From Bacteroides intestinalis (GTDB lineage: Bacteria > Bacteroidota > Bacteroidia > Bacteroidales > Bacteroidaceae), in NCBI RefSeq assembly GCF_902364365.1, contig NZ_CABJDN010000002.1:308131-372130 (forward strand): a stretch of DNA of 64,000 nt, read 5' to 3'. Every line of letters starts with the position of its first letter. Positions within the stretch are counted from its first letter, which is position 1. The position numbers were made by a program, and so were the translations under genes. Shown here piece after piece: positions 1 through 64,000 of this stretch. The notes beneath the pieces were generated by a model that did not search any database, was not told where the DNA came from, and saw nothing but the letters and a program-made list of their open reading frames with translations.

Positions 1-177
1 ACAGCTACCACCTATTAACATAAAATGTGTGTAACACAGCTTAAAGAAAAAGTTAAGGAAATTCGCGCCCGCGATCGCATATGCGCCCGTACATTATTAT
101 AAAAACGGTGGCAGTGAAGGCAGCATAAATGTGAATGAAATGTTTAACGAACTATTGTTCAGTAAAATGCAAATAAA

Positions 178-209
178 TTTGCTACTGCACTCCGTTTGCA
201 CTATCTTTG
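178..209 (+). promoter_or_regulatory. Bacteroides-type promoter for the DUF5063 gene
   Basis: A -33 box TTTG (178-181) and a -7 box TATCTTTG (202-209) are separated by 20 bp. This is a close match to the Bacteroides primary sigma factor consensus (TTTG, 19-21 bp, TAnnTTTG). It lies 21 bp before the start codon at 231, so the leader is very short. Nothing gene-like is visible in positions 1-177. Confidence 0.75.
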
Positions 210-230
210 CGTTTCAAAATCAAGTAGATT

Positions 231-875
231 ATGAAAAAAGAAAGCCAAGTGATATTCGACCGCAACGTGGTGGAGTTCGTCACCGTAGCTGCCGAGTTCT
301 GTAAATTCCTGGAACAGGCGGAGACGATGAAACGCAATACATTTGTCGATACCTCATTAAAGATACTTCCGCTACTTTACCTCAAGGCTGCCATGCTGCC
401 CGAAACGGAAATAATAGGCGATGAAGCCCCCGAAAGCTATGTGACGGAGGAAACATATGAAGTGCTTCGCATCAACCTTGCCGGTATTCTTGCCGAAAAG
501 GATGATTATCTGGATGTATTCATACAAGATATGGTTTATAGCGACCAACCCATCAAGAAGAATATTTCCGAAGACCTGGCGGATATTTACCAAGCCATCA
601 AAGATTTCATTTTCGTCTTCCAACTGGGATTGAATGAAACAATGAACGACTCCCTCGCCATCTGCCAGGAGCAATTCAAAGAGTACTGGGGACAAACCTT
701 GGTAAACACGCTACGTGCACTACACGACGTGAAATACCGCCAATCCGAAGAAGATGAACCGGAAGATGATGATTTTAAAGATGAAGAAGAATGTGATTGT
801 CATGGCCACGATCATGGTCATTGCGATTGCGACGATGATGATTGCCATTGCCACGGCCATCACCATCACGAATAA
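231..875 (+). CDS. DUF5063 family protein with Cys/His/Asp-rich C-terminal tail
   Basis: A 214-residue soluble protein with no signal peptide. Residues 1-170 look like the helical DUF5063 domain found in Bacteroidetes; its function is not known. The last 28 residues (187-214) are extraordinary: 6 Cys and 10 His in alternating Cys-Asp-Cys, His-Gly-His and CHCHGHHHH patterns, preceded by an Asp/Glu-rich linker (about 172-186). By composition this tail should bind metal ions such as Zn, Ni or Cu; that is inference. The next gene, a 3'-5' exonuclease, starts 11 bp downstream, so the two are probably co-transcribed from the promoter at 178-209. The family is assigned by recollection of sequence style, not by search. 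Confidence 0.75.
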   Translation: MKKESQVIFDRNVVEFVTVAAEFCKFLEQAETMKRNTFVDTSLKILPLLYLKAAMLPETEIIGDEAPESYVTEETYEVLRINLAGILAEKDDYLDVFIQDMVYSDQPIKKNISEDLADIYQAIKDFIFVFQLGLNETMNDSLAICQEQFKEYWGQTLVNTLRALHDVKYRQSEEDEPEDDDFKDEEECDCHGHDHGHCDCDDDDCHCHGHHHHE

Positions 876-886
876 AGAATTAAATT

Positions 887-1519
887 ATGGTTATTAAAAA
901 AACGATTAAAAAGGAAGATATCAAAGAGATGCCCAAAGTTCTCTTTCCAGGACAAATACATCTGGTACAAACCCCCTGGGAAGCAGAAAAGGCAGTTACT
1001 TACCTGAAGCAATATCCTTTGCTGGGAATTGACAGCGAAACCCGCCCGTCATTCACCAAAGGACAATCACACAAGGTTGCGCTGCTACAGGTATCCTCTG
1101 AAAAAGATTGCTTCCTCTTCCGCCTGAACCTGACCGGCCTGACGCTTCCGATTATTTCGTTGCTGGAAAGCCCATCGGTCACCAAAGTCGGCCTTTCGTT
1201 GCGGGATGACTTTATGATGCTGCACAAACGTGCTCCCTTTGAACAACGCGCCTGCATCGAATTGCAAGAATATGTCCGTATGTTCGGCATACAGGACAAG
1301 AGCTTGCAGAAAATCTATGGTATCCTGTTCGGTGAAAAGATTTCCAAATCGCAACGTCTTTCCAACTGGGAAGCCGAACACCTGACCGAACCTCAGAAAC
1401 AGTATGCGGCTACCGATGCATGGGCATGCCTCAACATCTATAACCGACTGCAAGAATTAAAAATCAGTGGTGACTATGAGTTGGCACCGGACGAAACAGA
1501 GGAAATTATAACCCAATAA
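887..1519 (+). CDS. RNase D-like 3'-5' exonuclease (DEDDy family)
   Basis: A 210-residue cytoplasmic protein carrying only the DEDD exonuclease domain. Exo I is D49-S-E51, exo II lies around D107/D108 in a VGLSLRDD stretch, and exo III is YAATDA with Y173 and D177, the tyrosine that defines the DEDDy subgroup. There is no HRDC domain as in true RNase D, so it is the short single-domain form common in Bacteroidetes. It should remove nucleotides from 3' ends of RNA or DNA using two metal ions; the substrate cannot be told from sequence. It follows the DUF5063 gene by 11 bp, and the same pair recurs in other Bacteroides genomes as far as I recall. Confidence 0.88.
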   Translation: MVIKKTIKKEDIKEMPKVLFPGQIHLVQTPWEAEKAVTYLKQYPLLGIDSETRPSFTKGQSHKVALLQVSSEKDCFLFRLNLTGLTLPIISLLESPSVTKVGLSLRDDFMMLHKRAPFEQRACIELQEYVRMFGIQDKSLQKIYGILFGEKISKSQRLSNWEAEHLTEPQKQYAATDAWACLNIYNRLQELKISGDYELAPDETEEIITQ

Positions 1520-1575
1520 TCAGTGTGATACTACTCACTCATCACTAACAGCTAATCGTTAATCACTATAACAGC

Positions 1576-2757
1576 ATGTACAAAGTATATCTCAAATCTG
1601 GCAAAGAAGAGTCATTAAAACGTTTTCATCCCTGGGTGTTTTCGGGTGCTATCGCTCATTTCGACGGTGAACCCGAAGAAGGCGAAGTAGTAGAAATTTA
1701 TACTTCCAAAAAGGAATTCATTGCCAAAGGACATTTCCAGATTGGCAGCATTGCCGTACGCGTACTCTCTTTCCATCAGGATGAGGCTATCGATTCCGAT
1801 TTCTGGAAACGTAAACTCAGTATTGCTTATGAGATGCGCCGTAGCATTGGCATTGCCGAGAACCCAACTAATAATACTTACAGACTGGTACATGGAGAAG
1901 GTGATAACCTCCCCGGACTAATCATTGATATTTATGCCCGCACCGCCGTGATGCAGGCACACTCTGCCGGTATGCATCTTGACCGTATGGAAATAGCCAA
2001 TGCTCTCAGTGAAGTAATGGGTGATAAAATAGAGAATATCTATTATAAATCAGAAACGACTCTTCCCTTCAAGGCTGATCTTTACCCTGAAAACGGTTTC
2101 TTGAAAGGTGGTAGCACTGATAATGTAGCTATGGAATATGGACTGAAATTCCATATTGACTGGTTGAAAGGACAAAAGACCGGTTTCTTCGTGGATCAAC
2201 GCGAGAACCGCGCACTGCTGGAACGTTATGCAAATGGACGTTCCATATTAAACATGTTCTGCTATACCGGTGGCTTTTCTGTTTATGGTATGCGTGGAAA
2301 TGCCAAACTGGTACATTCCGTAGACAGTTCAGCTAAAGCAATTGACCTCACGAATAAGAATATAGAATTGAATTTCCCCGGTGATGCCCGCCATGCAGCT
2401 TTTGCCGAAGATGCTTTCAAATATCTGGATCGCATGGGCGACCAATACGACCTGATTGTTCTGGACCCGCCTGCATTTGCCAAACACCGCGATGCTTTGC
2501 GCAATGCCCTGCAAGGTTACCGCAAACTGAATGTAAAAGCTTTCGAGAAGATCAAACCGGGCGGTATTCTATTTACTTTTTCCTGCTCGCAAGCAGTCAG
2601 CAAAGAAAACTTCCGCACGGCAGTCTTCACAGCAGCTGCAATGTCCGGTCGCAGCGTTCGCATCCTGCATCAACTGACGCAACCCGCCGACCATCCGGTA
2701 AGTATATATCATCCCGAGGGGGAATATCTGAAAGGATTAGTGTTGTATGTAGAATAA
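1576..2757 (+). CDS. rlmI: Class I SAM-dependent 23S rRNA methyltransferase, RlmI-like
   Basis: A 393-residue protein, close to the length of E. coli RlmI (396), which methylates C1962 of 23S rRNA at C5. It has an N-terminal PUA domain (about 1-75, with HPWVFSGAI), a central EEHEE-like region and a C-terminal Rossmann methyltransferase. SAM motif I is NMFCYTGGFSVYG (about 226-238), and motif IV is LDPPAFAK (296-303). A Cys in FTFSCS (about 333-338) sits where the second conserved cysteine of m5C enzymes lies. The product is most likely rRNA m5C methyltransferase; the exact target base is inferred from the family. It sits 56 bp after the exonuclease and probably shares its transcript. Confidence 0.88.
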   Translation: MYKVYLKSGKEESLKRFHPWVFSGAIAHFDGEPEEGEVVEIYTSKKEFIAKGHFQIGSIAVRVLSFHQDEAIDSDFWKRKLSIAYEMRRSIGIAENPTNNTYRLVHGEGDNLPGLIIDIYARTAVMQAHSAGMHLDRMEIANALSEVMGDKIENIYYKSETTLPFKADLYPENGFLKGGSTDNVAMEYGLKFHIDWLKGQKTGFFVDQRENRALLERYANGRSILNMFCYTGGFSVYGMRGNAKLVHSVDSSAKAIDLTNKNIELNFPGDARHAAFAEDAFKYLDRMGDQYDLIVLDPPAFAKHRDALRNALQGYRKLNVKAFEKIKPGGILFTFSCSQAVSKENFRTAVFTAAAMSGRSVRILHQLTQPADHPVSIYHPEGEYLKGLVLYVE

Positions 2758-2884
2758 ATAGTGCATGTACTTTGGTCCTTATAAAGGGGGAAAGCACCCT
2801 TTATATTCTAAAAGATGTTAAACCAAAGAAGAAAATCACTAAAACACTATGTTGTATAACATAAAACCTCTACATTTGCATTGT

Positions 2885-2952
2885 GTTTTTCATGGTATTA
2901 GATTTAAGGTTAATAAAGATTGGCTGTCTGGGATAGATAGCCTTCTTTTTTT
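2885..2952 (+). ncRNA. Putative short intrinsically terminated RNA
   Basis: A -7 box TACATTTG lies at 2871-2878, though the -33 box is weak. About 45 nt downstream is a strong rho-independent terminator: 8-bp stem GGCTGTCT/AGATAGCC (2922-2929, 2935-2942, one G-U pair), 5-nt loop, then a run of seven T (2946-2952). No ORF lies between them, so a transcript of about 65 nt is predicted. The block resembles a stretch I associate with other Bacteroides intergenic regions. A similar unit occurs on the minus strand at 63650-63726. It could instead be only the terminator of the methyltransferase gene. Confidence 0.45.
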
Positions 2953-3029
2953 ATATACACCTGCCTACTCCACTTTTTACCATCTATTCTTCACCATTCT
3001 TCACTTTTATGCGCTTTTTATCAATTAAC

Positions 3030-3062
3030 TTGCTCACGCAATCAACGAAAATATTATATTTG
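3030..3062 (+). promoter_or_regulatory. Promoter of the nucleoside permease gene
   Basis: The -7 box TATATTTG is at 3055-3062, and a TTG -33 element is at 3030-3032 with a 22-bp spacer. The start codon is 46 bp downstream. Confidence 0.6.
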
Positions 3063-3108
3063 CATCTATTATTTAATGTGAAAAGGAAACACACAAATTA
3101 GAAAAGTC

Positions 3109-4368
3109 ATGAGTATAAAAGTTCGTTTGATCATCATGAACTTCCTGCAATTCTTCGTATGGGGGTCATGGTTAATTTCATTAGGTGGTTACATGGGCAG
3201 AGAACTACACTTCGAAGGAGGTCAAATCGGTGCAATCTTCGCAACCATGGGTATCGCCTCTCTAATTATGCCTGGCATCATTGGTATCATTGCCGATAAA
3301 TGGTTTAATGCAGAACGCTTATACGGACTTTGCCACATTGCAGGGGCTGCCTGTCTTTTCTATGCTTCCACGGCTACGGGGTATGACCAGATGTATTGGG
3401 CAATGCTGCTCAATTTATTGGTATATATGCCTACTTTATCACTGGCCAATACAGTTTCGTACAATTCGCTTGAACAATATAAGTGTGACCTCATCAAAGA
3501 TTTCCCACCCATTCGCGTATGGGGCACTATCGGTTTCATTTGTGCAATGTGGGCGGTGGACCTTACCGGATTCAAGAACTCAAGCGCCCAACTCTATGTA
3601 GGTGGTGCATCCGCATTAATGCTGGGTCTGTACTCCTTCACCCTGCCGGCATGTAAACCTGCCAAGACCGGAAATAAATCGCTGATTTCTTCTTTAGGAC
3701 TGGATGCATTCGTACTATTCAAAAGAAAGAAAATGGCTATTTTCTTCTTGTTCTCCATGCTTCTGGGAGCAGCGTTGCAGATTACTAACACGTATGGCGA
3801 CCTTTTTTTAGGTAGTTTTGCCAGTATTCCGGAATATGCAGAGTCTTTCGGTGTGAAGCATTCGGTTATCCTGCTATCCATCTCGCAGATGTCTGAAACA
3901 TTATTTATTCTCGCCATACCTTTCTTCCTGAGACATTTCGGAATTAAACAGGTCATGCTGATCAGTATGTTTGCATGGGTATTTCGGTTCGGCTTGTTCG
4001 GTTTCGGTGATCCGGGTTCAGGACTGTGGATGTTAATCCTATCCATGATCGTGTATGGCATGGCATTCGATTTCTTCAACATTTCAGGTTCGTTGTTTGT
4101 TGAACAAGAAACCAGTTCCAATATCCGCGCCAGTGCCCAGGGATTATTCTTTATGATGACCAACGGCTTGGGTGCCATTATTGGAGGATACGCCAGCGGT
4201 GCCGTAGTAGATGCCTTCTCGGTATATGCCGACGGCAGACTGGTGAGCCGAGAGTGGTCCCAAATTTGGTTGATCTTTGCTGCTTATGCACTGGTTATCG
4301 GTATTTTGTTTGCCTTGGTATTCAAGTACAAGCACCGGCCGGAAGAAGCAGTAAATAAAAAGCAGTAA
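3109..4368 (+). CDS. nupG: Nucleoside:H+ symporter, NupG family MFS transporter
   Basis: A 419-residue inner membrane protein with about 12 hydrophobic segments. The N-terminus (FLQFFVWGSWLISLGGYM, then IADKWFNAERLYGLCH) matches the E. coli NupG/XapB signature very closely, including the motif between helices 2 and 3. It should import nucleosides by proton symport. It has its own promoter (3030-3062). A perfect hairpin follows the stop codon, so the downstream genes may be partly uncoupled. Confidence 0.9.
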   Translation: MSIKVRLIIMNFLQFFVWGSWLISLGGYMGRELHFEGGQIGAIFATMGIASLIMPGIIGIIADKWFNAERLYGLCHIAGAACLFYASTATGYDQMYWAMLLNLLVYMPTLSLANTVSYNSLEQYKCDLIKDFPPIRVWGTIGFICAMWAVDLTGFKNSSAQLYVGGASALMLGLYSFTLPACKPAKTGNKSLISSLGLDAFVLFKRKKMAIFFLFSMLLGAALQITNTYGDLFLGSFASIPEYAESFGVKHSVILLSISQMSETLFILAIPFFLRHFGIKQVMLISMFAWVFRFGLFGFGDPGSGLWMLILSMIVYGMAFDFFNISGSLFVEQETSSNIRASAQGLFFMMTNGLGAIIGGYASGAVVDAFSVYADGRLVSREWSQIWLIFAAYALVIGILFALVFKYKHRPEEAVNKKQ

Positions 4369-4374
4369 GTAGCA

Positions 4375-4398
4375 AGTGGCTGGTAGCTACCAGCCACT
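4375..4398 (+). terminator. Perfect 24-bp palindrome between nupG and the DUF151 gene
   Basis: A 12-bp inverted repeat beginning AGTGGCTGGTAG with no spacer, 7 bp after the nupG stop and 12 bp before the next start codon. There is no T tract, so it may be an attenuating or mRNA-stabilising hairpin, or a protein-binding palindrome, rather than a full terminator. Confidence 0.45.
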
Positions 4399-4410
4399 CG
4401 GAAAAATATT

Positions 4411-5013
4411 ATGGATAAAAAGAAGAAAATAGAACTAGAAGTACTAAACATTTCCAATAGTCAGGAACAAGCAGGAGCTTACGCTTTGGTATTGGGAGAA
4501 GTGGAGGGCACCCGCCAATTACCGGTTATCATTGGTGCGGCGGAAGCTCAGGCAATGCTAATCAACCTGAAAGGGATTGTTCCACCACGCCCCTTGACTC
4601 ACAACCTTTTCGCTTCGTGCCTGGAAGTATTGGGAGTGAATATGATGCGTGCTCTTATCTACAGGGTAGACAATGGTGTATTCTATTCTTATATCTACCT
4701 GAAAGCAGACGATGCAATCATTCGTATGGATGCCCGCACATCCGATGCGGTTGCTATGGCTTTACGGATGAAAGCCCCCATCTTTATTTACGAGGAGATT
4801 CTGGAAGCGGAACAACTCAAGACCGGAAAAGAGAACGAAACCGGTAGTGTAGCTCCTATGGGCGAAAACCCTTCCCCACATGATGATGAATTCTTCCAGG
4901 GAGATACGATAGAGATGCTGCAAAAGGCATTGCAAGAAGCCATAGCCAACGAGAATTACGAACGAGCAGCCCACATCAGGGACGAAATTACCAAACGAAA
5001 AGAACAGAAATAG
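4411..5013 (+). CDS. Bifunctional nuclease (DUF151) protein with UVR motif
   Basis: A 200-residue cytoplasmic protein. Residues 1-135 are the DUF151/BFN domain (GEVEGTRQLPVIIGAAEAQA, then RTSDAVAMALR), which has RNase and DNase activity in plant homologues. After an acidic linker, residues about 163-198 form a UvrB/UvrC-type helical hairpin (LQKALQEAIANENYERAAHIRDEI). This two-domain layout is typical of Bacteroidetes. A role in nucleic acid processing or repair is inferred. The rsmE start codon follows the stop by only 4 bp, so translation is probably coupled. Confidence 0.88.
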   Translation: MDKKKKIELEVLNISNSQEQAGAYALVLGEVEGTRQLPVIIGAAEAQAMLINLKGIVPPRPLTHNLFASCLEVLGVNMMRALIYRVDNGVFYSYIYLKADDAIIRMDARTSDAVAMALRMKAPIFIYEEILEAEQLKTGKENETGSVAPMGENPSPHDDEFFQGDTIEMLQKALQEAIANENYERAAHIRDEITKRKEQK

Positions 5014-5017
5014 ACTT

Positions 5018-5716
5018 ATGCATGTATTCTATACACCCGACATACAAACCCGTGCCGAACTTCCCGAAGAAGAAGCCCAACACTGCATCCGCGTACTACG
5101 CCTCAATATTGGCGATCTGATTACATTGACCGATGGCAAAGGCTATTTCTATCGTGCAGAAATCAGTGCTGCTACCAACAAGCGTTGCATAGTAAACATT
5201 CTGGAGACTACTTATCAGGAACCTCTATGGAACGGACATCTGCACATTGCCATGGCCCCGACCAAGAATATGGATCGCACAGAATGGTTTGCTGAAAAAG
5301 CCACTGAAATAGGCTTCGATGAACTGACTTTCCTGAACTGCCGCTTCTCGGAACGGAAAGTTATCAAGACCGAACGTATCAGTAAAATACTGGTGTCAGC
5401 CATCAAACAATCCCTTAAAGCCCGTTTGCCACAACTGAATGAAATGACGGATTTCAATAAGTTCATCACGCAGCCTTTCAAAGGACAGAAGTTCATAGCT
5501 CACTGTTACGAAGGAGAAAAGCCTCTGTTGAAAGATGTATTCCACAAAGGAGAAGATGCACTGGTATTAATCGGTCCGGAAGGAGACTTCAGTGAAGAAG
5601 AAGTGCAAAAGGCAATAGAAAACGGCTTTACTCCCATTAGTCTGGGAAAGTCGAGACTGCGTACAGAAACGGCAGCTCTGGTGGCCTGCCATATTCTGAA
5701 CTTACAAAATCAATGA
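5018..5716 (+). CDS. rsmE: 16S rRNA (uracil(1498)-N(3))-methyltransferase RsmE
   Basis: A 232-residue SPOUT methyltransferase, a little shorter than E. coli RsmE. It has an N-terminal PUA-like barrel (about 1-70) and a C-terminal trefoil knot. SAM-binding knot motifs are visible as IGPEGDFSEEE (185-195) and LGKSRLRTETA (209-219), both hallmarks of the family. It methylates N3 of U1498 in 16S rRNA of the assembled 30S subunit. The gene follows the DUF151 gene by 4 bp and precedes the DUF4836 gene by 24 bp in one apparent operon. Confidence 0.93.
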   Translation: MHVFYTPDIQTRAELPEEEAQHCIRVLRLNIGDLITLTDGKGYFYRAEISAATNKRCIVNILETTYQEPLWNGHLHIAMAPTKNMDRTEWFAEKATEIGFDELTFLNCRFSERKVIKTERISKILVSAIKQSLKARLPQLNEMTDFNKFITQPFKGQKFIAHCYEGEKPLLKDVFHKGEDALVLIGPEGDFSEEEVQKAIENGFTPISLGKSRLRTETAALVACHILNLQNQ

Positions 5717-5740
5717 TAATCACACTTAAATAATAGTTAT

Positions 5741-7297
5741 ATGAAGAAAAGTTTGTTTCCCCGTTTGGCGTTGATGGCTGTAGTGGTAGCTCTTGTCAGC
5801 GCATGTTCCCAGAAGAAGCAAGAATACACCGATGTGATTCCTGCCAATGCCCATACGGTAGTCAGCATCAACCTGAAATCATTGGCTGACAAAGCAGGCC
5901 TCAATGACAAGGAGAACAAAGAAGTACAGGAAAAGCTGACGAATGCTTTGAAAAGTGGCATGAATGCTGCAACATTCCAGCAAGTGGAAATGATAATGAA
6001 AGATCCGAAGAAATCGGGAATCGATGTATCGGAACCTTTGTATATCTTCACCACGGAAACATTCCCTACTACTATCGTTGCCAAAGTCAGCAGTGAAGAC
6101 GACCTGCATGCACTGCTGGAAACATTGGAAAAAGAAAAAGTCTGTCAGCCTCTGGCAAGCAGTGACGGTTTTCAGTTCACACAAATGGGAAACCAGGTAC
6201 TCATAGCATATACTCCTTCAGTGCTTATGCTGACCAATTATAGCGGCACTACCCAGCTTGAGAAAATCAAAGAGAATATTCCTGCTTTGCTGAAACAGAC
6301 GAATGAAAACAGCATTGTTTCAACTACTGTCTTCAAAAAGATGCAGAAGATGGGAGGAGATATCAGCACTATGTTCTCTCCGGCAAGCCTGCTGGGTCCT
6401 TATGCCAATATGATCAAGGCAAGCGATATGCCCTACAACATTGACCTGAAAGATATGAAAATGTTGGGAAGCCTTTCCTTTGATAAAGGTAAGGTAAGCA
6501 TGAAGTATGAGAGCTTCACAGAAAACCCGGAACTGCAAGCTTTGTTCGACAAGCAAAAAAAGGCAACCTGCCCCATAGAAAACACTTTCTTGAAATACTT
6601 CCCGAAATCCACCCTGATGTATCTCAGCATGGGTATCAATGGAGAAGAGTTCTATAACATGTTGTTGGAAAATGAGCAGTTCCAGAAGAATTTCTCCATA
6701 GCCAAGGCTAATGAAGTAAAAGAGTTGTTCGGCACATTCCAGAAAGATATTGCAATGGGGCTGATAAACTTCACTATAAATAATGCTCCCACTTTCCTGA
6801 TGTACGCCAGTGTAAAGAGTGCTGCCCCCGTACAGTTATTGTATGAGAAGAAAAGCGAACTGGGCTTAAAAAGAGGAGACGACATCCTGAAACTGGGAGA
6901 AAACGAATATGTATATAAATCAAAGGCACTGAACCTGTTCTTCGGAGTTCGCAACAATAGTTTGTATGCTACGAATGACGAAATGTTGTACAAGAGCATA
7001 GATAAAGCCGTTAATCCATCCATTAAGGATACCGAATTTGCATCCAACATCAAAGGTAAAAACAGTGCTTTCGTCATTAATGCTGAAGCAATTCTTGCTT
7101 TGCCGATTGTGAAGATGTTATCAGAATATGGCGGCACACAATATGCAACAGCTTTTGCTTTGGTTGACAAGATAGCTTATGTAGAAGCTGTTGGCGACCC
7201 CAATAATAATGCAGATATAGTTATTCAACTGAAAGACAAAAACGTAAATGCATTGAAACAGATCGTAAACTTCATCAAAGAGTTTGCAGGCATCTAA
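5741..7297 (+). CDS. DUF4836 family lipoprotein
   Basis: A 518-residue protein with a lipoprotein signal (lipobox VSAC, Cys22). The start of the mature part (VIPANAHTVVSINLKSLADKAGL) is the usual opening of DUF4836 proteins in Bacteroides. The family has no established function; it is an envelope protein by its signal. It lies 24 bp after rsmE and 12 bp before an ABC ATPase gene, so it may be part of the same operon. Confidence 0.82.
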   Translation: MKKSLFPRLALMAVVVALVSACSQKKQEYTDVIPANAHTVVSINLKSLADKAGLNDKENKEVQEKLTNALKSGMNAATFQQVEMIMKDPKKSGIDVSEPLYIFTTETFPTTIVAKVSSEDDLHALLETLEKEKVCQPLASSDGFQFTQMGNQVLIAYTPSVLMLTNYSGTTQLEKIKENIPALLKQTNENSIVSTTVFKKMQKMGGDISTMFSPASLLGPYANMIKASDMPYNIDLKDMKMLGSLSFDKGKVSMKYESFTENPELQALFDKQKKATCPIENTFLKYFPKSTLMYLSMGINGEEFYNMLLENEQFQKNFSIAKANEVKELFGTFQKDIAMGLINFTINNAPTFLMYASVKSAAPVQLLYEKKSELGLKRGDDILKLGENEYVYKSKALNLFFGVRNNSLYATNDEMLYKSIDKAVNPSIKDTEFASNIKGKNSAFVINAEAILALPIVKMLSEYGGTQYATAFALVDKIAYVEAVGDPNNNADIVIQLKDKNVNALKQIVNFIKEFAGI

Positions 7298-7309
7298 TCC
7301 CGATAAATA

Positions 7310-7954
7310 ATGGAAATCATTCATCTGAGGCAAACACTTCCCCAAGTGTTTGCCGACCGGGATGCCATCACATCCGACGTGTGGCATCAAGACCTTGTGC
7401 TACGGAAAGGAGAGCGGTATCTGATAGAAGCAGCTTCCGGCACGGGTAAATCTTCTCTATGCAGCTATATCTACGGATATCGCCGCGATTACCAGGGTAT
7501 CATCAACTTTGATGAACGCAATATCCGTTCGCTCTCCATTCATGAGTGGGTGGAATTACGAAAACATTCATTGAGCATGCTGTTCCAGGAGCTACGTATC
7601 TTCCCTGAACTGACGGCTTTGGAAAACGTCCAGTTGAAGAACCGACTCACCAATTATAAGAAGAAAAAAGAAATCCTTGCACTTTTTGAAACACTCGGTA
7701 TCGCCGAGAAAGTAAACGAGAAAGCCGGAAAGTTATCTTTCGGACAACAGCAACGTGTAGCCTTCATCCGTGCCCTCTGCCAACCATTCGATTTCATCTT
7801 TCTGGATGAACCTATCAGCCACCTGGATGATGATAACGGCACACTTATGGGACGCATGCTGACCGAAGAAGCCGAACGGCAAGGCGCAGGAATAATTGTT
7901 ACTTCCATTGGAAAACATATAGAATTAGAATATAATAAAGTGATGAAACTATAA
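7310..7954 (+). CDS. ABC transporter ATP-binding protein, LolD/MacB-like
   Basis: A 214-residue nucleotide-binding subunit of about LolD size. The Walker A region is AASGTGKS (41-48), with Ala replacing the usual first Gly; Q-loop Q93; signature LSFGQ (142-146) instead of LSGGQ; Walker B with D166-E167; D-loop SHLDD (170-174). The H-loop position appears to be Ser199 (VTS) rather than His. These changes suggest a weak ATPase, but the fold is intact. Its likely partner is the FtsX-like permease at 8225-9430, separated from it by a nested inverted repeat. The export substrate is unknown; a lipoprotein or envelope role is inferred from the LolCDE/MacB-type pairing. Confidence 0.82.
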   Translation: MEIIHLRQTLPQVFADRDAITSDVWHQDLVLRKGERYLIEAASGTGKSSLCSYIYGYRRDYQGIINFDERNIRSLSIHEWVELRKHSLSMLFQELRIFPELTALENVQLKNRLTNYKKKKEILALFETLGIAEKVNEKAGKLSFGQQQRVAFIRALCQPFDFIFLDEPISHLDDDNGTLMGRMLTEEAERQGAGIIVTSIGKHIELEYNKVMKL

Positions 7955-8205
7955 ATGATAATTTAGCGGGCTGAATTTTAAGCCTGAAAGGCTTGCATTA
8001 TATAGCGTAGGGCATCGCCCTACGTAATGTGCATCCCCATTTCTAAGCCCTGAAAGGACGATATAAAGGTTGATGCTTAATTGCGCCCTTTCAGGGCTTA
8101 AATTAAAGATATACATAATCACGTAGGGCGTCGCCCTACGCTATGTAATATCAGGCTTTCAGCCTGTCTTGATTTCAGGTATTCAGTTCCCTAAATTATC
8201 ATTTA
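7952..8205. repeat. 254-bp nested inverted repeat (MITE- or REP-like element)
   Basis: Four nested inverted repeats share one centre. Outermost: a perfect 15-bp pair (7952-7966 with 8191-8205). Next: an imperfect pair built on AGCCTGAAAGGCT (7981-7993 with about 8152-8166). Then two copies of a hairpin with an 8-bp stem CGTAGGGC/GCCCTACG (8006-8024 and 8122-8140), facing each other. Innermost: a perfect 14-bp pair TAAGCCCTGAAAGG (8044-8057 with 8087-8100). The left end overlaps the stop codon of the ABC ATPase gene. There is no ORF. It looks like a non-autonomous mobile palindrome or paired REP sequence inserted between two cooperating genes. Confidence 0.8.
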
Positions 8206-8224
8206 ACAAAAACATATAATTTCA

Positions 8225-9430
8225 ATGAACAAGCTTGTTTGGAAACTTCTCCGTCAGCACATCAGCATCGGACAATTAAGTGGCTTTTTTCTCGCCAACA
8301 TCTTCGGTATGCTGATTGTACTGTTGAGCGTGCAATTTTATAAGGATGTTCTTCCCGTCTTCACGCAGGGAGACAGCTTCATGAAGAAAGATTATATCAT
8401 CGCTACCAAAAAGATCAGTACCCTCGGCAGCATTACCGGACAAAGCAATACTTTTTCCAAAGATGAAATCAAGGAGCTGGAAGCACAACCTTTTACACGC
8501 AGCGTAGGCGCCTTCACACCTACCCTTTTCAAAGTGTCGGCAGGGCTGGGAATGCAACAAGCCGGTATCCGTATTTCTACGGATATGTTTTTTGAATCTG
8601 TTCCCGATGCTTTTGTCGATGTCAGCCTGGACAAGTGGCACTTTGATGAAGGTACACAAACCATACCTATCATCATTCCCCGCAACTACCTGAACCTTTA
8701 CAACTTTGGTTTTGCGCAAAGCCGCAACTTGCCGAAATTATCGGAAGGTGTAATGGGACTGATACAAATGGATATCAACATGCGTGGCAACGGACGTGTA
8801 GAACAATACAAAGGAAATATCGTCGGCTTCTCCAATCGGTTGAATACCATCCTTGTTCCTCAATCCTTCATGGAGTGGGCAAATCAGAATTTCGCCCCCG
8901 AACGGGAAGCGCAACCCTCCCGCCTCATCGTGGAAGTAAAGAATCCCACAGATACAGCCATCACCGACTACTTCCAACAAAAGAACTATGAAACCGAAGG
9001 AGACAACCTGGATGCCGGAAAAACAACCTATTTCCTCCGCCTCATCACAGGTATTGTTTCAGGAGTAGGACTATTTATCAGTATCTTGTCTTTTTATATC
9101 CTGATGCTAAGTGTATTCTTGCTGCTTCAGAAGAATACGGCAAAGTTAGAAAACCTACTATTAATAGGTTACAGTCCTTCTAAAGTCGCATTGCCTTATC
9201 ATGTATTGACCGTAGGCTTGAATTTACTGGTACTGCTCCTCGCCGTCATTGGTGTAGCCTGGTTAAGATCTTACTACACCGGAGTCCTGCAAATTCTCAT
9301 TCCACAACTGGAAACAGGCTCTCTTCTGCCCTGTCTCCTTGCCGGAAGTATCTTATTTATAGTGGTATCCGCTTTAAACATCCTCCTGATACGAAAGAAG
9401 GTTCTCTCCATCTGGAAAGGGAACAAATGA
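8225..9430 (+). CDS. ABC transporter permease, FtsX/LolC-like
   Basis: A 401-residue inner membrane protein. One transmembrane segment lies at about 18-38, followed by a large periplasmic domain (about 40-268) and three more segments at about 275-301, 328-346 and 368-388. This one-plus-three layout is that of FtsX/LolC/MacB type permeases. It pairs with the ATPase at 7310-7954, from which it is separated by 270 bp of repeat sequence, so its expression may depend on read-through. Substrate unknown. Confidence 0.8.
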   Translation: MNKLVWKLLRQHISIGQLSGFFLANIFGMLIVLLSVQFYKDVLPVFTQGDSFMKKDYIIATKKISTLGSITGQSNTFSKDEIKELEAQPFTRSVGAFTPTLFKVSAGLGMQQAGIRISTDMFFESVPDAFVDVSLDKWHFDEGTQTIPIIIPRNYLNLYNFGFAQSRNLPKLSEGVMGLIQMDINMRGNGRVEQYKGNIVGFSNRLNTILVPQSFMEWANQNFAPEREAQPSRLIVEVKNPTDTAITDYFQQKNYETEGDNLDAGKTTYFLRLITGIVSGVGLFISILSFYILMLSVFLLLQKNTAKLENLLLIGYSPSKVALPYHVLTVGLNLLVLLLAVIGVAWLRSYYTGVLQILIPQLETGSLLPCLLAGSILFIVVSALNILLIRKKVLSIWKGNK

Positions 9431-9502
9431 TTCCCGTTTTTAAGCTTAAAGAGTAGCAACTTACATTTTTATCCATACCTTTACGCCCGAAAAGTAAAGA
9501 GT

Positions 9503-11434
9503 ATGATAAAACGAAAAATAACCAAAGTAATAGTAGCATGTCTCATGCTGCTATTTCTTTTATCAACAGGTATTTTCATCTTCCGGGGAAGCCTACTGCG
9601 CCATATCGCAGATAAACGCATTGTCAGACTGGAACAGCGTTACGGATTGGACATCAGTTACAATAAACTCCACATGAAGGGGTTGAATACGATCTCCGTC
9701 GACGGACTGAATGTGGTTCCACAGAAAAGAGATACATTGCTTTCCCTTCAATCTCTCAATATCCGTATCGGCCTTTGGAAACTGCTGTGGGGAGATATCA
9801 AGATCAAAGAAGTCTGCCTGGACGGACTTTCACTCAATTTCATAAAAAAAGACTCTACAGCCAATTATGATTTCCTTTTCCTGCCCTCTTCCGAAGTAAC
9901 TGCCTCCAATGAAAGCAATACCAGTACCGATTACACCCGTCGCATCAATACAACATTAAATCTCCTTTTCGGCCTGTTACCCGGAAACGGTGAACTCACC
10001 CATCTTACAATCACTGAGCGGAAAGACCGTAATTTCGTCAGCTTCCGTATTCCCCGCTTTGTGATTGACGACTATCATTTCCAATCAGAAATAACAGTTC
10101 TGGAAGACAGCCTGAACCAACAATGGAATACCGAAGGAGAATTTAATCCTTCGGAAAGGCGATTGCATGCAACTTTACATGCTCCACAACTGACTGTTCC
10201 TTATATCCACCGCCGATTCGGTGCAGAAGTACAGTTCGACAGTCTGACGTGCAACTTCTCACAAGAAAAAGCAAGCAACGGACTCACATGTCTGGTTGGC
10301 CAGTCGGAAGTACGGGGATTGCAGGTATATCATAAGCGGTTGTCGCCCGAGACGATCAACCTGGATCGCGGACAACTGGATTTCCACGTAAATGTCAGTC
10401 CGCAAGCCGTAGAACTGGATAGTACCAGCCTTGTACGTTTCAATGCACTGACCTTCCATCCTTATTTAAAGGCAGAACGTGTTGGGAAAAGTACAGGCAA
10501 GAAAGAGTGGCATTTTATAGCTTCTGTCCGGAAACCCTGGTTCCCTTCGGAAGAGTTGTTCGGTTCATTGCCCAAAGGACTTTTCGAAAACCTGGAAGGT
10601 CTCGGCACTACCGGACAATTAGCTTATCACTTTCTATTGGATGTGGATTTCTCTCAACTGGATAGTTTGAAGTTTGAGTCGGAACTGAAAGAAAAAGATT
10701 TCCGTATTCTCCATTATGGAAAGACGGATTTAGGTAAGATGTCCGATGAGTTTATCTATACAGCGTACGAGAACGGACAACCCGTATACACCTTCCCAGT
10801 CGGTCCGTCATGGGAGAATTTCACACCCTTGGACAGTATTTCTCCTCTGCTGCAAATGTCTGTCATGCAGAGCGAGGACGGAGCTTTCTTCTATCACCGG
10901 GGATTCCTGCCGGATGCCATGCGAGAAGCTCTGATTCATGACCTGGAAGTTCGCAAGTTTGCCCGCGGAGGTAGCACGATCTCCATGCAATTGGTGAAGA
11001 ATGTTTTCCTGAACCGTAACAAAAACATTGCCCGCAAACTGGAAGAAGCGCTTATCGTCTGGCTCATCGAAACCGAACACCTCACTCCGAAGGCACGCAT
11101 GTACGAAGTTTACCTGAACATAGCGGAATGGGGGCCTATGGTTTACGGCATCCACGAAGCGGCATCTTTCTACTTTAACAAACGCCCCTCACAGTTAAGT
11201 TTAGAAGAAAGTATTTTCCTGGCTTCTATCGTTCCTAAACCGAAACACTTCAAAAACTCATTTACGGCAGATGGGCGGTTGCAAGAAAGCCAGGAAGGCT
11301 ACTTCCGCCTGATTGCGGAAAGATTAGCCAAGAAAGAAGTGATAACTGATGCACAAGCGGCACAGGTAAATATTAATAATGTGGTACTAAAAGGAATGGC
11401 TAAATCAAGGTTTGTAAATGAAGGTTGGCAATAA
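9503..11434 (+). CDS. Monofunctional GT51 peptidoglycan transglycosylase with AsmA-like N-terminal region
   Basis: A 643-residue membrane-anchored protein. A transmembrane helix lies at about 10-30. Residues about 45-420 are beta-rich and start with repeats like LSLQSLNIRIGLWKLLWGDIKI and VCLDGLSLNFI, reminiscent of AsmA/DUF748 proteins. The C-terminal part is a glycosyltransferase 51 domain: first catalytic Glu E458 in EDGAFFYH, GGSTISMQ at 489-496, and the second Glu E535 in YEVYLNIAEWG. There is no transpeptidase domain. It should polymerise lipid II into glycan strands. The gene converges with the HTCS gene; only 36 bp separate the two stops and I see no clear terminator hairpin there. 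Confidence 0.85.
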   Translation: MIKRKITKVIVACLMLLFLLSTGIFIFRGSLLRHIADKRIVRLEQRYGLDISYNKLHMKGLNTISVDGLNVVPQKRDTLLSLQSLNIRIGLWKLLWGDIKIKEVCLDGLSLNFIKKDSTANYDFLFLPSSEVTASNESNTSTDYTRRINTTLNLLFGLLPGNGELTHLTITERKDRNFVSFRIPRFVIDDYHFQSEITVLEDSLNQQWNTEGEFNPSERRLHATLHAPQLTVPYIHRRFGAEVQFDSLTCNFSQEKASNGLTCLVGQSEVRGLQVYHKRLSPETINLDRGQLDFHVNVSPQAVELDSTSLVRFNALTFHPYLKAERVGKSTGKKEWHFIASVRKPWFPSEELFGSLPKGLFENLEGLGTTGQLAYHFLLDVDFSQLDSLKFESELKEKDFRILHYGKTDLGKMSDEFIYTAYENGQPVYTFPVGPSWENFTPLDSISPLLQMSVMQSEDGAFFYHRGFLPDAMREALIHDLEVRKFARGGSTISMQLVKNVFLNRNKNIARKLEEALIVWLIETEHLTPKARMYEVYLNIAEWGPMVYGIHEAASFYFNKRPSQLSLEESIFLASIVPKPKHFKNSFTADGRLQESQEGYFRLIAERLAKKEVITDAQAAQVNINNVVLKGMAKSRFVNEGWQ

Positions 11435-11470
11435 AGCAAAACGGAAAAGTAATAAATAAATTCCTAAAAC

Positions 11471-14400
11471 TTACCCCTGATGTGCCAACATATACTCCTT
11501 AGGTGACATCCCATGCACCTCCTTGAAAGAACTGGAGAAATGTGACAGATTCGTATACCCCGTAGCATACGCCACTTCGGAAACTGTCAGTTTCTTCTCT
11601 TTCAGCAGTGCGGCAGCCTGTTGCAAACGGATATTCTTGATAAAATCACGTGCCGAAAGGTTTGTCAGTTCTTTCAGCTTCCGATGTACATGGACGCGAC
11701 TTAAACCGACATTTGCCGCCAACATCTCTACATTCAGATCCGGATTGGAAAGGTTCTCATTGATAACCTTCATTATCTTGCTCATCAATATCTCATCCGC
11801 CGATTTCATGCTCAGCTTCTGCACCTTGTCCTCTTGCTGTTGCGCACCACTGAATTTACTCTTCAGCAGTTTACGGTTAGCAAGCAAGTTGGCAATCGTA
11901 CTCTTCAGCAGCTCCGTATTGAAAGGCTTCACCATATAAGCATCCGCACCGGTTGCCATTCCCTCCATGGTATCTTCGGGTTTCGACTTGGCAGTCAATA
12001 AAATTACAGGCACATGATTGACATTCGTATTCTGCTTAATCTTCCGGCAAAGTGACAGACCATCCATTTCCGGCATCATAATATCGCTGATTACCAAATC
12101 AGGAGTATCTGCAAGAATAGTATCATAAGCCTCCCTGCCATTCTTCCGGGTCATTATCCGATAGTCCCCTTCCAATTCTTCTTTCAGATAAGAAAGAATC
12201 TCCTCCTCATCTTCCACTATCAATATGCGCATACGGTTCTTTGCCTTACCGGTCTTCTTGCTTTCCTCATCCTCTTCACCCTCTCCTTCTTCAAAGACTT
12301 CCTCCAAGTCCGTCTTTTCCGGTTTAACCAGCACGGCATGAGGGGTGATGAGTGCTTCCACATCTTCCAGTTCGTCCGTACGCAGATGTGCTGAACCCAA
12401 AGGAATACGGATCACGAAACGACTGCCCGGAGCATCCTCCCTGTTCTCTGCCAAGATAATGCCATGATGCAGTTCCACCAATGAACGGGACAAATGCAAA
12501 CCGATACCCGTACCGAAATTCGACTTCGTCACATCATTATCTATCTGATAGAAACGCTCGAATATGCGCTCTATCTTCTCCCGGTCGAGTCCGATACCAC
12601 TATCCGTGACCGTTATTTCAAAATATTCCTTCAGAGGATCGCGACGGGCAGCATCGCGCCCGGTAGAAAGCGAAACCGTAATTTCACCCTGCTCCGGTGT
12701 GTACTTGAAGGCATTGGAGAAGATATTCATCAATATCTTGTCGAAGTTATTCATATCCACCCATACCTTCAACTGCGGCATAGCGTGCTCGAAGCTGAAA
12801 TGTATCTTCTTCTTCCGTGCCATATAATCGAAGGTAAGCATCACATCATCAATGAAACCAACCATATCCGTTTCACGGAACTTCATGAACATCTGCCCCT
12901 TATCCAGTTTACGGATGTCCATCAACTGATTTATCAGACGAAGAATACGTTGTGCATTCCGGTAAATCATCAGATAAGTCTTTTGTACTTCCCCTCCCTT
13001 CTTTTCGGCCAACAACTTCTCCAGGGGATTAATGATCAGCGTCATCGGAGTACGTATTTCATGCGAGATGTTGATAAAGAACTGTAGCTTCGCCTCATTC
13101 AGTTGTTCGGCATGTTCGCGCTTCATGATTTCACGGCGATGGCGCATACGCGACAGGATGTAATTCACAATGCCCAATACAAGCAAGCCGAGCAGAAAAA
13201 CATAAATGCAATACGCCCACCACATCTCATACCAGGGCGGAGTAATCAGAATCTTAACCGTACGTATCTCCGAAAGATTGCCGTGACTCAGTGCCCGCAC
13301 ATGGAAAGTATATTTGCCCGGCGGAAGATTATTGTAAGTCACCCTGTTCACACCCGGCTCGGTGCTGAGCCACTGGTTGCTCAATTCCTCAATCTTATAC
13401 TGATAGGATATCTGCTCCGGGTTGTTATACTGCAACGTGGAGAAGATGATACTGAACGTATTATCGTAATGAGCCAGTTGAAACATATTCGCATCCGGCA
13501 CGGACGTATAGATAACGGTATGCCTTCCCGAACGCGTATTTTTCCGCACAGGCTGGTTGAAGATAAAGAAGTCCGTAATCCAGACCTTGGTGTTTTTCAG
13601 CACACTCCCTATGGATAAAGGCTGGAAATAGGTAATACCATTTATACCGCCGAAATAGACTTTTCCCGCCTGATCTTTATAGAATGCGCCGTGCGTGAAC
13701 TCGTTTCCCTGCAATCCGTCGCCCGCATAATAATTGATGTAACGGTTGTTTTCGACATTATACTTACAGATACCCATATAGGTACTGATCCACATATTAT
13801 GTTCCTCGTCTTCGCAAATTCCACAGATTACATTATTAGGCAAACCATCCGCCACCGTAAAACAGGTCAGTTCTTCGGTCTTCTTGTTGAAGCGATAGAG
13901 TCCGTCCGTCGTACCTGCCCAAATATCTCCGGCATGGTCTTCCTGCAAAACATACCCTACCCGGTCTTCAATCAGAGTATTCACATTGCGGTAGTTAATG
14001 AAACTCTCATTCACCGGATTGAAGCAACTGATACCTTTATAATGTCCCAGCCAGATCATTCCCTCACTATCACAAAAGATGTAGTTCACCCAGTCATTTG
14101 CCAGTTCATTCCGGGTCAGGTCGCCCGACTCATCTTTAGACGACTCATAATGTTTCAACTCCTTCGTCACCAGATTATAGCGGTAGAAACCCGAACCGAA
14201 AGTAGCGATATAAAGGTTCTTATGCCGGTCTTCCGTGATCGAGAAAATCTTCTCATTGTCCACCGGCAACGGATATTCACATTCACCGGTTCTCCGGTTT
14301 AGTTTTGCCAGTCCCCGGGTGTACGTACCGAGCCAGAAATCTCCGTTCGTATCCTCGTACATACACATAATAGTATTAGCCATCGAACGCGGGTCATTGC

Positions 14401-15574
14401 CGGGCTGATAATGCCGCAGCCTCCTCCCTTCCGCATCCAGTTCAAATATTCCCTCATTGTCCGCTCCTACCCACAGGTGACGGTTACTATCCTGATAGAT
14501 AGACATTACACATCCTTGTCCGATGGGATTATAATAAATGGACTTGTTGCCATAATACTCAAACGGATTCTCCTGCTTGGGCATCAGTACAATGCCTTTC
14601 TGAAACAATCCTACCCAGAGGTTCTTGTCGCGGTCTTCCATGATAGCGTGTATCTTTCCTTCCGAAAAATCCAGCGGCGCGGAATTGATGCTATAATCCT
14701 CTATCTTCCCGGTCATCCGATTGTAAGTCTTCAGTCCCTGACCGTCGGTGCCTATCAACAGGCAGTCGTCCACCAGCGTCAGACAATAGATGGACAGCTC
14801 CTCGCTACCCGTATAGGGAACAGGAATAAAGCGGTTCTGCTCACGATCATAACGGGACAAGCCATGCTTTTGAGTGCCGATGAACAGAGTCCCGTACTTA
14901 TCTTCACCAATGGCCGACACATAGTTATCATTAATCACCGGATATCTGAACACACGGACTTCTTGCGTAGCGGGCAGATAGCAAATCAATCCATGCCCTT
15001 CCGTACCAATCCAGATATTATAATCAGAATCTTCGTATAAATTCGACTGGAAGTTATAATTCACTTGCCTCATGATGGCGTCAATGGACTCCGCCTGCTG
15101 CTTCTCTTCGTCCAAGCGGAAAATACCCTGTCCGGTAGTTACCACCCAGATCTCACCATTATGCAATTTCTGCATCTGCGTGATGTGTGGAAAAACCCGC
15201 TTACCCGCGCGTATCATTGGAATCTCCCGGAAAGTATCCGTTTCCGAATCATACTTCATCAACCCGTCGATGCAACCTACCAGCAGATTCTGCCGGCTGT
15301 CTTCATAAAGTGTACGTACGTAATTGTTTTTAATGGAAGTAGAATCACCGGACATGTGTTTATAGTTAGAAAAGCGAAGCCCGTCGAAACGGTTCAGTCC
15401 ATACTCAGTAGCTATCCAGATGAATCCGCGCTTATCCTGAAAGATCTGGTTGATAAGACTGCTGGACAATTCGTTGTTAGTGGAATAAAACTTACCGGTC
15501 TGTGCTGCCAAAGGCAGAACAACCAAACACAACAATAAGACTATAAGGGGGGCTTTGTTAGGAGCTGTTTTCAT
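11471..15574 (-). CDS. Hybrid two-component system regulator (HTCS), xylan PUL
   Basis: A 1367-residue single-chain sensor-regulator. Order: signal peptide (about 1-25), periplasmic double beta-propeller of Reg_prop repeats (about 30-690), Y_Y_Y domain (about 695-775), transmembrane helix (about 786-807), HisKA with phospho-acceptor H838 in NISHEIRTPM, HATPase with GTGIGLHLSRS, receiver with phospho-acceptor D1164 in VISDIMMPEMDG, and a C-terminal AraC-type double helix-turn-helix (about 1260-1360). HTCS proteins sense oligosaccharides in the periplasm and activate their PUL. It is divergent from the SusC operon, separated by 366 bp that hold GTAAC repeats. Xylo-oligosaccharide is the likely signal, inferred from the neighbours. 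Confidence 0.95.
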   Translation of the reverse strand: MKTAPNKAPLIVLLLCLVVLPLAAQTGKFYSTNNELSSSLINQIFQDKRGFIWIATEYGLNRFDGLRFSNYKHMSGDSTSIKNNYVRTLYEDSRQNLLVGCIDGLMKYDSETDTFREIPMIRAGKRVFPHITQMQKLHNGEIWVVTTGQGIFRLDEEKQQAESIDAIMRQVNYNFQSNLYEDSDYNIWIGTEGHGLICYLPATQEVRVFRYPVINDNYVSAIGEDKYGTLFIGTQKHGLSRYDREQNRFIPVPYTGSEELSIYCLTLVDDCLLIGTDGQGLKTYNRMTGKIEDYSINSAPLDFSEGKIHAIMEDRDKNLWVGLFQKGIVLMPKQENPFEYYGNKSIYYNPIGQGCVMSIYQDSNRHLWVGADNEGIFELDAEGRRLRHYQPGNDPRSMANTIMCMYEDTNGDFWLGTYTRGLAKLNRRTGECEYPLPVDNEKIFSITEDRHKNLYIATFGSGFYRYNLVTKELKHYESSKDESGDLTRNELANDWVNYIFCDSEGMIWLGHYKGISCFNPVNESFINYRNVNTLIEDRVGYVLQEDHAGDIWAGTTDGLYRFNKKTEELTCFTVADGLPNNVICGICEDEEHNMWISTYMGICKYNVENNRYINYYAGDGLQGNEFTHGAFYKDQAGKVYFGGINGITYFQPLSIGSVLKNTKVWITDFFIFNQPVRKNTRSGRHTVIYTSVPDANMFQLAHYDNTFSIIFSTLQYNNPEQISYQYKIEELSNQWLSTEPGVNRVTYNNLPPGKYTFHVRALSHGNLSEIRTVKILITPPWYEMWWAYCIYVFLLGLLVLGIVNYILSRMRHRREIMKREHAEQLNEAKLQFFINISHEIRTPMTLIINPLEKLLAEKKGGEVQKTYLMIYRNAQRILRLINQLMDIRKLDKGQMFMKFRETDMVGFIDDVMLTFDYMARKKKIHFSFEHAMPQLKVWVDMNNFDKILMNIFSNAFKYTPEQGEITVSLSTGRDAARRDPLKEYFEITVTDSGIGLDREKIERIFERFYQIDNDVTKSNFGTGIGLHLSRSLVELHHGIILAENREDAPGSRFVIRIPLGSAHLRTDELEDVEALITPHAVLVKPEKTDLEEVFEEGEGEEDEESKKTGKAKNRMRILIVEDEEEILSYLKEELEGDYRIMTRKNGREAYDTILADTPDLVISDIMMPEMDGLSLCRKIKQNTNVNHVPVILLTAKSKPEDTMEGMATGADAYMVKPFNTELLKSTIANLLANRKLLKSKFSGAQQQEDKVQKLSMKSADEILMSKIMKVINENLSNPDLNVEMLAANVGLSRVHVHRKLKELTNLSARDFIKNIRLQQAAALLKEKKLTVSEVAYATGYTNLSHFSSSFKEVHGMSPKEYMLAHQG

Positions 15575-15940
15575 TGCATTCTATACTTAAAGGTAAGCAA
15601 AGATAAGAAAACTTTCGAAATGGACAGGGAAGCCAGTGAAAGGAATATGGGATTTATCACTTAATTATCTATCTTTCGAGCGTCAACAACCCCGGGACGT
15701 AACACCAGCGAATGATTTTGTAACACAGGGAAAAGTCATGTTACATTTAAATGTAACACAGGCTACAATAAAACACCTGCTTCTTCATATTATAGAATAC
15801 CTTTGTCACAAACGAAAAGGAATGTTTAATCACTTAATCTAATTGAATACAAATATGGAAACTTAAAAATGAAATGCACGTCTTCACATCTTTAATAAAG
15901 AAAGAGAATATTATTGTTATCCAACTAAATTAATTTCAGT
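15575..15940. promoter_or_regulatory. Divergent control region between HTCS and SusC operon
   Basis: On the minus strand a -7 box TATCTTTG (15598-15605) lies 24 bp before the HTCS start. On the plus strand a -7 box TACCTTTG (15798-15805) precedes susC by 135 bp; no good -33 box is seen, as expected for an activator-dependent promoter. Upstream of it lie GTAACAC half-sites at 15699, 15720 (21 bp apart) and 15753. There is also a perfect 20-bp palindrome, TGTTACATTT followed by its inverse (15739-15758). These are the best candidates for HTCS binding. Confidence 0.6.
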
Positions 15941-18900
15941 ATGAAATGCACAAATTATTGTTTTAAGCCTCTGGGGCTTCTATTCTTATTATGCCTGATA
16001 CCTCTATGGGCATTTTCACAGAACATCACTGTGAAAGGTGTGGTGAAAGACGCCACAGGAGAATCGGTTATCGGTGCGAGCGTAGTGCAGAAAGGCACCA
16101 GCAACGGTATTATTACCGACATCGACGGTAACTTCACGCTGAATGTTCCATCCAACAGTACCATCGTAATTTCATTTGTGGGCTACAAGACACAAGAAAT
16201 TCCTGTAGCCGGGAAGACACAAATCAATGTTACGATGAAGGAAGATACTGAGATGCTGGACGAAGTCGTGGTAGTAGGTTACGGACAGATGAAACGTTCG
16301 GACCTGACGGGTTCGGTGGTATCGGTAAATGACCAGGCCATCAAGAAGTCGGTTCCGACTTCTATCGACCAGGTATTGCAAGGCCGCGCTGCCGGTGTGC
16401 AGATTCAGGCAAACTCCGGTACACCCGGTGCAAGTTCTGCCATCCGCATCCGTGGTATCAACTCACTGAACGCCACAAACCAACCTATCTTCGTGATTGA
16501 CGGAGTAGTGGTGGACGCCGCCACAGATGACGAGACGAATAACCCGCTGTCCAGCATCAACCCGTCGGACATTGTTTCAATGGACGTATTGAAAGATGCC
16601 TCCGCCACCGCCATCTATGGTGCACGTGCCTCAAACGGTGTTATTATGATCACTACCAAACGCGGACAAGCGGGCGAAGCCACCATTACTTATGATGGTT
16701 ACATCGGCTGGCAGAACATGCCCAAGCACCTGGATATGATGAACCTGCGCGAATATGCTGAGCATCACAATTCCCGTGCCGCAGCGGGTATCGTCACTCA
16801 AAGCAGCGCCTTTGTACGCCCCGATATGCTGGGTGAAGGAACCGACTGGCAGGACGAACTTTTCCAGAATGCCATGATGACCAGCCACAACCTCTCGCTG
16901 ACAGGCGGTAGTGATAAGGCCACTTATGCTATCAGTGCCGGTTATCTGGATCAGGACGGTATAGCTCTGGGCTCAGGCTTCAAACGCCTCTCCCTGCGCG
17001 GAAACCTCGATGCACAGGTAAAGAAATGGCTGAAAGCGGGAATCAACTTCTCACTGGCAGACTCTAAACAAAAGGTGGGTTGCGACAACAACATTATCAT
17101 GAATGCCCTGCAACAGCAACCTTCCGTAGCAGTAACCAACGCCGATGGCGGTTTCGACGGACCGGACGACGTGTGGATGCCGGTGAATCCGGTAGCTTAC
17201 GCAACCATTCGCGATAATTATAACAAGAAAATAAACTTCCGCTTCAATACTTATCTGGAAGCTACACTGATGGACGGACTGTCATTCAAGACGGAACTCT
17301 CTGCCGACTACAACCTGAATAAGTTCTATTACTACGAACCCGACTACAAGTTCGGTGTAATCACCAACGAAACCCGCACCGGACGTTGGACGAAGACGGA
17401 CACCAAATACTGGTCATGGCGCAATATACTTACTTATAATAAAACCTTCGCACGTGTACACAGCATCAACGTCATGCTGGGACAGGAAATGTCGCAGTCA
17501 CATTGGGAAACACAGGTGAGCAATGCAACGGGCTACCTGAGCAACTCAACCAAAGACCCCAGTGCAGGTGACGTGTCCAAATCAAGCGGTACCGGATCAC
17601 AGAGTGATAACTCCATCGCTTCATTCTTCGGACGCGCCTTCTATTCGTATGACGACCGTTATCTGCTTACCGCTACCCTGCGCCGCGACGGTTCTTCTAA
17701 ATTCGCCCGCGGCAACCGGTGGGGCTGGTTCCCATCCGCCGCATTGGGTTGGAAACTTTCCAATGAATCTTTCCTGAAGGACAACGATGTGATCAATAAC
17801 CTGAAACTCCGCTTCGGCTGGGGTGCAACGGGTAACCAGAATGTAGAGAACTGGGCTTATATGGCCATGCTTTCATCCAAAACCACCCCGTGGGGCGTAG
17901 GTGTGTTGACAGGAAACACGCCCAATCCCGAACTGAAATGGGAAACGACCTACTCCACCAACATCGGTTTGGACCTCAGTCTCTTCCAGAACCGCATCGA
18001 GTTCATCGCAGACGTATATTATAAGAAGACCAAAGATCTGCTGCTCCAACTTCCGTTGCCGTCTTACCTCGGTTCGGCAGGTGCCGGTTCGGCCAGCAAT
18101 CCATGGGCAAACGTCGGATCACTCGAAAATAAAGGTATAGAGTTGACCTTGAACACAGTGAACATTGATAAGAAAGGTTTCCAGTGGCGTTCCAACTTCG
18201 TATTCTCACTGAACCGTAACAAAGTGCTGGAACTGGATACGGAAAGCGCTTCTATCGAGAAGACCTACAGTGTAGGCAGCGAGAACAGCATAGTGACACG
18301 TACCGTTGTAGGACAGCCTATCGGACAATTCTGGGGCTACAAAGTGATCGGCCGTTTCGACAAAGCCGAAGACTTTTATTACAAAGATAAAGAAGGCAAC
18401 GTGAAACCCGTCGCTCTGCCTGCCGGTTCTTCCATCGAAGAAGGAAAGACCTGGATCGGTGACTACATCTTTGCCGATCTGAACAATGACGGCGTCATCG
18501 ACAACAACGACTGTACCTTCATCGGAAATCCCGAACCCAAGTTTACTTACGGCATCGGAAATACGTTCTCCTGGAAAGGTTTCGACCTGACCATCTTCCT
18601 CTCCGGCTCTTATGGCAACGACGTACTGAACTACAACCGCCGCTACATAGAGAACCCGCGCGTAAACAGCAACCTGCTGAAGAGTGCAGCCAACTATGCC
18701 GTATTGGAAAGAATAAACCCGGACGGTCCGGATGATTTCCGCAACCTGCGTGTGGCTAATACAAGCACCACTCTGCCGCGCATCTCGGCTTCTACCACGA
18801 ATGCCAACAACCGCGTCAGCGACCTTTACATCGAAGACGGTTCGTACCTGCGCATTCAAAACATCTCATTAGGCTACACACTCCCCAAGAAATGGGTGAA

Positions 18901-19084
18901 CAAGCTGAACCTACAGAATGTGAAAGTATATGCCAACCTGCAAAACGTATACACCTGGACCAACTACTCCGGTTATGACCCCGAAGTGGGCTGTATGTAT
19001 GGCGATGCTCTGATGAACGGTCTGGACTACGGTCGCTATCCTTCACCGCGTATTTATACATTCGGTTTAAACGTTTCTTTCTAA
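15941..19084 (+). CDS. SusC-like TonB-dependent outer membrane transporter (pair 1)
   Basis: A 1047-residue outer membrane protein of standard SusC size. Signal peptide about 1-26; CarboxypepD_reg-like beta-sandwich about 28-112 (VKGVVKDATGESVIGASV, then DIDGNFTL); TonB-box-like DEVVVVGYGQ; plug domain about 120-235 with the usual IRIRGINSLN and LKDASATAIYGARASNGVI; then the 22-strand barrel ending in the aromatic terminus GLNVSF. It should import xylan oligosaccharides driven by TonB. First gene of the operon activated from 15575-15940; the SusD partner starts 8 bp after its stop. Confidence 0.95.
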   Translation: MKCTNYCFKPLGLLFLLCLIPLWAFSQNITVKGVVKDATGESVIGASVVQKGTSNGIITDIDGNFTLNVPSNSTIVISFVGYKTQEIPVAGKTQINVTMKEDTEMLDEVVVVGYGQMKRSDLTGSVVSVNDQAIKKSVPTSIDQVLQGRAAGVQIQANSGTPGASSAIRIRGINSLNATNQPIFVIDGVVVDAATDDETNNPLSSINPSDIVSMDVLKDASATAIYGARASNGVIMITTKRGQAGEATITYDGYIGWQNMPKHLDMMNLREYAEHHNSRAAAGIVTQSSAFVRPDMLGEGTDWQDELFQNAMMTSHNLSLTGGSDKATYAISAGYLDQDGIALGSGFKRLSLRGNLDAQVKKWLKAGINFSLADSKQKVGCDNNIIMNALQQQPSVAVTNADGGFDGPDDVWMPVNPVAYATIRDNYNKKINFRFNTYLEATLMDGLSFKTELSADYNLNKFYYYEPDYKFGVITNETRTGRWTKTDTKYWSWRNILTYNKTFARVHSINVMLGQEMSQSHWETQVSNATGYLSNSTKDPSAGDVSKSSGTGSQSDNSIASFFGRAFYSYDDRYLLTATLRRDGSSKFARGNRWGWFPSAALGWKLSNESFLKDNDVINNLKLRFGWGATGNQNVENWAYMAMLSSKTTPWGVGVLTGNTPNPELKWETTYSTNIGLDLSLFQNRIEFIADVYYKKTKDLLLQLPLPSYLGSAGAGSASNPWANVGSLENKGIELTLNTVNIDKKGFQWRSNFVFSLNRNKVLELDTESASIEKTYSVGSENSIVTRTVVGQPIGQFWGYKVIGRFDKAEDFYYKDKEGNVKPVALPAGSSIEEGKTWIGDYIFADLNNDGVIDNNDCTFIGNPEPKFTYGIGNTFSWKGFDLTIFLSGSYGNDVLNYNRRYIENPRVNSNLLKSAANYAVLERINPDGPDDFRNLRVANTSTTLPRISASTTNANNRVSDLYIEDGSYLRIQNISLGYTLPKKWVNKLNLQNVKVYANLQNVYTWTNYSGYDPEVGCMYGDALMNGLDYGRYPSPRIYTFGLNVSF

Positions 19085-19091
19085 CCTCAAA

Positions 19092-20813
19092 ATGAGAAAA
19101 CAAATGAAAAGCAAATTAATACTTATAATGGCTTTGACCGGTGGAATGTCACTGGCAAGCTGCGAGGACTTTCTGGATCAAGAAAACACTACGAACCTCA
19201 ACCAGGAAACTTTCTTCGACAGCGATGCGGCTATCACAGCTGCAACAGCTCCACTTTACAACTATGTATGGTCCAGCTTCAACGAGAAGGCCTACTACTC
19301 CATGGGCGACGGTCGTGCCAATAACATCACCGCTCAATATTCGGACTATATCTATCCGTATACCAACCTGAACGAAACTTCACTCGCCGCCGGACTCGAC
19401 GATGCCTGGGGAGCTTTCTACTCGGTAGTGGCGCAAGCCAACAATACGATCAATAACATCCGGAATCATGCTTCTGCCAACGTAAGTGAGACAGCCAAGA
19501 CCCAAGGCATAGCCGAAGCACGTTTCATGCGCGGAACAGCCTATTGGTATCTGGCTTCCCTCTGGGGACTGGCCATCATCTACGAGAACACTTCGGACCT
19601 GGTGAACAACTACGTGGTTCCCGCCAACAACCGCACCGACGTGATGGAATTTGCCATCCGCGACCTGGAATATGCGGCTGCATATCTCCCGGACACTCCT
19701 GCACAGACCGGACGGGTTACCAAGTACAGTGCTTTCGGTATGCTCTCACGTGTATACCTCTCCATGGCCGGACTGACCGACAACGGCGAATACAATGGAA
19801 GCAACATAGCTACCGACCCGAACCGGGGCACGCGCAACACGTATTATCTGGATCTGGCCAAGAAAGCAGCCTTGAGAGTTGTGGGTACTTCCAATTATGA
19901 TCTGATGGATAACTATGGCGACCTCTTCACGTATGCAAACAACAATTGCAAAGAAGCGCTCTTCCAGCTGCAATGGCTCTCCGGTTCCAAAGATGTTCTT
20001 CCCTGGGGAAGTATGCAGGCTATCACTACCTTCTTTGGCTGGTCTACCATGGTGACGGACGCCACCAACTGGGGCGGTGCCACTTATTGTTCTTGGGACT
20101 TATGGGACGAATATGATCCGAAAGACGTCATCCGCCGCCACTACTCCGTGGCTTCCTATGGCGAACATTATCCGGATATGAATGTCCGTGGCGGTGGCTA
20201 CACGTATGGTGTGACCGAAAATCGCGGAAGCCAAGGTGCAAACATCAAGAAATATGTGATCGGAACAAATGCCGACAATGGTGTAAGTTATCAACAAAGT
20301 AGTGGTCTGAACACGCACATGCTCAGACTGGCGGAAGTTTATCTGAACCTGGCGGAAGCCATCCTGGGTAATAATGCTTCGACTACGGATCCCACAGCCT
20401 TATTCTATTATAACAAAGTGCGCGCTCGTGCAGGCATGCCGACAAAAGATAGCAATGAAGCCATCACTTACGAAGACCTGCGCTACGAACGCCGCATCGA
20501 ACTGGCTTTTGAAGGGCAATACTGGTACGACCTGATCCGCCGCTCCTACTACAAGCAGCAGGAAGTGGTGAACTACATGAACAACCAGAACCGTAACGCC
20601 AGCTACGACTATAACGAAACCACCGGAAAGTATGAAATCAGTGAAGATTACGTTGCTCCCGGAAAAGGCGTGGCCACGGCTACGGCAAGCAGCCTGACGC
20701 TCCCTGTTTCAGACGTAGACCAAAACAAGAACCACTATCTCAGCGGCACTATTCAAACCGTACCCTATGCTTTCGGCGAGAGAGAAGTGTCCGTAGCAGA
20801 TTTATACAAATAA
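19092..20813 (+). CDS. SusD-like glycan-binding lipoprotein (pair 1)
   Basis: A 573-residue RagB/SusD family lipoprotein. Lipobox LASC with Cys24; the acidic CEDFLDQE after it fits export to the cell surface. The N-terminal TPR-like SusD motifs (GTAYWYLASLWG, later LRLAEVYLNLAEAI and LRYERRIELAFEG) are clear. It caps the SusC barrel and delivers glycan. The start may be at 19092 or four codons later (19104); both give the same mature protein. Confidence 0.95.
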   Translation: MRKQMKSKLILIMALTGGMSLASCEDFLDQENTTNLNQETFFDSDAAITAATAPLYNYVWSSFNEKAYYSMGDGRANNITAQYSDYIYPYTNLNETSLAAGLDDAWGAFYSVVAQANNTINNIRNHASANVSETAKTQGIAEARFMRGTAYWYLASLWGLAIIYENTSDLVNNYVVPANNRTDVMEFAIRDLEYAAAYLPDTPAQTGRVTKYSAFGMLSRVYLSMAGLTDNGEYNGSNIATDPNRGTRNTYYLDLAKKAALRVVGTSNYDLMDNYGDLFTYANNNCKEALFQLQWLSGSKDVLPWGSMQAITTFFGWSTMVTDATNWGGATYCSWDLWDEYDPKDVIRRHYSVASYGEHYPDMNVRGGGYTYGVTENRGSQGANIKKYVIGTNADNGVSYQQSSGLNTHMLRLAEVYLNLAEAILGNNASTTDPTALFYYNKVRARAGMPTKDSNEAITYEDLRYERRIELAFEGQYWYDLIRRSYYKQQEVVNYMNNQNRNASYDYNETTGKYEISEDYVAPGKGVATATASSLTLPVSDVDQNKNHYLSGTIQTVPYAFGEREVSVADLYK

Positions 20814-20831
20814 CTTTAATACCAAACAGAT

Positions 20832-22211
20832 ATGAAAAACTTGAAATATATATGGCTCTTATGTCTTGCGCTGACCGCTGTCTGCTTCGTATCCTGCGAC
20901 GACGATGATAATCAGGACAGTAAACCGATCGTAATCTCAAAGATTTATCTTGAAGACTACAAGTCGGCAGTGCCCGACCGTGAAGTCCAGTTCGCCCGCC
21001 TGGGACAGCTGATCCGCATCGAGGGCAACGGTTTCCTGGGGATGAAGCGGGTTTATATCAACGGCTATGAAACCTTCTTCAACGTGGCATACGTGGCCGA
21101 TAACTCCATGCTGATTACCGTGGACAGCAAAACTCCTGTTGTAAATGCACCGGACGATGTACGCAATAAGATACGTCTGGTAAAATCGGGTGCGGAACTA
21201 GAGTACACTTTTGAAATCCGCTCAGCAGCCCCCAGTATCTCACGCATCAGCAACACGCTGCCGCAAGCACAGGAAAAAGTGACTGTATATGGCACCGGAC
21301 TGCACGAAACAAGCAAAGTGACCTTGCCGGGCGGAACTGAAATCACTGCCGGCATAGAAAGTGATGAAGACGGTGAATGGTATTCATTCACAATGCCTTC
21401 GGGCATCACAGCCAGTGGTTCCATCACTTCGGAAGGTGCTAACGGTATTGCCATCACTCCCGCTTACTTCAATGACAGCAATTGCATGATACTCAACTTC
21501 GATGGCAAAGGCGCACAAGGTTCGTGGAACTGGAGCGAGACAGGTTCTATGATCAGTGCAGATGATCTTGTAAATGATCCGGATGATTCTGGCCGCGGCA
21601 AGTGCCTGCAGATTGTTCCGGACCGCCTACTGACCGGAAATGGAGTAGCCGCCGGTAAACCGCGTGTTACCGAATGTTGGACGGTGGGTGCCGGTGAAGA
21701 CGAAACGGTGGATTGGTCTTACATGTACTCCCACATCCCGGCCACTACCGCTCTGACGGATGTCGCCTTCCAATTTGACATCAACGTACCCGATGCGTGG
21801 ATCGGAACCGGACATATTCAGATCTGCCTATTCAATAATTTCAATTATGGAGGAATAGGTTCTGATGACGACGGACAACGCACTGCATTCTATGTGCCTT
21901 ACATCCAGGATGGCGCAGTAGTTCCTTTTACTACGACCGGCTGGCAGACCGTTACCATTCCTTTCAGCGAATTCGGCTACTACAAGAAGCAATTGGAAGA
22001 GGGCACCACAACTCCTACTTTCCAAACAGTTGTCGATGACCGTCTGGCTGCCACATACCAGAACTTTGGTGTAGGTTTCGTGAATACCGATTTCACGTAT
22101 GGGGGAGTAAGCATTACTTCCACACTCTTCAAAACGAAGATCTATCTGGACAACTTGCGCGTAGTTCCTTGCGCAAGCGTCACGGTTTCGGACTTCGACG
22201 ATGAGGAATAA
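20832..22211 (+). CDS. Surface glycan-binding lipoprotein with IPT/TIG domains
   Basis: A 459-residue lipoprotein (lipobox VSC, Cys22) with a strongly acidic tail after the Cys (CDDDDNQD), a surface-export mark in Bacteroides. Two IPT/TIG-like Ig folds are suggested at about 35-125 and 130-220 (for example RIEGNGFLGMKRVYINGYE and VTVYGTGLHETSKVTLPG). They are followed by a C-terminal beta-sandwich (about 225-450) that probably binds xylan. Position after SusC/D and before the GH10 is that of the surface glycan-binding protein in xylan and xyloglucan PULs. No catalytic motif is visible. Confidence 0.82.
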   Translation: MKNLKYIWLLCLALTAVCFVSCDDDDNQDSKPIVISKIYLEDYKSAVPDREVQFARLGQLIRIEGNGFLGMKRVYINGYETFFNVAYVADNSMLITVDSKTPVVNAPDDVRNKIRLVKSGAELEYTFEIRSAAPSISRISNTLPQAQEKVTVYGTGLHETSKVTLPGGTEITAGIESDEDGEWYSFTMPSGITASGSITSEGANGIAITPAYFNDSNCMILNFDGKGAQGSWNWSETGSMISADDLVNDPDDSGRGKCLQIVPDRLLTGNGVAAGKPRVTECWTVGAGEDETVDWSYMYSHIPATTALTDVAFQFDINVPDAWIGTGHIQICLFNNFNYGGIGSDDDGQRTAFYVPYIQDGAVVPFTTTGWQTVTIPFSEFGYYKKQLEEGTTTPTFQTVVDDRLAATYQNFGVGFVNTDFTYGGVSITSTLFKTKIYLDNLRVVPCASVTVSDFDDEE

Positions 22212-22253
22212 GGATAGATCACATTGTGTAACATGAATAAAAGAACATAGATT

Positions 22254-24584
22254 ATGAAACTAAATAAAATCATTCTTCCAGTAATGGCTTGCGCACTGAC
22301 ATTGAGCGGCTGTTACGATGAAAAAATGGAATGGGGCAAACCCGACGGGCACGGTGACGTCAACATCTCCGATATTCCCCTCGCATTGAAAGAGAAGCTG
22401 GCAAACTATGATTATATCAAAGCGTATGCCAAACAGTATGCGCCGCATATGACCATCGGTCTCGGTTTAGGTGCCGACCAATACATCAGCGATCCGCAAT
22501 ACAAGCAGGTGGCGGATGAGAACTTCCAGTTGTTCACCACCGGCAATGCCATGAAGCACTCGTCCGTAGTGAAGAACGACGGTACACTGGACTTCACAAC
22601 GATTGATGCCTTCCTGAATCTTGTACCGTCTGACATCCAGATATACGGACACAACTTCCTGTGGCACACACAGCAGAAACAGACTTATCTGAAATCACTG
22701 ATTGCTCCGGAAGTTATCATAGACGTTGATGATGATGATGTTTGCGAGAATATCATACCAAACAGTGACTTTGAAAATGGTACCATTGCAGGCTGGGGTG
22801 CTTGGGGGAATAATAACCCGACAATAAGTATCACTTCTCCGGGATACGACGGAAGCCAGTATGCAATGCTTATCACGAATCCTGCAGATGGTGGCACCGG
22901 CAACGCTTGGAAAGCTCAAACGGCCTACACTTTTGATACTCCGATTGAAGCCGGTACTACTTATGTGGTACAATTCTGGGCTAAGAGCAGTACGGGAGCA
23001 GGAAAACTTCAATTCCAGTATCAGAATGGTACGACTTACGGCAGCCAGGGTGGCTACAATACTTTTGATGTCGGAACTTCCTGGATATTGTGCCAGTACG
23101 AGTTCACTACAACCTATGAAGATGTGAACCGTATTCTTATCAACAGTGGTGAAATAGCCGGAGAATATACAATTGACAATTTTAAATTCGGCAAGAAGAT
23201 AGAAGAGAAAATGATCAATATCATAGACGACGGAAAATTCGAAGACGGAACTCTCGGCTCATGGATCGGTTGGGGAAACAATTCGACGCGTTCTATCTCT
23301 AACAAGGGAGAAGGCTATAACAGCGATTACTGCATGGTGATGGTCAATCCTTCTGACGGAGACTCCTGGAGTGCCCAGACTGCTCATTCATTCCCGGAAA
23401 CATTAACCGTGGGAAAGACCTATATGTATTCAGTTATGGTGAAAGCATCCGTTATCAATCCGGATTTCACCTTACAGGTGCAAGATGCCAGTGGTGGCAA
23501 TGGTGAAGGATACGTGAGTGCTGCAACAGCCGTCGATCAATGGATACCGATTGAAGGTGAATTTGTTTGCAAGAATGAAGGAATGGCACGTCTCTGTATT
23601 AACTACGGAAAAGCAGCTGGAACTTACTACATCGATAACTTCAAATTCGGTGAAAAGAAAGCTGCAGCAGAAACTAAAACTTTGCGTGCTGCAACCCGTG
23701 CCGGTGGCATCAGCTACAAGTTGAAGACTCCCGAAGAAAAGAAAGCCGCCCTGCTGGGTGCCATGGAATCATGGATTAAAGGCATGTTGGAGCATACGGG
23801 CGATCGCATCAAGGAATGGGATGTAATCAACGAACCGATTGCAGACGACGGACAATGGCGCGGTATCAGCGGTAACTTTATGAGCAACGGCGATGAAGCT
23901 CCTGACATAGCACCTGTGGAAGACGAAGAAAGCGGTCTGAACCTGAACTGGGCAACCGATCACTTCTATTGGGGATACTACATCGGTAAAGAATATGCCG
24001 TGAAAGCATTCGAGTATGCACGCAAATATGCAGCTGCCGACGCCAAACTTTATGTAAATGACTACAACCTCGAATCAAGCCCCAACAAACTGGCTGCTCT
24101 GATAGGATTTGTACAGTACATTGAAGATAATGGTCAGAAGGTCGACGGTATCGGTACTCAGATGCACGTATCATCCAGTATAACGAAAGATCAGGTAGAC
24201 GCTATGTTCAAGACTTTGGCTGCAACAGGCAAACTGATCCGGGTAACGGAATTGGATGTACAGGTAGGCACCACTACTCCATCGGCTGAACAATTGGCCA
24301 CACAGGCGGAAGTATATCAAATGATCTTCGACTCTTACCGGGTTAACGTACCACAGGCTCAGCAATCAGGTATCACCATCTGGACGCTGACCGACAGCAA
24401 AAAAGAACATGAATACTGGTTGTCGGACGATGCACCGAACCTTTTCGATGCAAACTATGGTCGCAAACATGCCTATAAAGGTGTATGCGATGGTATTGCC
24501 GGAAAAGACATTAGTGAAGATTTCAGCGGTGACGACTGGAAGAATGCGTATGAAACAGAAGGAGAAGGAACTCCAGCTGAATAA
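22254..24584 (+). CDS. GH10 endo-xylanase split by two tandem CBM4_9-like inserts
   Basis: A 776-residue lipoprotein (lipobox LSGC, Cys20). The GH10 barrel starts at about 35-155 (GNAMKHSSV, YGHNFLWHTQQ), is interrupted by two CBMs (about 166-310 and 320-475, each opening with a DFENG- or KFEDG-type motif), and resumes at about 490-770. Acid/base E527 (WDVINEP) and nucleophile E666 (VTELDVQ) are present. This split GH10 architecture is known from xylanases of B. ovatus and B. intestinalis. It should cut xylan at the cell surface. A strong hairpin follows at 24600-24629, so it probably ends the SusC operon. Confidence 0.93.
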   Translation: MKLNKIILPVMACALTLSGCYDEKMEWGKPDGHGDVNISDIPLALKEKLANYDYIKAYAKQYAPHMTIGLGLGADQYISDPQYKQVADENFQLFTTGNAMKHSSVVKNDGTLDFTTIDAFLNLVPSDIQIYGHNFLWHTQQKQTYLKSLIAPEVIIDVDDDDVCENIIPNSDFENGTIAGWGAWGNNNPTISITSPGYDGSQYAMLITNPADGGTGNAWKAQTAYTFDTPIEAGTTYVVQFWAKSSTGAGKLQFQYQNGTTYGSQGGYNTFDVGTSWILCQYEFTTTYEDVNRILINSGEIAGEYTIDNFKFGKKIEEKMINIIDDGKFEDGTLGSWIGWGNNSTRSISNKGEGYNSDYCMVMVNPSDGDSWSAQTAHSFPETLTVGKTYMYSVMVKASVINPDFTLQVQDASGGNGEGYVSAATAVDQWIPIEGEFVCKNEGMARLCINYGKAAGTYYIDNFKFGEKKAAAETKTLRAATRAGGISYKLKTPEEKKAALLGAMESWIKGMLEHTGDRIKEWDVINEPIADDGQWRGISGNFMSNGDEAPDIAPVEDEESGLNLNWATDHFYWGYYIGKEYAVKAFEYARKYAAADAKLYVNDYNLESSPNKLAALIGFVQYIEDNGQKVDGIGTQMHVSSSITKDQVDAMFKTLAATGKLIRVTELDVQVGTTTPSAEQLATQAEVYQMIFDSYRVNVPQAQQSGITIWTLTDSKKEHEYWLSDDAPNLFDANYGRKHAYKGVCDGIAGKDISEDFSGDDWKNAYETEGEGTPAE

Positions 24585-24599
24585 AGTGTGAAGACAGGA

Positions 24600-24629
24600 A
24601 ATCTGGTAAGGTTGAAACCTTACCAGATT
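24600..24629 (+). terminator. Hairpin after the GH10 gene
   Basis: A 13-bp perfect stem (24600-24612 with 24617-24629) and a 4-nt loop, 15 bp after the GH10 stop. The following T tract is weak, so termination may be partial, but it separates the SusC operon from the next promoter. Confidence 0.6.
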
Positions 24630-24715
24630 CCATTTAACAAATCATTCAGCAAATCCGGCAAAAACATCCGTTTTACCCCCTGAAACAGGGAAATGTACGA
24701 TAAACAAAAAATTAT

Positions 24716-24801
24716 GTAACATCATTGAGGAATGATGTAACCGAAATGAAGTTTTCTGCAACACTGCGAAAAGCTTTCTAAATTATAGCTCACTATCTTT
24801 G
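24716..24801 (+). promoter_or_regulatory. Activator-type promoter with three GTAAC half-sites at 21-bp spacing
   Basis: Half-sites GTAAC (24716), GTAAC (24737) and GCAACAC (24758) are each exactly 21 bp apart, on one face of the DNA. A -7 box TATCTTTG lies at 24794-24801 with no clear -33 box. With a start near 24808, the half-sites fall at about -92, -71 and -50. The same spacing and distances occur at the minus-strand promoters of the GH5 and xusA genes. Confidence 0.65.
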
Positions 24802-24842
24802 TTGCAATGAAAAACATCTCAAATCAATACCAGAGACAAACG

Positions 24843-26555
24843 ATGAAGAATTGGATTTTAACTTTAGTTTTGAGTGTAATGACAGTTGGGTATGTAAATG
24901 CTCAAAAGAGTACATTACAAAAACAAGGCAGCGCTACTCAATTAGTAGTAGACGGCAAACCATTTCTTATTTTAGGCGGTGAATTAGGGAATTCATCGGC
25001 AGCATGCACAGAAGATATCGAACGTATCTTCCCGAAGTTGCAACGGATGGGACTGAATACAGTACTCGTTCCCGCATACTGGGATTTGATAGAACCGCAG
25101 GAAGGACAATTCGACTTCACCCTCACAGATAAAGTCATCCGTCAAGCCCGGCAGAACGATCTGAAAGTAATCTTTCTTTGGTTCGGTGCCTGGAAAAACT
25201 CCATGAGTTGCTACGCTCCCCTCTGGTTCAAAGAAAACTATAAAAAATACCCGCGTGCTTATACACAAAAAGGAAAACCACTCGAAATAGCCAGCGCATT
25301 CTCTGAAAATGTATTCCAAGCCGACAACCGCGCTTTTTCCGGATGGATGGAACACGTTGCAGCCATTGATAAAGAGGAAGGTACCGTCATCATGATACAG
25401 ATAGAAAATGAAATAGGTATGCTGGAAGATGCAAGAGACTATTCCAAAGAAGCCAACGCATTGTTCAATGCACCGGTGCCCGCTGAATTAATGAGTTACT
25501 TGCAGAAAAATAAGAAAACGCTCCACCCCCAGATGCTTGAGAAATGGGAAAGCCAAGGTAGCAAGAAGCAAGGCACCTGGCAAGAAGTATTCGGAGCCGA
25601 TATTTACACCGATGAATTATTTATGGCCTGGCACTACGCCCGCTATGTGGAGAGAATGGCACAAAGCGCCCGGTCCATCTACAATATTCCACTATACGTG
25701 AACGCTGCCATGAACAGCCGCAACCGGAAGCCGGGAGAATATCCTTCTGCCGGTCCGCTGGCACACCTTATTGATATATGGCATTGCGGAGCGCCCGACA
25801 TCGACCTTCTTGCTCCCGACCTGTACGACAATGGCTTTACAGAGTGGGTAGCTAAATATAAATTGCACAACAACCCGTTGTTTATTCCCGAAATCAAACT
25901 GACAGACAATAATGGCGTAAGAGCTTTCTATATCTTTGGTGAGCATGATGCCATCGGTATCAGCCCGTTCTCCATCGAAGGTGGTTCCGACTCTCCCGAC
26001 TCTCCGTTGGTGAAAAGTTATCGTACGCTGAAAGAGTTCATGCCTCTGCTCGCTAAGTATCAGGGTAAAGGCGCAATGAAAGGATTACTCTTCGATCAGG
26101 AAAATAAAGAACGTATCATTTATCAGGATGATCTGAAGATAACCTGTCGCCATTTCTTTACTCTTCCCTGGGATGCGCGTGCCACCGATGGCAGTGTATG
26201 GCCCGAAGGTGGAGGTGCATTATTAAGACTGGCACCCAATGAGTATATCGTGGCAGGTAGCGGTATCGTTATCGAGTTTGAGAAAGCTACAGAAAATCAG
26301 GCCAAAGTTCGGGCGTTGGGCGAAGACGGATTTGTCCAGGCAGGAGGAAAGGGTGATGGAGTGATAAGTGATAAGGTGATGTGGAAAGGGGCACGATGCG
26401 GCATCGGTTCCGTAGATGAAGTGAAGGTAAACGAGGACGGTACGCTCTCTTACATCCGCCGTCTGAATGGTGATCAAGACCATCAGGGGCGCCATGTGCG
26501 TATCTCAGTGGGAGATTTCCAGATACTTCATGTGAAGTTGTATGAGTATAAGTAG
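24843..26555 (+). CDS. GH35-like beta-galactosidase with DUF5597 C-terminal domain
   Basis: 570 residues from the ATG at 24843, which opens a good signal peptide (MKNWILTLVLSVMTVGYVNA). An in-frame ATG at 24807 coincides with the predicted transcription start, so I prefer the internal one. The TIM barrel covers about 25-370, with acid/base E190 (QIENEIG) and nucleophile E350 (IPEIKL); the rest matches the DUF5597 beta domain. Related enzymes remove beta-galactose from plant glycans; here the target is probably a galactosyl decoration of complex xylan. Likely periplasmic. It starts a second transcript, together with the esterase that follows 37 bp later. Confidence 0.82.
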   Translation: MKNWILTLVLSVMTVGYVNAQKSTLQKQGSATQLVVDGKPFLILGGELGNSSAACTEDIERIFPKLQRMGLNTVLVPAYWDLIEPQEGQFDFTLTDKVIRQARQNDLKVIFLWFGAWKNSMSCYAPLWFKENYKKYPRAYTQKGKPLEIASAFSENVFQADNRAFSGWMEHVAAIDKEEGTVIMIQIENEIGMLEDARDYSKEANALFNAPVPAELMSYLQKNKKTLHPQMLEKWESQGSKKQGTWQEVFGADIYTDELFMAWHYARYVERMAQSARSIYNIPLYVNAAMNSRNRKPGEYPSAGPLAHLIDIWHCGAPDIDLLAPDLYDNGFTEWVAKYKLHNNPLFIPEIKLTDNNGVRAFYIFGEHDAIGISPFSIEGGSDSPDSPLVKSYRTLKEFMPLLAKYQGKGAMKGLLFDQENKERIIYQDDLKITCRHFFTLPWDARATDGSVWPEGGGALLRLAPNEYIVAGSGIVIEFEKATENQAKVRALGEDGFVQAGGKGDGVISDKVMWKGARCGIGSVDEVKVNEDGTLSYIRRLNGDQDHQGRHVRISVGDFQILHVKLYEYK

Positions 26556-26592
26556 GTAGTAGCTAAGTAGTGAATAAAAAGATAAATTAGAT

Positions 26593-28263
26593 ATGAATCA
26601 GGTTAGTTTTAATAAAGTTAGGTTGAGTCTGGCAGTGCTGCTTTGCCTTTGCGCTACTTCCATGGTAGATGCAAAGGTGAAGTTGCCTGCCTTGATTTCT
26701 GACGGAATGGTACTGCAACGGGAACAACCCATTAAAGTATGGGGCATGGCAGATGCCGGAGAAAGCATACAGGTAAAGTTCCTGAAAAATGCCGTTCCTA
26801 CAGGTGTAAAAGGAGGAAAACTGAAAGCCACTTACACAGCTACAGCAGATGAAAACGGTCAATGGACCCTTACCCTGCCTGCCATGAAACCGGGCGGACC
26901 TTACCTCCTTCAAGTAAATGACATCGAACTGAAAGATATTCTGGTGGGAGATGTATGGCTATGCTCCGGTCAATCCAATATGGAACTGCCCGTCAGCCGG
27001 GTTACGGATATGTTCCGTGATGAAATCTCCGCTTATGAGAACACGAATATACGGCAACTGAAAGTGCCCAATATCTTCAACTTCCATGCACCGCAAACGG
27101 ACCTGCCGAACTACGTTGCCTGGAAACCACTGACGCAGGAAAACGTAATGAACTTCTCTGCTCTGGGCTATTTCTTTGCCAAAGCCATGTATGAAAAGAA
27201 TGGCATACCCGTCGGACTGATAAACTCCAGTTGGGGCGGAACTCCCGTTGAGGCGTGGATAAGCGAGGAAGGACTGGAAGAATTTCCGAAGTATATTAAT
27301 GATAAACGGCAATATGAAGATGATGCTTATCTGAAAAGCATTAAACAGACAGAAGGTTTGAACTTCTATCGCTGGAACACTTCCCTATACCAGGGAGATG
27401 CAGGACTGCACGAAGCAACACCTTGGTATGCAGCCAACTACAATGATAAAGACTGGAAGACCGTTGATTTATTCTCTACCGACTGGGGAACCAACGGTTT
27501 GAATCCGATAAACGGTTCGCACTGGTTCCGCAAGGAAGTGGAAGTACCGCAAGACTGGAACGGAAAAGAAGCGACCCTGCGTTTAGGTTGCATTGTAGAT
27601 GCAGACTCCGTCTATGTGAACGGTACATTCGTAGGTACCATTTCCTACCAGTATCCTCCACGCATCTATACCATTCCGGCAGGTGTGTTGAAAGCAGGAA
27701 AGAATACAGTAACCATACGCCTCATCAGCAATAACGGTTATCCGCACTTTGTAAAGGAGAAGCCTTATAAAATTATTTGCGGAAATGAAGAAGTAAGCCT
27801 GCAAGGAGAATGGAAATACAGATTAGGTGCTTCCATGCCTCCGGCTCCGGGAATGATGTTCTTCTGTTACAAACCGGTATGCCTGTACAATGCCATGATT
27901 GCTCCGTTACAAAACTATGGCATCCGTGGTGTACTCTGGTATCAGGGAGAGTCCAATGTGGACCGCCGCAATGAATACGCCGCACTACTGACAGCTCTGA
28001 TTGCTGATTGGCGCAACACATTCGGCAACCCGGAATTACCTTTCTGCATTGTAGAGCTGGCAGACTTCCTGTCCCGAGATGACGCCAGCGGTCGGCAGGC
28101 CTGGGCTGAGATGCGCAAAGAACAGGCCAAAGTAGCCGAAACCAACCGGAACACCCGCCTCATCCGCAACAGTGACCTGGGCGAATGGAACGATATACAC
28201 CCATTGGATAAGAAAACCCTGGGACAACGCGCAGCAGAAAGTGCGTTGGAGAATAATAAATGA
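26593..28263 (+). CDS. SGNH-fold sialate O-acetylesterase-like carbohydrate esterase
   Basis: A 556-residue secreted protein (signal about 1-27). Catalytic Ser128 lies in SGQSNME and the Asp/His pair is D534-I-H536 (NDIHPLD). A beta-sandwich domain (about 265-410, with HWFRKEVEVP) is inserted between the two halves. It should remove acetyl groups from xylan or its side chains; members of this family act as acetylxylan esterases (some now CE20). It ends soon after the catalytic His, whereas many relatives run to about 640-690 residues, so a C-terminal portion seems absent. I see no in-frame continuation after the stop. Confidence 0.8.
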   Translation: MNQVSFNKVRLSLAVLLCLCATSMVDAKVKLPALISDGMVLQREQPIKVWGMADAGESIQVKFLKNAVPTGVKGGKLKATYTATADENGQWTLTLPAMKPGGPYLLQVNDIELKDILVGDVWLCSGQSNMELPVSRVTDMFRDEISAYENTNIRQLKVPNIFNFHAPQTDLPNYVAWKPLTQENVMNFSALGYFFAKAMYEKNGIPVGLINSSWGGTPVEAWISEEGLEEFPKYINDKRQYEDDAYLKSIKQTEGLNFYRWNTSLYQGDAGLHEATPWYAANYNDKDWKTVDLFSTDWGTNGLNPINGSHWFRKEVEVPQDWNGKEATLRLGCIVDADSVYVNGTFVGTISYQYPPRIYTIPAGVLKAGKNTVTIRLISNNGYPHFVKEKPYKIICGNEEVSLQGEWKYRLGASMPPAPGMMFFCYKPVCLYNAMIAPLQNYGIRGVLWYQGESNVDRRNEYAALLTALIADWRNTFGNPELPFCIVELADFLSRDDASGRQAWAEMRKEQAKVAETNRNTRLIRNSDLGEWNDIHPLDKKTLGQRAAESALENNK

Positions 28264-28336
28264 CGGACAACCGGGAACGGATAACAGCAAACGAACAACT
28301 GATTACTGACAATTAATAACTGAATAATACAGCACT

Positions 28337-29833
28337 ATGAACGCACTAAGTCAAAAAGTGTCTATGGCCGAGAAGATTGGCTATAGTTTAGGAGATTGCT
28401 CTGCGAACCTCGTGTTCCAGATGATGATGATTTATCAAACCAAGTTTTATACCGATGTCTTCGGTCTGGAAGGCGCCATTGCCGGGTCAGTAATGCTGAT
28501 TGCCCGCATTGTGGACGCTTTTGTAGACCCTACCGTAGGTATATTGTCCGACCGGACACAAACCAAATGGGGTAAATACCGCCCATGGGTACTCTGGACC
28601 GCATTGCCGTTCATGGTGTTCTATGTGCTGGCATTCTACAATCCCGGCATCGAGGATAAGGGTTTGGTAGCGGTGTACGCTACAATCTCTTATACCTTGT
28701 TGATGACGCTTTACTCGTTCAACAATACACCGTATGCATCATTGGGTGGTGTAATGTCAAGTGACATCAAGGAACGTACAAGCATTACGTCTATCCGTTT
28801 CGTTGCCGCTACCATTGCGCAGTTTGTAGTACAGGGCTTGACGCTCCCGCTGGTAAGCAAGTTCGCAGGTGAAAGTGGTGATAAGGGGCACGGCTGGCTG
28901 TGCACTATTTCCTTATTTGCAGTCATCGGTTTCGTGTTCCTGGTTATTACCTTCTTCTCCAGCCGCGAACGTATCACACCGCCGGCAAATCAGAAAACTG
29001 ATACCCGGAAAGATATCAGGGATGTATTCAAGAATATTCCCTGGCGGGCGATGTTCATCCTGACGCTCTTCCTTTTCACTACCCTTGCCATGTGGGGAAG
29101 CGCTATGAACTACTACTTTGAGAATTATGTGGATTCGGGCGCATTATTTGCCTTCCTCGATAAACTGGGGTTGGTGGCTACACAGGCCAGTGATTCGGTG
29201 GGCTATACGATACTGAATGCTTTCGGCCTTATTGTCAGCAGTCCTGAAAAGGCTTATGAAGTGGGCTTCGGTGTGTTTAATATGCTGGGAGCAGTGGTAC
29301 AGTTCTTCGGCGTTATTTTCCTGTCCGGCTTCCTGGCCAACCGTTTCGGAAAGAAATCGGTGTTTATCGTTTGTTTGGCTCTGACGGCAGTGTTCACCGC
29401 CTTCTTCTATTTCCCAAATGAGACAGATGTAGAGACGATGTTCGTCCTGAACTTCCTCAAGAGTTTGGCATACGCTCCCACCGTTCCATTGCTTTGGGCC
29501 ATGATTGCTGACGTGGCGGATCATTCGGAATATGTCAATCACCGCCGTGCAACGGGTTTCGTGTTTGCAGGTGTGGTGTTTGCCCTGAAGGCCGGATTGG
29601 GTATTGGCGGCGCTATTCTGGGGTTCCTGCTCTCCGGTTTCGGTTATGTATCGGGTGCAGGGATCGCACAAAGCGAATCGGCTATTCATGGTATCGTGCT
29701 TTCATCCAGTATTATTCCGGCTGTTACGTTCTTCATCGGTGTCATAGCGCTGTACTTCTATCCTATTACAAAGAAGTATAATGAAGAGATGCAGGCTGAA
29801 CTGACGGAACGCAGAAGTAAAGAAGATTATTAA
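28337..29833 (+). CDS. GPH family glycoside:cation symporter (xyloside transporter)
   Basis: A 498-residue inner membrane protein with about 12 hydrophobic segments. N-terminal KIGYSLGDCSANLVFQ and RIVDAFVDPTVGILSDRTQTKWGKYRPW are the family signature of the MelB/XynP group. It should bring xylobiose or similar short oligosaccharides from the periplasm into the cytoplasm, matching the signal-less GH43 downstream. It follows the esterase by 73 bp. Confidence 0.9.
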   Translation: MNALSQKVSMAEKIGYSLGDCSANLVFQMMMIYQTKFYTDVFGLEGAIAGSVMLIARIVDAFVDPTVGILSDRTQTKWGKYRPWVLWTALPFMVFYVLAFYNPGIEDKGLVAVYATISYTLLMTLYSFNNTPYASLGGVMSSDIKERTSITSIRFVAATIAQFVVQGLTLPLVSKFAGESGDKGHGWLCTISLFAVIGFVFLVITFFSSRERITPPANQKTDTRKDIRDVFKNIPWRAMFILTLFLFTTLAMWGSAMNYYFENYVDSGALFAFLDKLGLVATQASDSVGYTILNAFGLIVSSPEKAYEVGFGVFNMLGAVVQFFGVIFLSGFLANRFGKKSVFIVCLALTAVFTAFFYFPNETDVETMFVLNFLKSLAYAPTVPLLWAMIADVADHSEYVNHRRATGFVFAGVVFALKAGLGIGGAILGFLLSGFGYVSGAGIAQSESAIHGIVLSSSIIPAVTFFIGVIALYFYPITKKYNEEMQAELTERRSKEDY

Positions 29834-29930
29834 GTGTAAAGGCTGATGGGATTTATTCATAATGGTACAGAAAGGAATAAAAGTGATTAGGGTTTAGTGA
29901 TAAGTGATAAGCACCATTCGGTATATTATT

Positions 29931-30019
29931 TTTTAGACGCGGATGACGCGGATAACGCGGATTTAAAAAGCTGCGCTATAAAAGTGGATAAAAAAGATCC
30001 GCGTCATCCGCGTCTAAAA
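29931..30019. repeat. 23-bp perfect inverted repeat (REP-like)
   Basis: Arms 29931-29953 and 29997-30019 are exact complements built from a repeated GACGCGGAT unit, with a 43-bp loop containing CTGCGCTATAA. A diverged half copy occurs at 63735-63790. The unit has the feel of a dispersed Bacteroides REP element and lies in the 262-bp gap between the symporter and the GH10-GH43 gene. It may terminate or stabilise the upstream transcript. Confidence 0.75.
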
Positions 30020-30095
30020 GATTATTTATCATTTAACTCATAACCCGTACATTAAGAGTAAATCCCTTCAGCAACCAAATCATACCAATTACAGC

Positions 30096-32795
30096 ATGAA
30101 ATTAAAGTATTTAGCATTATCAGTTTGTGCTGCCGCATTAATGTCTTGTAATAGTGACAAACCTGTTGCGGCAGACCCGACTCTAACAAACATTCTCGGT
30201 GATAAATTCCTTGTCGGTGTCGCCATTAATTCCGAACAGGCTGCGGGTCGCGACACCAGCGCAGTCGATGTAGTTCGCCGCCACTTCAACTCCATTGTGG
30301 CCGAAAACTGCATGAAGAGTGAAGTGATACACCCGGAAGAAGACAGATATGACTTTAGCCTGGCAGACGAATTCGTTAAGTTCGGAGAGGATAACGGAAT
30401 GTTCATCATCGGACATTGCCTGGTGTGGCATTCCCAACTCTCACCTTGGTTCTGCGTAGATGCCGAAGGAAAGAATGTTTCACCCGAAGTCCTGAAAAAA
30501 CGGTTGAAAAGCCATATCCATACCATCGTGGGCCGATACAAAGGTCGCATTAAAGGCTGGGACGTAGTAAACGAAGCCATCGAAGGAGACGGAAGCTACC
30601 GCAAAAGTAAGTTCTACGAGATACTGGGAGAAGAATATATCCCGCTGGCTTTCCAATATGCACATGAGGCAGACCCGGAAGCAGAACTCTACTATAACGA
30701 CTACGGCATGCACGAACCGGGACGCCGCGACGCAGTGGTGCACATGGTCAATTCACTCAAAGAAAAAGGATTGCGCATAGATGCCATAGGTATGCAGGGA
30801 CACATGGGATTGGATTACCCAAGCATAGGTGAATATGAAACCAGCCTTCTCGCTTTTGCCTCCACAGGTGCTAAAGTGATGATAACGGAATGGGACATGA
30901 GTGCTTTGCCAACCGTAAACCGCGGAGCAAATATTGCCGACAAAGTAGCCTTTGAAAAAGCCTTAAATCCTTATCCCGAAGTTCTGCCGGATAGTGTTTC
31001 CAATCTGTGGAATGCCCGCATGAAATCGTTCATGGAACTTTTCATAAAGCACTCGGACGTCATTACACGCGTAACTGCCTGGGGGGTATCGGACGGCGAC
31101 TCCTGGAAGAATGACTGGCCCGTACCGGGAAGACGGGAATATCCCCTACTCTTCGACCGCAACTATCAGCCCAAGCCCTTTCTGAAAGAAATTCTGGAAC
31201 CGAAAAAGGCTGTGTTCGATGAGTTCACGTATACGGTAGCTCCCAAGGATGCCGATAAAGCAACTGATCAGGTTACCACACCGGGCACATTGAATCCCGT
31301 GTTACCGGGTTGTTATCCCGACCCGAGCATCTGCCGCGTAGGAAACGACTATTATATGGTCAACTCCTCTTTCGCCTTCTACCCCGGCGTACCCATCTGG
31401 CACAGCACAGATCTGACGAACTGGGAACAACTGGGCTACGTCCTCAACCGCCCCTCACAGTTGCCTATGTACGACGGCCTGCGCATCAGCGGTGGTATCT
31501 ATGCTCCAGACATCAAATACAATCCTCACAACGGACTGTTCTATCTGATCACCACAGCCGTAGACGGTGGCGGCAACTTCTTCGTCACCACGGATGATCC
31601 GAAGAAAGGAAATTGGAGTGATCCCATTTTCCTGCCCGAAGTGGGCGGCATCGACCCCGGATTTCTCTTCGACGAAGACGGAAAAGCATACATTGTGAAC
31701 AATGACGGTCCGGCAGGAAAACCCGAATATGACGGTCACCGCGCTATCTGGATACGCGAATTCGACTGGAAGAACGGTTGTACCGTAGGAAAACAGAAGA
31801 TGATTATTGACGGAGGCGTAGACAAAGCCCAGCATCCCAGTTGGATAGAAGGTCCACACCTCTACCACATCAACGGCACATACTACCTGATGGCTGCCGA
31901 AGGTGGAACAGGCCCCAACCACTCGGAAGTGATCTTCACCTCTGCATCTCCGTTCGGCCCTTTCAAGCCTTGTGCCATCAATCCGATATTGACGCAACGC
32001 GGCTTGCCGGGCGACCGCTCCAATCCGGTTACCTGCGTCGGTCATGCCGATCTGGTGGAAACTCCCGATGGCGACTGGTACGCCGTCTTCCTCGGCGTCC
32101 GCCCCTACCGCAACGGTCACGACGTGATGGGACGCGAGACTTTCATGCTCCCGGTGACCTGGAAAGAGAATCAACCCATTATTCTTCCTGAGGGTGACGT
32201 CATCACTTATACCGCCGACCGCTCCCACGGTCCTGCCCCACTATGGACAGCAAACGGACTGGCTAAAGAAGCATTTTTCATCCGCACTCCACTGGTGCCC
32301 TGCTATAATATAAACAGCAAAGGGCAGTTGGAAATGACCGCCAGCAGCACTGATCTTAACCAAAAGCGTCAACCTGCCGCCATCGGTCGCTGGATTAACA
32401 ATTGGACATTCACAGCTCAGACTGGCTTGGACTTCGTGCCACAACAGCCGAAGGATTTCGCAGGCATCATCTGTTTCCATGATGATAATTGCTATATTCG
32501 CTTCGGAAAGACATTGGACCAAGACGGCAAACCCGTCATGCTTCTGGAAACATACAGCCATGGCAGACTGTGCAGCCAGGCAAACAGCCCGCTAACCCGG
32601 ACAGATGGAAAAGTATATCTGAAAGTAGAAGGAGATAATGCAGTAAACTATACCTTCAGCTACTCCACCAGTCCTAAAGGTAACTGGACGCAAGTAGGCG
32701 AACCCGTATCCGCCGACCTGATAAGCACGCAGACAGCCGGAGGTTTTACCGGAACCATGGTCGGCATTTATGCCACAGGAAACTATCAGAATTAA
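30096..32795 (+). CDS. Bifunctional GH10 xylanase - GH43 beta-xylosidase/arabinofuranosidase
   Basis: An 899-residue lipoprotein (lipobox MSC, Cys18). The GH10 domain covers about 28-375, with acid/base E160 (WDVVNEA) and nucleophile E265 (ITEWDMS). The GH43 domain (about 395-700) has base D409 (YPDPSI), D520 (GIDPGF) and acid E585 (WIEGPH), followed by a beta-sandwich. One chain can thus cut the backbone and trim xylose or arabinose from the products. The residues after Cys18 (NSDKPVA) are not strongly acidic, unlike the surface enzymes here, so a periplasmic site is plausible. The end is slightly short for the GH43 beta-sandwich. A GH43 gene follows 21 bp later. Confidence 0.93.
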
Positions 32796-32816
32796 CCACA
32801 TTAAAATCATAAAATC

Positions 32817-33794
32817 ATGAAGAAAGAAAAAAGATACTTAGTACCCGGAGATTATATGGCAGACCCTGCCGTGCACGTGTTCAACGACCGCCTCTACATC
32901 TACCCTTCCCACGACTGGGAAAGCGGCATCGCCGAAAATGACAACGGTGACCATTTCAATATGAAAGACTACCACGTCTTCTCTACCGATGACCCCGTGA
33001 AAGGTGAAATCGTAGACCATGGCCTGGTGCTCACCACCGAAGATATTCCCTGGGCAGGACGCCAGCTCTGGGATTGCGACGTAGCAGAGAAAGACGGCAA
33101 ATATTATATGTATTTCCCCCTGAAAGACCAGAACGATATCTTCCGTATCGGTGTTGCCATCAGCGACCGTCCCGAAGGTCCGTACATTCCCCAACCCGAT
33201 CCGATGCGCGGAAGTTACAGCATAGACCCTGCCGTTCTGAATGATGGAGACGGTAACTACTACATGTACTTCGGTGGTCTGTGGGGCGGACAGTTGCAAC
33301 GCTATCGCGATAACAAAGCCCTGGAAAGTGGAGCTACCTTCCCCGCAGACAACGAGCCGTCCATCCCCGGACGCGTTGCCAAACTCAGCGCGGACATGTT
33401 GCAATTTGCCGAAGAACCTAAAGCCGTAGTAATCCTGGACGAAAACGAGCAACCACTGACAGCCGGAGACAACGAACGTCGTTTCTTCGAAGCAAGCTGG
33501 ATGCACAAGTATAACGGAAAATATTACTTCTCCTACTCTACCGGTGATACCCACCGCCTGTGCTACGCCATCGGCGACAATCCTTATGGTCCTTTCACAT
33601 ATCAAGGAGTAATCCTGACTCCGGTAGTAGGCTGGACTACCCACCACTCCATCGTGGAATACCGGGGCAAATGGTATCTGTTCCATCACGACAGTGTGCC
33701 TTCCGGCGGACGTACCTGGTTGCGCAGCCTGAAAGTATGCGAACTGGAATATGACGCCGACGGAAAGATCGTCACCATTGAAGGAGTGGATTAA
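32817..33794 (+). CDS. GH43 beta-xylosidase, cytoplasmic (GH43_1-like)
   Basis: A 325-residue five-bladed propeller enzyme without any signal peptide, so cytoplasmic. The catalytic triad is visible: D16 (MADPAV), D137 (SIDPAV) and E225 (FFEASW). It resembles the compact GH43 subfamily 1 xylosidases. It should release xylose from xylobiose or short oligosaccharides brought in by the GPH symporter at 28337-29833. It is 21 bp after the GH10-GH43 gene and 17 bp before the oxidoreductase, in one operon. Confidence 0.88.
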   Translation: MKKEKRYLVPGDYMADPAVHVFNDRLYIYPSHDWESGIAENDNGDHFNMKDYHVFSTDDPVKGEIVDHGLVLTTEDIPWAGRQLWDCDVAEKDGKYYMYFPLKDQNDIFRIGVAISDRPEGPYIPQPDPMRGSYSIDPAVLNDGDGNYYMYFGGLWGGQLQRYRDNKALESGATFPADNEPSIPGRVAKLSADMLQFAEEPKAVVILDENEQPLTAGDNERRFFEASWMHKYNGKYYFSYSTGDTHRLCYAIGDNPYGPFTYQGVILTPVVGWTTHHSIVEYRGKWYLFHHDSVPSGGRTWLRSLKVCELEYDADGKIVTIEGVD

Positions 33795-33811
33795 CCGTTG
33801 CCCGATAGAGT

Positions 33812-34792
33812 ATGAATACTGTCAAAATAGGTATTATAGGTACCGGGTGGATTGCCGAAAAGATGGCAATCACCCTCAAAGGAATGAAGGGAGTAGAAGC
33901 TTATGCAGTCGCTTCCCGCCAGTTGCAGACTGCCCGTAACTTTGCCGACCGGTGGGGTTTCACCCGTGCCTACGGTTCTTATGAAGAAATGCTGGATGAT
34001 GAAGAGGTGGAGTTGGCATATATTGCCACTCCCCATTCTCACCATTTCGAACATGCACGTATGAGTCTGCTGAAAGGCAAAGCGGTTTTATGCGAAAAGG
34101 CATTCACCGCCAATGCCCGCCAGGCGGAAGAACTGCTGAATCTTGCCAAAGAAAAGGAGCTCTTCATCACCGAAGCTATCTGGACACGCTACATGCCTCT
34201 ATCGCAAACCATCAATGACCTTGTAAACGGTGGAATCATCGGACGCCCCGTGACGCTGTCTGCCAATCTGGGTTACCCAATCGGCAACCGTGAGCGCCTC
34301 CGCCAACCGGCACTGGCAGGCGGGGCTTTGCTCGATCTGGGAGTGTATGCACTGAACTTTGCTTCCATGGTTTTCGGGACGGACGTAGAGCGTGTCACCT
34401 CTACCTGCGTAAAGACCGATACCGGAGTCGATGCACAGAATAGCATAACTCTCACATTCAAGGATGGGAAAATCGCTGTGCTGCACAGCAGTATACTGAG
34501 TATGACCGACCGCCAAGGCATCATTTCCGGTGACAAAGGCCACCTGATCATTGAAAATATCAACAATCCGCAACGAATCAAGGTGGTAACAGAAGATTAT
34601 AAGACGGCAGTTGTCTACAACTGTCCGCCACAAATCACCGGATACGAATACCAGGTATATGCATCCATGGAAGCTCTGAGGAACGGGTGGCTCGAATCTC
34701 CCTATATGCCTCACGCCGAAACCCTGCGCATCATGCGCATGATGGATGACTTACGCCGCGAATGGGGAGTACGCTACCCCGCCGATGAATAA
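33812..34792 (+). CDS. Gfo/Idh/MocA family NAD(P)-dependent oxidoreductase
   Basis: A 326-residue cytoplasmic enzyme. The Rossmann motif GIIGTGWIA lies at 7-15, and the family's catalytic Lys is in CEKAF (E95-K96), with Ala where Pro is usual. It acts on a sugar or sugar derivative, but the substrate is not evident. Its place between a GH43 and a GH67 gene makes a uronic acid, 4-O-methylglucuronate or xylose derivative plausible. It is 17 bp after the GH43 stop. Confidence 0.85.
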   Translation: MNTVKIGIIGTGWIAEKMAITLKGMKGVEAYAVASRQLQTARNFADRWGFTRAYGSYEEMLDDEEVELAYIATPHSHHFEHARMSLLKGKAVLCEKAFTANARQAEELLNLAKEKELFITEAIWTRYMPLSQTINDLVNGGIIGRPVTLSANLGYPIGNRERLRQPALAGGALLDLGVYALNFASMVFGTDVERVTSTCVKTDTGVDAQNSITLTFKDGKIAVLHSSILSMTDRQGIISGDKGHLIIENINNPQRIKVVTEDYKTAVVYNCPPQITGYEYQVYASMEALRNGWLESPYMPHAETLRIMRMMDDLRREWGVRYPADE

Positions 34793-34813
34793 ACCAACCA
34801 ATACTTTTTGTTT

Positions 34814-36844
34814 ATGAAAAAACTGCTCTCTTTATTCTTATTATTATCTTGTTTACTCGGACCCGTATCCGCGGAAGACGGCAGCCGCTTGTGGCTCCGG
34901 CAATCGACAGATGCCCACGCACAGATCACAGCGCCTCGCCAGTCTCCTACACTAAACATAGCCGTCCGTGAACTGAAGCAGGCATGGAAAGGGCTCCCCG
35001 TTACGCTTGTACTGAAGAAAGACAAACAACTATCTTCTGAAGGCTTCCGTATACGACAGGTAAATGGAAAACTCACCGTCACTTCTCCCAGCGAAACGGG
35101 TTTGCTTTATGCTGCCTATCACCTGATCCGTCTGCAAGAAATGCAGAACTTTGGAAAGCCTTCGGAAACAGACCAGGAAATAACGGAGAATCCTGCCTAT
35201 GACCTGCGTATCCTCAATCATTGGGACAACCTCGACCGCAGCATCGAGCGCGGTTATGCCGGCAAATCTCTCTGGAACTGGGAAGAACTGCCCGGCACAC
35301 TCTCCGACAGATACGAAGCATACGCCCGTGCCAATGCCTCCATCGGAATCAATGCAACGGTACTGAACAATGTAAATGCTTCTTCTAAAATCCTTTCCGC
35401 CGAATATCTGGAAAAGGTAAAGACTCTGGCAAACATATTCCGTCCTTATGGCATCAAGGTATATCTCTCTATCAACTTTGCCTCCCCCATGCAACTGGGC
35501 GGGCTTTCCACAGCCGATCCTTTGGACAAAGATGTCATCGCCTGGTGGAAGCAGAAAGCCAAAGAGATCTATCGCACCATCCCCGACTTCGGTGGCTTCC
35601 TGGTGAAAGCCAATTCCGAAGGACAGCCCGGCCCGTGCGACTTCAATCGTACACATGCCGAAGGTGCCAATATGCTGGCAGATGCATTGAAGCCCTATAA
35701 AGGTATCGTCATGTGGCGCGCTTTCGTCTACAGCCCAACGGATGCAGACCGCGCCAAGCAAGCCTATCTGGAATTCCAGCCTTTGGATGGACAATTCCGC
35801 GACAATGTCATCGTACAGATAAAGAACGGTCCGGTCGACTTCCAGCCTCGCGAACCGTATAGTCCTTTATTCGGCGCTATGCCCCGGACTCCGCAGATGG
35901 TCGAATTCCAGATTACACAAGAATATCTGGGCTTCTCCAATCACCTTGCCTATCTTGCCCCGATGTGGGAAGAGTTCTTCGACTTTGTGAAGCCGTCTTC
36001 ACTGAAAGCCATAGCAGGCGTCGCCAATATAGGTACAGATACAAACTGGTGCGGTCATCCTTTCGCCCAAGCCAACTGGTACGCTTTCGGGCGCATGGCC
36101 TGGAATCCTTCCCTGACATCGAGAACAATCGCAGAAGAATGGCTGAAACAGACTTTCTTCGATGCAAGTAATCCCAAACATGCACCCATTGCCTATGAAA
36201 TACATAACATGATGATGGAAAGCCGCGAGGCTGTAGTAGACTATATGATGCCACTCGGGCTGCATCACCTCTTTGCATGGGGACACCATTACGGCCCGGA
36301 ACCTTGGTGCGACGTGCCCGGTGCACGCCCCGACTGGATGCCGTCTTACTATCATAAAGCAGACAAACAGGGGATAGGTTTCGACCGCAGTCATACGGGT
36401 AGCAACGCTACAGCCCAATATCCCGATTCACTCTGCCGCCTTTACGATGACATCCGTACTTGTCCGGATGAGTATCTCTTGTGGTTCCATCATGCCCCTT
36501 GGCAACACACCATGCAAAGCGGAAGTATTTTATGGGACGAGCTCTGCTATCGCTACGATCATGGCGTACAGCAGGTAAGAAGCTTTCAGAGAATATGGGA
36601 TCTGACTGAGAATTACATCGATGCGGAACGTTTCAAGGATGTACAGTCACGCCTGAAGATACAGGCACGTGATGCCGTATGGTGGAAAGACGCCTGTCTG
36701 CTATACTTCCAGGAATTTTCGGGTATGCGCCCTCCTTACGAAGTGGAAAGGCCGATACATGAATTGGATGATTTGAAACAAGTGAAGCTTCCTATCGACA
36801 ACCATGAATGTCCGACACCGAAAATGCTGAATGAAAGAAGATAA
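34814..36844 (+). CDS. GH67 alpha-glucuronidase
   Basis: 676 residues from the ATG at 34814; a TTG two codons upstream is a less likely start. Signal peptide about 1-20. The order is an N-terminal beta-sandwich, a central barrel and a C-terminal helical domain, as usual for the family. Putative acid E269 (ANSEGQPG) and the base pair D342 (GPVDFQ) and E370 (ITQEYL) have the same spacing, 73 and 28, as E292, D365 and E393 of the Cellvibrio GlcA67A enzyme. It removes 4-O-methylglucuronic acid from the non-reducing end of xylo-oligosaccharides, most likely in the periplasm. A strong bidirectional hairpin follows. Confidence 0.93.
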   Translation: MKKLLSLFLLLSCLLGPVSAEDGSRLWLRQSTDAHAQITAPRQSPTLNIAVRELKQAWKGLPVTLVLKKDKQLSSEGFRIRQVNGKLTVTSPSETGLLYAAYHLIRLQEMQNFGKPSETDQEITENPAYDLRILNHWDNLDRSIERGYAGKSLWNWEELPGTLSDRYEAYARANASIGINATVLNNVNASSKILSAEYLEKVKTLANIFRPYGIKVYLSINFASPMQLGGLSTADPLDKDVIAWWKQKAKEIYRTIPDFGGFLVKANSEGQPGPCDFNRTHAEGANMLADALKPYKGIVMWRAFVYSPTDADRAKQAYLEFQPLDGQFRDNVIVQIKNGPVDFQPREPYSPLFGAMPRTPQMVEFQITQEYLGFSNHLAYLAPMWEEFFDFVKPSSLKAIAGVANIGTDTNWCGHPFAQANWYAFGRMAWNPSLTSRTIAEEWLKQTFFDASNPKHAPIAYEIHNMMMESREAVVDYMMPLGLHHLFAWGHHYGPEPWCDVPGARPDWMPSYYHKADKQGIGFDRSHTGSNATAQYPDSLCRLYDDIRTCPDEYLLWFHHAPWQHTMQSGSILWDELCYRYDHGVQQVRSFQRIWDLTENYIDAERFKDVQSRLKIQARDAVWWKDACLLYFQEFSGMRPPYEVERPIHELDDLKQVKLPIDNHECPTPKMLNERR

Positions 36845-36874
36845 GCAATAGCCCTGTTTCAAATAGAAAATACT

Positions 36875-36914
36875 AAAAAGAACAGTTCAATGTATCATTT
36901 GAACTGTTCTTTTT
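36875..36914. terminator. Strong bidirectional intrinsic terminator after GH67
   Basis: A 16-bp perfect stem (36875-36890 with 36899-36914) around an 8-nt loop. The stem starts with A5 and ends with T5, so it can end transcripts in either direction. It closes the GH35-to-GH67 gene run. Confidence 0.85.
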
Positions 36915-36915
36915 G

Positions 36916-36923
36916 TATTTTTG
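36916..36923 (+). promoter_or_regulatory. -7 box of the C11 peptidase gene
   Basis: TATTTTTG directly after the terminator and 33 bp before the start codon. No convincing -33 box. Confidence 0.4.
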
Positions 36924-36955
36924 TGCATTATAGAATATTATAAAGGATATGAAAT

Positions 36956-38146
36956 ATGAATAAAGTAGCATTATTATCTATAAAATGGATACGGTTATCA
37001 CTCTGTCTGATTACTCTCTCTTTCTTTGTACTATCCTGTGAAAAAGAAGATATTGAGCCTGTTGAAAATCAAAAAACTTTATTCATGTACCTGCCTTGGT
37101 CCACCAATCTGACCAGTAATTTCTACACGAATATCTCGGATATGGAAAAGGCAATCAGCCAGCACGGACTGAATGGTGAACGGGTAATCGTATTTATGTC
37201 TACTACTTCGGAAAAAGCAACTCTATTTGAAATAACCTGCAAGAAAGGTAAATGTGAACAGGTTACTCTAAAAGAATATAACAACCCGCCTTTCACCACC
37301 GCCGAAGGAATTACTTCCATTCTCAATGATGTAAAAAGTTTCGCCCCTGCACCCACTTACGCAATGACTATCGGATGTCACGGCATGGGATGGCTTCCTG
37401 TTCATAGTACAAAAGGACGGGCAAGGACTTCAATAAGAATGCACTGGGAAAACGAAGGCGTTCCACAAACCCGTTACTTCGGCGGTACGACAAGTCAATA
37501 TCAGACAGATATCACTACCCTTGCAGAAGGTATAGCAAATGCCGGAATAAAAATGGAATATATCCTATTCGATGATTGCTATATGTCAACCATAGAAGTA
37601 GCCTATGACCTGAGAAACGTTACAGACTACCTTATTAGTTCCACCTGTGAAATCATGGCTTATGGTATGCCCTATTCTATCATTGGAAAAGATTTGATGG
37701 GCGAACCAAATTATCAAGCCATCTGTGACGGCTTCTATTCATTTTATTCCACCTATGAAGAAATGCCTTGTGGAACATTAGGCATAACTAATTGTACAGA
37801 ATTGGATCATCTGGCCGCTATCATGAAAGAAATAAATAACCGGTATACATTTGACATTTCAAAACGGAACCAGTTACAACCTTTAGACGGTTACTATCCG
37901 GTAATCTTCTACGATTATGGTGACTACGTAGCACATCTGTGTGATGACCCATCATTATTAAAAGAGTTTAAAGAACAGTTAGAACGAGCCGTACCTTATA
38001 AAACGCATACTGAAAATTATTATTCCATGAATACGGGAGCTACCACACCAATTAAAACCTTCTCTGGCATTACCGCATCTGATCCGAGCGTAAATTCTTT
38101 AGCAGCAGATAAGACAGAGACAAATTGGTATAAAGCAACACACTAA
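36956..38146 (+). CDS. C11 (clostripain-like) cysteine peptidase, lipoprotein
   Basis: A 396-residue lipoprotein (lipobox LSC, Cys28; acidic CEKED follows). The caspase-like fold of family C11 is marked by catalytic H142 (IGCHGMGW) and C208 (FDDCYMS). Such peptidases cleave after Arg or Lys; family members in gut Bacteroidales are surface or secreted proteases. It has its own promoter and lies between the GH67 gene and an HTCS gene, with no obvious part in xylan breakdown. Processing of surface proteins is a guess. Confidence 0.85.
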   Translation: MNKVALLSIKWIRLSLCLITLSFFVLSCEKEDIEPVENQKTLFMYLPWSTNLTSNFYTNISDMEKAISQHGLNGERVIVFMSTTSEKATLFEITCKKGKCEQVTLKEYNNPPFTTAEGITSILNDVKSFAPAPTYAMTIGCHGMGWLPVHSTKGRARTSIRMHWENEGVPQTRYFGGTTSQYQTDITTLAEGIANAGIKMEYILFDDCYMSTIEVAYDLRNVTDYLISSTCEIMAYGMPYSIIGKDLMGEPNYQAICDGFYSFYSTYEEMPCGTLGITNCTELDHLAAIMKEINNRYTFDISKRNQLQPLDGYYPVIFYDYGDYVAHLCDDPSLLKEFKEQLERAVPYKTHTENYYSMNTGATTPIKTFSGITASDPSVNSLAADKTETNWYKATH

Positions 38147-38387
38147 ATAGTTTGTATATTGGCTTGGACAGCTCCACCACATTATCATTGATTATCAACC
38201 ACTTACAAGAAGTTAAATTCCTGCCAACAAGGACTTAATTTCTTGTTAACAGACTCTTAACTTCTTGTTGACAAGGTATACCATGAGTCAACTGTTTATT
38301 CACCACTCAATAAGGTCTAATTAGTTCACCTTTTAAAAGAATATATAGAGGATATTAAGTATATTTGTAGAGTCAAATTTAATACAT
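38147..38387 (+). promoter_or_regulatory. Upstream region of the second HTCS gene with direct repeats
   Basis: Two 17-bp direct repeats, CTTAATTTCTTGTTAAC (38234-38250) and CTTAACTTCTTGTTGAC (38256-38272), start 22 bp apart. A -7 box TATATTTG lies at 38360-38367, 20 bp before the start codon. The repeats could bind a regulator of the HTCS gene; they differ from the GTAAC sites. Confidence 0.5.
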
Positions 38388-41300
38388 ATGAAAACTATAT
38401 CTATACTCTATTTATTATGCATGTGTTTATACCTTCCATGCCATAGTCAAGAAGGAAAAATGTTCACAGTCGATAGAGAATTATCAAGCAGCATGCTCAA
38501 TAAAATCTATCAGGATCATGACGGAATCATCTGGATTGCGACAGAAGATGGTCTGAATCGATACGATGGAGCAAAATTTACAGTTTATAGAAATGAAAAA
38601 GATAATCCAAATTCCTTATTAAGTGACTATGTACGTACACTGTTCGAAGACAGTCAAGGTCGCCTCTTTATAGGTTCTCTAAACGGATTGCAAATATACG
38701 ACCGCGCAAAAGATAGTTTTACAACGATTCCAATGTACCTCTCCAGTGGAGCCTCGATAGCTCCTAATGTAGGAGTTATACTTGAACAAAATAACGGAGA
38801 AATATTAATAGGAACTTCCGGTCACAGTATATTTTTACTGGAAATACAAGGAGATAGTATAAAAGCACAACAAATAGATCAATTTATTGCCAGCAACTTG
38901 ATTACATATTCATATCGGGATAGAAAAGGAAATCTATGGATAGCAACAGGCGATAATGGAATATTTCGTCTCGATAGCAACAACCAATTCAAGCACTATT
39001 CCGGTGAAACAAGCATAGCTTTGAATACAGTTTCCAGCATGTGCGAAGATAAACAAGGAAATCTTTATATGGGTAGCTTAAAGAAAGGATTATTCAGATA
39101 TAATGATAAAACCGATACATTTGTACCAATTACATACACTCCTAATCCCAACTTACCTATCAAAATCCTATACCCTGAGAAGGAGAATCAAATTCTTATT
39201 GGTACAGATGGTTCGGGAATGAAAGTCTATGATATCCAAGAACAAAAGATTAAAGAAGCCAATTTCAATATCACAACATTTGACCTTGCAAAATCAAAGA
39301 TACATTCTATTTTGAAAGACAGAATAGGGAATATATGGTTAGGTTTCTTTCAGAAAGGAGTCATGATCATACCTGCCATTACCAATGAGTTCAAGTATCT
39401 AGGTTACAAATCTTCCAGACACAATGTGATTGGTTCCAACTGCGTCATGTCTGCATACAAAGACCATACGGGAACTCTTTGGGTGGGGACTGACAATGAC
39501 GGAATTTATGCAGTGACCCCAGACAAGACACCTAAAGTGCACTTTGCACCTACTGACAATGCTCATTCCGTTCCTGCAACCATTATGAGTATTTTTGAAG
39601 ATTCCAACCACAATATGTGGATAGGTTCTTATCTGAATGGCATGGCCAAATTAGATACAAAAACCGGTCGTTGCGAGTATCTGAAGTTAGTGGACGAGAC
39701 ATCTAATCTAATGGAAAATGTATATTGTTTTGCAGAAGATAACAATAAAACTTTATGGATAGGAACTATGGGAGGAGGATTATATCAGATGAATATAAAT
39801 ACTAAGAAAATAGTCCGTTGTCCAACCACAACTTCCAGTAATACCGATTGGACCAGAGTAAATATGCTACATAACTCATGGATAAATTGCCTGTTACATA
39901 CCGCCGAAAACAAACTGTACATAGGTACTTACGATGGTTTGGGCTGTCTGGATATAAAAACAATGGATTTCGTTTCTCCCATGAAAAACAGAAGAATATT
40001 ATATGGCGATGTAATCTATGCCTTACATGAAGGTAAGGATGGTAATATCTGGATAGGAACATCGAAAGGATTAAAACGACTAAACCCACAAACCGTTGAG
40101 GTACAAGAATATACAACAAAAGAAGGTTTACCCAGTAATTATATCTGTGCAATCAAAGAAGATGCGAATGGCTATCTTTGGATCAGTACGAATTATGGAA
40201 TCAGCCGATTCAATCCTCAAAATCAAAGTTTCATCAATTTTTATGCAAGTGATGGATTACAAAGCAACGAGTTTAGTAAAGGAGCCGCTTTTGCCGACAA
40301 ACAAGGTGAACTTATCTTTGGAGGTACGAATGGTATCACTTATTTTAATCCCACAGAAATAACCACTCCTGATAAGAAACCGGAAATTCGGATTACAGAC
40401 TTCTATATTCATGATAAAAAGGTTAAAAAGGGTATGAAGTCAGGGAATAGGGATATCGTTACCACTGCAGTTATGGATGCCGATCATTTTCAACTATCAT
40501 ACAAAGATAATTCTTTTAGCATTGAATTTTCAGCTATGGAGTTCTTTAGTCCGGAACGAATTACTTATGCATATAGCATTAATAATTCCAATTGGATTAG
40601 CTTACAACAGGGAATTAATCGGGTTTCATTCAGCAATTTGAATCCAGGCACCTATACATTCCAGGTAAAAGCAAAAGATAACGATTCTTATTCAGACATC
40701 AAAGAATTCAGTATCACAATCCATCCTGCATGGTATGCCTCCGGATGGGCTAAATTTATATATGGAGTACTGTTGATAGTTATTATCTATGGTATAGTCA
40801 TTCAGATACGTCATCGTTACCGTGCTCGTCAGGAGATATTGGAACATATACATGCAGAACAGATCAATGAAGCCAAACTACAATTCTTCATTAATATTTC
40901 TCACGAAATACGCACTCCAATGTCTCTCATCATAAGCCCATTACAGAAGTTAATCGCTACTGATAAAGATAACGAGCGGCAGAAAAACTATCATACCATT
41001 TATCGAAATGCGGAACGTATACTTCGCTTGGTCAATCAGTTGATGGATATTCGCAAAATAGATAAGGGGCAAATGTCTCTGAAATTCCAGGAAGTTGATA
41101 TCGTAGGATTTATCCGTGACTTGTACTATACCTTCGAATATCAAGCAAATGCCAGGCATATCACGTTGAGCTTCCAACCGGAAACTGAAAAGTTAAAAGC
41201 ATGGATTGATCCAAAAAATTTCGATAAAATTATCCTGAATATAATTTCCAATGCATTCAAGTTTACGCCAGAAAACGGAGAAATCAATATATACTTGCGT

Positions 41301-42497
41301 GTAGGTGAGGATATGAATGCTTCTCAATCTCTAAAACACTATTTTGAAATAATAGTGGAAGACAGTGGCATTGGCATTAACCCGGAAGAAATGGGACGGA
41401 TTTTTGAGCGTTTCTATCAAATCCATAATAGCCATAATAATTCGAATGTAGGTACCGGTATAGGATTACATCTAAGCCGTTCGTTAGTAGAATTACACCA
41501 CGGTACCATAAAGGCTGAAAACAATGGGAACAAGCCAGGGTCCCGGTTTATCATACGGCTACCTTTGGGCAAAGAGCATCTGGGTATAGAAGAAATTGAT
41601 GATAATCCAGTTGGGAATAATGCTCCTGTACATATCACGACTGTTCTGCCTACCCCCTCGCCAACTGACGAAGAAGATGAAAAAATACGTTCTAAAACCA
41701 AGTGTCATGTTCTGATAGTAGAAGATAATGAAGAAATACGCAAATATATCTGTCGTGAATTAGCCAGCGATTTCCACATGCATGAGTGTGCAAATGGAAA
41801 AGAAGCTCTCACCCTTATCCTAAAAAAGGAACCGGATCTGATTATCAGTGATATTATGATGCCTGAAATGGATGGATTGACACTTTGCAAAAAAATAAAG
41901 CAGAATGTAACCATTAACCATATACCGATTATCCTCTTGACAGCTAAATCCAGAGAAGAAGATAATCTGGAAGGTTTAAACATGGGAGCAGATGCGTATA
42001 TAGTGAAACCATTCAGTATTGAAATATTGAGAAAAACGGCAGTCAATCTTATTAAGAGTAGGGAAATACTACGTAACAGTTTCAGTGGCAGCCAGATGCA
42101 GGAACAGAAATTGAAGAAACTAAAAGTCCAATCACCTGACGACAGGTTGCTTGATAAAGTGATGAAAGTGATTAATGACAATCTCGGTAATCCTGACCTG
42201 AATGTTGAAATGATAGCAACTGAAGTAGGTATCAGTCGTGTACATTTGCACCGTAAGCTAAAAGAGCTGACTAACCAGTCAACCCGCGACTTAATACGCA
42301 ATGTTCGCTTGAAACAGGCTGCATCACTATTGGCAAACCAATATCATAACATTACTGAAGTTGCTACTCTTACAGGTTTTACTAATATTGCATATTTTTC
42401 TACCGCTTTTAAAGAATTATACGGGGTACCACCCACCACCTATATGGAAGAACAACAAAAGTCTTCTTCTGACAATGAAGTTGACCAACAGAACTAG
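38388..42497 (+). CDS. Second hybrid two-component system regulator (HTCS)
   Basis: A 1369-residue sensor-regulator with the same architecture as the HTCS at 11471-15574: signal peptide (about 1-20), Reg_prop double propeller, Y_Y_Y domain, transmembrane helix near 785-805, HisKA H839 (NISHEIRTPM), HATPase, receiver D1155 (IISDIMMPEMDG) and AraC-type DNA-binding domain. The first recognition helix (SRVHLHRKLKEL) differs from that of the other HTCS at one residue, so both may bind related half-sites. It faces the minus-strand cluster with the GH95, GH5 and xus genes and probably governs at least part of it. Confidence 0.95.
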   Translation: MKTISILYLLCMCLYLPCHSQEGKMFTVDRELSSSMLNKIYQDHDGIIWIATEDGLNRYDGAKFTVYRNEKDNPNSLLSDYVRTLFEDSQGRLFIGSLNGLQIYDRAKDSFTTIPMYLSSGASIAPNVGVILEQNNGEILIGTSGHSIFLLEIQGDSIKAQQIDQFIASNLITYSYRDRKGNLWIATGDNGIFRLDSNNQFKHYSGETSIALNTVSSMCEDKQGNLYMGSLKKGLFRYNDKTDTFVPITYTPNPNLPIKILYPEKENQILIGTDGSGMKVYDIQEQKIKEANFNITTFDLAKSKIHSILKDRIGNIWLGFFQKGVMIIPAITNEFKYLGYKSSRHNVIGSNCVMSAYKDHTGTLWVGTDNDGIYAVTPDKTPKVHFAPTDNAHSVPATIMSIFEDSNHNMWIGSYLNGMAKLDTKTGRCEYLKLVDETSNLMENVYCFAEDNNKTLWIGTMGGGLYQMNINTKKIVRCPTTTSSNTDWTRVNMLHNSWINCLLHTAENKLYIGTYDGLGCLDIKTMDFVSPMKNRRILYGDVIYALHEGKDGNIWIGTSKGLKRLNPQTVEVQEYTTKEGLPSNYICAIKEDANGYLWISTNYGISRFNPQNQSFINFYASDGLQSNEFSKGAAFADKQGELIFGGTNGITYFNPTEITTPDKKPEIRITDFYIHDKKVKKGMKSGNRDIVTTAVMDADHFQLSYKDNSFSIEFSAMEFFSPERITYAYSINNSNWISLQQGINRVSFSNLNPGTYTFQVKAKDNDSYSDIKEFSITIHPAWYASGWAKFIYGVLLIVIIYGIVIQIRHRYRARQEILEHIHAEQINEAKLQFFINISHEIRTPMSLIISPLQKLIATDKDNERQKNYHTIYRNAERILRLVNQLMDIRKIDKGQMSLKFQEVDIVGFIRDLYYTFEYQANARHITLSFQPETEKLKAWIDPKNFDKIILNIISNAFKFTPENGEINIYLRVGEDMNASQSLKHYFEIIVEDSGIGINPEEMGRIFERFYQIHNSHNNSNVGTGIGLHLSRSLVELHHGTIKAENNGNKPGSRFIIRLPLGKEHLGIEEIDDNPVGNNAPVHITTVLPTPSPTDEEDEKIRSKTKCHVLIVEDNEEIRKYICRELASDFHMHECANGKEALTLILKKEPDLIISDIMMPEMDGLTLCKKIKQNVTINHIPIILLTAKSREEDNLEGLNMGADAYIVKPFSIEILRKTAVNLIKSREILRNSFSGSQMQEQKLKKLKVQSPDDRLLDKVMKVINDNLGNPDLNVEMIATEVGISRVHLHRKLKELTNQSTRDLIRNVRLKQAASLLANQYHNITEVATLTGFTNIAYFSTAFKELYGVPPTTYMEEQQKSSSDNEVDQQN

Positions 42498-42508
42498 ACA
42501 AAACAAAA

Positions 42509-42538
42509 AGAAAGCCGGCTAAAATCAGCCGGCTTTCT
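42509..42538. terminator. Shared terminator between the HTCS and CE6-GH95 genes
   Basis: A 12-bp GC-rich stem AGAAAGCCGGCT (42509-42520) with its complement (42527-42538) and a 6-nt loop. Read on the minus strand it is followed by a T-rich tract, making it a good terminator for the CE6-GH95 transcript; on the plus strand it ends the HTCS transcript less strongly. Confidence 0.8.
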
Positions 42539-42589
42539 CTATTATAATATCAGTATAATTCAACTCTTTATCCGCATAGACTAATATCA

Positions 42590-45500
42590 TTACATGCTAC
42601 GCTCGAGCAAATAGTCTTCTCCCGGCTGAGTAACAATGTCATATTCGTATGTACGATAAAGAACCGGTATTTGAGGATTTATCAGTTTCGAAACGACCGG
42701 TTTTTTTATAACTGCCGGTGCATAGAGAGGATTCGGGCAAGCACCATCTGCCACTTTCACCCCTTTTCCTTTTAAAGGAATATAAGAACGGATGCGCAGT
42801 ACCCCGCCCAACCGAGAATGTATTTTCGCTTTTTTCAGTTGAACGCCATCCCAATCCATATCCACAACAAAACCGCCACGGGCTACAAGCCCTTTCACAC
42901 TTCCTTTTTTCCATGCTTCGGGCAATGCGGGTAACAAGTGTACTGCACCGTCATGGCTTTGCAACAACATCTCTGCAACTCCCGCCGTATAACCGAAGTT
43001 TCCATCGATCTGGAAAGGTGGATGGGCATCAAATAAATTAGGATAAGCACGTCCCTCAGGATATTCTTTCTGAACTTTATCATTAGGTAAAAGATGAAGC
43101 ATATTCTGTATAATCTTATAAGCATGATTACCATCCAGCATGCGTGCCCAGAAATTAATTTTCCACCCAATACTCCAACCGGTAGCCATATCTCCACGCT
43201 GTATCAAAGTATTCCGTGCAGCCTGGAATAATTCCGGATTTGTAATTGGAGAAATCTGATTACTGGGATACAAACCATATAAGTGTGAAATATGCCGATG
43301 GTCATCCAACGGATTGTCAGCATCAATCAACCACTCTTGCAATTGATTATGTTTGCCAATCTGCATGGGTGGCAACTTGTCCAACATGGCCTGCAAAGAA
43401 TCTTCATACAGTTTATCACCACCCAGAATACGGCTTGCCAGAAGTGTACTGTAAAGGGCATCAAAAGCAATCTGATTATCCATTGTACAACCTGCCGTAA
43501 TCGTTGTTTGTGAACCCCGGTAGCCATGTTCCGGAGACATGGAAGGCACTGTAACCATCCACTTATACTTCGGATGTTCCACTAAATGACTTAAATAAAA
43601 ATCAGCAGTTCCTTTCAATATCGGATAATACTTCTTTAGAAACTCTTTATCACCGGTAAATAAATAGTGTTGCCACAAATGTTGTGCCACCCAAGCACCT
43701 CCATTAGGCCACATACCGAAACTTGCAGCATCCACTGGTCCGCAGGCACGCCATATATCCGTATTATGATGTGCAACCCAACCTTTGGCGCCATAAAGAA
43801 CTTTAGCTGTCTCACTGCCTGTAACCGCCAGGTCGGCCACCATGTCAAAGAAAGGTTCATGCATTTCACTCAGGTTGGTTACTTCAGCAGGCCAGTAGTT
43901 CATTTCAGCATTGATATTAATCGTATATTTACTATCCCAGGGAGCATAAGGACTATGATTCCAAATACCCTGAAGATTAGCAGGCTGACCACCAGGTTGA
44001 GAAGAAGAAATCAACAAATAACGACCATATTGGAACATCAAAGCCGCCATCGCCATATCATTCCCTTCTATAAAACGCTGTACACGGACAGGTGTTTCCA
44101 AAGCAGAAACTTTAGTGCTTTCCAAAGTCAGGGCCACACGGTCATATTGTTTACGGTAAGAAGCGATATGGCTCTTCAAAGCCTGTTCGTAAGGAACACG
44201 GATGGCTTTCTGTAAATAAGCAGCCGCACGCTTTGATTCATTAGCACTAACATCATGGTAATTCACAAAATTAGTAGCTGCCGATATGTACAAAGTAGCT
44301 TCGGTAGCCCCATTCACGGCAAGTGCGCTTTCTGCCTTACTCACTTTACCATCAGCTTTTACCTGCACCTGGCATTCGGCACGCATAGCAGCAGGGATTC
44401 CTTCATGTTCAGCTCCCTGACAGGAGATAATCAGTTTGCCACCCTTTACTTGTACATTTGACTTCAGCGGACTGTTGTATGATATGGCGAAATTCAAAGC
44501 CTTTGCCTTATCCGCCTGAATGCGGACAATAATCACATCATCACTCAAAGAAGCAAACGCGGTACGGACAAACTTCACTCCGTCCACTTCATAACGGGTG
44601 GTAGCGGTAGCATTCTCCAGATTCAGGTCCCTGTAATATTCAGAAGGATTCTCATGTCCGGGGAAATTCAAAAAAAGACTCCCCATCATCAAGTAGCGCA
44701 TGCCATGCTGGGGCGTCATATAATTCTTATCAATGAGTTTCTGTGCCTCCAGGGCTTTGCCTTCAAAAATAAGACGGCGTATTTCAGGTAATACCTGCAA
44801 TCCTTTGGGATTATTATTATTGTAAGGTCCGCCAGCCCAGAAAGTCTCTTCATTGAGTTGCAGTTCTTCACGGGCAGTTCCGCCAAATACCATAGCTCCT
44901 AAACGGGAATTGCCCAATGGCAGAGCTTCCAGCCAGTCTTGTGCCGGACGAGCATACCATAATTTCATATTCTGGGCAGATGTCCAATCTCCATATCCCA
45001 AAATAGAAAGCATCTTAGCGGCATAACGTGCTCCCAACATCCGGTATCCTTCGGCTGTAAAATGAAGATTATCGAATGCAACCGGACAACCGGCGGAGGA
45101 TATGACATGTGCAGTAGAAATTACCTGGGGCAAACTGTCGATGATTGTATTCATACTGGCACAGATTCCATTCTGGTCCGCATGTACCACCTCACCCGCC
45201 AGTAAGGGCACATTAGCAGCAGATAATTCCAAATCTTTCAAAAGATTATCATACACTCCCTTTACTTTTGAAGGCCAGTCTTTATCATTTGTATTCGACT
45301 CTCCCTGATGCAGCAGAATGCCTTTAATTACTCCATCCTTTTGAGCAAGCTTTGCCATCTCAACCAAACGTGCATAAGGATTGCCACCGTATTCTTTTAC
45401 CATATTCTTCAGCCAATCCGGAGAAGTTTCTACGTACGACTGATAATTATCCTTATCAAACAGTTCTATTTTGCAACCACCTACGGCAACATTGATAATT

Positions 45501-45814
45501 CCTACCCGTACATTGGATGGCAGGTTAGCCACCATAGCCCGTCCAAAATAATCACCTGGAGTCAGGCCCGTATAGCAACGTGCCAAAGGAGGAACCGCCT
45601 TATACCAATTCCCTTTGGTCCTCCCCAAATTAGGACAATCGACAGCCGCTAGTACCTGAAAACGGCTGTCAACTGCCACGGTGTCCTGTTCTTCTACCTT
45701 TGCATTTCCTTCCATGTTCGATTGTCCCAAACACAGATAGATATGAAAATTCGCATCTTGTGCAAATGTCGTCATGCCTAAAAGAAGCAGGCATGTAAAT
45801 ACAAATGTTCTCAT
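42590..45814 (-). CDS. SGNH (CE6-like) esterase fused to GH95 alpha-L-galactosidase/fucosidase
   Basis: 1074 residues from the internal ATG at 45814, which begins a clear signal peptide; the longer frame needs a TTG start and overlaps the upstream gene. N-terminal esterase (about 22-275): S32 in LGQSNMEG and D248/H251 in DNLHF, as in CE6/DUF303 acetylxylan esterases. GH95 follows (about 285-1050): N633 and N635 (NINAEMNYW), acid E762 (SPEHGY) and D937 (IDGNFGY), in the order known for Bifidobacterium AfcA. GH95 enzymes of xylan PULs can act as alpha-L-galactosidases on corn-type glucuronoarabinoxylan. The fusion couples deacetylation with removal of a terminal deoxy-hexose or galactose. Confidence 0.88.
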
Positions 45815-45848
45815 AATCTGTCTATTATTTATTTTTCTATATACATAT

Positions 45849-46733
45849 TCATTCTTTACCAAATATCCGGGTTACGAAAGGTAAACACTGATAAAGAGCC
45901 GAGTGCCAATATTCCCAGTCATGCCCTCCATCACGCACCCTGAACTGGCAGGGTATTCCGGCGTTACGCATAGCTTGATAGAATTCTATATTACGATCAA
46001 GCAGGAAATCATCATCCCCACAATCTACAAACCAGGCAACACTACGCAAATCAGCCTTGCGGTTCTCGTCAGCCTCCATCACATATTTCACACAGCTATT
46101 TTTAATAACACTACGGGTAAGTATCGCTATCTTCGAATTCGGATCATCAGCAGGTACCGCTCCCTGTTCAGGAATAGACATCAGAGCACTCATCGCATAG
46201 ACTGCACAAAACATATCACTATGGCGCTGACCATAATTAGTAGCTCCGCCACCACCCATCGACAAACCGGCAATGGCACGATGCTGCTTATCACCTATCA
46301 CCCGGTATTTCTTCTCTATATAAGGCAAGAATTCCGTATAAAAGAAAGTCTCATATTTCCAACCCGGCATATCAAAATATCCGTTCCACTCCATATGGAT
46401 ATTTCCACCGGCATTCGGAGTAACAATAATCATTTCGCACGCTTCCCCACTGGCTACAAGACAATCCATCACATCTTTTACATGACCCCGTTCGGCCCAG
46501 ACAGGATTGATTTCCCACATACCATGCAAAAGATATAGGACCGGATATTTTTTCTCTTTATTCTGTTCAAAACTCTTTGGCAAAAAAACGGTATAGGCAC
46601 GCTTTGAATTCAACACTTTACTAAAAAGAGTGTCCGTAACTACTTTACTCTGAAAATTCCAAGGTGCATTTTGTGCATAACCGGACAGTGTATACATCAT
46701 TACAGCCAACCATACAATTATCTTCTTCATCAT
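45849..46733 (-). CDS. CE1-type alpha/beta-hydrolase esterase (acetyl/feruloyl esterase)
   Basis: A 294-residue secreted protein (signal about 1-20). Nucleophile S158 in the GLSMGG elbow and H271 (GGHDWEYW); an acid Asp near 240 in FVDCGDD. The layout is that of esterase D/CE1 enzymes, which remove acetyl or feruloyl groups from xylan. It is 34 bp upstream of the CE6-GH95 gene, so the two form an operon. A minus-strand -7 box TATTTTTG is at 46775-46782. Confidence 0.87.
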
Positions 46734-46951
46734 ATCTTTTATTTAAAGTTTATCAGACCATTCATATATATCTGCAAAAATAAGGCATGAATCCGATCAC
46801 TGATTTGCAATTTTAGACATTTGAATATCAATATTAGATAAATATTACAGATTTGTGTTCCTGCACACTCTTCACAGAGGATGCAGGAAAGATATTATAA
46901 AATGCACAAATTATATCAAACTCTCGGAAAGATGAGAGCTGATATGTCTTT
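46734..46951 (-). promoter_or_regulatory. Promoter region of the CE1 gene and 3' end of the GH5 transcript
   Basis: A minus-strand -7 box (46775-46782, reading TATTTTTG) serves the CE1 gene. A hairpin with 8-bp arms TTCCTGCA (46858-46865 with 46882-46889) lies downstream of the GH5 stop but lacks a T tract. GTAAC repeats with 21-bp spacing are not seen here. Confidence 0.4.
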
Positions 46952-48928
46952 TTAATTTGCTAAGGAGACATTAGCTATCACAATAGGTTTTCCACCTGTT
47001 GACCAAAAACCTGCAATATAAAGATGCGAAGGATCAATCTTTCCTCCGTTCTTATCTTTCATATTATTCAACTCCACTACAATCTTACGCGAAGATCCGA
47101 AATCATACGTAGCAGGCTCACTCCAATAACTGGCTTTATCAAACAGACGGAACGAAACACCACTTTCATTATCATTACCCAATTCTACGGTCACAGTCTT
47201 ATATCCCGACAAATCAAGTCCACTGTCATATTGCCACCCTCCGAAACCATACTGTCCCGTCACCAGTGTGCGGGTGTTTTCGTCGAACGTGCCTTTCTCC
47301 CATATAGAAGGATTGAAGACATCTGCCGTCAGTGAGAAAGGAGAAATTACCGTAACCTGCAATGTCAGTTGCTTACTGACTCCGGCAGCCGATTGATATG
47401 TAACGGTTACCATAGCTTCACCTGGTGCCACAGCTACTAATTTGGCTGCCTGTTCTACTTTCAGCACGTTCGAATCTGAACTGTTGACAGTCGCTTCCGC
47501 AGTCACCATCCGTACCGTTCCATCAGAATAAACAGCTTTCACTTTGAGATAATTCGTACCACCCATTTGCAGACGAAGATTTCCTTCCTGTCCCATCAAC
47601 TCCAGTTTCTCCAATTCCCCATTCACTACTATCCCATCAGCATATTCTTTGAACCAATGGTACATCGCCCAAGGACAGGCTTCGGGGTCATTGAGAAAAG
47701 TATAGTTGCCCGGTTCACCCGGCACATCCTTAAATGCCGCCAGCTCATGGGATCTGGTGGTGAAAAACAACCAGGAAACATTACCTGAATTATCGGCTAT
47801 ATATTTGAAGTTGGCGCCAAAGCCTTCAGCACCTGCCGTTCCTGTAATACTTTTACCCCAAGTGGCATCATATTTCTTCGGAGCCCAGTCTATTTCAGTC
47901 ACCATGATAGGAGCAAAAGCCGCCACAGGACCTACTTGCGCATCCCAACCCCGCTGAAAAGCCTCATAACCTCCTCCTGTGGAAGAGCCGATTCCCTCAC
48001 CGCTGTCTTCCTCAGCATCGCTACCATACCAACCGGGATAGCAGTGAACAGCAAAGCCTATGTTCTCTCCTTCGATACGGTGAATAGCATATCCGGCATA
48101 GGATGACTGATAAGACAATCCCGGCACCCAAACAATATTGCGACAATTAGTACGTATCTTGTCTACTATAGCCTGAAAGTAGAGTTGGAGATTCTTGAAA
48201 TGACTGTCACCGCCACTGCCGTATGTTCCGTCAGTACCTTTTATTCTGACAGGTTCATTAGCAAACTCAAACATAACATCCATATTATTTTTCAGTTTAG
48301 GATGTTGCGAGACAATATCCCACACTTTGAGCAAAAATTGCTGATAAGTGTCTCCTATTTCTATACCTTGATAGGGAGCATCAGACGGACAAACCCCAGG
48401 CGGACGCATCACCACATACATTCCCTTAGAAATAAAGTATTCTGCCATCGGCACAAACAACTCTTCAAGATACTTCCGAAAACGGGTTTCGGAGAACCGT
48501 TCATGTCCTTCATATCTCACGGACTGCATGGAGGGGTCATCACTCCAATACGGGTCGAGGTGCATCCGCACGAAATTGAATTTCCATCCTGCGGCCACAA
48601 TGCCGTCTACCATGCTCTTATTATACCTGAGGCATGCCTGCACGTCATAGTTACCCCACGCATTATTATTGAAGAAAGGGCTGTAAGTCTGCGTAAAACC
48701 ATGCAGATTGACTATTTCTCCCTTTTCATTTTTAAGATATCGCCCCTCTACACGCAATATCGGCAACTTAGCTTCAGCAGGAGTCTCAGGTTCCGGATCC
48801 GGTTCGACTGTTTTCTCCGGTTCCGGTTTCTCCGGCTGCACAGGAATAGTGTCGTCCGAACAAGCCGCCAAAAACATCCCTAATGCCAATGTTAACAAAT
48901 AAATTATTTTTTTCATATCATTCTTCAT
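46952..48928 (-). CDS. GH5 family xylanase candidate, surface lipoprotein
   Basis: A 658-residue lipoprotein (lipobox AAC, Cys23; CSDD follows), then a Pro/Glu-rich linker (about 32-53) that would hold it off the membrane. The GH5 barrel covers about 55-430, with acid/base E225 (FEFANEPV) and nucleophile E345 (VTEIDW). An Ig-like Big_2 domain (about 440-545) and a C-terminal carbohydrate-binding-like sandwich (about 550-658) follow. Given the xylan context it is most likely GH5 subfamily 21, whose members are xylanases, but cellulase-type GH5 cannot be excluded. It has its own operator-like promoter (49032-49096). Confidence 0.85.
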   Translation of the reverse strand: MKNDMKKIIYLLTLALGMFLAACSDDTIPVQPEKPEPEKTVEPDPEPETPAEAKLPILRVEGRYLKNEKGEIVNLHGFTQTYSPFFNNNAWGNYDVQACLRYNKSMVDGIVAAGWKFNFVRMHLDPYWSDDPSMQSVRYEGHERFSETRFRKYLEELFVPMAEYFISKGMYVVMRPPGVCPSDAPYQGIEIGDTYQQFLLKVWDIVSQHPKLKNNMDVMFEFANEPVRIKGTDGTYGSGGDSHFKNLQLYFQAIVDKIRTNCRNIVWVPGLSYQSSYAGYAIHRIEGENIGFAVHCYPGWYGSDAEEDSGEGIGSSTGGGYEAFQRGWDAQVGPVAAFAPIMVTEIDWAPKKYDATWGKSITGTAGAEGFGANFKYIADNSGNVSWLFFTTRSHELAAFKDVPGEPGNYTFLNDPEACPWAMYHWFKEYADGIVVNGELEKLELMGQEGNLRLQMGGTNYLKVKAVYSDGTVRMVTAEATVNSSDSNVLKVEQAAKLVAVAPGEAMVTVTYQSAAGVSKQLTLQVTVISPFSLTADVFNPSIWEKGTFDENTRTLVTGQYGFGGWQYDSGLDLSGYKTVTVELGNDNESGVSFRLFDKASYWSEPATYDFGSSRKIVVELNNMKDKNGGKIDPSHLYIAGFWSTGGKPIVIANVSLAN

Positions 48929-49031
48929 TATTTTAGGGGGAGTGAATCAGTAGTTAACAAGGGGACAAGGTTCCATGCGGCATAGAAGTATTGTGCAGCC
49001 CCTCGTTCCCTTGTTTCCTTCTTTTCCGTTT

Positions 49032-49096
49032 CAAATGTAACAGATGCAATGAAATAATCTGTATCTTTATGTTACATACTTGTTCACTGACGTTAC
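49032..49096 (-). promoter_or_regulatory. GH5 promoter with two GTAAC half-sites at 21-bp spacing
   Basis: Read on the minus strand: -7 box TACATTTG (49032-49039), and GTAAC half-sites at 49071-49075 and 49092-49096, exactly 21 bp apart. With a start near 49025 they lie at about -50 and -71, matching the promoters at 24716-24801 and 63292-63398. The leader of about 97 nt can form a hairpin from AACAAGGG/CCCTTGTT arms. Confidence 0.62.
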
Positions 49097-49137
49097 ATTT
49101 TTAATTGAAAGCCTAAACAGACTTATTTATTATAATA

Positions 49138-49359
49138 TTACCAATAACGAACAAAGCTATAGGTATAAATATCATCTCCTGTAATAGTTCCTTCATACAA
49201 TTTATAGCCTTTTGAATCAGAAGATCCGAAATAATATATGCTATCTGAACTTGAAAACCTTGTATCTACCGTATTCCCTACTCCAGCTGTATCAAAAGGT
49301 ATTTCATTACTACAACCACACCAAATGACCAAACTCAAAATAAATAATATGTTTTTCAT
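49138..49359 (-). CDS. Small lipoprotein of unknown function
   Basis: A 73-residue protein with a lipoprotein signal (MKNILFILSLVIWCGC, Cys16), leaving a mature chain of about 58 residues rich in Ser, Asp, Tyr and Gly. I do not recognise it. It sits between the GH10 gene and the GH5 promoter, after a hairpin, so it may be read through from the xus operon or have its own promoter. Short length lowers confidence, but the signal peptide and lipobox are convincing. Confidence 0.6.
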   Translation of the reverse strand: MKNILFILSLVIWCGCSNEIPFDTAGVGNTVDTRFSSSDSIYYFGSSDSKGYKLYEGTITGDDIYTYSFVRYW

Positions 49360-49385
49360 TGTTATTCGATTTTTATTAAAACAAT

Positions 49386-49425
49386 AAAGGCAGCGAGCGT
49401 TTTCACTTTACGCCCCACTGCCTTT
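49386..49425 (-). terminator. Hairpin after the xus-cluster GH10 gene
   Basis: Arms AAAGGCAG (49386-49393) and CTGCCTTT (49418-49425) with a 24-nt loop, 15 bp downstream of the GH10 stop on the minus strand, followed by a T-rich but interrupted tract. Probably a partial terminator of the xus operon. Confidence 0.5.
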
Positions 49426-49440
49426 TCTTATAAAACTCTA

Positions 49441-51621
49441 TTATTTTCCAGCCAAACCATCAGCAAAGCCTGCATATGTATGCTTACGGTTGTAGTTAGC
49501 ATCCCATAAACCTACGGGTTCACCACCACGCCAACCTGAATCACCAGGAGCATCAGTAGCACACCACTGAGTGATACCATACTGCTGAGCAGCAGGAATT
49601 ATTTCGAAGTACTTCTTCACGATGAACTTATAATATTCTGCCATCGCTTTATGCTGAGCTTCGGTCATATTCTCTGTCTTCACACTGGTACCGTTCTCGT
49701 CTATATAGCCCATATCAAGTTCAGAAATCTTCACGAGTTTGCCACTTTCTGCCAATATCTCGAACATCTTCACTACATGGTCTTCCTTACTCTTCTGAGT
49801 AACAGCATTAGCATAACAACTTACATGCATTTGTGTGCCGATACCATCAATCTTTGTCACACCATCAGCTTCCCACTTCTTAATCCAGTGTACCAAACTC
49901 TTGGCCTTCTTGTTGTCATCCCAATCAGACTCCAAATTGTAGTCATTGACAAAGAGTTTCAACGGAGCGGTACCACCGTTCTCGACATAATACTTACGGG
50001 CGGCAGCTACCACAACACGAGCGTAGTCTTCATTACCCAAATAGTCTTGCCAATAGAAGTTATTCTTAGCATCTTCTGCAGAGACATTTTTGGCAGACTG
50101 TAAAGTATAGAATCCTTCACCGTCATCACCGCCTCCGGAAATAGCTTCGTTCACAACATCCCACGCAGTCACATAACCACCAGTAGCTTCCATCATACCT
50201 TCTACCCAGTTGTTCATGGCCCATGTAAGGGTATCTTTCTTTTCTTCAGGAGTCAACTCAATACTTGTCTGATTAGAAGAATATCCCTCACCTTCAGCAG
50301 ATAACGCTTGATAACCATCCCAACTTGTCCACCCTGCAATCGACTGGTTTTCAAAGTTAGTAGTATAAATTTCCGATGTCCCATCAGAGAACACTACATT
50401 ATCAACATAAATAGTTCCTACAAAATCACCAAAATTAAAGGTAAACTTATCTACTTGGTCAAACCCCGGCGTAAATACAAAACTTACATCTGTCCATTCT
50501 GTACCAATAGCAAATCCACCTGGATAACCTTGAGAGCCAACGCTGGTAGACTGCAAAAATATAGTACAATTGTATACATCAGTTGCTTTAACCTTGGCCG
50601 TAAAAGTGTATGCCTTTCCTTCTGTCAACGGTGTAGCAAATTGATACCACACTTGTGAACCGTAATTATTGTCTTTCTTTTCCGTATTAGTCATAGTCAA
50701 ACAAAAACCAGCATTATCGTTGCCTTCCTTCCCTATTTCATAGGTATATGTACCCATCCAACTTGGCTTTGTCCAATGGGATAAATCGCCTGTATCGAAC
50801 GTACCGTCTACAATAAGATTTTCGCCATCAGCAGAAGTCAATGTCACATCATCAAAACAGAGTTCCCCTTGGAACGGACCGAAACAAAAGCGCAAGCGAT
50901 TGATAGGCATACTTGCTGTAAACGTAATTGAAGTCTCTTCCCATTTTTCACCAGCAGAAAAAGAAGGCAAGTATTGTGTATCACCATCAATAACACCAGG
51001 CCAAAAGTTATAGTCTACATTAGAAGTAGCTTTAGCTTTCATTGAAATCACATATTCTTTGCCTACTTCAAGCGGCGTACTTAAATCATAATAAATTTCT
51101 GCTTCCCAAGGGTCTTTTCCCGCATTCGGTACTGTAATATGCAAGAAATTGTTAGCAGCGTTTGGATCAACAGGCAAAGGTATCGGAGCAATCAATCCGT
51201 TTAGATACTTATTATTCTGCTGCGCATGCCAAGCCAGCGTATGTCCGTAAATAGTGATTCCGGCAGCTTTTGCTTCCTCTACAAACTTCGCCACTGTGCT
51301 GAAACTCATTGTTCCGTCATTAGCCACACACGAAGCGTACTTCATGGCATTACCTGCCGTCATCTCATCGAAATTAGAGATAGCCATAGTACGCACCATT
51401 TCTCCTTTCAGAAAATCACTCGCCGACAGCGCAATTCCCAACTTAAAGTCGGGACTTGCACTTCGGTCTATATATGTTTTCAATGCATCGTAAGCATTGA
51501 GATATTCATATTGGGCTATACTTTCCGGCTTCTCAGTCTTAAAGTCAACGAATTGGTCATCGGCACAAGAGGCAAGCGACAGCAATAAGCCCAAGGATAA
51601 TGAGTATTTAATTGTTTTCAT
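49441..51621 (-). CDS. GH10 endo-xylanase with CBM4_9-like inserts (xus cluster)
   Basis: 726 residues from the internal ATG at 51621, which begins the lipoprotein signal (MKTIKYSLSLGLLLSLASC, Cys19); a 14-residue longer frame is less likely. GH10 is split: about 20-145 (YGHTLAWHAQQ), insert about 150-420, then about 435-726. Acid/base is E492 (WDVVNEA) and nucleophile E634 (ISELDM). The second CBM has the full NLIVDGTFDTG opening; the first seems to lack its first strands. It is the Xyn10 partner of the conserved xus cluster and should act at the cell surface. Confidence 0.92.
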   Translation of the reverse strand: MKTIKYSLSLGLLLSLASCADDQFVDFKTEKPESIAQYEYLNAYDALKTYIDRSASPDFKLGIALSASDFLKGEMVRTMAISNFDEMTAGNAMKYASCVANDGTMSFSTVAKFVEEAKAAGITIYGHTLAWHAQQNNKYLNGLIAPIPLPVDPNAANNFLHITVPNAGKDPWEAEIYYDLSTPLEVGKEYVISMKAKATSNVDYNFWPGVIDGDTQYLPSFSAGEKWEETSITFTASMPINRLRFCFGPFQGELCFDDVTLTSADGENLIVDGTFDTGDLSHWTKPSWMGTYTYEIGKEGNDNAGFCLTMTNTEKKDNNYGSQVWYQFATPLTEGKAYTFTAKVKATDVYNCTIFLQSTSVGSQGYPGGFAIGTEWTDVSFVFTPGFDQVDKFTFNFGDFVGTIYVDNVVFSDGTSEIYTTNFENQSIAGWTSWDGYQALSAEGEGYSSNQTSIELTPEEKKDTLTWAMNNWVEGMMEATGGYVTAWDVVNEAISGGGDDGEGFYTLQSAKNVSAEDAKNNFYWQDYLGNEDYARVVVAAARKYYVENGGTAPLKLFVNDYNLESDWDDNKKAKSLVHWIKKWEADGVTKIDGIGTQMHVSCYANAVTQKSKEDHVVKMFEILAESGKLVKISELDMGYIDENGTSVKTENMTEAQHKAMAEYYKFIVKKYFEIIPAAQQYGITQWCATDAPGDSGWRGGEPVGLWDANYNRKHTYAGFADGLAGK

Positions 51622-51670
51622 TGTATAATCATTTATTAACATATTTCTTATTCTTTTCATCAATATGCAA

Positions 51671-52078
51671 TCAAGGGTAACGATAAGTGGTAAATGTGAA
51701 ACTTCTATAATTCACCACATAATTCGGACCTGTATCCTTCTTCAACAATACACGTATGGTTACACTTCTGGGCGTACCGTTCAAGCTCAGATAACGCTCA
51801 TTATGCAATCCTGAATATTGCAAAGAAACCTCCGAACCATCCGAAGAATAAGCTTCCCATTCATAATGCAATGAACTATCCGGCACGTCCATTACGATAC
51901 GGACAAATCCGGACAAGGCATTCAGATACATCTGATTACCTAAATCAGCCGTTATTGGAGGCGTATAAGGATCAGATAGCACTGCGGTATAACTTCCCGT
52001 GATATTGACAGTCGGTCCGCTTTGTGCCCAAAGCAAAGGAGGAAGACATAAAAATATAGATATTAATATTTTTTTCAT
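51671..52078 (-). CDS. Small secreted protein of unknown function in the xus operon
   Basis: A 135-residue protein with a type I signal peptide (about 1-19, ending WAQ). The mature part is beta-rich (TVNITGSYTAVL, VTIRVLLKKD, YVVNYRSFTFTTY), suggesting a single small beta-sandwich. No family is recognised. It lies 60 bp after the xusE-like gene and just before the GH10 gene, a place not occupied in the minimal xus cluster as I know it. A glycan-binding or accessory role is a guess. Confidence 0.7.
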   Translation of the reverse strand: MKKILISIFLCLPPLLWAQSGPTVNITGSYTAVLSDPYTPPITADLGNQMYLNALSGFVRIVMDVPDSSLHYEWEAYSSDGSEVSLQYSGLHNERYLSLNGTPRSVTIRVLLKKDTGPNYVVNYRSFTFTTYRYP

Positions 52079-52138
52079 GATTGAATGTTTTTAGTTATTA
52101 TCCAACATTATGTTAATTGGTCGTTTAAACGTTTCCGT

Positions 52139-53185
52139 TCAATTGGCGCGATACTTAGGGACAAAAGTTTCTATCTTGTTTGTTCCACGAGTCTGTAATA
52201 CCAATGTATCTTTCGTAGCCACCTTTTTTATGCCAAAGTCTACACTATAATCCAGGTAGATAGCATCCCGGTCTTTACCACCCCAGGCTTTTTTCTCTCC
52301 ATTTTCCACAAATTTCCCGGAACCTGTAGCTATTATTCCTGTGGTACCTGAGACAATGGTACACTCATCGTTGTCATTAAATGTCAACAGTAAATCGCAC
52401 TTCATCGTTGTTCCATCAACCTCTTTTGTACTAACAGGAAAAACAGCAGTCTTCAACGAACGAGTAGTAATATCACAGACTTCATCCTTTTCCACAGATT
52501 GAGCATGACGCACAACGGTAGTTGTAGTTCCACTTTCTGTTACCTGATCTATACCGCGGCGCAAATACGAAGCATGCCATGGATTCATATATTTCACACA
52601 ATAAAGCACATAGTCTTGGGGCTGCACACTCCAATAATCCGAATTGGGACGTGCTGGCGCATCACCTTCAATCAAAGGAGTACCTGTCAATATGCGGTCG
52701 GCACCAGTCTGCTTCTTCATCACCACGGGAATCACATAATTATTACTCAAGGCTTTTTCGTCAGCAAAGAAAGCATCGGTAAGTTGCACCTCCACATTCC
52801 CCCAGTGGTCACCATTATATTTAATTTTATCACCAGCCAACGTATAATATGTGGAAGGCATAGGTAATACCGGTGAACCATCTTCAAAAAAGAGGTTATC
52901 ACAAAGTGTATTATCCACAGCAATATCTATAGTGATATTTCTTCCACCGTATGCCCCTCCCATTGTTGCATAAATGGCACACTTGTGCTGACGGTCAGCC
53001 GAATTATCTACTACCGGGTCATTGCCCAATACAATAGTACGCACCGGATATTGATAAGCAAAATATACACTCACACCACCCTCATAATCGGGAAAATAGT
53101 TACTTGCATTCTCACATGAAGAGAAAGCAAATGACATGGCACTCCCCAATATTACAGATAATAATTTATAGATTTTCATTTCCAT
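52139..53185 (-). CDS. xusE: XusE-like surface lipoprotein (DUF1735-type)
   Basis: A 348-residue lipoprotein (lipobox SSC, Cys24). The N-terminal half matches the DUF1735 style (CAIYATMGGAYGGRNITIDIAVD, then an acceptor stretch ending YVIPVVM), and the C-terminal half resembles DUF5627. It follows the two SusC/D pairs and precedes the GH10, the position of XusE in the conserved xylan cluster. It is presumably an outer-surface xylan-binding protein; binding is inferred from position. Confidence 0.78.
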   Translation of the reverse strand: MEMKIYKLLSVILGSAMSFAFSSCENASNYFPDYEGGVSVYFAYQYPVRTIVLGNDPVVDNSADRQHKCAIYATMGGAYGGRNITIDIAVDNTLCDNLFFEDGSPVLPMPSTYYTLAGDKIKYNGDHWGNVEVQLTDAFFADEKALSNNYVIPVVMKKQTGADRILTGTPLIEGDAPARPNSDYWSVQPQDYVLYCVKYMNPWHASYLRRGIDQVTESGTTTTVVRHAQSVEKDEVCDITTRSLKTAVFPVSTKEVDGTTMKCDLLLTFNDNDECTIVSGTTGIIATGSGKFVENGEKKAWGGKDRDAIYLDYSVDFGIKKVATKDTLVLQTRGTNKIETFVPKYRAN

Positions 53186-53213
53186 ATTCTTTTTGCATTT
53201 TATAATTATGTGA

Positions 53214-55031
53214 TTACCATCCTTTGTTCTGTTGCAGATTACTCCACTTCAACATCTCACCATAAGGTATAGGTCCGTAATTCATATACTCCTTGTAGTT
53301 TCTATTTTCTACATCAATTACGGTATAGCTCAGGCTTTCGCCCACTTTGTCAATTCGTATTCCCTTAGCAGTTTCTGCCAATGGCATTTGCCAACGACGA
53401 ATATCCCAAAAACGCTTATTTTCGAAACAAAGCTCAATGCGACGTTCGTTACGGATAAGTTGAGTCATCTTTTCCTTATCTCCCTTGATACTCTCCAGAT
53501 AAGCGTCGCCGTTATTGGTTCCTACACCACCACGAGCACGAATAGCCTTAACTACGTCATAAGCACTATAGGTATTACTACCTTTGCCCATTGGTCCCCA
53601 AGCATCGTTGGCTGCTTCAGCATAAGCCAGAAATATTTCCGTATAACGGATACGAACAGGAATATGAAACTTAGCATTAAGTGAACTCGGATTGGCATTA
53701 CAATCTTCACGCAACAGCTTACGTAGATAGTAGCCCGTACGAGTAGAGGTACTTAATTGATTCAAGTTATTATCTTGTTTGCTGTCTGCATCAGGATAAG
53801 TACCTGTGATAATGGCTTTTTCCTTAAATGTAGCTCCATTAAATAAAATATATTTTGCTAAACGTGGATCACGATTTTCATAAGGAGCGTTTTCCGAATA
53901 ACCGCTGTTAGCTTTGTCTGCAACAGGATAACCGTTAGCCATAGGGAAAGCATCCACTAAATTTTGCGTAGGATTAATACGCCCGCTACCATAGAGCGTA
54001 GGAGGAAAGTTATCTTTCTCCTGCTTAATACCTATATCCCAATCTTCCGTTCCATTGCTCTTATTTCCTCTCCAAAGGATTTCAGCAGGCACTTCTCCTG
54101 AACCAAGATTATCAAGATCACTTGTATTCATATACCAAGTGTTACCCGTCGGATCAAGACCAGATACACCACCAATACGATTCAATACAGTAGCAGCATA
54201 GCTTGCAGCAGTTTCAGAAGTCACACCTGAACCTTCCCGGTAAGCCGGACTTGCAGCAAGCAAAGCTACCTGTGCCTTTATGGCTTCAGCTATTCTGGCA
54301 GTAATACGTCCGCGTTGATAAGTTCCAAAGACAAGATTATAATTACCCATCTTTGCACCGATTTCTTTGTATTTTGCAGGTACTTCAGCATCACTTTTTA
54401 TATTTTCGTAATCAACAGGCAGTAATTCAACTGCTTTATTTAAGTCAGTAAATACCTGCTCTACACATGCACTGAAAGAAGCACGGGGCTGATTAAAGTC
54501 GGAACTGTTATCTTCCGGTTCCAGAAGTATCGGCACACCCAGTAACTGGCCATCTGCCGTCCAACCTCCATGAGCCATCAAAAGATAGTAATAATTCAAA
54601 GCACGCAAGGCATATGCTTCTCCGCTGAGTTTGTCTATGAACATCCTATTCGTCACCTCATTCTCAGCCCAACTTACTTGGTCTGCGATACCTAAAAATG
54701 TATTGAGGTATTGTATTGCCGCTTTACGGGCTTGCCACTGTTCCATAGGATTATTATTCGACGCCCATGAACCAAGAGCCATTTTTGAATAGCCACTCTC
54801 TTTATCATTGGTCACTGCATCGTCTGTAGCTACATCACTCACACTGGAATTGTCATACGGTAGCATAGCATATCCGTACCCCAAAAGTCCCACAGCATAA
54901 TTAGGATCTGAAAGCATTTCCTCAACACCGCGATTATTCTCCTTAGCAGGTTCGAACATATCCTCGCAAGCAGAGAAAGTCGCCAGTAATACTGTAGTTA
55001 ATATAATATTTCTTAGTTTCATTTTTATCAT
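53214..55031 (-). CDS. xusD: SusD-like lipoprotein, XusD
   Basis: A 605-residue RagB/SusD lipoprotein (lipobox SAC, Cys22; acidic CEDMFE follows). SusD motifs include LNYYYLLMAHGGW, RIRYTEIFLAYAEAAN and LIRNERRIELCFENKRFWDIRRW. It pairs with the SusC just upstream (9 bp gap). An ATG three codons in (55022) is an equally good start. It should bind long xylan chains at the surface. Confidence 0.93.
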   Translation of the reverse strand: MIKMKLRNIILTTVLLATFSACEDMFEPAKENNRGVEEMLSDPNYAVGLLGYGYAMLPYDNSSVSDVATDDAVTNDKESGYSKMALGSWASNNNPMEQWQARKAAIQYLNTFLGIADQVSWAENEVTNRMFIDKLSGEAYALRALNYYYLLMAHGGWTADGQLLGVPILLEPEDNSSDFNQPRASFSACVEQVFTDLNKAVELLPVDYENIKSDAEVPAKYKEIGAKMGNYNLVFGTYQRGRITARIAEAIKAQVALLAASPAYREGSGVTSETAASYAATVLNRIGGVSGLDPTGNTWYMNTSDLDNLGSGEVPAEILWRGNKSNGTEDWDIGIKQEKDNFPPTLYGSGRINPTQNLVDAFPMANGYPVADKANSGYSENAPYENRDPRLAKYILFNGATFKEKAIITGTYPDADSKQDNNLNQLSTSTRTGYYLRKLLREDCNANPSSLNAKFHIPVRIRYTEIFLAYAEAANDAWGPMGKGSNTYSAYDVVKAIRARGGVGTNNGDAYLESIKGDKEKMTQLIRNERRIELCFENKRFWDIRRWQMPLAETAKGIRIDKVGESLSYTVIDVENRNYKEYMNYGPIPYGEMLKWSNLQQNKGW

Positions 55032-55040
55032 AATTTTAGA

Positions 55041-57905
55041 TTAGAATACAGCTTTCACACCAATATTATAGAATCTGCTTTGCGGAGCACTACCCACATT
55101 CATCTCCATGTGTTTACGTTCTTTCGAGATTGTCAGCAGATTTGCACCGCTTACGTAAGCAGATAATTCATTGATGAAAGTGTTACGCAAAATACGTTTC
55201 GGCAGATCATAAGTAATCTGTACTTTCGCCAGATCGAAGCGATCAGTCTTGTACAACCAATAATCCGAAGCACGGAAGTTATTACTTGCACTTCTAGCAG
55301 ATAAACGGGGATAAGTAGCAGTAGCTGCTGTTTCAGGAGTCCAACGATTGCGGACTATGGCTGAATATTTATCATCGCCATCCACCCAATAATATGAACT
55401 GTTTTTCAATCCATAAGCGCCGAAGTTACCAGTACCCAACACAAAGAGAGTCAAGTTCTTCCATTTGGTAGTAAAATTGATACCGAGTGTAAAGGGCGCA
55501 CCATACCAACCACCTTTACCCAAGAAGACTTCATCTTTGTCATCAATTACATTATCTCCATTCTGATCTACATACTTGATGTCACCAGGTTGAACCGTAC
55601 TACCCAGTTTCTGTTCAGGACTACTCTCAATTTCTTCCTTATTCTGGAATAATCCGGCACTCTGAAGTCCCCAGATACCATCAACAGCTTTTCCCTCACG
55701 ATAACGATAGGCATCATCATAGATTTCATCACGCTTAGTAACCTTAGTATCGTAATACGTACCTGCCACACCCAAAGACAAGTCTACATCTCCAAAACGC
55801 TTGTTAGCATTTATATTGAAATCAAAGCCTACACGCTTGTTATTGTTATAGTTCATCACAGCCATAAAAGATGCTGCCGGATATCCTGTATTCAAATGTG
55901 ACGGATAAAAAGTAGGTTGATTGATCAAATATCCCTCCATAGAGTTGATAAAGAATGAAGCATCGGCCGTAATCAGTCTATTCCAAAGCGAAGTTTTCAG
56001 GTTTACAGAGAACTCTTTGCGCTTGATGAACGAAAGATCGTCGTTCTGACCTCTGGTAGAGATAGTATATTTACCGGCCGGACCATCATACCATGCATAG
56101 CCATCGTTTTGAGTCCATACTGATTCATAGAGATAAAACTCATTATCACCCATTACCAAATCAATGTCTTGATTGAGGATACTACCCGATACGCTCAACA
56201 ATAAATCATCTACCACAGGAGAATCTTTCAGAAAGTTTTCACCGCTTAAACGCCAGCCCAACGTCACCGAAGGAGAGAGAGCCTGACGATGTCCTTTAGC
56301 CAGCTTAGCCGAATGGATCAATGCAGCACCAAAATCTGCATAATAGCGTTGCTGATAGTTATAACCCGCCTGTAATGCCAAATTAGCATTGCTGATACGA
56401 TGATATTGTGCAGAAACCGTCTGCTGGTAACCATTGGCTATAAGCATAGCTGATACATTATGATACTTATTGAAAGTATTCTGATAATTGAACTGTCCAG
56501 AAAATGCAATCGTTTGCTTATCCGCACTTCCACCCACATTCTGAGTGCCCGGCTTTTCATCATTTCCCTCCTTGCTGAGCGCTACTATAACATCTTTACC
56601 GCCATAGTTAGCCCAAGTAGGAACAAATACTGCATATTTATTATCAAAAGAAGTGGAGTAAGAAGTGGCATAATCTACAGCAAACATAGCATTGAATGAG
56701 AGTCCTTTCAGAACTTGATTAAGATCGACATTCACACCAGCATCAAACTGGAACTGACGACTCGTCCACTTACTGCTTCCGGCAGCATAACTGTCAGCAA
56801 AAGCATTAGTAGAATTAGCCTGCGTACCAGCCAAGAAATACTTTCCATCAATAATATTGGAAGTAGTGCTCAGCAGTTCCCAAGCAGCTGTAGCATTGGG
56901 ATCAATCATATCCAATGGAATAAGCGGGGCCGCATATTCCGGGAAATTCGGACGTGCAGTCGATGCTATGTTCCAATAATCACCTTTCGCCGTTTTTGAA
57001 TTGTAAAATGTAGCATTGGCATTAATGTAGGCATTAATAAAGCTATTGATATTTACGTCTACATTACCACGTACGTTAAAACGGTCCGTCATATTATTCT
57101 TGGCTTCACCAAAATCAAGAAAATCTCCATTACGATAATAACTCACATTACTATAAAAACGCGCACGCTTACCGCCACCAGTAATCTCAGCAGTTACTTC
57201 CGAACGATTATATGCCTTTTTTACATAATCAGAAGAATAGTAATTTATATTTGTATAACGATATGGATTCAGTCCTGAACCATGATTGTAAATATCTTCG
57301 GCCGTATAACGGAGTTTCACAGTAGGATCATCATTCAAGAGGGCTTCATTATAAAGTGTCATGTACTCAGCCGAACCTAAGTATTCAGGAAAAGCCTTCG
57401 CTACATGAAATCCGGTATTAGCTCTGACACTAACGTTCAACCCCTCTACATTACCGCGTTTTGTAGTGATTACCACCGCACCTTTAGCAGCTTTACTACC
57501 ATAAAGAACCACAGCCTGGGCACCTTTCAAAAATGAAATCTGTGCAATTTCAGACGGCATAACATTGTTGGCATCACGAGGCACACCATCTACCAAAACC
57601 AAAAAACCGGCATTGTCACCGTCCATTCCCCACAATGAGTTACCATTCCAACCGCCTACATAGCCCTGCATATTATCCAAGCTGTAAGTATTATAATTCT
57701 TCTTCGTAAGTTCTTCCACATTGACTACAGAAACACCACCCAAAAGGTCTTTTTGAGCTACCTTACGAAAAGCGACCTGTACCATCGGGTCTTTTTCGTT
57801 TGCCAATGAATCGGTCTCATTCCAGTCTGTGGCCTGCGCACTGACAAACATCGGAGAAACAGCCAGCATAGCACAAAGAATGAATTTTGTTTGTATATAT
57901 TTCAT
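55041..57905 (-). CDS. xusC: SusC-like transporter lacking the N-terminal beta-sandwich, XusC
   Basis: A 954-residue outer membrane transporter, about 100 residues shorter than the other two SusC proteins. After the signal (about 1-23) there is only a short acidic stretch and then the plug (VQVAFRKVAQKDLLGGVSVV), so the CarboxypepD_reg-like domain is missing and the usual EVVVVGYG segment is replaced. Plug motifs LVLVDGVPRD and FLKGAQAVVLYGSKAAKGAVVI and the C-terminal GVKAVF are intact. It partners xusD. It should import xylan oligosaccharides, perhaps coupling to TonB differently from pair 1. Confidence 0.92.
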   Translation of the reverse strand: MKYIQTKFILCAMLAVSPMFVSAQATDWNETDSLANEKDPMVQVAFRKVAQKDLLGGVSVVNVEELTKKNYNTYSLDNMQGYVGGWNGNSLWGMDGDNAGFLVLVDGVPRDANNVMPSEIAQISFLKGAQAVVLYGSKAAKGAVVITTKRGNVEGLNVSVRANTGFHVAKAFPEYLGSAEYMTLYNEALLNDDPTVKLRYTAEDIYNHGSGLNPYRYTNINYYSSDYVKKAYNRSEVTAEITGGGKRARFYSNVSYYRNGDFLDFGEAKNNMTDRFNVRGNVDVNINSFINAYINANATFYNSKTAKGDYWNIASTARPNFPEYAAPLIPLDMIDPNATAAWELLSTTSNIIDGKYFLAGTQANSTNAFADSYAAGSSKWTSRQFQFDAGVNVDLNQVLKGLSFNAMFAVDYATSYSTSFDNKYAVFVPTWANYGGKDVIVALSKEGNDEKPGTQNVGGSADKQTIAFSGQFNYQNTFNKYHNVSAMLIANGYQQTVSAQYHRISNANLALQAGYNYQQRYYADFGAALIHSAKLAKGHRQALSPSVTLGWRLSGENFLKDSPVVDDLLLSVSGSILNQDIDLVMGDNEFYLYESVWTQNDGYAWYDGPAGKYTISTRGQNDDLSFIKRKEFSVNLKTSLWNRLITADASFFINSMEGYLINQPTFYPSHLNTGYPAASFMAVMNYNNNKRVGFDFNINANKRFGDVDLSLGVAGTYYDTKVTKRDEIYDDAYRYREGKAVDGIWGLQSAGLFQNKEEIESSPEQKLGSTVQPGDIKYVDQNGDNVIDDKDEVFLGKGGWYGAPFTLGINFTTKWKNLTLFVLGTGNFGAYGLKNSSYYWVDGDDKYSAIVRNRWTPETAATATYPRLSARSASNNFRASDYWLYKTDRFDLAKVQITYDLPKRILRNTFINELSAYVSGANLLTISKERKHMEMNVGSAPQSRFYNIGVKAVF

Positions 57906-57949
57906 TGTTTATTCATTTATTATTAAACATACTTTTTAGTCCTCCACGA

Positions 57950-59899
57950 TTACCAGCCGGGATTCTGTCCGAACTCAGGATAAAGATAAACATCATCATC
58001 AGGTAAGGGGAACCAATAATGCTTTGTACCGTATATGCGTTTCACAATCAGTTCATGACGGTAGTTAGCCACTTCAGCTTCCGCAGGGTCATTATTTTTA
58101 TAGAAATCTGCACTCTCTACCCGATCGAATTCTACAGAATATTTCTCGGTATAAGGTGACTCGGTCAGCAACAGCCAACGTTGCAGGTCATTGAAGCGGA
58201 AACCTTCCATAGAAAGTTCAACAGCACGTTCACGACGAATCTCGTCCATAAATTTCTTGCTGTCTGCAATATAGGATGAATGTACTTCCTCAGCACCACA
58301 ACGGGCACGGATCTTATTGATTGCGTCGAGCGAAGTAAGCGTACAGTTATCAGACTTGGCAGATGAACCGCCAAAAGCAGCACAACTCTCGGCATACATC
58401 AGGTAAATGTCTGCCAAACGCATATAAGGCAAATAAGTATGCAAGTTACTACCCCAGTCATATTCCTTATCACCTTCATTACAAGTATGGGGAACAAACT
58501 TCTGGAAAAAATAACCGGTACGGCTGCCAAGATCTGCCGAACGCATATCTGAACCTGTAGAAAGATCACAATAAGCATAAGGTTTTTGTGCATCGGACAA
58601 TTTATCCTCTGCCAATACAAAATGGAAACCGTCAAATACGATATCGTGATAGAAGCGCGGATCTCTGTTCTTAAAAGGATATCTTTCATCAAATCCTGAG
58701 TTGGGATCATCAACAGGAAGACCATTTGCCATACCATACATTTTCACAAGGTTGGCAGTAGGCAAGTGTATGATTTTATCATGGGCGACAAGTCCTGCCA
58801 CTTTCGGCCCCCACAATTTCGTCATATTCCAGTTACTTCCATTAAAATCCGCAGAAGGGCCACGGAAGATAGCCTCTACCGAACCGGGCATTAACCAATT
58901 CTGACGACGGGTATAGAAAATATCGGAATAACAAGTTTGGGCACCTTTTGCCTTCTCATGATCATAAACATTACTATAATTAAACTCTGCAAGCGCATAT
59001 TGGGTTTGCCCACTCTCTACCAAGGCCAGCAATTCGCCAAATGCCTGTGCAGCTTTCTTACAATAAGCTTCATCATAGTTGTAAGTCTGAGTACCTCCCA
59101 ACTGTGCACCGTTCTTCATCAAAGGGCTTCCTGCCCACAGATAATTCTTACCCAAATAACCCAACGCCATGATTTTATTGATTCGCAGTTGGTTCTTACC
59201 CTCTGTAGCCTTACCAGCACTGGTCTTGTCCCAGTCTACCGGCAACAAGTCTGCAGCACGACGGAAATCCTCTCCTGCTTTATCGGCACATTCTTGATAA
59301 CTCAAACGTGGTAATCTCAATTCTTGCGTAGCATCGAACACCTGATCAATATAAGGCAATCCTCCCCAATAGGTCATCAGTTCAAAATGCCACCACGCAC
59401 GGAAGAAATAAAGCTGACCTGCAATCAAGTCTTTTTCTTCCTGCGTACCCACCAGTTTGTCCAAATTGGCAAGACCTACATTAGCCTTGCGAATGCAATA
59501 CCAAGAATGCGGCCACAAAGAGTGTTGAAACTTATCGGTAGAAGCTGGGTTGCTGGGATTTCTATACAACCAACATTGACCATTACTTTGCCAAGCACGG
59601 AAATTACCTAAGTCAGCCTGATGCGTCATGTGAGCATCACCCATGGAGTTGAAGAGTTCGTCATCACCCCAGTTCCACGAAGTACAATAGTTACATTTCT
59701 CCTTATCGGGAATACAATTATATATTTCTTCTATGAATCCCTGGAAATTACGGAAATTCTTAAATGCATCTTCTTCGGATACAGTCGATTCAGGACTTTT
59801 ATCCAAATAGTCTTCGCAAGACGTCATGCCGAGCCCCACTGCAAGAGCCAAAAGGCCTGAACATAAAAGAGTCTTATATGTATATTTCATCTTGTTCAT
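57950..59899 (-). CDS. xusB: SusD-like lipoprotein, XusB
   Basis: A 649-residue RagB/SusD lipoprotein (lipobox TSC, Cys28; CEDYLDKSPES is the classic SusD opening). Motifs FFRAWWHFELMTYWGGLP, MRLADIYLMYAESCA and RRERAVELSMEGFRFNDLQRW are visible. It follows xusA by only 2 bp, so translation is coupled. An ATG three codons in (59890) is possible. It should present xylan oligosaccharides to XusA. Confidence 0.94.
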   Translation of the reverse strand: MNKMKYTYKTLLCSGLLALAVGLGMTSCEDYLDKSPESTVSEEDAFKNFRNFQGFIEEIYNCIPDKEKCNYCTSWNWGDDELFNSMGDAHMTHQADLGNFRAWQSNGQCWLYRNPSNPASTDKFQHSLWPHSWYCIRKANVGLANLDKLVGTQEEKDLIAGQLYFFRAWWHFELMTYWGGLPYIDQVFDATQELRLPRLSYQECADKAGEDFRRAADLLPVDWDKTSAGKATEGKNQLRINKIMALGYLGKNYLWAGSPLMKNGAQLGGTQTYNYDEAYCKKAAQAFGELLALVESGQTQYALAEFNYSNVYDHEKAKGAQTCYSDIFYTRRQNWLMPGSVEAIFRGPSADFNGSNWNMTKLWGPKVAGLVAHDKIIHLPTANLVKMYGMANGLPVDDPNSGFDERYPFKNRDPRFYHDIVFDGFHFVLAEDKLSDAQKPYAYCDLSTGSDMRSADLGSRTGYFFQKFVPHTCNEGDKEYDWGSNLHTYLPYMRLADIYLMYAESCAAFGGSSAKSDNCTLTSLDAINKIRARCGAEEVHSSYIADSKKFMDEIRRERAVELSMEGFRFNDLQRWLLLTESPYTEKYSVEFDRVESADFYKNNDPAEAEVANYRHELIVKRIYGTKHYWFPLPDDDVYLYPEFGQNPGW

Positions 59900-59901
59900 T
59901 A

Positions 59902-62900
59902 TTATAATGTAAATTTAACACCTAAGTTATAACGTTTCACTGTGGGATAAGCTCCCAGATAACCAGCTCCGGAGAGGTTAGCTTCACGGTCATCCGGCAT
60001 GCGAGTCCATAACCATAGATTATTACCATTGACATAAATTTTCAGGTTACTTAATCCCATTCTCTTGATCCAGCCTTTATTCCAAGTATAAGCTATTTCA
60101 ACGTTCTTTAAACGAATATAAGAACCGTCATAAAGAGATTGGGTTCCGCCGTTATAGCTCGGCGTAGAATTCCAGCGAGGTACTACCACATCGGCATTAG
60201 GAGTATTTTTTGACCACCATGTGCCAGTGTCAAACACAGTGTTCAGTTTGCTGCCAAAACTAGTAAGCCCCACATCACGGGTTACATTGTTCACACCATA
60301 AAATTGTGCAAATGCACTGAATCCTTTCCACTCAAAACCGATGGTAGCATTAAATGTATTTTCGGGCTGACTGGTGTAGCCATAAGGAGCCTGATCTTTG
60401 TTATCCACCACACCGTCGCCATTAAAATCGACAATGTAATAGTCGCCCACCAGTTTTTGAGAATCATTAGCATCATGAGCAGGGCTACCATACAATTGGT
60501 CATAGTTTTGAATGTATCCCGCATCAATATAAGAAGTATATTGACCTACCCCGAAGCCAGCTGCTTTCTGATAGGCAGGACGCATAGCTTGGTCATCTTT
60601 CACCAACACCTTATTCTTAGCATGTGTCATACTAAAGTTACCCCAAACACGCCAGTCATTACCAAAGGTCTTATTTACACGTAATTCCAATTCATATCCA
60701 TTCGTACGGATTTTACCTTTGTTAACAGAAGGAGGAGTTCCTCCGAAATAAGAAGGAATGGAACGGTCGCCACCATAGACAAAGATATTGGAACGTTCAT
60801 CACGGAAGAATTCCAAACTACCAGCCAGCACTCCTTCAAAAAGCGAATAGTCAACACCAATATTCAATTTTTTCACAACCTCCCATTGTATATCCTGATT
60901 ACCAATAGCAGACTCACGATACCAGGTATAGATACTTTCTGTATGGTTCAGATCCATAGTAGTGTGGCCACCATAGGCCCACTGGTTCATGTACAACCAC
61001 CGACGGCTTGAATCAAACGGATCAGGTCCTAACTGGTCAGAACCAATTTCACCATAAGAAGCACGAACTTTCAACATGTCAATGATCTTCTTTTCACGGA
61101 AAAACTTCATGAAAGGTTCTTCACTGACCATCCAGCCAATAGCACCTGAATTAAAAAATGCAAAACGATTCTCTGGGCTGAACTTTTCAGAACCATTGTA
61201 AGCGCCATTGTATTCTATGAAATAACGGTCGGCATAGTTATAAGTAACACGGAAAGCCCAGTCTTCACGATAGGTTGGCATCACACTGCCTCGTGCATTT
61301 TCCTGACGACTAAATAATCCCATAGCCGTGACATCATGCTTACCAAAACTACGCATCCAGTTCAATTGCGCCTGATAATAAAGGTTACGAACCGTCTGGC
61401 TATTATCCACGGCACCGGGAGAAGTACTCCAATTGACTCCTTGTGTCCAGTCAAAACCATTATTTGTGTCATACGATTGTTCATATCTCACCTGACCGGT
61501 ATCCGGATCAATCCACTTGCGCTGCGCACTATTAAACAAGTCATTGATACCACGATTGTTTTCAACAAATATATTGTCCCAAGAAACAGTGGCACGGGCA
61601 GAAAGTCCCTTAGTTATAAACTTCAAATCTTGCTCCAGTGTAAAGTCGGTATTGATACGGGTGGTTGTGAGTTGCATCGTACCACCTAAAGAAATATTTT
61701 CTGCAGAGTTCGTGGTATTTGTAACAAGTGGATACATACCCCAGCTACCATCGGAATACTGCGGCAGGAACACGTCCGGTGCAATATTGTATGCACCCGA
61801 CCATTGCTGCCCAATCTGCCATTCCGAATTACCCGTATTGCTCCATGGAGCCTTACGAATAGCATTGGAGCCTGCAAGGTTCATCTTCAGTACGGTAGTC
61901 TTCGTTATATTGAAGTCCAGATTACTGCGCACATTGATACGATCGTATCCATAACCAGAGTTGTAATCACGACCATTGTCATAAATTCTAAAGAGGTCAC
62001 CCTCATGTACATAATCGGCCGAAGCAAAATACTTCACAAACTTTGTACCACCACTAATATTAAGATTGGCATTGTAAGACATTGTGTTATCTTTAAACAG
62101 AGCCTTCTGCCAGTCTACATTAGGATAACGTTCTCTCTGCTCAACAGTAGTCTGATTACGATAATTGTTGATGAACGATTGGGAACGGATGTATTCCCAT
62201 GAATCAGGCCTCAGAGCCAATTCATGCTCAATGGCTGTATTACGAAACAACAAAGCGTCGTAAGAATCGTACTTATTGGGAAGTTTAGAAGGAGCCTTCA
62301 GAGTGGCATTGAAACCCACATCGATTTTCGCACTGCCCTCAGCACCACGTTTCGTAGTTACAAGAATTACACCATTGGCACCCTTCACACCGTAAACAGC
62401 AGTTGCGGATGCATCTTTCAAAACTGAAATAGATTGTACAGAACTGATATCCACTGAACTCATGGGACGTTCAATACCATCAACCAACACAAGCGGATCT
62501 TCATTATTATTCCAAGAACTTGCACCACGAATCGTTATTTTAGGTTCTTCTGCACCTGGCATACCTGTACCTGTGGTAGTAACCACACCTGGTAAGTTAC
62601 CCGTCAGTGCCGCACCAATATCACTGATACCAGCTGCCCGTTCCAGTACTTTACCGGTAGTTTGTGTGATAGCGCCTACTACACTGGCCTTCTTCTGCTG
62701 ACCATATCCTACCACAACAACCTCTTCCAGTTGCTGTGAGTCATCTTCTAAAGTGACCTTCAAGAGTTTTTGGCCTGCAATTCTAACTTCCTGCGATTTC
62801 ATTCCTATAAATGAAACTACAAGAATTACTTTGTCATCAGGAACAGTCAATGTGAAATTTCCATCTATATCTGATATTGTACCTATTGAAGTATTGTTTT

Positions 62901-63063
62901 TTACAACGACGGAAGCCCCAATTACCGTTTCGCCATTTCCATCGACGACTGTTCCTTTTACCGTTACTCCATTTTGTGCTAAAGTCGGTAAACAACTCAA
63001 TAGCAACAAAAGAATCAAGTAAGGGATCTTTTGAATTTGTTTTGTTACATTTTTCATTACCAT
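59902..63063 (-). CDS. xusA: SusC-like TonB-dependent transporter, XusA
   Basis: A 1053-residue outer membrane transporter. Signal about 1-29; CarboxypepD_reg-like domain about 32-117 (VKGTVVDGNGETVIGASV, DIDGNFTL); EEVVVVGYGQQKK; plug about 125-245 (ITIRGASSWN, LKDASATAVYGVKGANGVI); barrel ending GVKFTL. It is the first gene of the xus operon, whose order A-B-C-D-E-xyn10 matches the core xylan cluster of xylanolytic Bacteroidetes. A second ATG two codons in (63057) is possible. The promoter region with phased half-sites is at 63292-63398. Confidence 0.95.
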   Translation of the reverse strand: MVMKNVTKQIQKIPYLILLLLLSCLPTLAQNGVTVKGTVVDGNGETVIGASVVVKNNTSIGTISDIDGNFTLTVPDDKVILVVSFIGMKSQEVRIAGQKLLKVTLEDDSQQLEEVVVVGYGQQKKASVVGAITQTTGKVLERAAGISDIGAALTGNLPGVVTTTGTGMPGAEEPKITIRGASSWNNNEDPLVLVDGIERPMSSVDISSVQSISVLKDASATAVYGVKGANGVILVTTKRGAEGSAKIDVGFNATLKAPSKLPNKYDSYDALLFRNTAIEHELALRPDSWEYIRSQSFINNYRNQTTVEQRERYPNVDWQKALFKDNTMSYNANLNISGGTKFVKYFASADYVHEGDLFRIYDNGRDYNSGYGYDRINVRSNLDFNITKTTVLKMNLAGSNAIRKAPWSNTGNSEWQIGQQWSGAYNIAPDVFLPQYSDGSWGMYPLVTNTTNSAENISLGGTMQLTTTRINTDFTLEQDLKFITKGLSARATVSWDNIFVENNRGINDLFNSAQRKWIDPDTGQVRYEQSYDTNNGFDWTQGVNWSTSPGAVDNSQTVRNLYYQAQLNWMRSFGKHDVTAMGLFSRQENARGSVMPTYREDWAFRVTYNYADRYFIEYNGAYNGSEKFSPENRFAFFNSGAIGWMVSEEPFMKFFREKKIIDMLKVRASYGEIGSDQLGPDPFDSSRRWLYMNQWAYGGHTTMDLNHTESIYTWYRESAIGNQDIQWEVVKKLNIGVDYSLFEGVLAGSLEFFRDERSNIFVYGGDRSIPSYFGGTPPSVNKGKIRTNGYELELRVNKTFGNDWRVWGNFSMTHAKNKVLVKDDQAMRPAYQKAAGFGVGQYTSYIDAGYIQNYDQLYGSPAHDANDSQKLVGDYYIVDFNGDGVVDNKDQAPYGYTSQPENTFNATIGFEWKGFSAFAQFYGVNNVTRDVGLTSFGSKLNTVFDTGTWWSKNTPNADVVVPRWNSTPSYNGGTQSLYDGSYIRLKNVEIAYTWNKGWIKRMGLSNLKIYVNGNNLWLWTRMPDDREANLSGAGYLGAYPTVKRYNLGVKFTL

Positions 63064-63649
63064 TAGTTTAAGATATTAATAACTACATTCTCTTCATTAC
63101 ATTAGCTATTAGAAATAGCTTTAACTGTCATCATACATGCATTTCATAATTACATCGGTCTTTTAAGATTAATAATTCCAGCGATTCGCATTTGCAATAT
63201 TTTACATAGATTTGCATTCTTGGTCATATAGAAGTTAGAGACATTTCACAAACAACTACCTCAACTCTCAAAACATCTCTCTTCTTGGCAGCAAATGTAT
63301 CCAACATAAACGGAACAATTCGCACATTCATGCTACACGTTTTTTTGACAGTATTACATCTTTCTTTTTGATGTTACATTTTTCTTTGAAAGCATTACAT
63401 AATAGAATATAAAACATTTATTATAAGACAGTTACCCCCAAAACAAAATCTTATAAGCCCGGAATATATTTTACTAAAAAGCGACCTTTCAGAAGACCTT
63501 GAAACAGGTAAAAAGGAGCTCAAAAAATGAAAGAAAAAATGGTTTGTAACGTACCGAAAAAGATATGTAACCCACTTGTTAGAGGCAAAAAAACTCTCTT
63601 GTCCTATTCATTTAGCAAAAGGGCAATTAACACATTTAAAGAAATGGAT
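63064..63649. other. Long leader and control region of the xus operon
   Basis: No gene is seen. It holds a predicted leader of about 220 nt before xusA, the promoter and half-site array (63292-63398), and a second pair of GTAAC sites in the opposite orientation at 63546 and 63567 (21 bp apart). Confidence 0.6.
63292..63398 (-). promoter_or_regulatory. xusA promoter with four phased half-sites
   Basis: Read on the minus strand: -7 box TACATTTG (63292-63299), then GTAGC (63332-63336), GTAAT (63353-63357), GTAAC (63373-63377) and GTAAT (63394-63398). Spacings are 21, 20 and 21 bp. With a start near 63285 they fall at about -51, -72, -92 and -113, the same frame as the promoters at 24716-24801 and 49032-49096. 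Confidence 0.6.
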
Positions 63650-63712
63650 AAAAAAAAACGGCTATCTATGTTAGATAACCGTGCACCTTCACTATAAATT
63701 ATAGATTGAGTA
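63650..63712 (-). ncRNA. Putative short RNA or terminator on the minus strand
   Basis: Read on the minus strand: a -7-like box CACATTTG (63719-63726), about 30 nt without ORF, then a hairpin (ACGGTTATCTA paired with TAGATAGCCGT, one mismatch, 63658-63682) and a run of T (63650-63657). It parallels the unit at 2871-2952, which also ends in GATAGCC and a T tract. Alternatively it is the terminator of a minus-strand gene lying beyond the window. Confidence 0.35.
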
Positions 63713-64000
63713 GTCATGCAAATGTGCAAGTAATTTTTCGGATACGGACGACACGGAATAACGCGGATTTTAAAGGATGCGCTATGGCGATGATGAGTTG
63801 ATGTGCTATGCGCCGGCGGCACAAAGCATAGTAACCTGTAACCCGTAGCTTGTAACTTAATTTAGCTCATAATCCGCCCCAAATGAATCAATTCATATTT
63901 TTTGTACACAATTTTCACTTCTTATCTTTCTTGTCTTGTCACTTTTTCCACCCCCTCTCAGGTACCTTCTGGATGGGGGGGGGGGGGGGAAAAGTGGGCG
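63713..64000. other. Right-end intergenic sequence with G15 tract
   Basis: No credible gene. Besides the REP-like half copy there is a run of 15 G at 63975-63989, right at the window end. It may be a true homopolymer or a sequencing or assembly artefact. Confidence 0.6.
63735..63790. repeat. Diverged half copy of the 29931-30019 REP-like repeat
   Basis: Contains AACGCGGATTTTAAAGGATG and GCGCTAT, closely matching AACGCGGATTTAAAAAGCTG and GCGCTAT at 29954-29979. Only one arm is evident. This supports a dispersed repeat family. Confidence 0.5.

Follow-up and report, generated by a model that had tools for sequence, protein, structure and literature searches.

Half-site arrays in fixed register with the predicted -7 box at a Bacteroides intestinalis xylan locus, and their association with one clade of hybrid two-component regulators

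The xylan locus and its arrays

The window, i.e., the whole 64-kb stretch of the Bacteroides intestinalis genome that was analysed, carries two genes for hybrid two-component system (HTCS) regulators and four predicted operons, delimited by gene spacing only, which together comprise 21 of the 24 genes counted from HTCS-1 through xusA. The predicted operon heads, susC1, GH35, GH5 and xusA, each possess TGTAAC-like half-sites upstream of a predicted -7 box of the form TAnnTTTG. In the following list, the number in brackets after a half-site gives how many bp the first hexamer base lies ahead of the first base of the box.

11471..15574, minus strand: HTCS-1, with Reg_prop/Y_Y_Y sensor, HisKA, HATPase, receiver and HTH_18 domains
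15698..15772, plus strand: susC1 operator array, with in-register half-sites CGTAAC 15698 (100), TGTAAC 15719 (79) and TGTTAC 15739 (59); same array in genome G001
15798..15805, plus strand: predicted -7 box of susC1, TACCTTTG
15941..24584, plus strand: predicted operon 1 (susC1, susD1, SGBP, GH10-CBM4)
24715..24777, plus strand: GH35 operator array of three 21-bp units, TGTAAC 24715 (79), TGTAAC 24736 (58) and TGCAAC 24757 (37); identical letters in G001
24794..24801, plus strand: predicted -7 box of the GH35 operon, TATCTTTG
24843..36844, plus strand: predicted operon 2 (GH35, SASA esterase, MFS, GH10/GH43, GH43, oxidoreductase, GH67); the GH35 start at 24843 is our choice, the list of open reading frames giving 24807
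38388..42497, plus strand: HTCS-2, domain order as in HTCS-1, a candidate reader of the arrays
42590..48928, minus strand: predicted operon 3 (GH5, esterase, SASA/GH95)
49032..49039, minus strand: predicted -7 box of the GH5 operon, TACATTTG
49056..49097, minus strand: GH5 operator array of two 21-bp units, TGTAAC 49097 (58) and TGTAAC 49076 (37)
49441..63063, minus strand: predicted operon 4 (the susC gene xusA, susD, susC, susD, DUF5627, a 135-aa ORF, GH10-CBM4)
63292..63299, minus strand: predicted -7 box of xusA, TACATTTG
63317..63399, minus strand: xusA operator array of four units in steps of 21, 20 and 21 bp, TGTAAT 63399 (100), TGTAAC 63378 (79), TGTAAT 63358 (59) and TGTAGC 63337 (38); block conserved in G001 and G036
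63545..63571, plus strand: two further TGTAAC half-sites with a 21-bp spacing, lying upstream of the xusA array and facing the other way

In all four arrays the in-register half-sites are spaced 20-21 bp apart, each at one of the offsets of about 37, 58, 79 and 100 bp before the -7 box (about -50, -71 and -92). The original prediction had described half-sites with a common spacing and nearly equal distances to the -7 box at the GH35, GH5 and xusA promoters, and these coordinates were confirmed in the sequence. The variant array that it placed ahead of susC of pair 1 was also found; it includes an out-of-phase TGTAAC at 15752 (46) and has no half-site-like word at position 37 (GGCTAC). The predicted layout at -50/-71/-92 holds as regards positions, but the word GTAAC proved too narrow and the GH5 promoter has just two units, the letters at position 79 being GTTTAG. 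TGTWAY together with degenerate proximal forms fits the half-site better than strict GTAAC. We considered TGTTAC as an inverted half-site and set this reading aside; since it shares the trailing ATCA with TGTAAC in several promoters, it was treated as TGTWAC.

The consensus Bacteroides promoter consists of a TAnnTTTG -7 box and a TTTG -33 element 19-21 bp ahead of it. The -7 box is present at all four heads as a prediction, the box being part of the search pattern. A -33 TTTG was present in at most one of 38 promoters (the 41 aligned promoters described below minus three near-duplicates) at any position 19-30 bp upstream of the box.

The block with the opposite-facing pair upstream of xusA aligns between the window and both G001 and G036, and in G135 just one site of the pair was matched. 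This pair stands 193 bp from the xusA array in the window and 204 bp from it in both G001 and G036, too small a number of cases to infer phasing. A role of the pair in looping is conceivable.

Spacing and register against controls

GTAAC occurs 115 times on the two strands of the window. Five pairs of GTAAC lie 20-21 bp apart, against a mean of 0.17 and a maximum of 2 in 300 block shuffles, and three pairs are followed by the box, against none in the same number of shuffles. Equal frequency in shuffled DNA, which the original prediction had named as evidence against itself, was not seen. Because the pattern used with the shuffles was derived from the same window sites, independent testing comes from the other genomes. 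The strict pattern yielded 22 matches in 61 genomes, with none for the reversed control, and 97 matches in 158 genomes of the genus, with a single match for the control. A register scan of 839 kb, including some regions that had been chosen for containing the pattern, detected 43 arrays as opposed to one on the reversed sequence. In the 41 aligned promoters that remained after removal of two double matches, 86 of 92 TGTWAC words were in register, the promoters themselves having been picked by the scan.

The distance from pair to box peaks at the register seen in the window and one unit farther out. Alternative gaps of 33-62 gave 147 matches (control, 11), of which 106 were one unit farther out, and gaps of 1-30 gave 28 matches (control, 19). 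Similarly, 27 of 89 TGTAAC pairs in three genomes were 20-21 bp apart, with other spacings represented by about 2.1 pairs each. Neither TGTAAC pairs as such nor TGTAAC followed by the box without a second half-site exceeded the reversed controls in G001, G013 and G022. It is spacing and register alone that stand out against the controls; pair frequency does not.

Recurrence and association with an HTCS clade

Arrays recur at the GH35, xusA, CE15 and esterase promoters of several genomes. The original prediction asked whether hits in a genome scan precede only xylan-induced genes. The next gene was of the polysaccharide utilization locus (PUL) type in 37 of 46 examined matches, many of them in xylan enzyme families, but some were unlinked. 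The claim that one code heads operons of both xylan clusters on both strands was borne out, with the spacing and register recurring elsewhere, and a multi-operon regulon within one locus agrees with the four operon heads but is too narrow a description, as arrays in related genomes also precede unlinked genes, e.g., those for a CE15 glucuronoyl esterase and another esterase and, in one genome, uxuA. Among 28 xusA relatives (30 relatives with loci, taken from a longer list, minus two truncated matches, L234 and L237), 17 had no array within 1.5 kb upstream, which speaks against a universal link. One of the relatives without an array is that of G013, despite the presence in this genome of an HTCS-2 orthologue (67%); in G013 a half-site pair is located ahead of the HTCS gene instead.

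HTCS-1 and HTCS-2 both belong to the HTCS clade with which the arrays are associated. In regions selected by HTCS identity only, an array was found within 6 kb of the HTCS gene for 21 of 31 clade members, the remaining 10 having none at that distance, and for 2 of 20 other HTCSs, which are part of a list that scored at most 10 candidates per genome. Two partial clade matches (G011:C286 and G005:C169) and a non-clade HTCS located beside a clade member (G022:C1:4794256) were left out of this comparison. Among the named loci, arrays were present in 3 of 11 at identities of at least 38% and in none of 69 below that value. The array motif therefore tracks the likeness of the DNA-binding domains at the level of clade versus non-clade. 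This association agrees with the predicted role of HTCSs as candidate readers of the code. A lag test (lags of 14-32) on 35 promoters located near HTCSs outside the clade placed 11 of its 19 counts at 20-22 bp, some of the counts coming from low-complexity repeats; other HTCS clades may perhaps use other words in the same frame.

Regulatory interpretation of the arrays

Sequence, spacing, register, recurrence across species, association with the HTCS clade and next-gene families are what was observed; binding, activation, cooperativity, operon limits and any pairing of HTCSs with sites are inferred. The arrays most likely serve for activation by HTCSs of a single clade, with one AraC-type domain per 21-bp unit. 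The DNA-binding domain of HTCS-2 is related in sequence to the E. coli activators of the MarA/SoxS/RamA type, in which a single two-HTH domain recognizes a box followed some 12-13 bp on by an A-rich one, beside the promoter. Those activators use single sites, in contrast to the tandem in-series units and Bacteroides-type promoter of the window. Each 21-bp unit would be the site for a single AraC-type domain and would consist of box A (TGTWAY), which is conserved, and, some 13 bp farther on, a weaker, A-rich box B. One HTCS dimer may occupy two adjacent units, so that an array of three or four could accommodate as many as two dimers along one DNA face. The promoter-proximal unit, starting 37-38 bp ahead of the -7 box, would cover the expected -33 position, and since no -33 element was seen, transcription should need an activator.

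Chance clustering of a common 5-mer might be suspected from the frequency of GTAAC alone, but it is contradicted by the shuffles, the reversed controls, the register peaks and the next-gene families, and its probability is practically negligible. A different owner of the sites, such as the Crp-like BT4338 (Cur) or a one-component HTH_18 protein, is suggested by an array that in G001 heads a gene for a Reg_prop-Y_Y_Y-HTH_18 protein lacking both kinase and receiver domains. However, that protein has a different recognition helix and the arrays go with the HTCS clade, which leaves such an owner scarcely probable. As for BT4338, its palindrome TATGTTnTAnAACATA matches none of the four arrays even with up to three mismatches allowed, and this candidate was rejected; the window has 7 matches to the palindrome (5.1 expected), including a perfect one at 2848. 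Repression, in which the sugar-free HTCS is bound and blocks the promoter until sensing releases it, has been drawn for an HTCS of another arabinoxylan PUL (PMC7815789), and the -33 position overlapped by the proximal unit is one where a repressor could also sit. The distances are nevertheless fixed in unit steps over many promoters, and no -33 element was seen, as contact of the regulator with RNA polymerase would lead one to expect. Furthermore, an HTCS mutant of B. xylanisolvens is described as losing xylan gene expression (PMC4855328), as expected of an activator, and two HTCS fragments from B. thetaiotaomicron are reported to bind more strongly when phosphorylated (PMC11253607). We regard repression as very unlikely.

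A real possibility, if short of an even chance, is that the locus holds two insulated regulons, with HTCS-1 acting on the susC1 array only and HTCS-2 on xusA, GH35 and GH5; box A would be common by descent, and the second HTH and box B would provide specificity. The two DNA-binding domains are 59% identical, the first recognition helices being one residue apart and the second ones more divergent, and susC1, the promoter without a unit at 37, adjoins HTCS-1. Against this, promoters could not be assigned to HTCS-1 or HTCS-2 by half-site flanks: a leave-one-out classifier gave the correct sign for only 7 of 10 promoters in each set and did not group the window susC1 with the HTCS-1 set. There is also a precedent, HTCS_Rgu-1, for paralogous HTCSs that may share one motif (PMC3878776). 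Returning to activation by the clade as a whole, we tentatively propose a fuller model, which we consider somewhat improbable: dimers of the membrane-bound HTCSs would load successively in register along one face of the DNA, a weak proximal unit would replace the -33 element and fill last, the number and quality of units would set a sharp, graded response, and a common half-site, recognized through the first HTH that they share, would let paralogous xylan sensors co-drive a regulon scattered over megabases.

HTCS operators were predicted in 2013 as direct repeats with an average distance of 21 bp, interpreted as sites at which monomers sit two helix turns from each other on the same face of the DNA (Ravcheev et al., PMC3878776). 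The arrays resemble those operators in being direct repeats of about 21 bp that lie upstream of PUL genes near an HTCS gene and recur before orthologues. That study also describes motif likeness as tracking likeness of the DNA-binding domains and, for HTCS_Hep, a distant gene that may belong to the regulon. The operators that it describes have two conserved sites, whereas three of the four window promoters have 3-4 in-register half-sites, and the window arrays differ from them in their fixed distance to the -7 box and in lacking a -33 element. The parts of the paper used here name no xylan HTCS, and 'xylan' appears in them only within 'xylanase'. SusR-like regulator sites, described in the same paper, are likewise direct repeats, with centres 67 or 77 bp apart as opposed to 20-21 bp in the window. 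For PUL 43 and rPUL 70 of Bacteroides xylanisolvens, one HTCS is needed, directly or indirectly, for two xylan clusters (Despres et al. 2016, PMC4855328); the parts of that report used here offer mutant data and no operator sequence. The legend to a supplementary figure in PMC5061871 refers to marks for predicted HTCS sites and for -7 boxes. An array of 3-4 units, a fixed -7 register, a missing -33 element and a clade-wide half-site were not found in the literature searched, largely the main texts of open-access papers. The direct-repeat HTCS operator is already known; its fixed placement relative to the -7 box gives a clear, testable rule.

The DNA bound by one arabinoxylan-PUL HTCS was described in 2021 as 'yet to be determined' (PMC7815789), and for one clade of regulators of this kind the arrays supply a precise candidate site together with its register to the promoter. 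The arrays speak for activation rather than repression and offer a simple design rule for reporter promoters in laboratory gut Bacteroides. They also predict that the unlinked genes for CE15 glucuronoyl esterase and another esterase, and uxuA in one genome, may join the xylan response.

The xylan locus and its four arrays

The window carries a xylan-type locus (GC 44%) that includes two hybrid two-component systems (HTCSs) of one clade. Its Pfam order is HTCS-1, susC1-susD1-SGBP-GH10, GH35-SASA-MFS-GH10/GH43-GH43-oxidoreductase-GH67, C11 peptidase and HTCS-2 and, in the minus-strand part, GH95, esterase, GH5, GH10, a 135-aa ORF, DUF5627 and two susC/susD pairs, the outer susC of which is the xusA of the original prediction. 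Features referred to by position are the following:

2848–2863, BT4338 palindrome matched perfectly, ahead of the ORF at 3109
11471–15574 (minus), HTCS-1
15739–15758, perfect 20-bp palindrome TGTTACATTTAAATGTAACA within the susC1 array
38388–42497 (plus), HTCS-2
46734–46951, at the GH5-esterase gap
49032–49097, two-unit array and predicted -7 box preceding GH5
63545–63571 (plus), TGTAAC pair, 21 bp apart, facing away from xusA, about 250–270 bp before its -7 box
63976–63990, run of about 14 G near the window end

The same locus is present, reversed, in the nearest genome, G001, which has 21% of sampled 31-mers in common with the window (identity of xusA 98%, GH35 98%, HTCS-1 99%); HTCS-2 is only 84% identical, as opposed to 94–99% for most neighbours. 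Where the window carries the C11 peptidase, G001 has a further susC/susD-type gene set (contig C61, 782427–800786).

Half-sites (TGTAAC-like hexamers, box A) start 37–38, 58–59, 79 and 100 bp before a TAnnTTTG -7 box, and a register scan detected at least two in-register half-sites at four places in the window, before susC1, GH35, GH5 and xusA. The half-site coordinates originally predicted were correct on re-check of the sequence, and the proposed spacing of -50/-71/-92 agrees with the measured distances if transcription starts, as is conventional, some 7 bp after the -7 box. If gene spacing reflects operons, these arrays head 21 of the 24 genes counted from HTCS-1 to xusA, the three outside being both HTCS genes and the C11 peptidase. 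The scan found no array at the own start of either HTCS gene in the window.

G001 keeps the palindrome TGTTACATTTAAATGTAACA, even though the identity of its susC1 in the best match is only 82%. The block with the outward-facing TGTAAC pair is conserved in G001 and G036, and no divergent gene adjoins xusA in G001. In G001, a four-unit array with the tail TACATTTGAAAC precedes the esterase; in the window, nearly the same tail belongs to the two-unit GH5 array, and GH5 and the esterase lie about 500 bp closer together. Judging from these sequences, the promoter with this tail seems to have moved, or to have been lost and then regained, between the two.

Spacing, register and chance

GTAAC pairs at 20–21 bp number 5 in the window versus a mean of 0.17 in 300 block shuffles, and the GTAAC pair plus box occurs three times versus none in the shuffles, the pattern having been derived from the window's own sites. 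Over three whole genomes (G001, G013 and G022), 27 of 89 TGTAAC pairs with spacings of 8–38 bp lie at 20–21 bp, 22 of them at 21, and the other spacings average 2.1 pairs each. These genomes have no surplus of pairs as such (89, versus 180 when the pattern is reversed), nor of TGTAAC plus box with no second half-site (147 versus 177 reversed). The signal is the spacing and register.

Of 61 genomes, 11 had the strict pattern (half-site pair and -7 box in register), with 22 matches in all and none for the reversed pattern; of 158 genomes belonging to the genus, 48 had it, with 97 matches versus 1 reversed. Orthologous promoters recur among them, so these are not independent events. Off register, there were 28 matches for gaps of 1–30 (control, 19) and 147 for gaps of 33–62 (control, 11); in the second set, 106 matches have a total length of 86–88, one unit further out. 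The distances are therefore quantised, with a background of about one match per gap value.

Among 38 promoters, all selected by the array scan, box A is prominent at 37, 58 and 79 bp and weaker at 100 bp, A-rich columns lie at 45–43, 63–62 and 87–86 bp, and TTTG is present in at most one promoter at any position 19–30 bp before the box, so that no standard -33 element is seen. The most degenerate box A is the proximal one (TGTAGC, TGCAAC, TGATAC).

Genes behind the arrays

The next gene was inspected for 46 of 99 distinct strict matches (the 22 of the 61-genome scan and 24 new loci, L238–L261, of the 158-genome scan). It is PUL-type in 37: SusC, GH2, GH3, GH8, GH10, GH35, GH43, SASA and other esterases, CE15 glucuronoyl esterase, MFS, UxuA and one HTH_18 regulator. 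Some of these assignments are BLAST matches to the window's proteins, four (L245, L246, L249, L252) are by similar N-terminus only, and the distal esterase of G001 was assigned via its relative L260. SusC and MFS point to a PUL, not to xylan. Three next genes belong to one 692-aa family (L149, L240 and L250, the latter two placed by N-terminus), three have no class (L239, L257, L261), and three look unrelated: a fimbrillin-like frame (G001), a dicarboxylate symporter (G054) and an aspartyl protease (L242).

The 692-aa secreted family (L149:9957–12032), found behind an array in three genomes, has no Pfam or NCBIfam match and is weakly GH43-like by PDB sequence search, L149 resembling a PDB arabinofuranosidase/xylosidase (E 4e-29). 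Adjoining the xylan locus of G001, a four-unit array heads the gene for a regulator (L133:8998–12162) that combines Reg_prop, Y_Y_Y and HTH_18 and lacks both a kinase and a receiver domain. In G020, an array lies directly before uxuA (mannonate dehydratase; L095:3–716, minus), which links the code to glucuronate breakdown.

Some members are unlinked. With sameness judged by promoter letters, the strict scan found CE15-type arrays in G001, G036, G084, G092, G157 and G178, and esterase-type arrays in these six and G135; the CE15-type array of G135, one base shorter, came from the scan of gaps 1–30. Among the CE15-type promoters, the gene itself was checked in G001, G036 and L247 (G084); among the esterase-type ones, in G036 and L260 (G135). 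One G084 contig carries, far apart, CE15 (0.89 Mb), esterase (1.63 Mb), a xusA-like gene (3.27 Mb, 58% identical) and a GH35-type array (3.31 Mb).

An array lies at most 1.5 kb upstream in 11 of 28 xusA relatives examined (leader below 250 bp in seven, 510–1099 bp in four), and none was found within that distance in the other 17, which tells against a universal link. For nine of these, an array lies 1.9–12.7 kb upstream on the same strand (strict scan: G173, G080, G069, G064, G005; gaps 33–62: G182, G075, G175, G004) and may head a longer operon; for eight, none was found. Also on the negative side, genome G013 encodes an HTCS-2 orthologue (67% identity), yet its half-site pair precedes the HTCS gene, with a box that has one mismatch.

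The probable regulator and known HTCS sites

An array lies within 6 kb of 21 of 31 HTCSs at least 44% identical to HTCS-2 (25 arrays; reversed control, 2) versus 2 of 20 listed HTCSs at 30–38% (4 arrays; control, 0), some regions having ended at contig ends (Fisher P = 5e-5, uncorrected for relatedness). Both array-bearing HTCSs of the lower group are 36–37% identical, and 10 of the 31 clade members have no array within 6 kb. Among 80 named loci listed, arrays are present in 3 of 11 at 38% identity or above (Parabacteroides sp. PM6-13, Saccharicrinis aurantiacus and Mariniphaga sp.) and in none of 69 below.

HTCS-1 and HTCS-2 share 59% identity in their DNA-binding domains. The first recognition helix (SRVHxHRKLKELTN) differs between them by one residue and is kept in the clade, with exceptions; the second helices differ. 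Related in sequence are chains of MarA, SoxS and RamA as well as one solved HTCS fragment (12aw). By analogy with AraC/MarA structures, the first and second helices would read box A and the A-rich box B, respectively.

In the excerpts of the literature considered here, HTCS sites are described as a 21-bp direct repeat read as a dimer, with one motif common to paralogues and a distant gene in the regulon (Ravcheev 2013, PMC3878776); expression of two xylan clusters is lost, directly or indirectly, in one HTCS mutant (Despres 2016, PMC4855328); ChIP-seq places HTCSs on DNA close to their PULs (PMC3404733); DNA binding of two HTCS fragments is phosphorylation-dependent (PMC11253607); and another paper leaves the bound sequence open and draws the HTCS as a repressor (PMC7815789). 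Neither a three- or four-unit array nor a fixed -7 register was found in these excerpts. As far as sequence comparison goes, the arrays are real and recur, an operator architecture whose kind is known and whose new features can be measured; they are of interest because they are directly testable, not because they constitute a new system.
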